Origin: Morchella semilibera
Lineage: Eukaryota > Ascomycota > Pezizomycetes > Pezizales > Morchellaceae
Assembly (NCBI GenBank): GCA_009192285.1
Contig: WBVU01000009.1
Location: 1,240,001-1,304,000, forward strand
DNA length: 64,000 nucleotides
Reading direction: 5' to 3'
The notes under the pieces are model-generated. The model did not search any database. It was not told the origin of the DNA and was given only the letters and a program-made list of their open reading frames with translations. Every line of letters begins with the position of its first letter. The first letter of the stretch is position 1. Shown one piece after another: positions 1 through 64,000 of the stretch. The position numbers were made by a program, and so were the translations under genes.

Positions 1-2066
1 TTGCTCCCTCTTTTCCTCTTTTTCTCACTCGATCGTTCCGTCCCACTTGCCATTCTGACCTTCGTGGTCGAGTAGCATTCCTTCGTCCAGTGACCTTCTC
101 TTCCGCACCGGAGACATTTATTTTCCTTCACCCATTGGTCTTTCTCCGCTTGGGTGGCTCCCAGGCTACCGGTAGCTGGGCGAGACTTATGTGGAGAATC
201 TTCTCGTTCCTTTCTACGAGGACGGGAGTCGTCGCGCTCCTTTCTACGGGGGCGGGGTCGCTGGCGTTTGGGTTCTTGGTGCTTAGGTTCTCGAGTTTCC
301 TGGGGTTTTGCTGGTTCCCTTCCTCGCAGAATCTTTTGGCGGGCTCTGACTTCAGCATCCTTCCTTCCCACTCTTCGAACCCATGCTAACCAATCTGGGA
401 ACTCAGATGGTTCCTCAATCGCGGCGGATAGTCTTTGTTCCAACGTGGAGTTTATTCCTGTTAGAATCATGGACTTCATGACGATTGGGCCTACTCGAGC
501 GTCCCATTCGAGGTTCTGCATCTCGTTGATGTAATCGTCGATAGGACCAGTTTGACGGAGATTATCCATCTTCTGTTTGGCCTGTTCTTGACTGGTGCGA
601 TTACCATACTGGATGCGAAGTTCCTGCTTAAAACGTTCCCAAGTACCGAGTTTAGGTTCTACACTAAACCTTTCCTTAAAGTTGCGCCAGAAACTTGCTG
701 CACTCCCGGTGAATTCCAGGGATGCCCAAAGGATTCGAGTCTTATCATCCCAGGTGACTCGGGGTTGAAGGTCCATTAGGATTTCCATACGATCGATCCA
801 ATGGCGGACATCTTCGTCGGGTTTGCCAGAGAAGGGGATCTTGGCCTGCTTAGGGGTTTCTCCCTTGCGACGGCTAGGGGGTACCGGTGACTGCGTTTCT
901 GCTCGTCGGTGGTGCCTGCCCCGTTTCCTCCTTGGTCTCCTATCATCATCGGAGGAACTGGATGAGTCCGATGAGCTTGGACTATCATCCCTCCTGTGTC
1001 TCCTTCTTCCTCTTCCGCCACCATTTCCTCCACCATTTCCTGCCGCTCCCTTCTCCAGTACAGGCTCCTCCTCCCTCCTACGTTTACCGTGGGATCTTCT
1101 GGGGGGTGGAGACGGGGATTTACTCCTCCTCCTGTTGGCTGGGGGTGAGGGTGGCGGTGCCCTTCCTTCTCCTGGGGAATCTTCCTCAGACTCAACCCGG
1201 GGTTGCTTTCCCTTAAATGCTTTCAGAGCTATCTTCAGCATTTTCCTCAACTCTGGCTGGATGGTTTCGGCAGTAGGGGCAGGTGCCTTTGGTTGTGGGG
1301 CTGCCTGGGCCGCAGTAATAGTGGCTGCTAGTTCTACGGGCAGCACCAGGTTTCTCTCCTGTTGTTGTGCCTGTATATAGGTCGCCAGTTCCTGGGTCCG
1401 TTGCCGCTGTCGTTCATTTTCCAGGGCCATCTGTCCGAACCTCAGCTCAGTCTCTGCCTGTTGATTTTGCGCATAGGCTTGGAACTGACTGGCCAAAGTA
1501 CCGAGGACGGCGGTCATCTGCCCTTGCTGACCTTCTACTTCCCGGAATTTCCCTTGTAATTCTCCCACCAATTGTTGCCCGCCTTGGACTACCTGGCCGT
1601 GTTGGAGCTCCCTTGCCCTGGCCTCTGCCTGAAGGGCCGCACCTGTCTGAGCTGCGAGACCTCTCATGCCCTGGACGAGTACCTCGGTCCTGAGGGGTCG
1701 TGGGGTCTCCTGCTCGTAGTACTGCTCGTGGATCGAAGAGGTGCTCGCGTAGCTGGCGTCGCTCATATCCCCATCCGAACCGGAGCGCCTCACTGTAATA
1801 GTGGCCTGCCTGGTTGGAGTGTCGAAGGGGTTGAGTTCCATGCTGGCGGAGCTGCGAGTGATCCTCTTCGGGTCTCGTTTGCGGACCTTCTTCGGGGCTT
1901 TGGCTTTGAGGGGGGCCGGGTTCCACAGCTCTGTGGCGGGGGTATCCCTGGCTCTGCTGGCTATTGTGGGCTGGGCCTGGGCCATGGCGGTGTCTTTGTC
2001 TCGGACCACAATTGCTTCCGTCATGTCGTGGTCTTCCCGCGAGGTTAACGCTAGTGGGAGGGACAT
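1..2066 (-). mobile_element. Ty3/gypsy LTR retrotransposon, gag region (runs off left edge)
   Basis: This is the gag part of a Ty3/gypsy LTR element read on the minus strand. The protein opens at an ATG at 2066 (another lies at 2024) and the frame stays open to the left edge, so gag looks whole as far as it can be seen. In order, the N-terminal part is rich in Gln, Ala and Glu and probably coiled-coil. A basic and acidic low-complexity stretch follows, then a retrotrans_gag-type capsid domain (around 840-400, with the motifs FSGKPDEDVRHWIDRM and FWRNFKERF), an Arg-rich tract, and a CCHC zinc knuckle near 110-60 (CLRCGREGHWTKEC). Gag packages the element RNA into virus-like particles. Protease, reverse transcriptase and integrase would lie beyond the left edge. 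The intact frame suggests a fairly young copy, but this is an inference from part of an element. Confidence 0.9.
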
Positions 2067-2416
2067 CTTTAAAGAATTCGATGGGGAGGTCAGGGGTGTG
2101 GATGCACCAAGGTAAAGGGGTGAACCAAGGTACCGAGTGTGCTAAGCCGTGGGAGTTTTGGCGAAGCGTTATGAGGATGAAGGGGGTGGAGTTGGGTTCA
2201 AGGATACTTTCCTTGAAGGTGGCGATAGTGCGTGCTTCTGCGAAGAAGCCTTGGTGTTGGAGGTAGCCGCAGTAGAGATGTTCTGCGCTGCTTCGAGGAA
2301 CGAGAAAGGAGGTTTCACAGGGGAAGCGAAGCATGTACTAATCCTCTTGATTACTACTTCTTATACTGAGTGCCCGTGTACTATCCGTACCTAGCAATCA
2401 CACACAGTACTTGAAG

Positions 2417-2872
2417 TGTTGTCTTGAGAAATGTAGTAGGCTCGCTTAGGAGGTGTGCGACCGGATAAGGTACAATATAGTGTAAAGGGATATCTCAGAA
2501 GTCACTAAGATATGGCTAATGCTAAGCGATAGTTCTGTAGCTTTTAAACTTGTAATATTGTAGACCGGATTCCGTTCGCTTGAGAGGATGATGCTTCCCC
2601 TAAGACGACGGGAATCCTACTAACTATTTATACATGAAGAACCCCCCTTAAACCCGCTAACTCCTCCAATAGCAAATCTCCCGCAATGCCTCCGCTACTG
2701 CTCCGACTTCCTACGAGGTGGGGTTACAAGGGTCCACTCATGAGGTGTGGTAGTGGTTGCCGAGTTATAACCGAACCCCGCTTCTGGGCGTACGTCACTC
2801 TTTCGTCGCGCCGTCCTGCCAGGACAATACCATTGTACTACCAGCAGCGCACTTCCAAGCAATCCTGTAACA
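2417..2872 (-). repeat. 5' long terminal repeat of the Ty3/gypsy element
   Basis: The stretch begins TGTTGTC and ends TGTAACA, giving the TGTT...AACA inverted ends expected of an LTR. Read on the minus strand it holds a TATA-like box (TATAAATAG, 2632-2624), placed to drive transcription toward gag. The outer end at 2872 is well supported, because the Tc1 transposase reading frame stops matching exactly there. The inner end at 2417 is chosen only on the inverted ends. I found no clear tRNA-type primer site starting TGG next to it. The partner LTR lies outside the window. Confidence 0.6.
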
Positions 2873-3547
2873 ATATCATTGTACTCTTTCTTCCTGATTC
2901 CCAAGTTTCATCGAGGCAGTCAGGATGATATTCCTCCTCTGGTCTACGGGTAACCTAAAGACGGTGACCAAATCCAGCTGTGTTGAAAATAAATTCATCT
3001 GTCCAGACAGTTCTAAACCAGTTATCGTAGGTCCAGTGTAATCTCTCCTGACACCATCTAACCCGTTTGATTAAGTTATCTGGCTTTATTCCCCATCTAT
3101 ATATATGTAAGTATAGGAAACCTAAAGACAAGCAGTGATTATACTTCTTGCGAGGTAATCTCTTATAGTAACCCATAGATGCCATAACATCACGAAAAGT
3201 TTTAACTGAACAAGCATATCTCATCTCCTCGATGATTGCTTGCCAAGTTAATCTTCTTGTTCTTTTATCTCTGGTTACAAACTCTCGTAGTCTCTCCTTC
3301 TCTACCAGATTAAAAATAGGTGGTCTTCCTCTCCTGTTTCTGTTGGTAGGTGTTCCATTTGCTCTGGCATATCTATAGATTCCCTGGCAAGTACGAAAAT
3401 CTATCTCAGTCAGGCGACCTATCTCTCTCCAGCTCTTGCCAGCATCTCTTAAAGCTATAACCCTAACTCTTTCATCTCTTGTTGTTTCCTTATTCCTAAT
3501 ATTTGCAGGTTCATGATGATCAGACCGTGTTCCTTTTTGTCTCATAG
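2873..3547 (-). mobile_element. Tc1/mariner transposase, N-terminal half, interrupted
   Basis: The product is a DNA transposase of the Tc1/mariner superfamily, which cuts and pastes its element at TA sites. Starting from the ATG at 3547, a helix-turn-helix region (ERVRVIALRDAGKSWREIGR) is followed by an RGRPP linker, a second DNA-binding helix set (VKTFRDVMASMGYYKRLP) and the first catalytic Asp in the motif VWTDEF. The frame carries an in-frame TAG at 2957-2955. Beyond it the family sequence goes on (VTRRPEEEYHPDC, then ESGRKSTMI) until the LTR of the gypsy element begins at 2872. The remaining catalytic residues are not in the window. The gene is therefore dead twice over, by a stop codon and by an insertion. 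The segment around 3120-3070 reads unlike the family and may hold a small insertion or intron. Confidence 0.88.
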
Positions 3548-3549
3548 TG

Positions 3550-3720
3550 TCGAATAGGGTCGAACAGGGCTCGTGGAACAGGGTTCGTGGAACAGGGTTC
3601 GTGGAACAGGGTTCGTGGAACGGGTTCGTGGAACGGGGTTCGGAACGGGGGTGAACGGGGTTCACGGATTGAACGGGGGCGAGCGGGCTTCACAGGTTGA
3701 GCTTCACGGGTTGAACTTCA
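3550..3720. repeat. Minisatellite, 14-base unit GGTTCGTGGAACAG
   Basis: About three near-perfect copies of a 14-base unit lie at 3580-3622. On both sides are degenerate variants built from the same words (GAACGGGG, TTCACGG). The array directly abuts the start of the Tc1 transposase gene and is open in its frame, which extends the apparent reading frame upstream with a low-complexity peptide that is unlikely to be real. Confidence 0.8.
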
Positions 3721-5631
3721 TGGTATCGGACTCCTCCTCCCTCCTCCCTCCTCCTCCCCCTCCCAGTACGTGGCAGTGGCGGTGTCCTGTCTTGGCCCTA
3801 TATCATCCAATCACGATTTGCATAACTCTCGACCAACCACCAGAGCGTCTCCAGACTTACCCTTACACCCCGGTACACCTTGGAGGCCTAGGGTCAACTG
3901 GTAACGTTTCACAGGATCAATTTCTTAATTTGACCGGTACTCGCGGCTCCGCAAGTTAGATCACGCAGTGTAGGTGATGCAGGTGCTATTCATGGAGCTG
4001 CACTGCCAGAAATTTAGTTTTTTTTGTAAGTCCTAAGATACTGTGTCTCGAAGAATTAAATTAATGTTTTGGAAAGTATCAATAAATTGGTATTAGATCG
4101 ATCCGATCCCAGGCCAAGTCCAATGAATTAGATCCTTTTGTTGTTAATGGCACTAGATCAGTACCGCATCAGTACACACTTGTGACAGATGCGCGGCGCT
4201 CATCCATGCGGCAATGACAGTGGCATCACGATGGGCCACGGTACGCGGTGAGACAGTCAATTCAGAGGGGCTTGTAAATATCAATCACAGAGTACGTACC
4301 AATATCTGCAAAATTAAACCGTACCATTTCCTGCGCTTCTCTACAGCCAACTGACACGGACAGTTAAAGTGACGTGGGGGTTCACCGGTGTCAGGTCACA
4401 GATCCTCAAGTAGGTTTTAAATTTTCTGCAGGGCAGAGAACGAAGATACTGAGTGATGCCGGTTGATGAGCTGCAGATGCAGAACAGACCTAAGAGAAAG
4501 TGATATGTTTTCAATCAATCAATCCCTTATAAGCCTAGTCACCGTTAATTATTATAATATAGGGCAAACAATTGTCTGGATTGTCCATCTTCGATGGCAC
4601 ACGTACAGGAAGGCAGATACTTGTGGAGTACATAAGTACATGCTAGAGCAGAGACGTATGGTAGATTACATTGTTACCTACAATGTATGTGGGCATTTCG
4701 AATAGTCGTCCAATACACGTTGGAAACTTCGAGACATTTCCCCCACTTGGCTTAGCCCAGCCTCGAAATGCCCCGCCCAATTGAACATCACCATCTCATC
4801 AGTGACCACTTTGTAAGTACAGTAACGTCCTGTCCCCGTAGGCCCGGTTTGATCTACGTAGATATAATAGGTCGTAGTACGCTGTAGGTACATCCATACT
4901 CGGGAGACGATGGGTCCCAGGTAATCATCTGCCTCCGAGAAGCACATATACCCCACATCGCAGCTCATTTCGCCCGCTGCACAAAGCCATACTAGCACTG
5001 ACCGCAAGACATCCCAAAGGACATCCCGTTTTGTGCGTTAATTCTCGTCGAGAACCACTACCTGTCACACTGCTATTTCATTCTTTAGCAGCGGCAGCGG
5101 CGGTCTGTTTTTCTGGGGTATCGCAGGCGCGCGAGCTGGCAGCTGTCTTTTTTACGACGTGATTTGTTGTAATTTTAAGTCGAGGTTTGACGGGAAGAGG
5201 CATTAAAGAGCATCCAAAAAGACCTTACATACTGCGGCGTTGTCGAGTGGAGAGCGGGAAAACAAGTGAACCAACGGGCTGTGGCCGTGGACGAACTAAC
5301 ACACCTATCCTCTTAGACATTTCTCTTTGCTGTTACGCTGTTCAACACCACTATTTGCTTTGTTTATTTGTCTCTGCATTGGCTGGCCTAAGAGTCCTAA
5401 TTATCGCCGGCACCATCGCCCGTCACTATCAGCAAAGGAATCGACAGGGACTTCTCGAGGCATCCTTATTGTAGTCGACCGTGTCGTTAGTGTTGGGTTG
5501 CAGGTATCGCGGCTTTATCCAGCAGGTAAGTTGCTTCCGTCATCTTCTACACACACACCAGCCTTATCAGCCAGGTTGGCTGTTGATCCGTAAAGCTTGA
5601 GAACCTACATGTACCTATTGGACCTTGAATC
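3721..5631. other. Spacer without a supported gene
   Basis: I see no convincing coding sequence here. Short open frames on both strands (for example 4678-5007) lack domain-like features. The right end of the Tc1 element should lie somewhere in 3.7-4.1 kb, but I could not identify a TA-flanked terminal repeat. One TACATGTA palindrome lies at 5606. Confidence 0.5.
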
Positions 5632-5842
5632 TATCCCTTAAACCGTCAGGCTGAATCGAAATGAGAGGTACTCAAACCCTTTATGGTAATCGTGACGAAA
5701 CCAACGCCAGAGGGTAGGATCTGTAGTTGTTAGCATGCGTGATAGGTTGTAGCAGCTTCCAATTCTGCGCGATATTTATATCACGGTTACCATAAAGGGT
5801 TTGAGTACCTCGTTGCAATTTGGCCTGACGGTTTAAGGGATA
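5632..5842. mobile_element. MITE with about 60-bp terminal inverted repeats
   Basis: The left end begins TATCCCTTAAACCGTCAGGC and the right end is its inverse, GCCTGACGGTTTAAGGGATA. The similarity continues inward: GAGGTACTCAAACCCTTTATGGTAA on the left is matched by its complement on the right at about 5785-5810. The whole element is 211 bp and has no coding capacity, as expected of a miniature inverted-repeat transposable element. If the outermost TA at each end is the target duplication, it would belong with the Tc1/mariner group. A second element with the same terminal ten bases lies at 45131-45267. Confidence 0.85.
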
Positions 5843-5967
5843 CATTCAAGTATTTACCCTCATGCCCTTTTTTCCCGATTTCCGATCGTCCCCTCTTATT
5901 TTCTGCGCCCCAGCGCTTCTGGGTCGCTTTTTGAAGTTAATCGTCACTGCTCTATTTTCCGTCAACT

Positions 5968-6005
5968 CCACCACCACCACCACCACCACCACCACCACCA
6001 CCACC
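5968..6005. repeat. (CCA)n microsatellite
   Basis: About twelve uninterrupted CCA units lie roughly 120 bases upstream of the start codon of the next gene. They are probably in its promoter or leader. Confidence 0.95.
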
Positions 6006-6121
6006 GCCCTACCATATCTACTATGCCTGCACAACCTGGGCTAACTGCATTCCTATATTAACAGTAATACCCAGTCAAAGAACACCGAGAAGGAGAATAA
6101 GACTTCTCTCTCTATTTTGAC

Positions 6122-9100
6122 ATGAAACCTTCCGCGTCGTCAACCTCTTCGACAAGGTATCGCGTCCATGCTTCTGGCGCTCCTCCGGACATCACCGACC
6201 TGCCCCGCTCATACTCTACTCGGAGCAGGGGATCTGGTACAAGACATATAGGGGTATGCTTGCTGGCTTTCCTTCTCAGATTTGCTTCCTCTCGGAGGGG
6301 CTGTTGCTGCACTATTTTTGGTTCTTGTTATCATTTCCACAAAGTCGTCCGCCAGCCGGCGTGGTTTGGACAAGTTCTAAACAGGCCCAACCATATTTTT
6401 TAGGACCCCCGAGATCAAGAATATGAGTACTCTTCCGTTGGTACTCCACCCGTCACGGACTATGGGTTTTACGATCCACGGATATATGGTCACTCCGTAG
6501 AACATCAAGCAATCGAGCATCATTCTTATCCGAACGGCCATTACCAGGGTGCTCCCCCACTTGCCCAAGGAATCTCACCCCACCAATACACCCCTCATTC
6601 CTCGTACCCAAATTCTCATAATGCACATCCTCAAGCCTATCCCCCCCATCACCAAATCACATACCCCAGTTACGAATCGCATGTACCTCATCCTCAAACA
6701 CTCCAGCAGTATCCATCATATACAAGCCCCCAGTCCTTAACACCTTATTCCAGTGGATATTCGCACCACCCCCATTCACACCACCCATCAACTTCCCGCT
6801 CAAGTGACCTGTCCCAATATTCGTTGTCTCGACAAAAGAGCCAAGGATTTAGAATTGAGAAAGAGGGGGGAATCTTATTGTCCTCCCTTCCAAGGGAGCA
6901 CCCACCCCCTCTCATTCGTCCCACTCATCAACATCCCTCTCTTCCCCTGTTTTCTCACCGTTGGCTCTTCCTGCTCCTCCCGGACCTTTAAAACCACCTT
7001 TAAAGAGATGGCCGCCTACAACTTATCAAACCGGGCTTACCCCAAATGAAGCTAAGGTTTTTATCAGTGAAGGAGCGCCCACGTTTAAAGGCGAGCTCCG
7101 AGAGATCACAAATGGTCCTAGAGGACAGTTCCATCTATTCGCATTCGCTGGGGATCAATGGGATGAAGAATCAGACACTGCTGGTTTTCAGAGTGACTCG
7201 TTCTGTGATATGAGTTCAAGCCCAGAGGGAAAACAGACCGATGCGTTAGAACGCCCAGCAATGGCGCATGCGTTTGGAATTTATCCAGGGACAGTGACAT
7301 TATCATATTATGTTGCTAGTTTTGGGAGTGATTTTAGAGGTTCGGAGGTGGCAGCAAGGGGGAAGGTTCGAAAACTAACCATGCTATATGTCCTCGATAG
7401 ATTACGAAGGCTCCAGGAGAATGGGATTGAAGAGGACCCCTATGAGCTTCATCGGCATCTTTACGAGAGCTTACTACATGATACACACAGATATGAGCAT
7501 CCACATACTCAATTCTCACTCGACACCCAGATCTCAGACCTTGTTGCTGCTTTGTGTCGGCCGAGTTGGGTGGACTTTTCTTTGATTGAAAACCAGACAA
7601 TTGCTCGATTCCTCTCAGATCCGACGCCTGGTGTGGCGAATAGCTTCTTCCATCAGCTCCTTCTATCAGTAGAACTGTACCTAAGAATTAATGCGAGGGA
7701 TAAAACTAGCATGGCATTGAAGCCGTTAGCGGACATACCTGAGAAGATTAGATGGGACCTGATATTGGCGCAACGATGGCTTGAGAATGTTGAGGTAGAA
7801 CCTCCTAAGACTGTTAAAGGTCCCAACGGCAAACGCCAGAAGTCGAACATTTCGTTCAAATTCCCGAATAAGAAAAACCAGATTGAGGCATTACGCAACT
7901 TTGCTTGGACACTAAAGTGAGTGGGACAAATTTGTTTATCGTAAGACTAATTGCATCACCTCTCTTTCACGATCATGGAATGCCCCCCAGTTTTTAAAAA
8001 TGTTTGGGTTCTTGCCTTCCTCAGTTCATCTCCTCTACCCTGTCCCTTGTAATCTTATATATTACCTATTTTAGAGAAAGATGCTAAATATTAATTGATA
8101 GATGGCCAAATATGCACGAAGTTGAATATACGCTCTCTGAGGAAGAAAATCCCGAAGAGCTTCTCGAAGATAAAAGCAACAACTGCATGTCATGGTTTAC
8201 AGGGCTACTCCTACCTGGAAAATCAATGCCGTGGATTTTGATGAGCGCACTTACAGACTGCGATCCAGACGTGCCGGAAGATTTCCATAACCTCTCACCA
8301 GCAACACCAAATATTGGTATGCAGTACCGAGGGCATACATACTGGTCATGGGATTCTATAGTTGGAAAAGTCCTTGGAGCCGCCTTTGGGGTATCGCAAA
8401 TAGCTGGTTGGGTTGGTCCATGTGCGGCATCCGCTGATCTTGATCGCTCTGAAATGGCCCTTATCAACCAGGCATCTCCACGGGGTAATCGCATCACACC
8501 ACATGATGTTCGCAATATGGCGCAAAATAGCGATCCTCTTGGAGGGCATCATTCGACATACCTTGTGGATGATTTTTCCCTTCTTGAAGCACGCGAGGAT
8601 GATGCCGTGGATTCGATCAGAATAGAACGACTTAACTTTTCGCCCTCGGCATGCAATCCAGATGGAATACATTCCATAGGTCTTGGTGAGAATGGCGAGA
8701 ATGGAAAGAAGCCTATCGTCATATTCGATGCATCAATAACCTTTGCAATAACAGTTGATCATCGCGCCAGGTCATGGAAGGTATCATTACGATATGATAC
8801 TCCATTCATAGCCGCATATCCATGCCAAAGTGGCCCGCACGTCTTATTTTGCGAGTACCAGTACCGGATGGCTAAAGTAGATACCCTGGTAGATATACAA
8901 AACTGGGGTTCTTCCGGAGCCGATAATGAATCTTCACTTGATAGTGAAGAAGGCGAGAGCAATCTGGGGGTAGAAGAAGTACTCGTTGTGGAAGCATACG
9001 GGGTGACTGATAATGAAGTATTTGCAAGAGCTTGGTGCGCATTTTGGGGGCTACCCGCCATTACAGCGGATGTTAACAAGACATGTGTTTCTTGTGCTAT

Positions 9101-9203
9101 ACGAGAAGCCTACGCGGCATTAGTCAGTGTTGTTATCCTCACAAACAGAGGAAATATCGACGAACAGGTAGAGAAAGTTGATAGATTGATGGAGCATTTA
9201 TAA
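6122..9203 (+). CDS. Conserved fungal protein of unknown function
   Basis: I recall similar proteins from other Pezizomycotina but no named family. The proposed exons are 6122-6253, then 6404 to about 6840, about 6860 to 7916, and 8102-9203. The first join (GTATGC...TTTTTTAG) and the last (GTGAGT...TTGATAG) are both phase-consistent. The N-terminal 250 or so residues are rich in Pro, His, Ser, Tyr and Gln and look disordered. The body is a helical soluble domain (WVDFSLIENQTIARFLSD; IRWDLILAQRWLENVEV; NFAWTLKWPNMHEVEYTLSE). The C-terminal half contains MSWFTGLLLPGKSMPWILM and ends in a well-formed block, EVFARAWCAFWGLPAI followed by DVNKTCVSCAIREAYAAL. No signal peptide or catalytic motif is evident. 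Between about 6840 and 6930 the protein-like signal changes frame. No good GT-AG intron fits, so this is either a weak intron or a one-base error near the run GGGGGG at 6865-6870. Confidence 0.75.
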
Positions 9204-10369
9204 GCCCTGAGGGTTGCTGTCATTTTTATACCATTTCTGATTTCATGTATTCACCACTTCCTTTTTCTGCAATTTTCTTCTTTGGGTTTTGTGCACATTT
9301 AGCATTATGGGCGACAAAAAAGAGTATATGGCTGTGGAAGGGGGTATTTTTTTGAGTTCCTTTCATTTTATTTCTTATATCCCCTTTCAACTTCTTCTCC
9401 CAATTGCACGTATGTATGGGGGGGGGGGGTTCTTATGATTTGAAAGCTCATGGTCAGGCGTACAAGGCGGACTTTTTATTACTGGAGTGGTGTTTTTAAA
9501 GGTGTGCCCTACGCAGGAAATTATTGTATGGACTTTTATGTGACTTGGTCGTTTAGATGCATGATCCTTTAGGCCAGAGCTATCTAACAGTTTTTTCTTC
9601 TTCTGGTTTGTTGCTAACCATATCCCAAACAAGGGTTATCATCATGCCTTCCAACGTTACCCTTGTATTTAATAACACGCCTTGATTGGCCAAATGCAGT
9701 ACATACATGTACGAAGCTTCCTAGCGAAGTTAGACCCTCTGTAGCGTGAACTTACTTAATATTTGCGTCATTGCGCCTCTTGGTCCTTATTAATACCCCA
9801 TGGAAAAGCTACTAACAACGTTGTCAATCACCATACATTGTCTTAAAGTCCAATTACCCACATATGAGATAATGGGACACCTGACGCGGACGTTCATCAG
9901 TTGCTTCTAGCGCTACAAAGGCGGTCGTAGATCGTCACCAAGACGACCAGGATTTGATTCTCTATGGAAGCTGGTTCTGCCCTTTTGGTTTGTCCGGTTG
10001 TTTGTGTTATATCATAATCCACTCGCGCCCTTCCAGTACAGCTTTAGAGGAGAAAAAAGTCCCGTACAAATGTGTTGAAGTTAATCCGTATAATAAGCAA
10101 GACTCCTGAATTAAGATCAACCCCCGAGGCCTCGTTCCAACACTCGAGCGCAAGGGGAGGGCCCTCTATGAGTCTAGCGTCATCTGTGAGTTCATTGAAG
10201 ATACCTGCCAGGGTCAGATGTTGCTCCCAGATGGCGCATATGATCGAGTATATTCAAGGCTTTAGGGTGATTTGGTGTCCACCAGGATCGTCCCGGAATT
10301 TCATCGGTATATCCAACCCTTGCCAGTTACCGACATGCCAAGGCTAGGAGAGAAGAGACAGTAGTTTTT
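9204..10369. other. Spacer
   Basis: The first few hundred bases are the likely 3' untranslated region of the preceding gene. A run of 12 G lies at 9418-9429 and a TACATGTA palindrome at 9704. I see no gene. Confidence 0.5.
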
Positions 10370-10548
10370 GATACTCTACCCACCTTAAAGAAGGTGGGTT
10401 CTTCTTTAGAGGCTCAAGGCCGACGATGGTACTCGCGGTACCAAAAAGTCCTCGGGTCACGTAAACCCAATTACAGTTAATCTCGCTCCCATCTCTAATC
10501 TCTACTTATTTTAATCACATGACCCGAGGACTTTTCGCGGGTAGAGTC
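10370..10548. repeat. Nested inverted repeats, possible MITE or cruciform
   Basis: Three symmetric pairs are stacked in under 200 bases. The outer pair is ACTCTACCC (about 10371) with GGGTAGAGT (about 10539-10548). An internal pair is AAAAGTCCTCGGGTCAcGT (10443-10462) with ACaTGACCCGAGGACTTTT (10517-10535). A small perfect hairpin, CCCACCTT-AAAG-AAGGTGGG, lies at about 10379-10398. There is no coding capacity. The structure suits a small non-autonomous DNA element, but no target duplication is certain. Confidence 0.6.
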
Positions 10549-11590
10549 TTAGATGAGTATAGGGCCTATTTTTTGTCCTATAAACGATAGAGTAGAAGAT
10601 CAAGAGGTAGAACGCCTGGGTTAGTTATTAAGTAGCCTGAAGAGCTATAATGAGACGGGGAGTAAGAGGGGGCCTACGAGAAAGCTTTACAAACGATGGT
10701 GGGTGCACCAAACGGTAGGAGGTCTCGTCTTCGGGTAATTCTATATATACTGATTAATTTAAGTGTCGATAATACTGCCTAGCTAGAGCGAAGTTTCCAA
10801 GGCTATTTAGAGCAGGGAAAGGAATACCATAAATGTAGGTAGGTAATCTCTAAGCTTCCCCCATCTTCTCAACTATTAATTTTTTACTCATAGGTAACAC
10901 TTAGGGACACAGTGCGGCCCAATGTAGATTGATGGCTAGATACTAATTCACAAGCAACAAAACTTCCTTAAAAACAGGACCCGACACGCCCGCCGATCCA
11001 ACTATTTCTCCTCCTTTTCGAATGAAAAGGAAACTTAAGGATATTTCCTATGATAAACCTTTGATTTAGTGCGCACCTCGTGCTCAATGTCCTTTTTAGC
11101 CTCTGTGTAGGGCGGACTATAGCCTCTTTTGTTTACTTGTAGAAATGTAACTATGCCTACGTACTACTAAGTACAATCTGTTGGGGTGGGAAATATTACG
11201 GGAATTTGAATCCTTTTGTGTTTATCTTTGCTCCTATCTGATCGTCAATTTTCTTGATGGTATGATGATATGCGGAAAATACAATTAATGAATTAAACAA
11301 AGGGGAATGATATGCAGAGAATCATAAGTTCTCACTCGGGTATTTATTGTTTTCGGTAATGATTTTTGTGTCAACGATCAATTACCGTTTCTGTAAAGCG
11401 TCAAAGAAACACCCCAGACCACTTTTCCTTGGCAATGACAGAGCTAACAAGAACTCTAATATTATACAACAAAGACATCCCATCAACTAAGAACAAAGAG
11501 CATCCATCAGTTATCATAAAGGGATTTTCATGCTTAAGAGCACAAATGATCTTGTAAGTTCTTCTACCCTCTCCCCCAAAATAACTACCC
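10549..11590. other. Spacer, AT-rich
   Basis: I see no gene or clear repeat family. The right part, from about 11400, may contain the promoter of the gene that follows. Confidence 0.45.
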
Positions 11591-11621
11591 TTGCACCAAC
11601 GCGGAAGTCTGTTAAGAGGCA

Positions 11622-13864
11622 TGAGTTCCTACAAACCTGGACGGTCAACGGCGCCTGGTCGATCGTCTATGAGGGGTATAAACCGTGCGCAGCCACCTAC
11701 AAGATCTGTGAAGTTTTTCCCCAAGCGGCAACCCCGACAGCTCAAGTCATACGTACTACCCGGAGGAGAGTATCCCCTCTTATGTGGATGAAGAAGATGA
11801 AGATAGATATTTTCCTTTCAACGGTAAAAACAACCGCCCAGGCAGAGCGAATGCACGGACAACACCCATTCCGCATGAAGAAAAAACTAGGCGTCATGAC
11901 TTATATCCTCGGAATACCGAGAAAGGTTCAGGGGAATTGGGGCCATTCGGAAGTTATGGCGTAGATATGAGTGAGGTTGAATCGTTACTATCGGAAGAAA
12001 CTGATTATGAAGGAAGCTACGGTTCTAACGATGTTAAAGAGTCCAAAGATTTTAAGCCGGTACTTGCACCGGGACAAAAGAGGCAATTACCGAACTTGGA
12101 GGCAAAGCGTGGAGTAGTTAATCCTAATCCCTCAATGACGGCAAGCGGGAGTTGGATCAACTCGGATGGTAGCGAGAGCCCGCTCTCAAGCTCTAGCGAC
12201 GGGTGGGATGACGACGAGCTCTACCAATCGATGGGGCTTTATGACATTTTGAGTGAGGGGGGGCCAGGCGGTAATAAAGGTGGAGTTGGCGGGGGCACCC
12301 AACACCTCTAGGTCTCATGGCACTATCATGGGCTCCGTACCGGAGGCAAGACCCAAACAGTCATTCACCAGGTCCCAAGCAAAGAGTGGGAAGGCGCCGG
12401 TAAAAAGAACAAGTAAACGAAGCCCTTATATTGGACATTCTAACACGAGAAGGTGCCTCAGGTCCCGGGAGCACAAGCCCCGATATCAGCCGATATCGAA
12501 AGAATGCTTGCTGATATCGGGCCCGCGTCATTGACCGAGGACGAATTACAAGAAATAGAGGACATGAAAGCTGAGATACCGAACTACTCCGAGTACGAAG
12601 AAGAGCGCAAAATAGCTAAGAAGGCTCGGCTAGTGCCGGTCCAGTCCGAGTACGAAAAGGAGCTTGTTGAAGGGATGAAAGCCAAAACGCTCGCGTATGA
12701 CATGTGAGTCCCAGTCCCCTCTTACTAAAACGAAATTATATATATATACTGACCATCAGACGGTTCCACAGCTCCCAACGCAAAAGTTCTAAAAAGGGCT
12801 CTAAATCCACAGCGGCGGAGGCCCTTAAGCCCGCTTCAGGGTCCAATGGGGAAGTCCTCGGTGATTTAACGATGTATCAAAGTAGACGGGCTGGTGCTTA
12901 CTTTATCGTGGCTTTGATGTTCATTTGGCTGCTACACAACACTTTAGTAGTTAACAGGACGTTTATTCCTTGCCCACGCCATATCGTCTTATCCCCTAGG
13001 AAGACTATATACAATATTGGCAGTTCCATTGCAAGTATTCCCAAGGCTATGGCTTGTTCGGTTTTTCCATGCAAGGCTTACAAATGGCAACGCTTGAGGA
13101 CCATCGACATGTTGGCAACAAAAGTCGTGACTGATTACGGCTCATACAAAACATACGCAGTCTCTATAGACATCTTTGAAAAATCGAGTTTCCTAAAAAG
13201 GGCAGCCGAAAGGTTTGACCCCGCGAATGCGAACGAATATCCTGGAGAACCTCACGATCAATCTATAGAAAACATGATAAAGCAAACCCGCGAACAGTAC
13301 ATAAAGGCTAACAATACAATCCAAGAAGCGATCAAATTCGCAAAGAAAATCTGTGAATTTACGTCAAATACTATCGTTGGAGACCTCGAATACCTTACCA
13401 GTCAGATCCCACACGACTTTCTATTCGAGTTGAGCCTTCCTCCAAGGTGGAACTCCAATTTAAAGGGAATTTACAATGACGACAAGCCAAAAACAATGAT
13501 GCAACGCACCAATAGGAATACAAACGAGATTGTGAAACTCTTTAGCGCGTTTATGAAAAGCATCGATCACCTAGATTGGGAAGTGGACAGTGCTTTCAGG
13601 TTGACGAGGATACTTATCGATTATGATGTACCCCATGCGGGTTATCTAATTGATGACATCAAAGAAGTATTAGAAGTTATTAAGAAACTCAGAGCATTCA
13701 CTGCGTGGTGTATCAATCACTTTCGGGTGCCCAGGTATGATCAGAGCTTGTTAAAAGATGATTCAAGGAAGCCGAGATTAGAGAGCGTGGAGGATGCCTG
13801 GCAGTCTATACTTTCATTCGATAGTGCGTCTATAGGGAGGCGTAGACCTGAATATACTTTCTGA
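11622..13864 (+). CDS. Single-pass membrane protein of unknown function (5' exons unresolved)
   Basis: I do not recognise this gene. The last exon (12772-13864) is firm. It follows an intron at 12704-12771 with donor GTGAGT, a CTGAC branch-like site and acceptor CCACAG. This exon encodes a Lys/Ser-rich segment, one hydrophobic span (AYFIVALMFIWLLHNTLVV), then about 290 residues of charged helical sequence ending RRRPEYTF. The exon before it (from about 12453) is acidic and helical (SLTEDELQEIEDMKAEIP). Upstream, 11712-12311 encodes an acidic Ser/Asp/Gly-rich region (SESPLSSSSDGWDDDELYQ). The open frames at 12312-12450 do not join cleanly, so at least one intron or lesion is unplaced there. 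A start at 11622 (MSSYKPGRSTAPGR) spliced to the acidic region fits in frame but needs a poor donor. The topology suggests an N-cytosolic tail with a large domain on the far side of a membrane. Confidence 0.6.
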
Positions 13865-16547
13865 GTTGATTGTTGTTTTGTGGCGAAAATCATTGGTCTG
13901 CTTCATTGCTTGTCTTGTTGGCCTCTCTCTCCCTCTCCCCCCCCCCCCCCTCTCTCTCTCTGCTTTTTTATGTGTAAATACATTCATATTCATTAGTTTT
14001 TTAGCCCCTCTCTTGGTTCGAGTCGAGCTATCCATGAATATAAACACAGACGCGTAAATCTAGTGAATTCGTACAAGTAATTCGATACCTGTTGCTATAG
14101 TTTTAAACATCCAAGGCAGCAGCCTCGTTATGGAGAATGTTTTACTAGGTGGCTTTCATAGCCACCCCGATAGCTATGTAGTAGGATAGCTGAATCACGC
14201 ACTATCACTCGACCTGAGCTCAAGGATCCGTGATGCATGCAGGATAAAGACCAAGGTTTTCAAAGAGGTATTCCCAGCCCAGGGTCGTCATTCCGTAAGG
14301 CTATCGTCATATGGTCGCTTGCCAAATTCAATCCCACGGGAAGCTCACAAATCCAGCAGATCCTCCAGGAAACAGCTAGGGGGCCGAGCTAGCTTCGGGT
14401 ATTTAGGTAAAAGCTACGGCGCATGTAAGACATTTATTTGCGTAATCTCCCCGCCAAAGGGCTGACCAGAAGTCAAGCTGAAAAATACTTTTGCCAGTTC
14501 GTCGCTCCTCGCAAGGTCATTCATTGCCTGATTGACTGCAGTGTTTCAGCTTGCGTATCGTACATGCTTTGCCGCCTCACCGCCGAGTAGATTACCGAAC
14601 GCCTTGTTCAGGTGAAAAGAAGAAGGACAATATCATCCCATCCCTAGACGGACTGGTATCGTGAACTTTTTTTTTTAAAGCTGCATGGCATAAGCCTCTT
14701 GAGGGAGGGAGGAAGGGAGGGAGGGAAAGTCTCCCTTACAGTAGATCCCCCACGGGCCGGTTCGAAACAAAACATACTCTGTTTCCTGGGGGTGAGGGTG
14801 TGCGTACATACATACTAACCGTGGCTCCGATTCCGCCCGCGCTGCCGGTGGGGGTGGAAATCGTGTGGATCGACAAGATCCACCCCGGGGAGAGGGGAGG
14901 TGAGTAAGTACCATCCATGTATGTGATGTATGTACCGGTAGAAGTAGGTGCTCGACATATTCTAACTGGTACGGTTCAGCTCTGAGGTTTGAATCCATCC
15001 GGTCTTTTGACTGTAAGTAGGTAGTTGATCCCTACTTACCCTGAAAGCCCCTTTCCCCTCATTGGATATTTGTGCATTAGCACGTCTAACAGTAACACCG
15101 GCGGTCACGTGTTAAACATAATTATAGGCACTCAGAGAGAGAGGGGAGGGAGAGAGAGAGAGAGGACGACCGATCGACCCCTCTTCGAAAGAAAAAATCA
15201 AATCATGAGAGCATGATCCCACTCACTCCCACTCGGCCAGTAATAAAATATTTCGAAGTGGGGTAGAAACGTATTTCACATTTCTTTAGTGAGGAGTGCA
15301 GGGCTAGTTATATTTCTTTGATTACCTCTCTACCGAGATAAAAAAAAAATTGATGTATATATACTCAGGCGTGTTAGTATGTAGTAGTGGTGGTGTGTGG
15401 TGTGGATAAGATTTTTTGAGGGAAACGAATATGGGTTCCTACCCAAAAACAGCCAGCGACCTTCCCACTGGGCAAATAGCTGATATATAAGTATATAAGT
15501 GTAGATATTCCGGGTAGAGTACCAGCTCTACACAGTGGTGGGTACATAGCAGGATATATATGTAGGCAGAGAGTATCTTTTTTATCCTTCTTCAGTAACG
15601 TACCCCAACTCTATCGAGTGCCACGATCGAACCAAGCTATTGGAACTTTAAAGGGGGTGGGCTGTGTGGAAGGGCCGGGAACCTATCTATCTTCCTTATC
15701 ATTACAGCCCTCCCAGATTCTGCATATGCAGGGTTCCAAGATTCACAGTCCGGTAGGCGAGGTTACGTCGGTTACCATCACTCACTACCTCTCTTATCTC
15801 TGGCATCAAAAACAGACAGTTATCTCTAGCTCATGCCTGGTTTCGGATTCCGTTGAGCTGCAATCCTCCGACGTGAGACCAGATCAGCTTATCTGCCTCT
15901 AGCAAGGCACGTCGATTCCTCCGGTAGGCCGGCTCAGCAGTAGCAAGCTGATGTTGGTTGTGAGAAGCCACAGAACACAGAGTCTATGAAGAGTCCCGTG
16001 GAGATGTTGGAGATGTTATGCACCCCCCCTTTCCCAATAAACCCTGAGGGTAAAATGGGTGTTTGTGTCATCTATTCTGACCTCGTGGTGGTGGTGGTGG
16101 TGGTTTGGCGGAGTGAATGTAGTCGCGTGCTAGGGGCTATTTACGTAAATATCCAAGAGAAACAAAAACTAGGACCAAAGTAAAATGTGGGGAAACCTAT
16201 GCTGGGGGGGGGGGGGAGCTACTAGCTGGTTGACAAGAAAATAAAATAGGTCACGCACTCAAAGAGGCCTGGGGAGGGAGGGTGGTGAAAGGGGAGAGCT
16301 CATTTCATTAGATATGTGTGAGTTATCCGTCATTCTAACCCTACTACATGAGCTGATATATTCCCGCGAATAGTGATCAGGGACACAGTTGTATTCTATA
16401 TCATGTCTATCTTTCTGACACGCTCTGACTTTGTTTAGATAAGTGTATGGCTGCGCGCAAGCATACTGTAGCTACATAGATAAAAAAAACCAAAACCCTC
16501 CCCCCATCCTCTCAAGCTATCTTACTTCCTTCTCCTCCTTCTTTTTC
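13865..16547. other. Spacer with simple repeats
   Basis: The stretch holds a run of 14 C at 13937-13950 followed by a TC repeat, GGGA-rich and GA-rich tracts near 14705-14725 and 15127-15163, and a run of 13 G at 16204-16216. The open frames inside it are low-complexity and I do not support any as genes. Confidence 0.5.
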
Positions 16548-16578
16548 TCCTCCTCCTCCTCCTCCTCCTCCTCCTCCC
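16548..16578 (+). repeat. (TCC)n tract in PQ-loop gene promoter
   Basis: About ten TCC units form the core of a longer polypyrimidine stretch (16500-16690) immediately upstream of the start codon at 16692. CT-rich leaders are common before fungal start codons. Confidence 0.8.
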
Positions 16579-16691
16579 CGCGGAGATCATCGACCTATCT
16601 ATATACCTATCTCTCCCCCCAATCCACCCTTCCTTCTCTGTTCCTCTTATCTATACCCGCCCATCTTGAAACAACATCTGTACTTCTAGCC

Positions 16692-17927
16692 ATGACTTCA
16701 ATGTTATTCCCCCCATTAGAGCCCCACTGTATCCCGCAATCAGACTTTCTCGTCACAGCATCAATAATATTCCACACCTGCATCCCCTCGTACCAGAGCC
16801 TTGCATCAACGGTCCTGGGACTTATCTCTATCGGATCATGGCTCTTTGCGCAGGTCCCACAGATTATTAAGAACACCAAACGACAGTCCGTAGATGGCCT
16901 TTCATGGGGGTTTCTAATGCTGTGGTTGCTGGGTGATATTTGTATAGAAACCCTCGATCTCTTTGTCAGGTAGAAGAATAATTTTAGTTAACTCTTACCG
17001 GCATATAGGCAACCTATCAGGAGCAGTGATACTCGACCAAATGTGGTTTCAACAGATCATCGCAGCGTACTATGTATTTGTGGACACCATCCTCGTGACC
17101 CAGTTTCTCTGGTACGGAGTTCTCAACCGGGTCAAAGATCTTGAAAAGCGATTGGAGGGCGTTACTCGTGGAGGAAACAGCAATTCAGATGATGAGGGCG
17201 ACAGCATCATCTCGGAGAACACCGACTTGAAGCAGAAACAGGCGGTAGACCAGGAGGAGGAGCATGCAGCTGTTGCGAGGGGAAGGATGCCGAACGTTGC
17301 GCACACAACCTTTGTTACTGTTTCACTGTTGGGCGCGGTTGCTGGAGCACTCCCGCTTGATGGGAAGGTTCCCGACTTGCCGACCCTGGGAGATATGACT
17401 GGTGGGTGGCTGAGCGATGAGTTGATAGAGGCGATCGGAATTATGGTGGGCTGGACTAGTACTCTATCGTAATTCCCCCCACCCTTGTTCCTTTCATGCG
17501 CTTGTTTTCGCTAATCCGATATCCATATAGGTATCTCTGCTCTCGTCTTCCCCAGCTCATCCTGAACGCAAAGCGAAGATCCACCGAAGGACTCTCAATC
17601 TCACTCTTCCTTGCCGCGTTTTCCGGGAACCTGTTTTATTCTGGGAGTCTTCTCCTAAACCCCCTCGGATGGCACGATTATGAGCCATATGGTGGCGGAG
17701 GAATCGCTGGGCCTGAGGGAAGCAACGCAATGGAATGGTGGAGCCGAACACTACCATTCTTTCTTGGCGCCTTTGGTGTATTAACCATGGATGCGGCTGT
17801 GGGACTGCAGTTTAAGCTGTGGGGGTCGGGGAGCTCCGAGAAGGGGCAGATTGAGGATGAGGAGAGGGAGAGCTTGTTGGCTGTAAGAGAGGGGTCTGGG
17901 TATGGGTCCTTAGGGTCTTCAGCGTAG
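16692..17927 (+). CDS. PQ-loop repeat protein, vacuolar basic amino acid transporter type
   Basis: The protein resembles the yeast Ypq1-3/human PQLC2 family, seven-helix vacuolar or lysosomal carriers that export Lys and Arg. Three exons, 16692-16941, 17009-17468 and 17531-17927, join in phase to give 368 residues. Donors are GTATAG and GTAATT, acceptors CATATAG and CATATAG. The first PQ-loop motif is AQVPQIIKNTKRQSVDGLS near residue 55, followed by the family signature WLLGDICNLSGA across the first splice. The second is SRLPQLILNAKRRSTEGLS near residue 241, just after the second splice. Between the two bundles lies a polar acidic loop (about residues 130-175) that is longer than in yeast. 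The tail is acidic with a dileucine-like EERESLLAV, which could serve in vacuolar sorting (inference). Confidence 0.92.
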
Positions 17928-20510
17928 AATTAGGGGCCAAAGCTAGAGGTTAGAGTAGAGTTGGTTTGGTTCGTCGCAGGACTGACGGTAGAGAATATTA
18001 CTAGCGCCATTTCTTTAGCGGGGATTTTCTTCTGGGGGCATACTGTTTCGATTATTTGGGAATATTTTCTTTTGTACTCTATGAAAGATTGGGTATATGG
18101 CGTTATTGATCGGTCGGGGTGCCATCGGTAGGATTTTGCATGCCTGCGAATGCGGGATTGTAATAGTACTGCATTTATGGGTACTTCTTGTACTTTTTTT
18201 TCTTTTGTTACTGTACTAGCTTATTTAAGAGGTATTTTTCTTTTCTCCCAAGACACTCTAGTATATCTTGTAATTTATGAAAATATCTATTGCCTTCGCT
18301 TGTGCGATGTAAAACCACGATGCGGACTGGAGTCGCGAGATGGAAGTACATTCATTGTACCTCACGGGCACGTGCTGCCGGGCGTCGTTGTGGATTATCA
18401 GTATCGGAATTAATAATATGGACTGCTGATGATCGACTAGACGGCGGCGGCGGCTTCCAGTCTAGATTAGTGACACGATGAAGGAAAAATTTTGCTGATG
18501 GGTGGATAGATAGTGATATGGCCTAGCCACACATGATGATGATGACGGGTATACGGCGAGACCGATATTGAATTCATCCCGTGCTTTCTGACACTGCTGG
18601 GTTGGACAATGACTGTTTCGTTCCTTTTTTTGTTCCCCCACGAGGGTTGAGGCTGTGGTGAGATTGTATATTGGGGTGTACGCAGTTGTAGTATTAGTAT
18701 TAGTATTAGTAGCAGTAGTAGTAGAGGCAATACCCATGGATGGGCGTCCTAATATAAACCAGCGACGACGTGACTCAGATCATGGATATATGGCTAAGTA
18801 ATATAATGTAGTTGTAGACCCTCGTATAACAGTGAAGCCGTCGGGAGGAGATGAGGGATGCAGCTCAGAGAACTCAGAGCCCGTGTACGTTGAGTATCAA
18901 TCAATGCTAATGAGAGCGAGGTGTTGACGCGAAGGCCCAAAGACCTAGTTAAGTGTGTATTGTAGGGGGGTCGGCCGCAGATCTCGTCATTGGGGATAAT
19001 AATCACACGAGAGCACACAATCGATCAACCACATCACGATCACGGGAAGGGGGGGAGGGCTAAATAATACACATACCTACATGTACTTGGGTATCGTGTA
19101 AGTTGAAGTATCTAGGGTATGGATGGTATGGATGGAGATTTTAATCTTTTTGCACTCGCGCCCACGCACCGCACCACGTGCAGAGTGGGATTGTGCACTT
19201 GGGCGGGCAGGCTTACGTTGCGTATGTGAAGAAGCTTATTTCAGCGATGTTAATACTTGATCTATGGCGTGGGGGGGTGAGTGAGGTGGGGATTACTTAG
19301 TCATCAGTGGTTGGGCTTTGGTGCTTGTGCTCAATCGGACCTGCATTGAAGTGGGCATGTGGAGGTTACATGATGTAGCTTGTGAAAGGTAATACATGTA
19401 GATACATGCTACATGTGAACGTAAGGGTTAGGGTACATTGCAGGAGGAGTTGTAGAGAAACGAGACTTTAAGCTTTATGTAGAGCACGTGGTCTGGTAGA
19501 TAGAATTATTGCAAACGTGGGTTCGCCTGGGGATTCTCGGGACGGATTGTGCTCAAGTTAGGTTTAAATAGTAAAGAAGGTCGTAACTGTCATGCGTTGA
19601 GAGGCTGTGGCTTAGTGGTTGTGGTGTGGGGATGGAAATGGGGTGGTCGTGGAGGAGAGGGTGCCGCAGCCGCGTATGGGGGTGGGCCCAACTCCTGCCC
19701 CTGGTAGACTAACTTTTTTATTTTTTCATTTTTTCAGGCGTATCTATCCCCTAGGTCGAGAATGTGGCCGGATCTTCCTTCATATGTTTCTTGTAATTCT
19801 ACCAGGCTCTGTACCTATGCTGCGAAGAGGACAGGAATCCTCAGCTTCGTAGTCGTATATAAGATGTACAACATACATAGACATTGTTTATCACACACAA
19901 ACTACTTACATACATGTGCCGCCCCCCATTGTGCACGGTAATCAATTCACGATACAGAAGACGACTACTAGTACTATTGCTTGCAACTGGTGGTAAGTAC
20001 TTGATACTCTCTCTAATTATCTGGAATATCCAATTATTTTGAATCTATCTATCTAGCCAGACAGGGACATTAATCAACCAATCAGACAGTTGATAGCTAC
20101 ATGTACTTAGGGACCTCAGTTGGATCTTAAGCAGTCTATCGGATTGAATATTTCCCAACCCACTTGGCGCCAAGGATTAGTACTACTAGTAGTGTCAATG
20201 ATTATTTGACCGCCATAATTGATCCGCGAGTGAGCGTATAATTAATTAATCTCAGGGACGGATATTTTCCTTGGAATTGGGACTTGATTCAATCGACTTG
20301 TGAATACAACAGAGAATATCAGGATATCCGATCCCCAATTAATCAATCCAGCTCATATATCTACAGCACCTGTCGAAACAGAATTATATCTTTGCCTGGG
20401 ATTACTAAGACGATTAACTCTGTGCAACATCCCCCCTCCAAAAGGTTCTACGACGTCATCACTCACCATCCGAATCAACACACGACTCGACTCAACTCAA
20501 CTTCACCAAC
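17928..20510. other. Spacer
   Basis: The 3' flank of the transporter gene is T-rich. Further on lie a short trinucleotide-like tract (TTAGTA repeats, 18690-18725), three TACATGTA palindromes (19078, 19393, 20098) and E-box-like CACGTG near 19170. I see no gene. Confidence 0.5.
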
Positions 20511-22741
20511 ATGTTCAAGAAGAAGCCTAACGTACTTAAGTTCCCTCTCCCTCTCCCTCCCTCTCCCCTCCTCTCTATTCTTCGCCCAATTCTCTTAATA
20601 CAATACTAACCTTCCCCCGGCGTTAATATAGCTTAAACCCCTCGCACCCATCCGATCCTCTGACCGCCGCAAGATTGCAAACCAAATAATCCAAGACTTC
20701 CAGCTTCCCGTCCCCGCTCCCGCCCCTACCCCTACCCCCACACCCACCGTAGATGGAGACAAAAGCGGTGGTAGTGGCGGCGGCGGCGGTGGCGGCGAGT
20801 TAACCGCGCTACGAAACAACCTCCTCCCCGAGAACTCCCTTAGCGCCAAATTCACCACCACAGCCGGCCCAGACCTGGCGACGGTCACAGGAACAGTCTA
20901 TGTCGGCGCACACCCGGAAGATGGGAGCAAGGGTGAGCAGCGGCCGCTGTGGGTCAGGGCCGGAGACGAGGATATGTTTCCCACCGGTATGTCCCCGGGG
21001 TTGTAGTAGTAGTGGTGGCGGTTTAGTCTCCTGCTAACCCGAGGGGTGTATAGTCTACACGCTCTGGAAGAACCCGACACTGCTGCCAATGCTGCACACC
21101 CACGCGCCAGTGTTTGAGAAGCTGCAGACGGGTGCAGACCTGATGGTTCCCGGGCTGATAGGGCCTCCATTCCCGGCGGGTGCAAAGAAGGGGAGGCTTG
21201 TTGGGGTGGCAACGAGTGACAGCCCGACTGTGGCGGTCGCCGTGGGTGTGTGTGAGGTGAATGTGTGCGGGCTGACAAAGGTGGTGGGCGAGAAGGGGCG
21301 CGCGGTGAGGATCGTGCATTGGGTGGGTGATGAGATCTTCAACTATGGTGGGCACGGGGGTTTCGTACCCGATAGTGTTGAGTTACCGGTGGCCATCGGG
21401 GATTCGGATGCAGCCAATGCGGACCCTACGCGAGTGGAGGAGGTTGTGGAGGAGCTGGGCGGCGTGACGTTGGAGGATGGGGAGAAGGAGGATAAAGGGA
21501 AGGGGAAGATGGAGGGTGGGGAGGAGATCAGGGAGCTGAGCACGAAAGGTTCGCCGTTTATGAGAATTAGTTTTTCTCTATTCTATACAACTATCTATGA
21601 AAGAAATGAAAGAAAACTAACAACCTTTTCTGCCTACAGAGATTGACGATTCGTTCCGCTCCGCAACACTTTACGGCTTCCACCAGTTCTTCGAAACCGG
21701 CGAGTTCACGAACGTCGAGTTACCACTAAGCTCCTCGCAGTTCATATCGACACTTGTGCTCCCCTTCCTGCCACCCGCATCCCACTTCCCACCTCATAAC
21801 CTCCTCCAGACATCAGTGCACCCTTCACTGAACATCAAGAAGACCAGCTACAAGACTGCAGCAAGGTTCTTTAAGCTTCTGGAGAAGGAGCAGCTCATCA
21901 AGACCAAGACGAGGAACGGCGGCGAGGTCGTGGTCATGGATATCAATTGGGACCACCCGGAGGCGAAGGCATTCGAGCCCTACAAGTTACCGCAAGCTCC
22001 TAAAGAAGATAGGAAAGGTCACACTGGCGGCAGCGGCGGGGGTGGTGGTGGTAGTGCTAATGATGGTCCGCTGAAGGTCGCGGAGCTGTTCCGACCCAAT
22101 GGGAAGGCTGTTGCGATATTCGCTGCCGTCGGCGCTGGGTATGTTTCTTAGTTACCCAAACGTCAAAAAAGAAAAATGTGAATGTCTACTAACTTCGTAG
22201 TAGAACCAGAGACTTTTATACCGCCGCCGAAGTAAAAGCCACACTCACCAAATACGCGGAAAAAGAAAACCTCACCAACCCACAAAACAAACGGATCCTC
22301 AAGCTGGACCCCCCGCTCGCCGCGACGCTCGACGACCGCCAGCGTGACGAAGCTGACGCCCTCCGCACCGGCACCATCAAGCGCGACGCCCTCGGCGAGA
22401 AGCTCCTCAAGTTGTGCTCCCCCTACTACCTCGTTCTCAAGCCCGGCGAGTCGGCCGCCGACTCCAAGCCCAAGGCCGGCGCGCCGCCCAAGATCCAGGT
22501 ACTCCTCGAGAAACGGCAGGGCAAGAAGACGGTGACGAAGGTGTCGGGAATGGAGCCGTTCGGCATTGACCCGAAGGCAATGGCAGATGAGCTGCAGAAA
22601 ACATGCGCGGGGAGTGCGAGTGTGGCGATGCTAGCGGGGAGTAGCCCAAAGAGTCCGGTCATGGAGGTGACGGTGCAGGGGCTGCAGAAGAAGGCGGTTG
22701 AGACCTACCTGGAGAAGAGGGGGTCGGGGGAAGGTGTGTGA
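20511..22741 (+). CDS. tma64: Translation initiation factor eIF2D (Tma64/ligatin)
   Basis: eIF2D delivers initiator or other tRNAs to the ribosomal P site independently of eIF2-GTP and helps recycle 40S subunits after termination. Five exons, 20511-20531, 20632-20986, 21054-21548, 21640-22138 and 22204-22741, splice in phase to 635 residues, near the usual length. The first exon encodes only seven residues (MFKKKPN). The pre-PUA domain (LKPLAPIRSSDRRK) contains a Pro/Thr and Gly low-complexity insert at about residues 35-57. The PUA domain follows (VYTLWKNPTLLPMLHTHAPV; RAVRIVHWVGDEIFNYGGH). Next are an acidic linker, a winged-helix/SWIB region (around residues 340-405, SYKTAARFFKLLEKEQLI) and a C-terminal SUI1 domain (about 552-630, QVLLEKRQGKKTVTKVSGME). 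The stop at 22741 comes early relative to the expected tail: a VVDKT-like sequence lies one frame over, directly downstream. Confidence 0.95.
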
Positions 22742-23437
22742 ATGTGGTGGATAAGACGGGGGGAAGAAGTAAGTCTGGGTGGAGGATCAGGTATGGATTT
22801 TTTAGTGGGTTGGGGGGGGGTCAAATGCGATTTTGGGGCGTGGTTTTGAGCTCCCTTTTTTTCTCTCTCTATAGGTTTGTTTGTAGCACACTCACCGCCA
22901 CCGCCGTGTCCAAAAGGTGCGTGCGGTAGATGGGGTCCGGAAAACACTGAAGGTCAGTTTTTATTACGGAATCAATATTATATATACCCACATACCCATA
23001 CTATACATATTTTTTCCCCTCTGTTCTCTACGGGAGGGAGGAGGCGCCCGCGCGGTGAGACCGATCAACCCACTACAGTTGATCCAAGGCCTGCGGGTAT
23101 ACATATACCTACGTACAAGACAAGTAAATATGACGGCCGGGCTCTGGTGATCACTTCCGGACACCCATCCATCCTGCGCAAAGAGACTTATCCCCCGCCG
23201 GGGGGACTGCACTTACGGTCATGGCCCATCACTCGATGTAATTCAACCCCGTCCCCGTCCCCTCCTCCGGTCCACTCTGTTCCATCCCCCAGCAAAGGAC
23301 CATCTGCGACACGAAGAGAGAGCAGTAGGTAGGTAGCTATATACTCCAGCCCTAGTCTCGTTCCCAGACCCAATCGGTATTTTTTTTATTGTGGTGTGCA
23401 ATAGCACCTATTTTATATAGGTATAAAAAAAAATAAT
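22742..23437. other. Spacer, 3' flank of eIF2D
   Basis: The first 40 bases may encode the missing C-terminal tail of eIF2D in another frame, with a possible further intron starting GTAAGT at 22769. The rest is GC-mixed spacer without a gene. Confidence 0.4.
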
Positions 23438-23529
23438 GCCTCGATTGGGATTCGAACCCGAGTCTCCCTCACAGCTCTGTCTTCTACATGCTGAGTTTCT
23501 AGGCGTGTTAACCACTACACTACCGGGGC
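23438..23529 (-). tRNA. tRNA-like Pol III sequence, degenerate or SINE head
   Basis: On the minus strand the sequence has a perfect internal A box (TAGTGTAGTGG) and B box (GGTTCGAATCC) and is followed by a run of nine T (23433-23425), a Pol III terminator. It folds partly as a tRNA: the acceptor arms GCCCCGG and TCGAGGC pair with one mismatch, the D stem GTGT/ACAC is perfect and the T stem TCGGG/CCCAA has one mismatch. The anticodon arm is poor (CCTAG against TGAGG) with a 27-base loop. That length would suit a 20-base intron, but the expected U33 is missing. The D-arm resembles tRNA-Gln or tRNA-Glu. A pseudo-tRNA or the head of a tRNA-derived SINE fits better than a working gene. Confidence 0.45.
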
Positions 23530-26065
23530 TTGTCTGGAATGGCGGGACGGGAAATGATGTGGGTCGACCCATAGATACATACATAATCCCATAAGCACGT
23601 ACGGACCTGACCCCCGTATCAATTCTACTGGAAGGGTACCCCCAACGCCAACCGGGCACTGGTGAGGAGACGGGTTTTCTGGACTCTATAAAGTGGGTAG
23701 GGTAGAGATTCCAGAGGCCATTCAGCTGGCCGGCCAGAGATGGCTATTGCGTCTAGATTCTGACATTGGGTGGATTTGCGAGTGATAGGTCATGATGCAC
23801 ATCGAGGGACGCACCCCCACACATATACATACCCACACATATATACACACACGTAAGGGCCCTGGGGTGGGGGCGGGGTGCGGGGGAAACAAACACAAAC
23901 ATTGGCTGCTGGGGGGTTTAGATGTTGTAGCCCTGTACTGGGGAAGAGGTCGCGGCAACGTTCCTCGGGCATTTGTAGCTTACTGGTTTGGGTGGGGTTC
24001 GCGTTTTATATAGCAATAATGTATATATATAGACACGACGACCCGGGGCGGCAAGACGGAGCAATAGTATGTTTGTAAGTATGTATCCCTTAAACTGACA
24101 ACCCCACCCCCTCCCCCCTTACAATAGAGTGCTGGGATTTGTATGGAAGGTCGATATATTATTCGATAAGATTCCTAGATAACAGGATGTGCTAGCAACG
24201 GCTACCGGTTTGCTTTTGCTTTTTTGCTGGGGAGGGGTCAGCATTTACTGGCAGCTCAAGGATCCGGATATCATAACCTACCAAGTCCACGATGATGACA
24301 CTCGGCCACCGCGCCTGTAGTGATAATTCCTCAACCAGACAACCGAGAGAGAGAGAGACCATACCGGCAAGCGGAGGCGATCCATTGGCCAAACCACCAC
24401 CACCCCCCAGAAAAAAAGGTGCTGGACGAAACAAGACCAGTAAGAAGCCAAGCCCACACACCCACCAAACCCACCCACACACGCCTTACCCACCGCGAGC
24501 GTCTGGGCCCATTAGATTTAAATCACATAACCCAGGTAGATTTGCATGCAGGCGCGTCCCCGGTTCCAGGGACCAGAAGAGTGGGCTTCGCCCGGATGCC
24601 TGGCTCGTGGGTACCGTTACCGTACGGTACCGTATCCAGGTATATGGATGGATGGGGTGGCAGGGGGCCTGTCCGTCTGTCAGGCTTTGCAATGCAATTG
24701 GCGTGACCTTGCTCGTCCGGTATAGACGGTGGTTGCGGTCGGGCACCAACCGGATCAGCAGCAGGTTGGGGTTGGTATTTGGGGGTGGGGGAGAGGGTCC
24801 GCGTTTGTTTGTTTGTTTGTTGTGATTGTGATTGTGATTGTGAGTGTGTGTGAATTGATCTCCCCACGGCCACAGACAATTTCTACCTACCAGAGAGTAC
24901 ATGTGGGTATGATAGGTTTGGGGGGGAAGCTCGAGTTTTTTGTTTGTTGACCTGCACATCCACACACACACACACACAAAACATATCCAATATCCACACA
25001 CGCATACACATACACGCATACCGTACAGGCAGGAAGGCAGGAGGGTAGGCCACATGGCTGACATCAGTGGATATAAACCTACCTGCATGTAGGTACATAT
25101 TTGGTACCGTAGTGGTGGTAGTGCTGGTGGTGGTATCTTGACACATATCTCGATGTGGATGGTTCAAATCTACATTTATGTATTTAGACCAGCCCTCGGT
25201 TGATATTACATATGGTATACCGTCTATGAGGATAAAAAAAAGAAAAGAAGCTGCCTATTAGACCTCGTTCGCGGGCCATCCAACAAACACTACTGTCTAT
25301 CGATTACATCACTACCTAAAAGTGTACGCAGCATCACACAAAATCACTCGCCTTGATGCTACACAACCAACCATCATACACGCAAATAAAAAACAAAAAC
25401 AAAAAAAACACTCAAGCACCAGAACTCAAAGTTGAGAAACAAATGAAAGATAGTTGTAGTGTATAAGTTAATATATAATATATCGACACAGGACGCCAAA
25501 GTAATTTTTAACATAGAAATAGAACTCCCTCGTCTTTGTCCCCCCCAACCCACACACACTCATCTCACTCTTGTGTGTATCCATGCAACAACCGTCACTA
25601 AGATTATAAACACAGCACTATCACCACCATCATCACCGCCCTTCACCTTCAACTTACCTCCCACACATACACACACACTCCACAGCTACCCAGATCTGAT
25701 AAACTTACAGAGGAGTACTCCACACCACTACAGCACTTAGATGGTAAACCGATGAAGCGCCCCAAGAAAGAAAGGAATAAAAAAAAAAGGGATGCAAGAA
25801 GAGCAGAAAAAGGATATAAGAGGGAAAGGGAATCCGGTTCATCATTCATCACCAGACCGCACTACTCAATATTTCTGTCCCGAATCAACAGATGAACAGA
25901 ACAAGTGAATATGTGGATAGGTGGAGGGGGGGGGGCCGCTTTGAGGAAGCAAAAAATTCGTAAGTAGTTAACAAGAAGTGCCGAAATAACAAAGAAATTA
26001 GGAGAAGAAAAGATTTAAGAGCAGTGTACATATCGGAATTCCGATCATTAGGACAAAACTTTGTC
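23530..26065. other. Spacer with CA/GT-rich simple repeats
   Basis: Several CA/GT microsatellite stretches (23815-23852, 24820-24850, 24960-25015, 25540-25560, 25660-25680) create long but low-complexity open frames that I do not support. A TATCCCTTAAACTG sequence at about 24084 matches the left end of the MITE at 45131, but no opposite end was found. The 3' flank of the minus-strand gene begins at 26065, and a run of 10 G lies at 25926-25935. Confidence 0.5.
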
Positions 26066-28331
26066 TCATCCTCCATTGGTAAACTTGGGCACAGGGGGTA
26101 CGGACTCCACTCTTGATGATCCCTTTCTCACCCTCGATATGGCAGGCATCGATCCCTGGTGTTTCAGAGCCGCGGCAGTGGCAGAAACGCTACTAGAACC
26201 AGCTGCTGAGCTGGATGTAACTCTTCTTCTTCCGCCAAGACCTGATTTCGAGGCCTTTTTAGGAATTGGGATGTCAGGCAGGGGTGGTTCGACCTCTTGC
26301 TGCTGCTGTGCTTGCTCATCCGTCTTCTCCACTATAGTCATTCCTGCTGTCTTTGCCATAAAACTACCACCGATGCTACCTGCATTGGCCAGGGGTGAGA
26401 GCAGGCCACCGTTGTCTTCATCTATTTCGGTCTTGTCCCCCTCGTCAGTCTCGTCAGACATCGAGGGGGACATTGCTGATTCGCGTGCTGACATTACGCT
26501 GACCCTCGACGCGGCAGTACCACTGATAGGCGTCATCCGTTTGCGACGTGATGCAGATTGTTGATCAATTGTAATTTCGAGTTCCCGACGGGCCCTCTCA
26601 AGTTGGTCTTCGAGGTTACTGACCTTTTTCTGGAGTTGTTCCTGGCGCTTCAATTTCTGTAGTTCCTTACTGTCCTCGTTGCGCCCCCCAAATACGGAGA
26701 AAACACTGCTTTTCTTTTTGGGGAGGACTCTCGCATCCTCGAAGTTACCACCGTTAGCTCTGGATGATGGAATTGGGGGAGGTGGCCCCATTGCACCAGT
26801 TTTTGGTGTGATGGGCTTAGATATGTTCCTTCTGTTGAAGCTTCCTTGAGGGCTCATGTATCTGGAATCTACGCTGTACCTGTGCAGAGTACCATTTTCA
26901 TCAACGTAGGTCTCACGGCCCTCGCAAAAACTTTGTGCCATTCCTGTCATATTCGCGTCACCCCCGACCGACGGCGTCCTGGTTGTTCTTTTCTTCCTTC
27001 TAACCTTTGAACTACTTCTAGCCAACGGGCTACTCTGTTGATCAGTGCCGAAGGCCTTTGCAATTTGATCATGTTCCACCCTAATCGGTCCCAATGTTGA
27101 AGCACTGTTTTTAGCTCTACCCTGAGCCCCCATCACAGCTGCAGCGTTCCCGGCGTATCCTTGCAACGCTCCCATCCTTTTGAACTCTTCGTAGGCCAAC
27201 AATCCCTTAATCTTCCGTTCCCTCAGCTCCTTTTTCTGCTGCTCTCTTTCCTCGTGGAAGCGCTTCTGTCGATCCCATGACTCCTTGATTCCCTTGACGA
27301 ACTTGAATGGGTTGAAAGGGACCAGTGAGGAAATTCCCCCAAACGTAAATGATCCACCACTATTACCTGCCGCCGCCGCCGCCATCGCCTCGGCCCCAGG
27401 TTTCTCTGTAGCACCACCAAAACTAAAGGCATTTGATTCACCTCCTATGCCGTTTGACCTGTCATCATGCCGTGGTGGTGATGATGAAGACGGAAGCTTT
27501 CCGATAATCTCTACCGGCGGGACGACACTAGCGCGATTTCTCATGCTCCCTTCCTTGAACCTGCTGACAACTGTTCCTGTGGTTGATGTTGAATTTACGC
27601 GTGTTGCTTGTATCCTCGGCGGAGACGCCTGCCTCATTGGTAGTTGGGGGGATGAGTCCATTGGGGGACGCTGACTTGATGAAGCCTTTCTCTTGCCTGA
27701 GCCTGGCTCCGGTTCAAGATAAGGCTCATCCTCCTCCGTCTCCGTACCTTCAACATTGTCGGGGGAAACATACGCTGGTTCCCCGTTGCCAATATCGGAT
27801 TTCCGCTTTTTTCTCGGTTGGGGGGGCTTTTTTTCGTTATCGGGCCGCAACTTCGATTTAGACTCGTTGAAAAATATATCTTCACCGTCATCATCATCTT
27901 CATCTTCGTCATCGTCATCGTCATCGTTACTAATGGCATTAATACGATCCATGAAACTTTCGCTTGCCCCAGTCCTCCGGCTGCCACGGGTGATGACTGG
28001 TGCTGTGTTTGTTCCAACAATCGACGACTCTTTCCGCTTCGCATAGCTCTCCCTCCCACGTTGTCTCAGTGCTTCCCTTCGCATCTCCATCCCGCGATCG
28101 TCGTCCTCGTCTGTTGTGGATTCGTCGACGTGGTGGCTATTGTTGTTGTTATTGCTGCTGTTGTTGTTGTTGCCGTCGATGTCTAGATGAGAGCTGGCGT
28201 CTTTACTGCTTGAAGAGTCGATCCTTTCTCTTAGCGTATCACGAAGGACCTGTGCTGTTAGCACCCTTTCGTTTTCCTGGATCCGGAAAGAGCAATACCT
28301 TCTGTGGTGTCGACAGCATCGTATCCGCCAT
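26066..28331 (-). CDS. Coiled-coil, probably nuclear protein (often annotated nuclear RNA-binding)
   Basis: Exon 1 (28331-28299) encodes MADTMLSTPQK. A 49-base intron with donor GTATTG and a GCTAACA branch joins it in phase 0 to exon 2 (28249-26066), giving 738 residues. The order along the protein is a Ser and Asn-rich N-terminus (poly-Asn near residues 37-47), a strongly acidic run (about 116-137, DDDDDDEDEDDDD), a Lys/Arg-rich patch (QPRKKRKSD) that could be a nuclear signal, and a charged helical block (about 327-367, SWDRQKRFHEEREQQKKEL). After these come a second basic patch (KVRRKKRTTR), a conserved-looking VFSVFGGRN, and a coiled coil (about 534-567, LQKKVSNLEDQLERARRELE). I recall similar Pezizomycotina proteins labelled nuclear RNA-binding protein, but no RNA-binding domain is visible, so that function is unproven. 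Much of the rest is Ser/Pro-rich and disordered. Confidence 0.8.
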
Positions 28332-29852
28332 CGGTGTAAAGTGGCAAAAGGGGATACGTGCTGAGGTAAAAGGTAAGGGTTGTTGCGCTTGTCGAAACCC
28401 GCGTCTGCAACGTCCCCTTGGGGTTGTTGTGCCTTAGCTTACTCACGTCACAGGAACCTATCGGAGAATCTCTCTGATAATTCGTTGACGTGCAGATTGG
28501 GGGGAGGTGAGTCAACGCGGGGGGGCAGAGAATAGCTAGTTTAAAGAGGCTTTTCCTGCCCAGATGGATGTAGTAGCAGGTAGCGAGAGTAGCGGCAAGG
28601 ATTGCTTTAGGGGGCGTTCGATGGATCGATGAGCAGAGATGAGTATGTATGTTGGTTACGTGAGGGGGAGGGTATGGGGAAAATAACGGGAGGGGGGTCA
28701 ACATTATCCAGAATTCTCTCCAGGTACGCAAATAGAAGAGTTCTACGATTTACTTTAGCGCGGGGAGAGAAGGGAACAGAAATCACTTGAACATATTCAC
28801 CGAGAGACATGGAGCAAAATAACCTTCCATCTGTGGCTACCTTCAAGGGAGCGCACGTAACCACGGCAACCAACCAACCAAGCCCACTATTAACTCGTTA
28901 CCAGCCGCTAGATACTACATGAATTTGGTCTGTATGGGAGTCTTCCACTCTGGATTAAAAAAGGTACATAGTTGGGACCAGGGAGTTACATCATTGCTTA
29001 TGTAACTAAGTAGTATGTAATCTACAAATTTACACAGTCCACAGAAATAGGAATTCACAAAACGAGTCTGTAGCCAGAGAAAACTACATTTAGTTGTCAC
29101 TGCGCACACTATCAGTGAGAGTAACATTGGTAGGATAACAGAAAACAAAAGAGAGCGCATTCTTGGGGTCGAAATCGTCATCAATCAATTCGCCAATAGA
29201 AACAGAAAATCAAAACTCCTCCGTTGGGTTCACCGTTGCTCAATTTTTTGCAATAAAGGGGGAACATAAATACTAAAACACTGTAGAGTCGCAGGGCAAT
29301 GAGGAATGCTAAAGAAAAAATTGTTTTCCCAAAATACCCCGCTCCCAGAAGCAAAATGGAAAAAAAAAAAAAAAAAAAGTTGAATTTGTAAAGAGCCAGC
29401 CGCCAATGTGACAGAACAAATGAAAAATAAAAGATTGAAGTGATTCTGTTGTGGAATCGAAAAGGTTATCAAAGGTTCTTTTAGGAGAGTTACGATGAAA
29501 CCCCACACCCTAGATATCAAAATCTCCGAACCCCCCAAAAGGAGAAAAGTTGACTTTTGTCGTTTTCCGTCTGTACAATAACCAAAATTCTTGGAGGGAA
29601 AACACTGTGGGAAATAACCAGACCAAATATAACAAAAACAAGGAAACATAAACAACGGGATATCAAACAGCTAAACACAATAATCAAAACACCTGAAGAT
29701 ACATGTAGTCCAAAAGAAATCGATATAGAAACAAAATGCAATAAACTTCGATATTAACCGATGATATACGAATTTCCATCGCAGGCATAACCGCTAATTC
29801 TTGGAAATAAAAAAAAATACAAATCGCACACAAATAATTACCATCATATAAC
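28332..29852. other. Spacer between two minus-strand genes
   Basis: This holds the promoter of the coiled-coil gene and, to the right, the 3' flank of veA. A run of 19 A at about 29360-29379 and one TACATGTA at 29700 are the only notable features. Confidence 0.5.
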
Positions 29853-31882
29853 TTAGTCCTCGCCCGGAAGTCTTCGTACAATCTCAACACCGTCTGCGCG
29901 ACGGTAGCTCATCTTCAGCTTGCCAAGGTCATAAGCATCGTCATCAGCTTCGGTAGTAATTTGTGTGTAAGATGGCTCGCTTCCATACACCGCAGAATTT
30001 GTAGAAGGTCGCGCGTGGTTCTGCATAGATCCCTCGACGTGTGCGCCGTTGAAGACCCGTCCCCATGGTCTCTTGGTACCCCTGTCTTCCGGCTTGGTGC
30101 TGGAGGAGTTTTGCCATGAATCGCTTGAGGGCGTGGGTGGAGAAGGGTACTTCTGTTCCGGGTAGTATGTCGGAAACTGGTTCGGGTTGGGTGGAGCTGG
30201 CGGTTGGGCCATGTGGGGTGGTGGTGGTCCCCTTTGTTGCTGTAATGCTCCGCTCTGGGGTGGGTAAATGCCCGGGGATTGAAGAGCAGGTGGAGCAGAG
30301 GAGTTTGGTGTTGTGGGCTGGTTGCTTCTCCACTTGGGCTCCAAGGCAGGAAGACGGAGGGGCGGCAGGTTGTTGGATACCGAAGATTGCGGTGCCTGCG
30401 GCTGAGGCTGGTAGTGCTGAGGCGGTTGTGCCTGGTATGCCTGTTGCTGCTGCTGGTGGTGGCCATATCCGTTCTCCATGTATGAAGGTCCAACAGGCGT
30501 GTTGGGCCTGTATTGTTGTTGGTGGTAGACAGGGTCTGAATCCCTTCGGCTGTTGCGGTAATCCACAGATTCACGTCTTACATTGTGACCGTTGGGCTGC
30601 TGCATCTGCTGACCTTGCATGGAAATAGAGTTCTCCCTAGATGGGTATGCAGAAGGTGGTGGACCATAGGCACTCTGCTGTGGACGAGGAGATGGCGCTA
30701 GGTGGGGAGAGGGATGGTGTTGGGGAACGGATGTATGGGGTTGCGAGTATGGACGCCCAATCTGCCCGTATATCTCCTGTGAGGGATGTTGCGGCGGCGC
30801 AGGCGGCGCATGAGAACCGAACGACAAGTGATGATTGGCACTCTGTTGTGGAGGCCCAGCTGGAGGTCCAAATTGTGAACGGCTCTGGCTAGGAGTGGCA
30901 TATCCGTTATCATATCTCTGTGGCTGGGCGATCTGCTCCGACACAACTGAAGAGACAGAGGCATCAGAACCACTTCTTCCTCTTCCTCCAATGGAGTTTG
31001 TCCTTTGCATAGGATGTGGCGTTGGCTGGTGATATTGTGGATCATGTTGAGGCCTGATTGATTCATTCATATTGTACTGTTCAGGTGTCGCTCCTCTTCT
31101 GGAGGCCCTCAAAATTGCTGTCTCATCCATTCGGTCCTCACTTTCCCTGCCCTGCCTGTCACTTCTCCGCCTCATCCTCACATCACGACGGATGCGAACT
31201 CTGCAGCCCTGCTCAGCTACAATCCTAGACAAAGCGGTACTTTCGGCCAGACCAGGGAACTTTTTGGCGGAGAAAACAGTGAATGCCTTGGACTTAACAT
31301 CCAGCCTGTGAGTGGCCCATTCTCTTGGTTCTAAAGAATCCGATGGAATTGGGAAAATTTCATCTTTAGTCTCTTCATAAAGAGCAAATCTCAGCCTATA
31401 CTTTCCTTCATGTCGGACAGACAGATCTGGGAAGATGAAATATCCAGCTGGGTTGGGGCGATCCAGGTAGGCCATTCCAGAAACTGGGACACCAGTAAGA
31501 ACCGGAGCAGGTGCCGGTGCTGGCATCCCTCTTCCTTGAGCAATCGGCCGAGCCTGTTCAAGGGTTGCGAAGAGAAAAAAGTTGGAGTTATGTGAAAATG
31601 TCCTAGTTCGAGTTAGACAAAATACACCCACACCTTGAAACCCCTCACAACTTACACATCAGTCTTCTCTGTGCCTTGGAACAACCTAAGCTCAACAACT
31701 GGTGGTGGATCAACCGGTCGACGATCCGCATGAGACTTTGCTCCCATTCCACAAGCCCTTGCTCTCTCGGGCTGCTGAAGAACCTGCATACGATATTCCA
31801 ATCTACTACCATCTTGTAATGTCCTGTGGAAGACAGCAACGGTTTCCGGAACCTCCATAAGGCTGATCGGTTTGGCGCTCAT
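29853..31882 (-). CDS. veA: Velvet-family regulator VeA
   Basis: VeA is a fungal light-responsive regulator. In aspergilli it enters the nucleus with VelB and joins LaeA to control sexual development and secondary metabolism. Exon 1 (31882-31656) and exon 2 (31602-29853) flank a 53-base intron (donor GTAAGT, CTAACTC branch, acceptor ACTAG) and give 658 residues. The velvet domain fills about residues 18-225 with diagnostic motifs: [60 protein letters not shown] and [20 protein letters not shown]. The basic [10 protein letters not shown] segment overlaps the nuclear signal mapped in Aspergillus. The long middle part is rich in Gln, Pro, His and Ser, the kind of disordered region where PEST elements sit. 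The C-terminus ([20 protein letters not shown]) resembles other VeA proteins. The first exon, splice and domain are all intact, so the gene should work. Confidence 0.97.
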
Positions 31883-34800
31883 GTTGTTGGGATAAAATTC
31901 AAACGAATGTATTAATTACGAATCAAACTAAGCCGCTTGGGAGCGCAGTGGTAAGTATATGGATCGTTTCCAAGAACAAAGGGCTAAAGCACTGGAGGCA
32001 GAATTTTATAAAATGGAGGATGGTTCAAGAGATTGGACCTCAGAGACGCCATGACTTTGGAGGAGATGAGGAGGCCCTAAGCACATATATGCAACACACC
32101 TTGTATCGTTATCTTTGCCACACAAAAAAAACAACCCAGTTGTTATTGTGATTTGTTTCTATCGAGAGTTGCACACCCTTTCTAGTAGCCCTTGCTTGAC
32201 TATCTGTCACCTGGTGTTCGGTTGATAATTCTGGATTGAGTTTTGTCACTATTGAGTCGACAAAGTCCTTTATTAGAATAAAGGTAAGCAGCAACAGTGC
32301 TAACGTCAATGGACCTTCGAAGGGTGAGGTGAACCTGTTCGTATGTGATGTGGTGTTGGTATTCACGAACTTGACCCTCGTCGCATATTCCGTGGGGACG
32401 AAGGAAGGAATACTGGAGAGGGGTGGGAAGTAAAACGGGAGAAGGGAGGGTGAGGTGACTGAAGTGAAGTGAGGGTTCGCCGGCAAAGGTAGACGGTAGG
32501 TGGTAGGTACTCTAGGTAAATAGATTTAGAAGGGGAAGGGGGAGTAGATCAAGGCGGTTGGGACCGAGCTAGTATGGACCAGGAGGTCTGGTGGTGCACA
32601 ACACGGTAACGGAATATGATGAGAGTGGAGCAGCATGTATGGTGTATGTAGGGTGTGCGCGGAAGTGTGGAAGAACTACAAAAGTGGTATAGAGGGATAT
32701 GGATTGGGAAGGCTGGATGGATATGTGCAACCAGAAGGCAGTTCAGATCTATGAAATCTGACCGCTTACTGCGCTAGAATTTGTGTGTAGGAGCGGGTCT
32801 GGATATTGGATAGGGAACTCCCTCACCTGCTTGCTTCAATTTTTTGAATTAGAGTACTTACTTTCAATATAATACAGTACTACAACCTCGAATTTTATGT
32901 GTACATGTACATACATGAGAATGTAGACATTTAGGTACCTGAACGACCCACGAGCTCTGTTTGAATTGTTGGCTCTCTTTCTAGAGATGGTATATGATGT
33001 TTATGGTACTTCTTCCGTTTTTGCTAATGATACTATACTACATGTACTCATTCTAATGTTGCTCTGCAAGTTCCTGTGTAAGTTCCTCTTATATACACAT
33101 ACACTACCGTTGGTGATGAGCCACTATGTACCTCTGTCACACACAAAATTCCAACACATCTTTCCATCTCCATATCTACATAGTCGAGCAGAGTACCACA
33201 CACATATACACACCTCCACACCTACCCAAGTGTTTGTCTTCTCGCTGCTTGTCTGCAAGAACCACAAATATCCTCCCAGACTGCCCTCGCACCACACCCA
33301 CCATCAACCACCTCTACCACTACCACCATTAGCGAGGACTCCCACACCAAGATCCTGGCCCCAGAGCGTGGGATGGGAACCGACACTTGAATTCCATTGG
33401 TTCTTGGCGACCCGGGTGTTTTTAGCTGTGTGCTTCTCGGAGGGAAGGGGTTGGCTTGCTCCATCCGTCATGCCTTCCCTGTCAGCTCTGACCCGTTTTC
33501 TCTGCGCTCGTTGCCCCGGCTGAGCGAAGGCGTACCTCCTCGTAATTTCAGGGTTCGCTTCTTAAGTCCAGACCCTTGATTGACGTATGTTGAGAAACAG
33601 AAGTGGCCTTGGCATCATTGTCCCAGGCGAAACCCATTTTTACAAAAGAACTCGTATGTTCTAATTCCCCATGTCCCTCTCTACCTACATTACTTTGCCC
33701 CCCCCCTACCCACGTGTACTAGGTTAAGTAGAGCACCTACTGGTCTGGATACTCTCAACCTCTCCCTCACCAGGAGTGAACCCTATGGGTGTTGTATCAA
33801 CGTACCATGTAGAATATGTGCCTTCGACCCTTTTTGCTCAAGCTTTGCTGCAATGCACACTTGTAACGGACGTGTGGCCGTGTGCTTGGGTCGGGCTAGA
33901 AAGGAGCACAAATCCATACAAGATGGATATTAAGTAGCCCTGGCTTTCGTTTCTTCGCCCCCCCAGCCAGACCAAAAGAAGCAAAGGTTTTCCTTCCAAT
34001 CATAGAAACACGCAGAGTTGGTCCTCGGTTCTGGTTCGCGCTGCCCTCGATTCTGTCAGAACGGAAGAAGTCTACCAGTAGCTCACGGGTTTCCTTTAAC
34101 CTTTGTGCTGGGAATTCTCCTCCTGCCTGTTTGGTTAGCCACGATTCGAGGCAACATTAAAGCCCGCAACCGGCATCTGGTGGGACAAATTGAAAAAATC
34201 GAAAAAAATAAATGGACCAACAAAAAAAAAATGAAAAAGTGCGGTGAATCGAGACGAGCAATGGAAAAAACCACGTCAGGAACACTGCCTACCACACCGG
34301 CAGTTTTCGCCCGAGACCTTATTTCCTCATCACATCCTTCGAGACTTAATGCGGGAACACCTTTCCCTGTTAAAACAGCCGGGCCTTCCCAGGGAAGACC
34401 CACTCTTGCCCAGCTTCCGATAAATCGAAATTTCCCACACCACCCCCCAGGATCTTGGCAACAGACCCTATCCGAATTTGTGACTTGCAGGTCACCGACT
34501 ATTTACCGCCGTGATAAAATAGCTTCAAGACGGCGCGACAACGAGGCGCTGACACCCACCCCCCCTTCGCTTCCGTTAAGAAGTCCTCTGAACAGCTATC
34601 ACAGTCAGAACAGGCAATTTACTACCAGAAAATAAATAAATTTATTTATGATAGGCTAAGGCATCATGGCCTGCCTGGTCTGTCATCTCTACGCTGTAAC
34701 ACCGCAAAGACCGCTAGGGGAAGTTTGTAGGATATGGTTTTCAACTCACTTCCGGTCCAGAAGTCGTCGCAAGGCACATCATTACGATTCATTAGTGAGG

Positions 34801-36901
34801 GGTGTGATAAACAGCCTACTCTTTCCCTTACATCCTCTAATCGTAGAAATGTATGCCCCGCCTGATAGGCCCCGCGTGAACAGACGTCGACACTAACTGT
34901 CAAAAGGTCTCGTAGCAATTCGGTTGCGCCTATATCCGAGCGTCATGATTTTCATGCTTTGCTGGTTAGAAAAAAAACGGGCAGATATCTAAAGTACACT
35001 ATGTGCTCTTTTATCGATACAGATTGACCGCTTGAGAACCACATTGGAGAATAGCAAAATTGCCTCCTACTGTACCTTGCTACTAGGACGAACATCTGGA
35101 GAAACTATCTACTGCACCCAAACAAATACATGCTTGTTAGGTATTACTAACCCTTGACCATAGTTCATAATGACAGCACTAAACTTTTGTGTCTAATGAC
35201 ATGGTCCCAGCCTTCAATATTCAGACTTAAAGATTGTTTCACAGGCTGTTTAACAGCGCTGTAGCTGGTAACGTTATTGGTTTGTTTTTATCCATTCCTG
35301 TTCCTGCGGTTATTCTTGTCCATCTTCACCACATCCTGTCTTAGAATCTCTTATTTTGGTACCCTGGGTAGCATTGCCATGTTAAACCAAACCAACTGTT
35401 CGCCACCGACCTACTGGTCACCGCTGTCTTAATAGAGCCCCCCAGAGATGTGGTACGGGATTTTTGCTTCGCTCCGTTAGGGCTTCATCAGTTCATCAAA
35501 CATTGGGGTACGGTGGCAGTGTCAAGTTGGCTGCGAACCGTGACCTGGCCAAAGAACCTGGGCAGACAGGAGCTCCTTCTAGAATTTGGTACCAGGTATC
35601 GGTATCACAAACTAGGACATCTCGCCCAGACATCTCGGTCAGTGTTTCGGATTTGCGGTCATTCCCGGCCCGCTTCCCTAGCTAAGGAGAGGCCACAAGT
35701 CAGCAGGTATGGTTCGAATCATTCGAGTTTTTACGCCACAAAACCACAAAACATCCGTCGTCCCAAGTCTACTCAAGAAAGAGTTATTACACATAGCTCC
35801 TAACTTGACATGACGTACAAGTTTAGCTAGCAAATCAAAGCACTACAAAGAACTACTCTAGAGGCCGCGGATAGTAAAAAGGGGGAAAGATCCTGGACCT
35901 CACATGTGTGCTGCACGCTTTTTTTTTTTTAAGTTCTGCAGCTGTTGACGCGGTTTCACTTCTGCGTGCGCGCTGGTACTCGGAACCCAAGAGGCTAAGC
36001 TACCAGAACAAGCCTCATGAGTGGCTTGCTGCGATTGTAGGCAATAAATTTTTTCCATACAACCATATGACTCTCTCAAGCAAAAGCTACATGTACGTAC
36101 CGATGTGTTGGTCCCTTTCTCACGCTCTACTTTGGCGTGACGTGAAAGGTCAGTATGTGCACCGGTAATATTAGCCATGTAGGTACAGTACTGTATGCCA
36201 GCAGATGATTTTGGACGGGTAGCCGTCCATACATACGCAACGGTATTCCGGCGCGTTTCCCGGTTTTTTGATCTTTAAGCTTTTCTCCTCTCCCTGCTTC
36301 CCCCGTTCATGCCATCATGTAGTATCCACGCTGTTTCTGCTAGTGGCCGAAAAAATGTACTCTACCTCGGGGGCCTGTTCTGGTTTCTAAAAGTGTAACT
36401 CCCTCGAGCTCGACATCTACAAAGTACCAAAGGCGAGTCCCCGTACTACTCAAGTTTATATCCAGACAGTACCTACATATGTGCTTCTATTGGATCAGAT
36501 TTCACTTCCAAGAGATGCGGAGGTCCCTGGCCAGATGAGACCTGATCTACGAGTAGTCGATGATACCAGATCGATGTGCACACACACGGGAATGGCGCAC
36601 AGGTGTTAACGACGGGCGTTGATTGAATTTCCGGGAACCAGTTCCACAATCATTTCTCTTTAGGCATTAGAGTATAAAAGGATGCCTTTATCCTTGACAA
36701 ATTTTTTTTCGTTTTTAGGTTTTGATGCTGTGATACGGCAGTTTAGAAATGCATGTACTAGTTGGGACCATCCGTTCAGAGCAGTTACCGTGGGGATTCT
36801 GCCGTCAAATCAGAAACCGAATAGCCAGCATCTAACATCAAACGACAACATACGGCCTTGACAAGGTACTCTATCCGCCCTGTTAATGGTAATTAAGAAC
36901 G

Positions 36902-36907
<6 letters not shown>
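31883..36907. other. Upstream region of veA and gene-poor DNA
   Basis: The first kilobase presumably holds the veA promoter and leader. Open frames at 32109-32486, 32966-33523 and 34018-34635 have no homology I recognise, start at non-ATG codons or show low complexity, and are left uncalled. TACATGTA occurs at 32902, 33039 and 36088. Confidence 0.45.

Positions 36908-36938
<31 letters not shown>
36908..36938. repeat. Poly-A tract, 31 bases
   Basis: An uninterrupted run of 31 A preceded by GAAAAGT. It could be the tail of a retroposed sequence lying to its left, but I found no LINE or SINE sequence there, so a plain mononucleotide repeat is equally possible. Confidence 0.9.
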
Positions 36939-36942
<4 letters not shown>

Positions 36943-39900
36943 TCTACTGTTTTTCACTCAAACCTCTAATTGTTACAGACAGAGTGGATGGAGGTCGTTG
37001 GGACGGGAGTCTTGCCCTAACCATCCCATTTACGGGAAAATATCCACCTAAAAGGGAAGTTCCCGCTGCACGGGTGCGGGTTTCCAGGCTAACCGTCATT
37101 CCCGACCCTCAAACCCCACCCTGTCATACTATACTCAGGGATTCCCGCGCGCCAGATCTTTAAGCGAGCTCTAACACTTCTATGGAGGTACCTTACCGTC
37201 TTGGGTTAAATAAAGTAGGAACTAGGTGAGACATGCATGTCCAATCAGGGATCAGCCAAGCGAAGACGTAGGTACATACATGTACTTGGTCGATTGATGT
37301 AACAGAAAGGGTCATGCAAGACATCGAGCGCCGCAGGATGTCCTCGGTGGGAGAAGAGAAGTAGGCCGGCGGTACATACCTACATATCCCCCATCACTAA
37401 GATTTTTTTTAATCCCAGTGACCATGAGGTCCTCCTTGAGGCGCAATCATGTGATTTTGCAATGACCGATTCGCAGATAAATTTAGAGAGCCACGCAAAG
37501 CCCGAAAAAAGGCGTTCGTGAAATCGACTACATGTAATATTGTGAAATTTGAACTGTGATGAACTACATGTAATGTTTCTCTTTATTTTGAATTAGTTTC
37601 ACGGCCTTTTACTGAACACCTACGTACCTGTACATGTAGGTACGTAAGTACTTGGCTAAAGAATCCAGCGCAGGAAGGATATTTTCTGAGCGACTCTAAA
37701 TCCTTCGAATATAAGCCTTATATTATATATTCACACGGGAAGTGATAACGCAGCAGGCTTCTAGGTTCTAGCTCACCTACATTTTGTAAATCTAGGACCT
37801 CTCTGACCGCAAGGATAACCTAAAACCCTAGGGATTTACAGAACTAGCTACATATAATCAGTAGAAGCGTGGCGGGGAGGTTCCAGAGCTTTCTCCCTTG
37901 CATATCGGTTCGGGAACTTATGGCCTTTCTTGGACTTCCACCTAATAATACCAACAAAAGTGCACAAGATATACGTGGTACATTTTTTTTTTCTTCTTCT
38001 TATTTTTTTTTTCTTATTCGGGTAGCCGCTCACGGTCTGGACCACGTGGAAAATGTTGGACATCTAGGGAGAGCCCCTCAGTTGGATTTTCACGGTAGTT
38101 TTCATTGATCATGGACTATGGTTCGGTCGGTCGTGGTAATGATACTCAAAACGAGTAGGGAGCCTATAGCTAGTCTACCAACCAAATGGGTTTGAATAGT
38201 GGCCCCATGTCTAGGAAAATCGCCAATCTCATATCTACGTAGATATCTGTTACTTTACCCAATTCCTTGTTCACGTTGGGGGAGTCAACCTATAGTTAAT
38301 AAAGTCAACCAATCAGAAGAAAGTTTTAAATTTGTTTCCCGAGGAAGGGAGGTATATTCATGCTTCATACGTGTTTCCTCCCCTCGTGTTTCCCGATGTT
38401 GAAGTGACGGGATTTAGGGTTTTAGCTTTTTATTTTAACTAACTTTGCGACTAAGCAATCAATCTGACAGCATGTCCTTACCCGTCCGGATTATGAGTAG
38501 CAGCTCTAAATGGTGGAGTTCCAGTTGGCTTCTCCACGTTTGGGGGGTTATGGGAATTTTCAATGGAAGGTTACTTTCCACGCGACCCCCCCCCCCCCTC
38601 ATCTCCCCGACATATTTGAACTTTGACCCATTGAGTAGGTTTGTGTTCCCTTCCTTCCCGCCACCCCACAAGAATTGAGGTTTAGGCTGTCTAGATCCCT
38701 ATTAATACTCTGCTGAGGATTTCTTTCGTACCTAGTACCGGTGCAGAGGGCCATTTCAGGATCTACCCGCGCGCGCCGTAATACCACATTTTTCATAAGG
38801 GAGCTTCTTTCTAGTACATCTCAACAGTACAGCAGTCACTCAGGATTCCCCAGGTAACCCGGGACCGGATCCGGACAGGATATTCGAGGTACATAGATCA
38901 GTGGCTCTCGAGGATTAATTGCCACCACCCACCATATTCAGGCTAGCGATTGCCGGTCCACTGGTACCATGCAATGACTGCTTACTCGGGTAACCGTATC
39001 TTCTTCATGCTCGGTTGGGGACCAACGGCTTTGCAGTAGACGTGCAGCTGAACTAGGGATCTGCGAAGCCTGGCATGGGAGAAAATTGAGAAAAAATTGG
39101 AGATCTCCGATAAACCCATGGATGGAATTTGAACCTTTTAACCGTGGTGCCTGCGCGGAAATTTTCGTGGGGGTTACTAATAATCTACTCTACATTGAAA
39201 ATCGAGCACACCCCCCCCCCCCCACTATTAGTTGGACGAGTTCATGTACTCAATCAGCGAACTTTTATATATTTTTCTTGGAAGGCCCGATGAGAGATCA
39301 ACTTTGGATGATCGATTTTATACTAGCTACATGTAGTTATTAGGAACGATGAGATCCGGATGGCCGCACAAGGATATTACTATTGGTGCTGGAATGGTAT
39401 GATACAAGAAATTACTTCCCTCCCCCCCCCCCCCCTTAGCGAATGATCGGGAAATATTGCGGTATCAAAATACAATATCGTATGACTTTCAGATTCAGCC
39501 ACGGCAGCATCTTCCGACCTGAACGTGTTTCGGAGGCCGAGTTTCATGATGGAGATATTGAGCCTCTGATTGATAGAATTTTTCTCCTACGCTCTCTTAC
39601 ACTTATTTTTATTTTTGCTGCAACTACTGGATTATTGGGACGGGAGGGATAGAAAAATAGAGTGGAGCTTGAGTTCCACAACTGTACTGTACTGGTGCGC
39701 CGATACTCTCTGTCCAATTAAACGCAGATCATATATACCGTGACCCTGGACAAGCATACATACATACAATCTATCGGATCCTTGTATTTCATTTTTGGCC
39801 ACTGGACTAGGGACTTATCTACTCACATAACCGGCACTTTCTCAAAGGAAGGAAGGCTCGCGTGCAAACAAACTCACTGGAAAAATATTAAACCACACAG

Positions 39901-40862
39901 AAAAGGGGGGGGGGGTGGTAGGTTTGGATCCTTATGAGCTTCATGTTAACGCACGCGCGCATATATCAAGCCGGTATTCACATGGTCCGGCCGTATGTAT
40001 GTGCTTGCATCTCTCTCTCTCCGAGCCTTTGCCGTGCCCCCAGGGAAGTCTTGGAATATACTTGGTACTTATGAGCGGCTGGCCAGTGTAAATCCCCTCC
40101 CCCCCCCCCTTTTTTTCTTTTAATCCCTCTTCTTTCAATTTTAAAAACAAAATTTCCATGCCTCGGGCAGAGTAATAGAAGAGAGAAAGGTATCTAATTG
40201 GTAAGTAGGCATACGTAATCCTGAGTTTTATTTACGGGCTAGGTACACCTGCAGTGTCCACTATGCAGTTGGTCATGGTTCCAATAGAAGAAATTTAACC
40301 GCTCTCCCTTCCCCGACTGGTGCGTCTCGGCCTATACGGTAATAGGGGGGGGTATGAGAGGAGCTGGTGGCTTACCACCGGAACGGGCCCGGTTTATGTT
40401 TTCTTTTATAAACAGGAATTCATGTTCAGCCATACATACGTAGGTTGACCTGTTTGGTGGGATACTGTTTATCACCCTCTATCTACCTATCTAACGGTCT
40501 CGCTCGATTGGAAGATAGGTTGCTGGTAAGGTGGGTAAGGTAAGCTTTCCCAGAGCAGCTGGTGGGAAACGTGGCGCGAGATGATGGACAAGGCTTTCGT
40601 TAGATGTGGGAATATACACTCACCGCGGCCATGGGTGATGATCATGATGATGACGGAATAGTGTTGTGGTTGTCGGGATTGCAATTGATACGATCGTCAG
40701 CATTTGATACGCAAAGAGTGATATCATATGGCAATATATGCCGCTGCTGGGGGTTTCGCCGGGTCGGGTTCATGTGAGATCACTCGCGCCATTTGCATAT
40801 GTAACATGTCAACTCTCCGCAGCATAGGGTCACAGAAAGACGATGTAGCTGGTCATTGGCCC

Positions 40863-40893
<31 letters not shown>

Positions 40894-43800
40894 CTGACCC
40901 GTCCCCGTAAACGGTGATGAAGTTGAAGTAGGTGTACCTACATGCACGCACAGTTATTTATCGGAGTACTTCCATCACCCCGTGCAGTGAGCCAGGTCCC
41001 TATCATTTAGTTGTCTTTAATTGAATTGATATATATGGTCGGTTTTATAACTCATACATATAACAAACCCGCGCGTTCGATAAAAAAATGTCGCAAGCTA
41101 TTAAAATACTCTCTAGCTCTGCAACTGGCCTACTGCTTAAGCGCGCATATACGGAGCACCGGAATACCACGAATAATTGAATGGAGAGTTAGGGCATCAT
41201 CATATAAAGGATATGACACCGAGTGATATCCTATGAAGACACCACTCATGCCTACAAAGCACAACGTTAGTGAGGAAATTACGGGAATTGGAACAAGTCG
41301 GAATCACAAGAGGCTTTCTAAGCACACAAAAAATGTATAACCATAGGGTAGGGGGTTGCAGTCGGTGCACAATTAGACTACCTAATCGGCCTAGGGGCTT
41401 ATAATTTAAGAATATGGGTTCTAGCTCTACAAATTCGTAACTTTGATTCGAATATCAAGGGGTTCCTGGGCGTGATCAATTATACTTTCGTATCCGAGGC
41501 TAAAAGCCAGCCGGCAGCTCGTCAGCATCACATAAACGCGAGGGAAGCGGGGATCTGAGGGAGGAAGCTGTTATATATGCCGGCTCCTTTTTTTTTTTTT
41601 GACCAAACGTTAACCTCGATAAACTACACTAACTAACAGGGAGGCGAATGGCCATAAGACAAGGTTCACATATCTATCCTTCACCGATCCACCGGGAATT
41701 CGAACCGCCCCCCCCCCCTTGCTTTGTGCATGTTATGCAATTGCACCATTGTACCATGATATTTCTTGGCAAGGGATTTTTTTCTGAGTTTTTCGGTTTG
41801 ACAGCTGATATATCATGGTTTAGCTACTTAGATAGCTAAGCAGTGTGATTGGATGGTTTGCACCGGCCTCAGGGCGTAAGGGGGGTATTATGTATGTACT
41901 CTAATGGAGACTGTTGCTCATTTGTGTTGGCATATATAATATGGATCAGAGGAGCTGAGTTGGCGGGTTTGAATTAGAGTGCGTGGGAAAGAGTATATGC
42001 TTATGGTAGTTGTTCCGGCCGGGCCTTGCGGGGGAGCGCCGGGGGGGGGGGGTTCGAAGACTGGGCTGTGGCTCACTAGTACGCGGTACATATTGTACAT
42101 GTACCGAACAGTTTAAGAAAAAAAAAACTCTGGGATTTTGTACTATATTGGCGTGACGGGGGTGGAAAAATGAGCTGAGTATCAATTTCTCCCTCCCAGG
42201 AATGATAGTATATAACAGCGTTATGAGTGATTGCCTGTGACTCAAAACTTTTAATCCTCCAGGAAGATGTAGATGAGATCACAGTACCCACCACTGGTGA
42301 GCAATGACCAGCGGGACACAAAAAAACCCTTCGGGTTCGTTCGTACTATACACAAACCTACAAGCTACTTTATAATTAATTATACACGTCCTACAACTTA
42401 TGTAACTACGCCGCGCGCGCGGCGGCACCCGGCCGTCCGCGCACGTCATGCATTTTTCTTTCTTTCTTCCTTTCTTTAATTATATAGCATAATTTATGTC
42501 ATGTCGCGATACTGTGTAGCGCCTGAACCCTTTTTTTTTTTCCTGCATGGCGGCGTGGCAATGTTTCACGCATCATGTCCAATGGTTGACTGACCGGTTG
42601 GTTTTATAATTAATAGGCGGCGCGGCCACGCTGGTTCAGATATATCAACAACAGCTCGGATTGCTCCTATCGGTATATATAATAAAATAATGGGGGCTGT
42701 ACTGGTATGGTACTACGTACCATGACTGGCCATGGTTTGGTTATACTACGGGCTTTTGTTTATGTTTTGCGAAGTGGGAGAGAATGCTAAGGAATATCCG
42801 ATACATGTACCAGGCGTCACGTCACGTAGGTATAATGTAGGCTCCCGGCATTGGGGGAGCGGAGATCAAGGGGGAAAACATTTAATATCAAGAGTATAAT
42901 TCTACGTATATATATATATATATATGCGACCACTACTACCATTGCCAATCTATCTACATGTAGCTACATACATGTAGATATGTATTCACCAAAGACACAC
43001 ATCCTCCCCCTCCGGGTTCATTTTATTGGTATGAAACAGGAACTGCATGCTAGAAAGTTCGCATGAAAAACATTGTTCCCGCAGGGTTTTCTGCCTCATC
43101 ACAGCATCGACATCACATCACAAATGCAGGGCAGTTATGAGGGAGGCTAGAGATCGACACTACACTGTCGCGAGGCTGGAGACGATATAATTTATCAGGA
43201 GCAAGCACGTGGCAGTCTCTTTGGGAGTTGATGATGGCCAGTGGGGAAACAAGGGAGAAGGGAATCAAAGGGTACACATATCTAGATAATTCCCTGGCTC
43301 GTGGCTTTTCAAGGTATTCCCCGAAGTAATGACTGAGTTTTGGGATGGTCCGATTCTCGATCGAACCCCGAGACAGGTTACTTTAAGATAGGGTGGTTGG
43401 GGTTGGGGGGTACCTACGTACGGTAGATGGTTAGTTCTCTTCTTTTCTCCCCCACTTCTCTTTTGAAGCAAATCAGGGATATAGGTATCTGGAAAGAGAT
43501 ATCATATTGAATTTATGGTGGCAAATTTCATAGGTACGTACGGCAGATTTTTGAAACTCAGACACGCGCGTATATATAGGGTATTCATACTTTTAGATAC
43601 TAGAGGGCCCGGAGTTAAATACTCAAGTTAGCCTACTGAGTTATATATGTCAATACTACTCAAAGCTGGGGTATCTAATGAAGGAGGAAACTACCAATTT
43701 GTTTATATAGGTAGTGTGCATTAAAAGCACTGCAACGATATGAGCGTTGTTGTTCAATTACAATTTGGGGGGATATGTGCCAGGCCTTTCTTTCGTGCGG

Positions 43801-45130
43801 TGTGATTAATTAACCAAAGGCCTCACTGCTTTAGTAACATGTACAGACGTAGTACATGGTACATGGTAGATGTACATACGTGTGTATGTGTATGTACATA
43901 CATATGTACAGTATGTTGTACTCTTTAGGCGTAAGAAAGCGGATGTATACTGATCATGATACCAGCGGGGCTTACAAAAGATACATACAGCCAACAGCAG
44001 AGATGTAACGACGGAAATGTTAACCGCGGCGTAGGGCAATAATACTGGCTCGGAGGGTATCCAATAGTGATATGAACCCGTGATATGATATGATGATCCG
44101 GGGAGACAGACGGGATGAGGAAGCAATTGGATGCACGCACGTACGGGATGGCTTGCAAGGTCCAAGGCGTACTGGGAATCGATATCGATGTAAGAGCCTC
44201 CTGATCCGCGGACGGATTGAAAAGGTATGAAATTGCGATATATCCTTGGTCAGATCTATAGAGCCTTGCCTCGACGATATTTTCGCTAATTAGCTGTAAT
44301 AGTAAACCCTCTAAGATATGGAACCACCTGAATGGAAATGGAACCACCTCAAGTCACTGAAAAGCAATGCTACGCGGTTACCCGAGACATGTGACCAATA
44401 CTTCTATGTTATCCTCTTCTATGCTTTTTCCTTTCCCTGTCTGCAGTGACCGCCATATATTGTGGACTGTGTGGGGTGGGGGGGGGGGCACAAGAGATGT
44501 TTCTATAGTTGACTTTTTGGGAGCATTATAGTCTGCTTTGGAGGTGAGTATTTGATATATCGTGTCATTGGCGGTGAGTCACTAACCTGAATCATTTAGA
44601 GACTGCGGTGTTGCAATTGGCTGGTGGTTAAAGACACGGGGTTGGGCGAAGAGTGGCTATACTATAGCACAAGTATATGGTGCTCGCGCGCGCGGGCCTG
44701 GGTGGTTGATATATTTGAGAAAGTATAGGAGGCTCTGTATCATCTTCTTGGTTAGCTATAGATACATGTATATATATATAGGTCAGAAAGTATAGTACCA
44801 AGGGGATTTATAATAGGACAGTACTGGATATATGTGATTCTTGCAATTGACGATGTTGGCTCTCGTTAATTTTCTCGCGACGTATTCCAGCTAGGGTTAA
44901 TTACTGCTTACATGTACTTACATGTAGTGTTAACTTGTAGGGCTACTTGGATAAAATCGTTATGATCTGATAATAACCCTAACCCTCAACTAAGGTCAAA
45001 CTCCACTTGGATCCAAAACTTGCAGCCCAGCTATATTAGTGTCGTTGAGTTGGATTCAAGAGTCAAGGCCTGCTTGGCCGGGGTAGCGAGACCTCAGTTC
45101 CCGCAGCGGATTATATATACATGTAGTGCC
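36939..45130. other. Gene-poor, repeat-rich DNA
   Basis: No gene is supported in this 8 kb. It holds a cluster of C or G runs of ten or more bases (38586, 39211, 39422, 39905, 40099, 41708, 42041, 44478), two TA arrays (40863-40888 and about 42907-42925) and 14 of the 30 TACATGTA palindromes. Traces of old elements may be present but are too decayed to name by eye. Confidence 0.5.
40863..40888. repeat. (TA)n microsatellite
   Basis: Thirteen TA units without interruption. Confidence 0.95.
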
Positions 45131-45267
45131 TATCCCTTAAACTGTCAGTAGAGTGTTGGCCCCCCAAAAGTTGCTAACAGATCCTGTTATCTCTATCAAA
45201 TAATTGATCTCCCGTACAAATTCCGGCCCTCTATTATAGAGGGCCAGCATTGGCTGCTTAAGGGATA
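45131..45267. mobile_element. MITE, same terminal repeat as the element at 5632
   Basis: The element begins TATCCCTTAAACTGTCAG and ends CTGCTTAAGGGATA. The terminal ten bases are identical to those of the 211-bp MITE at 5632-5842, and the imperfect inverted arms extend inward to GGCCC on both sides. It is 137 bp long and has a strong central palindrome (GGCCCTCTATTATAGAGGGCC, about 45225-45246). There is no coding capacity. A TACATGTA palindrome lies just outside the left end at 45118. Confidence 0.8.
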
Positions 45268-46108
45268 ATGGTAATGCTAGATATTCGTAATCAGTAGGTC
45301 CCGTGCGTATGTAACTTTCGATCATATAAGATATACCGGCTGAAATAAGGCCTCAAACATACATATATGCATGGATGTGATCAAGGACCTCACAATTACT
45401 TATATTGAAAACTGAAACCTAATCGTAGCCCTAACCCTGATTTATTTCTCACGCATATACAATCTGACATAGTTAGCTTGGCAAATATATAAGCTTAAAA
45501 TCAGTAATACATGGCTACTGAAAATGTTAAGGGCCCGTTTGGCAACTAGACAAATTTCCAAGGATCAAGGCCTAAGTACAAAAAGATCGTCGAAACAGAG
45601 TTTCCGTTTTGGCCTGTTGCCATAAATACCCAACCCAAAAGACCCTTTTCAGTGTCTGTCACGTGACTCATGCAGTAGCATACAGTTATTTAATGAGTAT
45701 TTAAGAGTACTAGTGACTTACCCCTATAATATATAATGGACTAGTGCTGCTAGGCTTGGTGGCTTTAATCTCTAGTTATATTCATGAAACGTCACTCGTT
45801 GTCACTGGGTTTATTTCTGCGAGATATTTGGCCTCTCAAATCATTGTGGAACCGCGTCCGGACAGGTGCGCACCGTGTGGGTGTTACTTTTATCTTGTTT
45901 AATTTCTAACGATATAGATAGTGAACTAGGCCCTCATCCCTTTGACTGTATTCAGCACCTGCGGCTAATATGGGATTTTTCTAAATTGAGGGAGTAATCT
46001 TGGTGCGCAGTTAAAATATCAAGTTATTTTACGTCCGTTTTGCCTTCCTTGCTTTAGGCTCTTGCTGATCAGAGTCGTGGAGAGAGCGGGACAACCAAAG
46101 GGATATGC
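45268..46108. other. Spacer
   Basis: I see no gene. A single TAACCCTAACCC-type match near 44984 and another near 45432 are too short to be interstitial telomere arrays. Confidence 0.4.
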
Positions 46109-46422
46109 ATGCCGGCCAATTCAGTCGCCTCACAATCGATCTCGAGGCCCGGCTCGAGCTCACAACCTTATACTAACACGCATCAATGTCATGATACTAG
46201 GTGCTATTGGTACAAGAACCATCTAGGAAACCTAAAAGCGAGGGAGAAAGCTGAATTGAGACGATATGCAAAGATTTGCGGGAAACATACGCCATATCAC
46301 ATGAAATTTAATCGCATAGGTAAGTATTTGACGTGCATGATATCGGTGTTTGTGATAACACATGATACATAACCAAATCAAATCCTGCATTTCGTAATAT
46401 TAACCCTGCTATGACAGAGTAA
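46109..46422 (+). CDS. Possible small Cys/His protein, 71 residues, two exons
   Basis: I do not recognise this gene. An ATG frame (46109-46319) ends at a perfect donor, GTAAGT. A possible acceptor, GCTATGACAG, with an upstream TTAAC branch-like site, joins in phase to a very short exon (46418-46422) that gives Glu and then a stop. The predicted protein has a Ser-rich N-terminus and a basic part with cysteines and a histidine spaced C-x4-C-x24-C-x2-H (CHDTRC ... CGKH), which could bind zinc. It is the only plausible gene in a 21-kb gap and may instead be a fragment of an old mobile element. Confidence 0.35.
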
Positions 46423-49400
46423 ACCAAGAGGAAATGTTTGCAGTACTCCTAAAAACCCGCGGATAGCAATTCCGACCTCTAACCGCTCATCCGACATATA
46501 AAAACTCTAGCCAATAAATTTGTTTGATCGCTTCTGATACTGGATCCGAGGGCCACCTATGGCTCCAGAGCTTCCGCATGAAACGTAGGAGGGTCCTTTA
46601 TTAAGTGCCAGGAAGTTGAGGGGTTGTTTTAGGTCTTCATACATATATGCTCTCTGCATATATTAATGATCGATGTTGTGCAGGGGGAACAGGCTGGTAG
46701 CAGAACGCATAGAAAGTACCGTGATCATTAGTGGTCAGTGAATGGTGTTTTTCTGCGTTCCTCCTTATGATATAGGTTAAGATTTTATTATTAATCGGCC
46801 GCCTTATAACTATTAATTTAAATTTCCCCCCTTCTCTTCTTACATATATACTCTACTACGATATGAAAAAACGGTGTTAAATTACTACGGAATTTAGTGA
46901 CGGGAATACTGTAGTGATTCTACACCACTTCCTGGGTACTGTATATTAGACCAAACATTCAGCGTTTATATACTGGGGGTGCAGGTCATAAAAGTTGCAT
47001 TAGTGCTTGATACTATACTATTTGATCATGGGAGATATATATATATGGTATGAATTAGACTATCATCGTACTGCATACACTAAGTAGGTATAAACCGAAT
47101 AAGTCTTTTCTAGATTTATCTCTAGACCTATCTAATTTTCTAAGAACCTTAGTGATGTATTTAGATCTCGATAGGTTTCGTAGCTCAGTTAATTCAACAC
47201 ATGTGAATATTAAACCATGTTAGATACATGTATATACTTAATCTCTTGTCATCGATTACGAGGCTTGTAGCCACAAAGTGACTAGGGAATTTCTTGCGGC
47301 CTCATTCCTTGAGAGCAGTGGTGACATAAGTTAGTTAAAATTTAAATTAGAATTAAAAAAGTTTACCTTAATGGACTAAACCTAGGGTTTGCTGGTGTAT
47401 AGCCTTATCTTATATTCTGAGCACCGCCGCACTCTGCTAGTCACACGTGTAACCCATAATCTGGATGGGTTTGTGCGGTCCTCCGCCAGAGGTATCTGAA
47501 TATTGGGATTCAAGGACAACAAAATCTATTTAGTGTGGGTTAGGGTTCGACATGGAGACATACTACAAATATAATACACCATCTATTAAAAATACATGTA
47601 TATAATTCTAGGGAACTCCTGGAAGGGTATGAAATGTTAAGATCGGGTCTCTTTGTTAAATAAGCTAGGGCCCCCCAATTGTATGGAATTAATTGATTGG
47701 AGAAAGCAGGCCAATCTGGGGTAGCACTAATCCAGGAAGCAGCCTTTATCTCTAGCCGCCTCTTTTTGAAAATAGTAGACCACGCAGGGCGGACTTTATT
47801 TCTGACGGTGGATGCTCGAGTTTGTAGTGGGGTGGTTGTAGAGACCTAGATAACAGGTTTCAACGATAGCTATCAAGGCCGTAGCTGCAGTGATGCGATA
47901 GGGGCCCGAATATAGTCCCTTTTTCTACTAATCATGAGCGAGCATATTGATTACTGAATCCTGAGGCGGTTCTTCATGCCGAGTCATGAGGTAACTAGCT
48001 CATGGAGTTAGAGCTTTGTCACGGAGTTTTGATATTGACGTAGGATATTTTATGACCCATTAATTCCTGTTAATACCCCAGGACTCAGTTAGTGACCGGG
48101 GTAGGTAATATTAGCTAGCAAGCAACCAGAACTAGGCAAAGGTTCCGGAGAGCATATCGACACACCCCAGGGAGTCCCGGATTAATTTAACTACTTTTAG
48201 GCTTGTCACTTTACGTAATTTCTATGCGAGTAACAGCCTTTCGGCAGCTGACCACTCAGATGATTTTCCGGGACGCTGAGGCTTTGCGATACACCACAGG
48301 CATGAGCATATGGGATTAATATATTGAGCCGTTAGGTTAAGATATCGAGGACGTGCACGACTAGAGTAAATGTCCGTGGGCGGTTCATCCGGTCCGCAGA
48401 GAGCAGTTCGGTATATGAGAGTTCACATAAAACGCAACTTAGCTATGAACATCTTTAACTAGATAGCGTTTGCGGGCCGACCCGGGGCGCGAGAAAACTG
48501 CGTCGAGCACCCTTTGTGTGCGAGTGATATTTCATGTCTGCAATACCGAGAAGGCATGTCTGGGGTCACAAGGAGCCATCCCTTGCAGTTTCCGTTGAGC
48601 TAGTCCACTGGGCCAACCATTTTTGCATGCCTCTACATATCGGACATCGACAGGTCAGCCCCCAAAACCTTCCCCGCAATTCCAAACTTGAAATGTTTCG
48701 TGACTCTGGTAGAGTGCTATGTATGTTTGTGGATTGAGACATAAGATCGTCGGAGCCGAAGAAGCATGGAGAAAAGACCTGGCTCTGGCCAGGTTCATAG
48801 TTATCACGAGGATATATATACCCATGCAATTTTGAAACATTCCGATCATAAATTTCTGCCCCTGCTAACCAGTGGGTGAATGATATGATGCCTGGAGATA
48901 CGACTTGCATAATCAGCTCTCCGCTCTAGCCTAGCTCTTGAAAAGAGCAGACACTCTAAGAGAATAGATAGCTACGCACGATGCGATTTATACTATAGAT
49001 TGTGGATTACTCTAGGCCGCAGGTACGTACGAAGCTCGAAAAGGCGAAAGGTTGTAGGTGGATAGAGTGGGTACATACCCTATCCCATCTAGTGAACTCT
49101 TAGCCGGGTGAACAGCACACAACGTCATATGTACCCTGATGCATTTTCCTTCTTCTAGAACCAGATGCAGCGACATCTCTTGAGCCCCCAAGATATTAGG
49201 GCGCCTACATAGAGGCTTTAGGCTCGAGCTATAGTTCTGGGGAGGAAACGTGGACCAGTAGAGGTATTAGTTCGCGTGCACCCCGGATGTTTGCTGGCAG
49301 TCTAGGGTGTAAGGCTAACAGAAAAAAGGAACAGTATGAAAAGCTGGGGGATCTGTTGTGTATAAACTGGAGTTCCCCATGATGAATATGTATGCTCTAA

Positions 49401-52400
49401 AGTATGTAGGAGCATCCGGTACTCCAAAGTATTGATGGCTCACATGCAGTAGCACAGTCTAGTTCATTAGACATCTATCACGAATCTCGGTCCAAGGGTC
49501 GGAAAGTGATAATGATGGCCGTAGTGAGTCCCAGTGATGCTGGGGTAGCGGGGAAAGCACCAGTGCTTGATCTTCTGTACTCCGATTACGCCAGGATAGC
49601 GTCGATATCAGCATCTCTCTTAAACAATATCCAGTTATCCGGGCCGCATCACTTGTAATCATCGGCAAATGCATGGTCTAAAGCCCCTCTTGTCATTCGC
49701 TGCGCACTCCTCAGGAGTTCATGATAGGCGAGGAATTAAGCGGAGAGGGGTGTGGAGTTTAAAAAGGGCCTCCCGGTGCAATCAACCATCACAAGTAATG
49801 AGAATCTAAAGTAACGTGACCAGTCCTTTTTCGTACTTTGGCCGTGGCCCTGCAGCGGAAGAATTAGTTTCCCCACCCCGCCCCGGCGCCCGCAGCTCTG
49901 CCCATCTTTGAGGGTACCCTTACTCTAAAGGACCCGGAAAACCGAGAGCTCAGGAAAAAGAAAAAAAAGAAAAAGAAACCAAAAGGTTCGACTGCCATTG
50001 GCTGGAATTTGACAGAAACCAGCTCTATGCAGCATTGCACTCTAACATATCGAGACGTGGCCATCATTCTTCTGAAGTGCTTCTGACGAATGTGAGACAT
50101 GTCCCGGAGGTTTGGTGGTGGTGCCATAGGGTGGGAAAATCAGGAACAAGGAAGATGCTGGATGCTGGAAGCTACTTTTCCTTCTTTCGTGATCGTTGTG
50201 ACATGTCCCTTAAACGGCATCACTGTAAGGATTACTACTCTATCCATGGTAACACTTAGGGGGGAGATAGATATGTAGAAAGCTTCGTAGACAGCTCTTT
50301 GCCATTTTTTCTTTATTTTTTTTCGTGGCCGACATGGTCTGAATTGAAATGTGGGATGCGCGAGCTCAATTTATCTGTTAGATAACGTCTTAGCATTGCA
50401 TTGGAAAGGATTAGATGTGAGCTCCTCACCACCAGAACTCTCGGCTTCAGATATCAAATAACCTGCAACGCTCTACTGATGAAGCTATTAAGGCCACCAA
50501 TCAACATGAACAGTTATGTTCGCACGTACTCAATTCCAGTAATCGAGATGTGATATAGCCCGTCGGGGAGGTAAGGTTCATTGATAGGAAGGGCGCCAAT
50601 GCTTCCTTTCCTTCAAGGCTCTTGAGCCTTGACTCTCTTCCTCGGAGGATATGCACCGGTGGCGCTCAAAATGGGTACTCTACTTCTGCTCTACTCTGTG
50701 GTACATACAGTATGTAGGTAGGATTACTGTGCACATACACACGTACATATGTGCGGACGTACTCTAGGGCATGTGTGTATTCAATTCAATGTACCACTTT
50801 AAATGCATGCGTGTTGTGCAGATTTATATTCAGAGACATCCACAATGAAAAAAAGAGTTAAGCTTGTGCAAAGACCTAAAGTATTGGCAGAAACGCGTAT
50901 GTACAGGCCTAATATGGGTTATCGATATTGGGGAAAACCGCACTCTATGTAAAACTACATGTACCGTTTAGCGGAGTAGAAAATCTGCAGAAGCACACAC
51001 TTCAAACCGGGACTTTCCATGGAACATACACATCAGAGGTTTCAGCCTCCGATGATAGTGAATAACGCCACATGATCACCTGGAGACCTGGAGTTCAGTA
51101 GATACTTTCATGTATCTACCTACAGTAGGTATTTATCCACTCTCAACTTGTTCTGCTGTAGGTTTTTATACCAAGACTAACTGAAACTGCATACATGTAA
51201 CTGCCGTCGAATTTTGGTACAACTCCATTTAACGTTATATATATAATATCCTTGTATCTAAACTACATGTATACTCTTCGACAAAGGGTGCAACGGGCCA
51301 CTACAGGTGGCTGCAGGTGGTCGTGTCTTTTTTCTTGAAAGAGGTGCCGGCACGGCCGTGCTTTCTTGGTACCGTCGGTCTGTACTCGAACTCTTGGACG
51401 TATGATTTCCACATACTGGCCGCTATCCGTGATGTGGATAAGAGGGAACAATCACAGGTGAAAGCTCCTTAAAGAGTCATTCCCGAATGAACGGCATTGA
51501 GAGGCGCATATGGTGTGAGCTTCTTCACAAATATGGCTTAGAGGTCACATTACCAAGATACATACATAGGACTTTTCGATGTTCTTTGATTGCCCGAGCG
51601 AGTAGTCTGTTGCAGGTGGCAAACAAGGTCATGGTCCCTGTATTTTAAGCTCTTGTATAGAAAGCGTTACGTAGCATTCCGCCGGGATTCAGAGGTCGGG
51701 TTGTATTCCAGATATCCTTTCATTTCGGACGTTTCCAGGTAATTGTATGTAACGGGGTGACAATGATAACTAATAACTTTCGCTGCCGCAAGGACAAACG
51801 GAGATTTAAAACCGTGCATAGTAATATCACAGCATTAGTTGAGTCGGGGGGTAACGAGCGGTGAGTGCTAGATATCGTGCTTTAGACCCGCGGCCACGAC
51901 CACGACCACGGGTATGAGGTTTTGCCCGTAGCATTCTTTACCAAAGGTAAAGGGTTACTATATAATATACCCCTGACCAGATTGCAACAAAAGAAATCCT
52001 TGACCCCTTCACTCTGGTTAGCCGTGTTTGACTTCCTCACAAGATGGCCAGTTCTTGACTCCGATATTTTAATCCGTAGAGTAGGGTCAAGGGCTGACAA
52101 CCTGTAGTTATTAAATTTAGCTAAACCAAGGTTTAAAGAATTTTTTTTCTCGCCCGGGAATCTGTATTCTTGAGTCATTGGGTATTAAGAAGTTGTGCCT
52201 GCAGAGAGCAGCGAGCAGCGGAGCGGCGCTATCGTACCCTAAGCCCCATAAGAAAACCGTTAATTCTCGAGGTTTGTCCGGGCCAATCAACACGAAACGG
52301 AGCAAGGGCCAAGTTTGTAGCTCTGCACTGACATTTGAACGATCGACCGCTTTTTTTTTTTTTTTTGAATTTCCAGAAATCATCACTGAAGGAGTATCGA

Positions 52401-53530
52401 GGGACGCGTCTGGCCAAGGGAAGAGGGAAGCAAGGAGCCACCAAAGAGGATACGCACTTTCACATCCACACGAGGCCGATTAACTTCTAGGGGGGGCTGG
52501 GGATAAAGTAGGAAGTTGTCAGAGAAGAGTGAGGAAGGGACACACACGTACTGGAAGTGGAGGTACGCCTCCTCAAGTTTTCAGGTACGGGAAACAAACC
52601 CAGAACAACCGAGAAACAAAAAAAAAAAAGCTACTGCCGGTGTTAGTGCACCCCCCCCTCCGCTCAGACCGTTCTTTGCTCAGTTAAACCCCATATCTGA
52701 AATTTCTCACTCGTCTATGTATAATACAGCTTGCAGGAGGGGCTTTCTCGTAGGAGAATAACATATCATACTGTTCTCTTTATCAAGAGAGAGATACCGT
52801 ACATACTAGGTTAGTTATCTCATCTATTACCATCCATCCATCACCCATCCGCACCCCCCTCCATTCATATCCTCCCCAATATCTTATCTCATCCACCACT
52901 GGGAGTAGCCGCCAAAAAGAAGTAGGTCAAATCATCTGTGAATAGATCATTCTAGCAAGGGGTTGGCTGGTTGAGAGTGGAAGGGATAATAGTGGGAAAA
53001 TACATCTTCTTTTGCAGTATCTACAGTCAGTTACACTTCAGATTCAGACACAGCAAAAAAATAAAACTGAAAACGCAAAAGGGGGAATAAAAAAGGGATT
53101 TCTTTTTCAATTTTTTTTTTTTTCAGAATCCCCCATTTGATCTCAAAGAAAGAAACCCCCCCCCCCTCCTCTCCAATCCCAGTCTACTCCTACTCTGGTT
53201 GAATTAGAAACCTGCGCGACGTTTACCATACCAAGATCCAAACTGCGGAAGATTTCCGGAGTTCCCAGACACCTGCTGTCATCACAGGCCGCCCTGTGTG
53301 CGAGCACAGACCTGCAGCCCACCACCCAGCGAGTTAACCCAATTTCTGGCGAACCGACGAGGCCTGCTACCCGATCGTGTAATTGGTCCTGTTAACTCAC
53401 TCAGTCGGGTTCCGACAGTTTCCCAGCGGCGGCGGCGAGGTCGCCCTTACTACGTTCCGTATAGACCATTCCCGTACCCAGTTGGGCGAGATTCTGGAAA
53501 GCTGCCAGGGAGGGAAGAAGGGGGGAAAAT
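46423..53530. other. Gene-poor DNA, continuing
   Basis: No open frame here shows a recognisable domain; the frames at 48566-48910, 49864-50127 and 51882-52178 are not supported. TACATGTA occurs at 47225, 47593, 50956, 51192 and 51264. From about 52500 the sequence becomes CT-rich and probably contains the promoter of the Kelch gene, with a run of 11 C at 53156-53166. Confidence 0.45.
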
Positions 53531-53801
53531 GGAAATGGCTGATTCATATGCGGCTCTCCTGGGGGTGGGATCTCCTACTGCCGCAGCGCTGGCGGCGGAG
53601 TCTGGAAGGTGTGTGGAAGATTTATTCTCTATTTATTTGTTGTCTTGATTCGACCATTCATTCGTGCCTTACTGTGAGGGGCTCTGCTTGCTTGCTGCTG
53701 CTGCATGGGGAGGATCAAAGTGAGAGGAGAGAGGTGCGGAGGTCATCAAAGAAACATCACTACAACCACTATCCAAACTGCTGTGACTCTGAATCGTGAA
53801 C

Positions 53802-56682
53802 ATGGCTCGGGATCCGGACGTCTTTCGTCCAACACTGGCGACTATTCCGTCAACGTCCTGTACCTATGTATTCGAAGATGGTGGTTTCAGCAGCGGCGGG
53901 TTCAGCAGCAACACCATGAGTCCTATTTCACCAGTCGACACACCTCCCTCGACACCTACCAGCATTGCCAATTCCTCTTCGTTCTCTTCCTCACATAATG
54001 GCAACAAGACTATGAAAAAGAGGCTCTCAGATTCGCTTACTGACATGTTTTCTCTCACACTGCACAGACGCCGACCTTCGTTACAACAGGGCCCTGCGAT
54101 ACCCGCAACCAGAGCCACCAATGCAGGAAGCAGCTCAAGGTCCAGAAATCGATCTTCCTCTGCTACCGCAGCTGGAGCCAGCTATCTACGCAACACAACA
54201 ACTCCAACCCTCAACTCATCACCATCGATGGCCACGATAGCATCGACAAGTTCTGAAAGCAGTAGCTATAGAGGGGGATTATCGAGGCGGGACTCAGTTA
54301 CAGACGTGGCTCGGATCTTCCCGCAGCCACCAACGGGAGTGGGTGTGATGAGGGAAAATCCTATTGGAGACTCGCCGACAGCTTCACCAGAACCCATCAA
54401 AACAATGGCCAGCAGAAAGATAATGTCAACAGAACAATTGAGAGAAGATGAAGAGTATCACGCCGGTGGATTTGACATGGAAGAATGGGATACCTCTAGC
54501 TTTGAGGATGGAAATCTTGCTGCACAAAAAGCCGCCGCAGATGTTGGGATGAGGATGACTACAGGCATCACTCGAAAGATATCAGATTCAAAAAGGATTC
54601 GGCCGCCATCGCCTAGTGATGTAGGGGAAGGAGAGATCGGGGGAGATAGCTCGCTAGCCGAAGGGTTAGAGAAGCAGAGGGACCAGTTGGTGATTCCTCC
54701 AGGATCTGTGGGGAGCGATAAGCGGGAATCTACAACATCAGCTTCTACTTCAACTATACAGGGATACACTTCATCATCAGATGAAGAATCTACGGCATCT
54801 TCGGTTAGATCTCACAGGTCTATGGGTTCTAGATCCCGTAGTTCAACATCTGGAGCATCATCCAAAGCCGGTCTGCCACAAAACATGTCGTTCACTCATT
54901 CGAAAAAGCGAGGATCGAAATCGCACAATGCCCCTCCGCCGTTGGATCTAGGTGCACAAACAGACGATCGGGCGTCGGGCTCTAGTACATCTGCGGTGTT
55001 CATGATTGACAGCAGGCGGCCCTCATCAAGGCCACCGACTGCCCCGCCTGCTCGGTCAGCCACTGCCTCCCCGTCAAAGTCGGTTAACGCGTCGATCAGG
55101 CATAAACAGAGTGGTGGGCTTGAAGTGCCCGGAGTAATTACTAGTCCTGGCTCACCAGGATCACGACTATCATCATTGGCTACTGCTGCTGCCACTCAGG
55201 GGCCTAAATCTCGATCGATATCCGCAACAGCCCTGAACTCCATTTCACGCTCTGACAGTAGCTCATCAACAGCCACAACTCCCCACACAGCAAGGCTAAA
55301 TCCTGCCACATCTACAACACCTGCAGGACGGACCCAGAAGTATCTTACCCAGAGAGATCGACAGGGGTCTTCGAAGGTTTCACTGTCTTCCTATGCAGCG
55401 CAGGTAGCAAAGAGCAAGGCCAAAGGGCAGCCAATACTCGAACCTCCATTACCAGATCCAAAAAATGCACCACCGGTGGCGCCAGCTCCTGCCAGTGGTA
55501 TGTATTGGTATAAGGCAGCAACTCACGGACGAGAGAATGTACCCGTTAGAGCGCACACTTGCACACTTGTGAATAATAATATTTACGTTTTTGGGGGCTG
55601 TGATGTTGGAACATGTTTCAACGATTTACACGTTTTTGACGCAGGTAAGAAGTGTATCATGGTCAGTTTAGGGTCAGTGATAATAATGATTCTGGGTGTA
55701 GATTCAATGTCATGGTCTAAACCAAATGTTTCTGGGGATATCCCACCACCTCTCAGAGCAATGACATGCACTGCTGTTGGGAGGAAGCTTGTGATTTTCG
55801 GGGGTGGTGACGGGCCAACCTATTACAACGATATATATGTCTTTGATACTGTCACAAATAAGTACACACGTCCAAAGCTCCGTGAGGGGACACCAGTACC
55901 TTCAATGAGAAGGGCTCATACAGCTTGTTTATACCGATACGGAATATACATATTCGGCGGTGGAGATGGTGTCAAGGCACTGAATGACGTATGGAGGCTT
56001 GATGTATCGGATCTCAGCAAACCATCATGGAGGAACATCTCCCCATCCCAGCCACCATCGCGTGTTGGGTCATCATCTACATCACTAGTAGATCATGCAG
56101 ATCGACAGGCGAGACCGACCGCTCGAGGCTATCATACAGCTAACATGGTTGGCTCAAAGCTTATCGTCTATGGCGGGAGTGATGGGGACGAATGTTTCAG
56201 TGATGTCTGGGTATTCGATGTAGAAACCAGTATATGGCGCAATGTTGGGATTCCACTCAGCTTTCCCAGATTGAGTCATACTGCAACGATTGTTGGCAGC
56301 TATTTGTTTGTTGTAGGCGGGCACGATGGTGTCGAGTACTCGAGTGAGGTTCTGCTACTTAATCTTGGTGAGTATTGACCTTTACTCTGGGGAGACGATC
56401 CATGGGGCTGATGGTGGCGACCGAAAGTGACTATGCAGTGGGATAAAAGAAAGGTCTACGGGCAGGCGCCAACCGGCAGAGGTTATCATGGCACAGTTTT
56501 GAACGATTCGAGGTTATTCGTAATCGGAGGTTTTGACGGGTTTGTGCTGCGTCTTTGATCCTGAGTGAAAAGGTTTATTAATTGGGTTTATTAGACATGA
56601 TGTGTTTAATGACACTTATATCCTGGAGCTTGCCGTCAGTAGCTATTACTCTCAAATCTCGCACTTTTCGATCGAGGTATGA
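53802..56682 (+). CDS. Kelch-repeat beta-propeller protein with disordered N-terminal region
   Basis: Kelch propellers are protein-binding scaffolds. In fungi they often act in cell polarity or Ras/mitotic-exit signalling, but the partner here is unknown. Exons 53802-55644, 55702-56367, 56428-56539 and 56595-56682 splice in phase to 902 residues. The first 560 residues are rich in Ser, Thr and Pro and look disordered and phosphorylatable, with basic patches such as KKRLSDS. Residues from about 565 on carry at least five Kelch repeats with the usual double glycines: YVFGGCDVGTCFNDLHVFD, LVIFGGGDGPTYYNDIYVFD, YIFGGGDGVKALNDVWRLD, IVYGGSDGDECFSDVWVFD and FVVGGHDGVEYSSEVLLL. The protein ends SSYYSQISHFSIEV. 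The ATG at 53802 has a good context (GAACATGGC). An extra 5' exon at about 53530 (MEMADSYAALLGVGSP, then a GTGTGT donor) is possible. The first intron is 57 bases long, a multiple of three, and has no stop. Confidence 0.93.
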
Positions 56683-58437
56683 TTGGGGTCATATGCTTTA
56701 CGGAGAACCCTAAAAATCGCATATATTACAGTTTGAGCTGGGGTACAGTTTTTTTTTGGAGCGGTTAAATGTCTTTTTTTGAATTCGATTCTTAATGTCC
56801 CGTCGCGAGCTGCCTGGAGCTTCCTTGGGGCTGGACTGTGGGGCGAACGTATCCTATCTCCTTTATTTGATACTTCCTCACTTTTTCTCCTTTTCCTTTA
56901 TATATCTTTTTCTTTCTTTTATGTTCCGACGGATTGAGGACAAAAGGAGTTGTTTTCTGGGACGGCAAAAACTTGAACGACAGGCACTCAGGAGTGATTC
57001 TACGGGTTGATGAGGTGGGGAAATACCTAAAAAGGAACGTGGGAAGAGGGCGGCAATGATACCTTCGGTGAGGCGTGGCTTGGACTTGGGCTTGGCTTGT
57101 TTGTTTATTCTTCTTGTTGTGGGTGTTTTTGAATCATTTTGGTATTTCGTGGTGGTGGTGTGTGGTGGTTTGGGAAGGGGGGGGGGGGCGCAAAACAAGT
57201 TTATATCCTTCATTCGTTCCTCTTTTTTGTCTTCATTTTATTAGTTTTGTACGCGTATTTTTCCTTCCTGTTCTGTATCATGAGCCTTCTTTCCTTTTAA
57301 TGAGTGATGGATATGTTGTTATTTCCGTTTTTCATTTGTTTAGACAATACTTCCTTTTTCTCCCCTCAGAGTCCAATACCTTACTCTGCCTATTGAATGC
57401 TTTCTCTGAAATCTTTTTTTTTTTACTCATATAGAAGTGAGGGAGAGCTCTGCGCCTGTTTTTCCCTTAGTTGTGTAGTTAAAACAATCAATGATAATTT
57501 TGGAAATGATACGGGTAGCAAGTTTTTCCCTGAATATTTTTAGGCACGTGAGGCGGCAAGCTCGAGCTGGATTGAGAGGTTAGTTGAGTAATTTAAAAGC
57601 AACCACATGCCAAAGTACTACTCGGGATCTCCATGTATTGTAGCTAGATCTGATATGTAATCCTAATATTCTAGAATAAGAAAATCTCGATTGTAGAAGA
57701 AGGGGGTACGTAGGGTCATCCTCGATCATTCGGAGAAACCCGGCCAACGCAATACATGAGGGAATGGGTACAATTACAACGGCGTTCTAGAAAGGAGGGA
57801 AGCGGCGATGGTGAATAATCCCCGAAGAGCCTCTCTGAGCGCCATAATCTCACCACCTCAATACAGGGTTTGGGTAACCAAAGGGGGTAATGGTTCCCCA
57901 GCTTGTTACAAATACGAAGATTTCATTGGTTACATGTACCAGAAGTTTTTTCTTTCTTTGCATGTTAGAAACCTCGCCGCGAGGGTTTTTGCTTCTCCTA
58001 GATCTCCGGAGCACCGCGGTCGGAGGGACGGAGGAGGTCGTATGTTTTTTACCCGACTGCTTCCGGTACGTCATACCACTTTTAGTCATAATTAAAGAGC
58101 TCTGGCTAAGCCGATATTCCCCCGCCAGCTGTATTTTTGGGATTTTTTTTTTCTTTTCTTCATCTTTAAAAACGATTGAGACCTCGAGCTTGGAGCTGTC
58201 TATCATACTCCTTTTTTTTTGCACTATCAGTTTGGTCGATAGTTCATTGAGGTCTCTAAAGTCTTTCGTTGTCTCTTTTCAAGGTTTCTTGGGAGGCTGT
58301 TGGCGTCATTTAGACGAAATCTTTAGCGCACTGCACAGGGTCAACCATAAACCAACAACTGTCGCTTTTTCTTTCTCTCGCATCAGTACTTAGAACATAA
58401 CTTTTTGCAAAAACACCATTGCATCACTCAATTCAAC
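56683..58437. other. Spacer between Kelch gene and rcf2
   Basis: T-rich and pyrimidine-rich DNA containing the 3' flank of the Kelch gene and, to the right, a strongly T-rich promoter for the next gene. A run of 12 G lies at 57177-57188 and TACATGTA at 57931. The open frames are low-complexity and uncalled. Confidence 0.5.
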
Positions 58438-59274
58438 ATGAAAATTCTCACCAAAGAAGAGGAAGCTGGTATTTATACTCCCCCCATTATAGCCCCACCA
58501 AATACTAACGAACGACTCGCTTTCCCCATACAGCCCACTACAATGCCGTCCTTTATGGTGGTATCACTGGAGGTCTCGCCGGTACCGCTGTTGGTCTCGG
58601 AGCTGCGCTTGCGCTCAATAAGCGTTGGCCCTTCTTCTCTCAGCTCACCCTTCCGTTCAAGACCTTCTTCGTCACCTCCACAGGTACCTTTGCGGCGATC
58701 ATCCAGGCCGACCGTTACTCGCGCAAATTCGAGTCGAACCGTCATTCGGAACTTCTCATGTACAAGGATGCGACAGCAAGAGCTCTTGAGGAGGCAAGGG
58801 CCAACCGGACTGCCATGCAGAAGGCAATGGACTGGGGAAGGGAGAACAGATATACCATTGTGACGACGAGTTGGATTGCGTCTATGGCGCTTAGTTTGGG
58901 GCTGGTTAGTAGGAACAGGTACCTTACAGGGCCACAGAAGTTGGTACAGGCGAGAATGTACGCCCAAGGTTTGACACTGTTGGTGTTGGTTGCAAGTGCT
59001 GGATTTGAGGTGTCGGATGCGAAGAAAGGAAAGGGCAACTATGAGACTGTCATGGTCTTGGACCCAGATGACCCAATGCACAAGCACTTGATTGAGAAGA
59101 AGATCCACCATGAGAGCTATGCTGGAGAGGACTTGTGGAAAGGTGGGTTTGATCCTACACTCTCTGGGCCCTACCAAATTATACTGACAGATGATAGATA
59201 TGGTTGAGGGTGAAGAGAGGAGGTTGCGTGCACGCAAGGAGGCTGCCGCTGCTGCAGCCGCAGGACGGTCATAA
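58438..59274 (+). CDS. rcf2: Respiratory supercomplex factor Rcf2 (HIG1 domain)
   Basis: Rcf2 is a mitochondrial inner-membrane protein that associates with cytochrome c oxidase in III-IV supercomplexes and tunes its assembly and activity. Exons 58438-58468, 58534-59142 and 59198-59274 join in phase to 238 residues, close to the yeast protein. The N-terminus MKILTKEEEAAHYNAV leads into two hydrophobic segments (about residues 13-38 and 50-70), a charged helix, a third span (about 108-130) and the HIG1 part, QKLVQARMYAQGLTLLVL. That last part keeps the Q-x5-R-x3-Q spacing of the HIG1 signature but has Gln where Arg or His is usual. The tail is charged and Ala-rich (LRARKEAAAAAAAGRS). Two acceptors compete at the last splice, seven bases apart. 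Only the second (ATGATAG) keeps the conserved-type tail. An AATAAA lies at 59467. Confidence 0.93.
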
Positions 59275-60286
59275 GTATCTATCATTTTTTAATGACGGGT
59301 TTCTTTCTTTCTTGTGAATAACTTCTTTCGTATGGTTTCTTTCTAGATTTATTGGTCTGATAGACGGTGTGTGCCTGGGTGTTCTTTTTGTTTTTCCCTT
59401 TCTATTATTACTCTTTCCTACCTTCGTTTATGTTTGCGGTTTTCCCCGTCTCCATTCCCCCTATGAAATAAAAATACAGTGAGTTACAGGAGTATTGTAG
59501 TTGTCGTTGATTCTTCCTGGACCTCGCCTGGACGCCCCACCCACTGGGAGTTGGCAAGAGTTGTGGACTTCCAATTCGTTAGTTGTGATGATGTAGAGTG
59601 ATGAGTCCCAGGCACTACTTCGATTGAAATCTAGAATCCCATATCAAAAAAAAATCTAAAGCTATAGATAGGGCCAACAGTGAAGTGGCATATTGCCCTT
59701 TGCAAGTGGGTGGTCAGCAGTGATAAGCAAGAGTCCTCTGGCAGTAGGGTGCGGAGTACCTTGGAGGGGAGTTTAGACGAATAGCCGAACCTTATAGGTC
59801 AATCAACGATTGTAACCCCAAGCCTGTTCTCTCGAGGTTCGGAATCTTAGCCTTTAACTCCGGGGCCCGATAGGAGGCTAATTGAGCATTTTGCCCTAAA
59901 AGGGTTGTGGGTCTGGGGTTCCCTGCGCGCGCTGTAGAGCCCAAGTCTGGGGGAGCCGTAGAGTGGATAGGAAATTAAAGAACTTGACTGAAAGCTTGAT
60001 TTTACGGAAACTTGCCACTCTAGAAAAATTTCACTCCGAAAGCAACACATGTAGATGTACGCAATTTTTTTTTAAGAGGTGTGTCACGTATGTTACATGT
60101 TATCCATACTTTTTTTTCGTGCCTGCATTAAAATAAAGAAAGGAAGGAAGAGATATCTACTATACATCTCAGAGAGACAGAGAGAAAAGGGGGGGGGGGG
60201 GGAGGAAGTCATTATCATGCCACAATTTTCTTCAAAAAAAAAAAAGGAAAAGAGAAAAAAAAACCACAAACTGAGAGAAACCCTCC
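59275..60286. other. Convergent spacer between rcf2 and isy1
   Basis: The 3' flanks of two convergent genes meet here. A run of 14 G lies at 60189-60202. I see no gene. Confidence 0.5.
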
Positions 60287-61143
60287 TCACCCAAGCCGCT
60301 CCAAAATCCTCGCCTTTCTCCTCTCCACCAAAAACTCCGTCACATCATCCAGGCTTGGCACCTTCCACCCACCAGGTATGGCCTCCCAGTCCGCCGATGG
60401 GTTCCCACCCGTCGCCCTTGATGTCCTTTCCGAGGCCTCCGCCTCCTTCCTGCGCTCATATGCCAGGAGCACACCGTCCTCCTCGTCCCTGTTGAAGCCA
60501 TAGTACTCGGCATCGACATTCCGTCGCATCTCGCCCCGGGCACGCTTATCGTCGTCCTTCTTGCTAGTCTTCTTGGGCTGCAGCTCCTCAAATAGCTCCT
60601 TCACGCCAGGCAGCTCCCGGGCTCGCCCAAAATATTTGTATCCCCGGGAGCCAGGCACAGCCCGCCCGTCCTCGTCGTAGGCTTTAGGGCCAAACCGCAT
60701 ATAGTTGGGACCGCCTAGGTTACGGAGCTGTACCTCCCACATGTGTTTTTCGCGCATGAGCTTGTTGATCTCGTCGTTAAGGTCGCGGATCTGGTAGTCG
60801 GAGAGACTGGCTGTATAAGACACAAATCTAACTGTTAGGCACGGGCCAATATAATCAAGAAGATATACCCCAGGAAGAGGGGGGAGACAACGCACGATCT
60901 TGGATTTTGGTCACTTTTCGTGAAATATCCTTCACTACTTGGCCACGCCATTTCTCACAGGACGGGATCGAGTTCACTTCAGTAATGACTTTGGGACGGC
61001 GGGTTCGCCCCGCGTCGATGATTCCGAGGTCGGCGGCTTGTTGCTCACGGAAGCGGAAGAGCATGGATTGCGCTTTTTCGCTGTTGCGCGCCTGTGGGGC
61101 ATGTTAGCCGTGAATTGGACATATAGGAGGGACTACATACCAT
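60287..61143 (-). CDS. isy1: Pre-mRNA splicing factor Isy1
   Basis: Isy1 belongs to the NineTeen complex and helps hold the spliceosome in its first-step catalytic conformation. The exons are 61143-61141, 61091-60896 and 60810-60287, giving 240 residues, close to the 235 of yeast Isy1. The first coding exon is just the start codon ATG, followed at once by GTATGT; the intron is 49 bases with a GCTAACA branch. The second intron (85 bases) has donor GTGCGT and acceptor TATACAG. Family sequence is clear throughout: MARNSEKAQSMLFRFREQQ, RRPKVITEVNSIPSCEKWRG, LSDYQIRDLNDEINKLMREK, VQLRNLGGPNYMRFGPKAYD and GYKYFGRARELPGVKELFE. The C-terminal half has the acidic and basic helices seen in the family (AEYYGFNRDEEDGVLLAYE) and a final helix, DDVTEFLVERRKARILERLG. 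Confidence 0.97.
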
Positions 61144-61469
61144 TTTGAGGGGATTGCGAGGTTTCAAGGGGCCTTAGAGGCGGGAATTTGAGGTGGTGAT
61201 AAGTGATGATGGTTGTGTGAGATATATACGTGAAGTGAGGTGAGGTGTTGTTGGTCTATGCTATGCTTTGTAGTGGTGAGGCTCTTATGGCTCGCTTGCG
61301 GCGTAGATAGTGACCCCTACCCTGCCTGCCCTGTGAAACACCAGGGTCGAGGGCTCTACAACTGTTTTTATTTTTCTTTCTCTTTTTAGGAATAGCTGGT
61401 GATAAAGATATTTGATTCTTTAAAAGAAATTTAATACTAGTACTAACATTATAGATTTCAGTTTAGTAA
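61144..61469. other. Short spacer between isy1 and the dehydrogenase-like gene
   Basis: This 326-base stretch must hold both the isy1 promoter and the 3' end of the downstream minus-strand gene. A T-rich tract at 61365-61390 is a plausible polyadenylation or promoter element. Confidence 0.4.
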
Positions 61470-62577
61470 TCATGCACTTCCCCCAGCTACCTTCGCCTTT
61501 GCGTTCTTAAAAGCTTCCATAGTATGCTCCCACACCGCGCCCCTCTTCTCTTCTGACCACCAATCCCCAGACCTGCTCATCCATCCCTTCGATCCAGTTC
61601 TTGTATCTGTACTTTCACCCTTCCAATCTACCAGCCACAAGCCCTTTCTAAACTTCTCATTCGTCCCCAACCACGTAAACCCTTGCCCGCAATCGTCAAT
61701 TGGAACCGAGAAACACTTCATGAGTGGTGTAGCGACAGTAGCCAGGACCCTCATTGGCGTTGGCAGCTCTCGGGTTATTCCAGTCATTACAACGCCCGGA
61801 AGCGCGTGGATCCATCCGATCCCAGGGTTTTGGATAGAAAGATGCTCGAGCGCGAGAGAGGTCATAGTCACCGTATGGATCTCACAGTTTGTGAGTGTAA
61901 AGTTCCCGGGTTTTGCGAGTGGAAGATCGTCCATGATAAGAGGGCCCTCGCGGCTAGTCCCAAGAACACTGATAACACGAGCAGACTCTGAGGCTTCTGA
62001 GGCAGTCTTAAGAAGCGGAAGGAGATTCGTGGCGAACCGTAGACGACCGTAGTAAGAAACGGTCATTTTACGGTCGAGGCCTTCGGGGGTTTCCTCGCGA
62101 CCGGCCATACTCATGTAGCCGGGTGACATAAAGAGCAGATTTAGCTTCTTCTCTTTTACAGCGATTTGAGAGCTGATATTATCAACACTTGAGAGAAGAG
62201 TTGCATCGGCCTTTAAAAACTGGATCTTAGAGTCGGGGTTGAGCTTTTGTAGCTCGTTGGTGATCTTTTCTCCGGAAGCTTCGGACCTGATGCTTGTTAG
62301 TGGGGATTCTGATCAGTGTGTAGGGATTTCGTGCTAACCGTCCAACAAAGTAGACCGTAGGTGCCACTGTTGAAGACACAAATGTCTTCATCGCAGTCTC
62401 GCCAATCCCAGATGTTGCGCCAACTATATTGAAAAGGCTATCAGTATCATAGCTAGCTAGATTAGCTGCCTAGCCACCTGAACGTAGTAACGTACCAAAC
62501 ACAGCAACTAAGCCCTTCGCGCCCGGTGTGCTTGAAAAAGCAGCATTCGTAGACCTTATTGAAGCTATTCCAACCAT
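61470..62577 (-). CDS. Short-chain dehydrogenase/reductase-like protein, atypical active site
   Basis: Exons 62577-62496, 62423-62339 and 62286-61470 splice in phase to 327 residues. Introns use GTACGT...ATATAG and GTTAGC...CATCAG. The fold is a classical Rossmann SDR: the cofactor loop GATSGIG sits at residues 29-35 across the first splice, followed by VYFVGR and KADATLLSSV, and a third strand reading KLNLLFMSPGYMS where most SDRs have NNAG. The helix after strand five, which normally holds YxxxK, reads TNCEIHTVTMTSLALEHL and has neither the Tyr nor the Lys. The nearest Tyr pair (YYGRLR, about 133) lies earlier and has Arg rather than Lys. I recall fungal relatives with the same substitutions, some near secondary-metabolite genes, so this may be a subfamily trait. 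Substrate and activity are unknown. Confidence 0.85.
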
Positions 62578-64000
62578 ATTTTTTCTTGCTGATCTGTCAA
62601 AGTTTGTAGTTTAGTTTTTTGGGGGTTGGACGTAGCAACGAAACCTTATTATATCCCGACCCCGGATTTAATACACAGTCAGGTTAGGCTTAATTCCGCA
62701 CCCCTGTGTGACAGAAGCTTCAACCACACAGGAGCTTCAGCTGCCCGAGTATGACGTTGGCACGGATGAACGATACCTCCGTTGAATGATTCGAAAGGTT
62801 CTATGGGGGCTCGGAACATATGTGTCACAACATCGGAACTCCGCGCCTGGGTAGGGAAGTTTCGGTTCGGTAGCAAAACAGATAGATGCATTGTATGCTA
62901 AATCTCGGGCGGATAGATAGACCAATTGAGCGTGTATATCCGGTTAATCGTTGATTTGACTCGAAATCATTGGCCTCGTTAGTTGAAACCAAGAACCAAT
63001 AATTACGAGTGCCAAGACTGGCTTTGTTTGTCGAGTGACAATACATGAACCAGGGTCATTTTTTTTTAGTGCACATCTAGGGGAATGGTGTCGGTGTGCC
63101 GTGATAACCAAGATGTGATATGTACCTGCATGTACCAAATACTGCCCAAGGCTGTGGCTGTGGATCCCTTGGTTAACCCATTTTCTAAGTTCATAAGGCT
63201 TTGGGATCATGGGACGTCGATGCCTACCTGCTGTGTATCCCAGAAAATGGAGCAATAACAGGGACTTTTAGCATAATGCAGACTCCATGTATGCAATATT
63301 CTGCACCCTCAGATGTAGAACACTGTTCCAAATCGAAGGTTGACAGCCGTTGCCAACACTTTTTACCCCACGAATGACAAGGTTCCCGGCGCTCCCAAGA
63401 AGCAGGCCACTTTAAAATCCTAGGCGGCATATCAATGAGCTTATATCATATTTCTTTGTTGAAGGGTTGGACCACTCTCGGAGACCTGTGCAGAAGATAA
63501 GCATACATGTAGTAACTTGCTGTATTATATCTATAGTTGAACCATCTAGTCGAAGGTTCCAATGTAGACCCGAGCAGCCTGTATACAGCAACCATGACTG
63601 GTATCTATCCGCAAATACCCCTTTGCAAATTTGTTGGTCTGAGAATGATCGTGGGTGTATGGTAGATATCTACACCCCTCATCCAATGATTGATGGGCCT
63701 GTCACACGCTCTTTCTTTATCTTTATGCCAATAGTGGTTTAAGTGAGGGGTCGCCGGGACGAAGGCGCAACTTTCTAACCCAATCTCCTAGGTACAGGCT
63801 GTGGAAAGTTTTTTATTATTATCATTATTATTACATGTATTTAGCCCATTACTCTCTAGCACTGATGCTGGTGAGGGGTTGAGCCATAAATGGATGCTGG
63901 TGGTGATGTTTATGGTGAGGCATTAATGGAATGTTTTGTTGAGAGGGGTTGAATATTGAGAGAAGAGAAGTGGCAATTCACACGAATCGGGTGAATTCCA
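62578..64000. other. Spacer at right edge
   Basis: It contains the promoter of the SDR-like gene. TACATGTA occurs at 63504 and 63832, the second next to an ATT trinucleotide stretch (63813-63832). The short open frames show nothing recognisable. Confidence 0.45.

Follow-up and report, generated by a model that had tools for sequence, protein, structure and literature searches.

In yeast, the general regulatory factors Reb1, Abf1 and Rap1 recognise strict and abundant words in intergenic DNA near many unrelated genes, and the cores of their sites differ from the palindrome TACATGTA that is considered here. This octamer is known in Phytophthora as motif-1 or M93 and, in the sections of the published accounts drawn on here, is reported upstream of 12,070 Phytophthora genes and from 4,150 places in the promoters of P. 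infestans (PMC3520976, PMC3597505), is associated with general growth (PMC3597505) and is suggested to be read by a homodimer (PMC3520976). The same account gives TACATGTA as the preferred site of Irx, an Iroquois-type TALE homeodomain (PMC3520976), and a palindromic octamer that is iterated genome-wide, cyanobacterial HIP1 (GCGATCGC), is described as linked to DNA methyltransferases (PMC4390886). Among titles and the beginnings of abstracts, retrieved by queries that did not pair the word with Morchella, we found no description of TACATGTA in any fungal genome.

The window, by which we mean the whole 64-kb stretch of morel DNA analysed, contains 30 exact copies of TACATGTA, and all 30 positions given in the earlier note are correct, with no others to be added (Table 1). 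Markov models of orders 0, 1, 2 and 3 predict 1.2, 0.9, 1.3 and 1.9 copies for the whole window, and those of orders 4, 5 and 6, which are models made from long pieces of TACATGTA itself, predict 5.6, 14.2 and 21.8. For the predicted intergenic DNA of the window (44,498 bp) the expectations at orders 0 to 3 are 0.96, 0.83, 1.22 and 2.13, the last being reduced to 1.24 once TACATGTA is masked. The di- and trinucleotide background thus accounts for at most 1.4 copies, and order 3 for about 2, rather than some 30, and the thirty-fold excess originally claimed is a fair figure for low Markov orders but falls to some 14- to 24-fold when order 3 is used. Of the 8-mers with at least ten copies in the window, TACATGTA has the highest ratio of observed to expected at order 3 (15.6), with poly-C second (9.4), and we can conclude that the over-representation noted from the window is confirmed. 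Throughout the genome (56.76 Mb) there are 22,206 copies, as against 3,723 of the reversed word used as control. The excess is furthermore confined to the exact word genome-wide, since the mean for its 24 one-mismatch words is 1,590 copies, at the level of the control word's neighbours (mean 1,749), which places exact TACATGTA 14-fold above its own neighbours. The lack of enriched one-mismatch variants makes the word stricter than most transcription factor sites. A similar picture is obtained from a 314-kb sample, in the non-coding DNA of which the centre TAC-AT-GTA is found 151 times and each of the other 15 centres 0 to 9 times, and where comparison of 64 palindromes of the same letters yields 150 non-overlapping copies of TACATGTA and 25 of the runner-up.

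As to location, the gene models used here come from a simple home-made HMM, being neither expert annotation nor compared with any, and the genes they predict cover 30.5% of the window yet hold none of the 30 copies. The 154 copies of the 314-kb sample are intergenic in 150 cases, within predicted CDS in 3 and intronic in 1, corresponding to densities of 0.025 per kb in predicted CDS and 0.825 per kb in intergenic DNA; the sampled introns (12,110 bp) would hold about 10 copies at the intergenic density. The notion that the word is strictly intergenic therefore stands for the window, but not without exceptions for the sample. The number of copies between 32.9 and 51.3 kb, earlier put at 20, is 21, and the gene-free interval to which they belong spans 21,919 bp, giving 0.96 per kb vs the sample's intergenic mean of 0.825. 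The dense stretch at 33-51 kb is thus of ordinary intergenic density, and the clustering accompanies a lack of predicted genes there.

Table 1. Copies of the palindrome and the large gene-free interval, in window coordinates
Feature	Position	Strand	Basis
TACATGTA	5606..5613	.	exact match
TACATGTA	9704..9711	.	exact match
TACATGTA	19078..19085	.	exact match
TACATGTA	19393..19400	.	exact match
TACATGTA	20098..20105	.	exact match
TACATGTA	29700..29707	.	exact match
22-kb divergent interval without predicted genes, 21/30 copies	31883..53801	.	gene models, counts
Flanks of 31883..53801: velvet-domain gene (minus strand), Kelch gene (plus strand)			gene models, Pfam
TACATGTA	32902..32909	.	exact match
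TACATGTA	33039..33046	.	exact match
TACATGTA	36088..36095	.	exact match
TACATGTA	37277..37284	.	exact match
TACATGTA	37529..37536	.	exact match
TACATGTA	37565..37572	.	exact match
TACATGTA	37631..37638	.	exact match
TACATGTA	39328..39335	.	exact match
TACATGTA	42096..42103	.	exact match
TACATGTA	42802..42809	.	exact match
TACATGTA, 14 bp before copy at 42969 (pair)	42955..42962	.	exact match
TACATGTA, second of 14-bp pair	42969..42976	.	exact match
TACATGTA	44763..44770	.	exact match
TACATGTA, first of exact 10-bp pair, whole TACATGTANNTACATGTA	44909..44916	.	exact match
TACATGTA, second of 10-bp pair	44919..44926	.	exact match
TACATGTA	45118..45125	.	exact match
TACATGTA	47225..47232	.	exact match
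TACATGTA	47593..47600	.	exact match
TACATGTA	50956..50963	.	exact match
TACATGTA	51192..51199	.	exact match
TACATGTA	51264..51271	.	exact match
TACATGTA	57931..57938	.	exact match
TACATGTA	63504..63511	.	exact match
TACATGTA	63832..63839	.	exact match

Within the intergenic DNA of the sample, TACATGTA is absent from the 7,356 bp lying less than 100 bp from a predicted start, and occurs 25 times in the 17,569 bp at 400-800 bp from predicted starts. High densities are also found at 2-3 kb from predicted starts (18 copies in 11,026 bp) and at 100-200 bp past predicted gene 3' ends (11 copies in 6,943 bp), and the lowest in convergent intervals, which contain 3' ends only (12 copies in 32,649 bp). 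The density rises from 0.37 to 0.86 and 1.08 per kb as 0, 1 or 2 gene starts face the interval, a trend for which permutation of the interval labels gave p values of 0.013 and 0.022. The control TATATATA rises likewise, however, from 0.21 to 0.44 and 0.68 per kb, and the same lean towards promoters is seen in five of six control words, namely TATATATA, ATATATAT, poly-A, poly-T and poly-C, poly-G being the one without it. The promoter bias of TACATGTA is accordingly weak and common to most control words, and since these lean alike it may partly reflect exons or UTRs missed by the gene models. Genes with at least five copies upstream are varied and include, besides the velvet and Kelch genes identified through Pfam, genes for adenylate cyclase, S-adenosylmethionine synthetase, isopropylmalate synthase and a Sec7 protein, as read from the predicted proteins. 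The interval that separates the genes for isopropylmalate synthase and S-adenosylmethionine synthetase measures 1,551 bp and contains 7 copies. It should also be mentioned that the density is uneven, 50 kb of C5 having 5 copies despite 18 predicted genes, and that the near-identical contigs C9 and C10, which show no substitutions over the 8 kb compared, carry 5 copies each in that part.

The flanks of the word and the spacing of neighbouring copies follow rules of their own. Around the 154 sampled copies TA is found at -4/-3 in 61, at +3/+4 in 64 and on both sides in 29, and genome-wide the extended symmetric form TANNTACATGTANNTA has 3,317 copies, where about 119 are expected from the intergenic TA frequency. 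The reversed flanks of the reversed control word are raised too (251 of 3,723), and some of these control copies probably lie inside TACATGTA arrays. Close pairs of TACATGTA with gaps of 0-24 bases number 2,294 in the genome vs 116 for the reversed control and about 217 for uniform density, and no fewer than 606 of them are exact 10-bp pairs with a 2-base gap, as against 37 in the reversed control and about 9 at uniform density. The remaining 24 gaps share 1,688 pairs, or about 70 each, so that the 10-bp spacing is about 9 times as frequent as that average. In the first 100 listed pairs the 2-base gap occurs in 23 and every other gap in at most 7, and the linkers of these 23 are of 10 kinds, or 6 with the strands pooled, a variety which indicates that the pairs are not copies of one duplication.

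Exactness, symmetric flanks and 10-bp pairs with varied linkers together point to a protein site, and the protein-binding reading put forward in the earlier note is in this way well, though indirectly, supported by the strictness of the word, the dyad symmetry of its flanks and the one-turn spacing. From these sequence patterns we consider it probable, while far from assured, that TACATGTA is the core of a full site, TANNTACATGTANNTA, for an abundant homodimeric protein that binds together with its like on one face of the helix in upstream DNA. The putative protein would be sequence-specific and sit on TANNTACATGTANNTA as a symmetric homodimer, each subunit reading one half-site, TGTANNTA, and dimers on adjacent sites would co-bind at a distance of one helical turn (10 bp) and on a common face of the DNA. 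Its sites would be intergenic, probably upstream of genes, and excluded from coding sequence and from introns alike; we propose that they are exact because selection keeps only those that the protein reads well. Its role may be akin to that of the yeast general regulatory factors, opening or marking promoter chromatin at thousands of sites rather than acting as a switch of any single pathway. Points that weigh against this reading are the unspecific promoter bias, the high densities past gene 3' ends and at 2-3 kb from starts, the raised flanks of the reversed control word, a strictness beyond that of most transcription factor sites, and the uneven density.

An exon-by-exon search of the genome, of a type that can miss genes, gave one match to a KN homeodomain, which is a candidate reader only. 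Among solved structures it is closest to PKNOX1, TGIF and MEIS, which recognise TGACA/TGTCA, and no Irx chain is present among the matches listed. A CNNG-type reader such as CP2, an idea taken from the occurrence of TACATGTA together with TACCGGTA in Phytophthora, is left as a weak candidate, since TACCGGTA is not enriched here (5 copies in the non-coding DNA of the 314-kb sample); a CP2 gene was matched on both of the near-duplicate contigs C12 and C13. Searches run with no positive control gave no match to a BEN domain or to a MAT alpha box, and the rDNA 5.8S model gave a sub-threshold match only, unconfirmed by Rfam.

Of the alternatives to a protein site in upstream DNA, the one that survives best is that TACATGTA is a highly iterated palindrome serving DNA metabolism instead of transcription, in the manner of HIP1, be it through methylation, recombination and repair, replication and chromosome organisation, or spread by conversion. 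Exactness to the single base and abundance near varied genes do resemble iterated words, and a weak, unspecific promoter bias agrees with such a function, but we regard it as unlikely, since a word needed all along chromosomes would hardly be expected to be nearly limited to intergenic DNA and scarce in introns, and since one-turn pair spacing and TANN flanks rather suggest cooperative protein contacts.

A much less probable origin is in transposition, either as excision footprints of a Tc1-type transposon (TA-CA-TG-TA) or as a preferred insertion target. The part of the literature drawn on here allows taCATGta as a rare Tc1 excision footprint (PMC3520976), and in a crude scan of the 314-kb sample for inverted ends flanked by TA the CA class ranked first of 16 with 19 hits, followed by TG with 15. 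Eight of the 19 are however TACATGTA or its arrays, and 8 others come from within about 4 kb of the C5 sample, which leaves 3 isolated hits, so that a dispersed family with CA-ended inverted repeats (TA-CA...TG-TA) was not found in the sample, and the two complete TA-flanked inverted-repeat elements examined in the window start with TCCCTTAA and not with CA. Furthermore, Tc1 footprints leave both the symmetric TA at +3/+4 and the excess of exact 10-bp pairs unexplained. The idea of an insertion target, raised earlier, is thus unsupported, there being neither a common repeat family in the flanks nor, in the sample, a transposon family whose CA...TG ends adjoin TA. Two of the three MITE-like elements in the window lie near a copy of TACATGTA, a count to be read with n=3 in mind. 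A dispersed repeat was likewise rejected, as intercomparison of all 154 sampled flanks gave only one similar pair apart from neighbouring copies, and the sample agrees with the previous statement that the copies are not those of one repeat. For positions 36001-46000 no match elsewhere exceeds 154 bases among the matches listed (39 of 151 candidates scored).

Slightly more doubtful still is a signal at the RNA level, in the ends of transcripts, for instance in 3'-end processing or as a Pumilio-like UGUA element: the half-site includes TGTA and the 11 copies past predicted stops would fit, but dyad symmetry that includes both flanks is pointless in a single strand, and convergent intervals are the poorest in copies. 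Least credible of all is an origin as a side effect of composition, in bases or dinucleotides, or of slippage in (TACA)n and (TGTA)n microsatellites, for although related strings such as TACATACA are over-represented too (52 copies, 7-fold) and no flank is commoner than TGTA (32 of 308), the expectation of about 2 or fewer copies at orders 0-3 and the neighbour words refute these as sole cause, the sampled flanks are mutually unrelated, and the near-absence from sampled introns, together with the failure of low-order backgrounds and the control-level one-mismatch words, tells against the mutation-driven word once suggested.

Returning to the homodimer reading, an exact palindrome at such density may serve as bait for an abundant DNA-binding protein, as yet unnamed, in an edible fungus that is cultivated. 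A bolder version, which we hold to be possible but rather unlikely, is a regulatory code of a single word, in which an undescribed and highly specific homodimer would occupy some 20,000 exact TACATGTA sites, best as TANNTACATGTANNTA and paired at one turn, and be the chief factor by which morels mark promoters or organise chromatin, the oomycetes having reached the word independently.

Like the sites of the yeast general regulatory factors, TACATGTA is long, strict and in excess in intergenic DNA, and its copy number here is higher than theirs. With HIP1, which lies in coding DNA too, it shares the form of a palindromic octamer far above background genome-wide, but unlike HIP1 it is mostly intergenic (predicted CDS holds 3 of the 154 sampled copies), has flanks that extend the site, and prefers pairs at 10 bp. 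Phytophthora, an oomycete and not a fungus, differs from the morel in also having TACCGGTA as a motif, M94, and the flank and 10-bp spacing rules are a feature of the morel that was not met in those parts of the Phytophthora motif descriptions used for comparison. The likeness to motif-1/M93 nonetheless lies in an identical and very abundant palindromic octamer, and this leads to the testable question of whether the same protein fold reads TACATGTA in both.

All 30 positions at which the earlier note had placed the exact octamer palindrome TACATGTA in the window are correct to the letter, and the window holds no further copies. Markov models of orders 0-3 expect 1.2, 0.9, 1.3 and 1.9 copies in the whole window, and orders 4, 5 and 6, models that already contain long stretches of the word, expect 5.6, 14.2 and 21.8. 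Within the predicted intergenic DNA of the window, orders 0-3 expect 0.96, 0.83, 1.22 and 2.13 copies, and since this is far below some 30, the claimed over-representation holds and a di- or trinucleotide background is ruled out as its explanation. A single dispersed repeat family is likewise ruled out in a 314-kb sample (the window, 100 kb each of contigs C1 and C3, and 50 kb of C5), since the flanks of the 154 sampled copies are unlike each other, with one similar pair when adjoining copies are left aside, as the same note had maintained.

The enrichment is a real and striking feature of the whole genome and is not peculiar to the window. Over 56,756,124 bases in 23 contigs we counted 22,206 copies, or one per 2.6 kb, versus 3,723 for a control, the word read backwards, some copies of which may lie within TACATGTACATGTA arrays, whose sequence includes it; these counts are somewhat inflated because some contigs are near duplicates. 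Such pairs are C9/C10, aligned over 8 kb without substitutions and with four gap columns, and C12/C13 and C21/C22, which match at almost identical coordinates within each pair; they are perhaps uncollapsed haplotypes or assembly duplicates. The 24 one-mismatch words total 38,153 copies, a mean of 1,590, and the corresponding one-mismatch neighbours of the control average 1,749. The 154 sampled copies (150 with overlapping ones excluded: window 30, C1 62, C3 53, C5 5) furthermore point to an essential AT centre, with 151 copies in non-coding DNA and 0-9 for each of the other 15 centres. Among one-mismatch words in the sample the largest rise in number is seen for the two CA/TG transitions, TATATGTA (23 copies, 9.8 expected) and TACATATA (22 copies, 9.9 expected), and four others reach about 1.9-2.3 times expectation at small counts (9-14 copies); such raised variants could be decayed sites.

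The word also extends symmetrically, with TA preferred two bases beyond the core on both sides (T 63% at +3, A 54% at +4). In the sample this flank is found on the left of 61, on the right of 64 and on both sides of 29 of the 154 copies, and the fully flanked form TANNTACATGTANNTA occurs 3,317 times genome-wide versus about 119 expected from chance flanks; its reversed pattern occurs 251 times, likewise above chance for that number of reversed words. With the core masked, TGTANNTA (132 copies) and its complement (176) exceed four control words (65-71), so there may be a half-site signal outside the palindrome.

Neighbouring copies are furthermore spaced non-randomly. Pairs separated by 0-24 bases number 2,294 genome-wide, versus 116 for the reversed control and about 217 at uniform density. 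The first 100 listed pairs all come from C1; in 23 of them exactly 2 bases separate the cores, giving a repeat of 10 bp, and every other gap accounts for at most 7. Genome-wide there are 606 such pairs, versus 37 for the control and about 9 at uniform density, but the mean of the other 24 gaps, which share 1,688 pairs (about 70 each), is a fairer yardstick and puts the excess near nine-fold. The linkers of the 23 C1 pairs are of 10 kinds (6 with strands pooled), and these pairs are therefore not copies of one unit.

A homodimer co-binding on one helix face would select for an exact core, a symmetric extension and one-turn spacing, and it is on these three properties of the sequence that we base the view that TACATGTA is most likely the putative site of an abundant homodimeric DNA-binding protein. 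Of two weak candidate readers, one is a KN homeodomain gene on C14, whose nearest solved structures are PKNOX1, TGIF and MEIS; the recognition sites of these differ from TACATGTA. The other, a CP2 gene, belongs to a family with a CCGG-type core, which TACCGGTA would fit, and TACCGGTA is not enriched in the non-coding DNA of the sample. Genes with many upstream copies are varied (products by our own reading, velvet and Kelch from Pfam matches), and such variety is more in keeping with a general factor than with the switch of a single pathway.

Measured against the 86 genes that our home-made HMM predicts in the sample, intergenic DNA carries 150 of the 154 copies (0.825 per kb), CDS carries 3 (0.025 per kb) and introns carry 1 (0.083 per kb). 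The first 100 intergenic bp next to predicted starts, 7,356 bp in all, contain none, and the zone 400-800 bp away (17,569 bp) contains 25. The density is just as high at a distance of 2-3 kb, where 18 copies lie in 11,026 bp, and at 100-200 bp beyond predicted stops, with 11 in 6,943 bp. Divergent intervals hold 62 copies in 57,183 bp, tandem ones 74 in 86,128 bp and convergent ones 12 in 32,649 bp (label shuffling, two contrasts, p = 0.022 and 0.013; p = 0.016 with the 22-kb interval left out). This is nonetheless a weak pointer to promoters in particular, since five of six control words (TATATATA, ATATATAT, poly-A, poly-T and poly-C, poly-G being the exception) lean alike.

Loci of note in the window and on contig C3
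Feature	Position	Strand	Remarks
Stretch without predicted genes (22 kb)	window 31883-53801		between divergent velvet and Kelch genes; 21 TACATGTA
Divergent interval	L020 5385-6935 = C3 515385-516935		7 TACATGTA in 1,551 bp
10-bp TACATGTA pair	window 44909/44919		the one window pair of this spacing
MITE-like element	window 45131-45267		TA-flanked inverted repeat, TCCCTTAA ends
MITE-like element	window 5632-5842		TA-flanked inverted repeat, TCCCTTAA ends
tRNA	window 23437-23529	minus	Rfam match, none by ARAGORN; 93 bases
Predicted protein	window 128-2334	minus	retrotransposon gag-like by eye

The 22-kb stretch may be a regulatory interval of unusual length. The copies in the C3 interval, which lies between isopropylmalate synthase and S-adenosylmethionine synthetase genes (read by eye), include one 6-bp-spaced and one 10-bp-spaced pair. 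Window 36001-46000 has only short matches to the rest of the genome among those listed, and 39 of these 42, near-duplicate contigs included, hit its MITE-like element. This element lies 5 bp and the other 18 bp from a TACATGTA, which may be chance, since a third, single TCCCTTAA-type end at 24084 is 4 kb from the nearest copy. The tRNA may contain an intron, and part 1447-2334 of the gag-like prediction has no Pfam match.

Among the papers listed from a limited open-access literature, we found no account of TACATGTA in a fungal genome. The cyanobacterial octamer HIP1 occurs in coding DNA too, which TACATGTA, with 3 of 154 sampled copies in predicted CDS, does not share. HIP1 is the closest iterated octamer (PMC4390886). 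The very same octamer is found in Phytophthora, where it is M93, which occurs 4,150 times in promoters of P. infestans (PMC3597505), and motif-1, present in the upstream regions of 12,070 genes, for which a homodimeric reader was likewise proposed and Irx-type homeodomains were named (PMC3520976).
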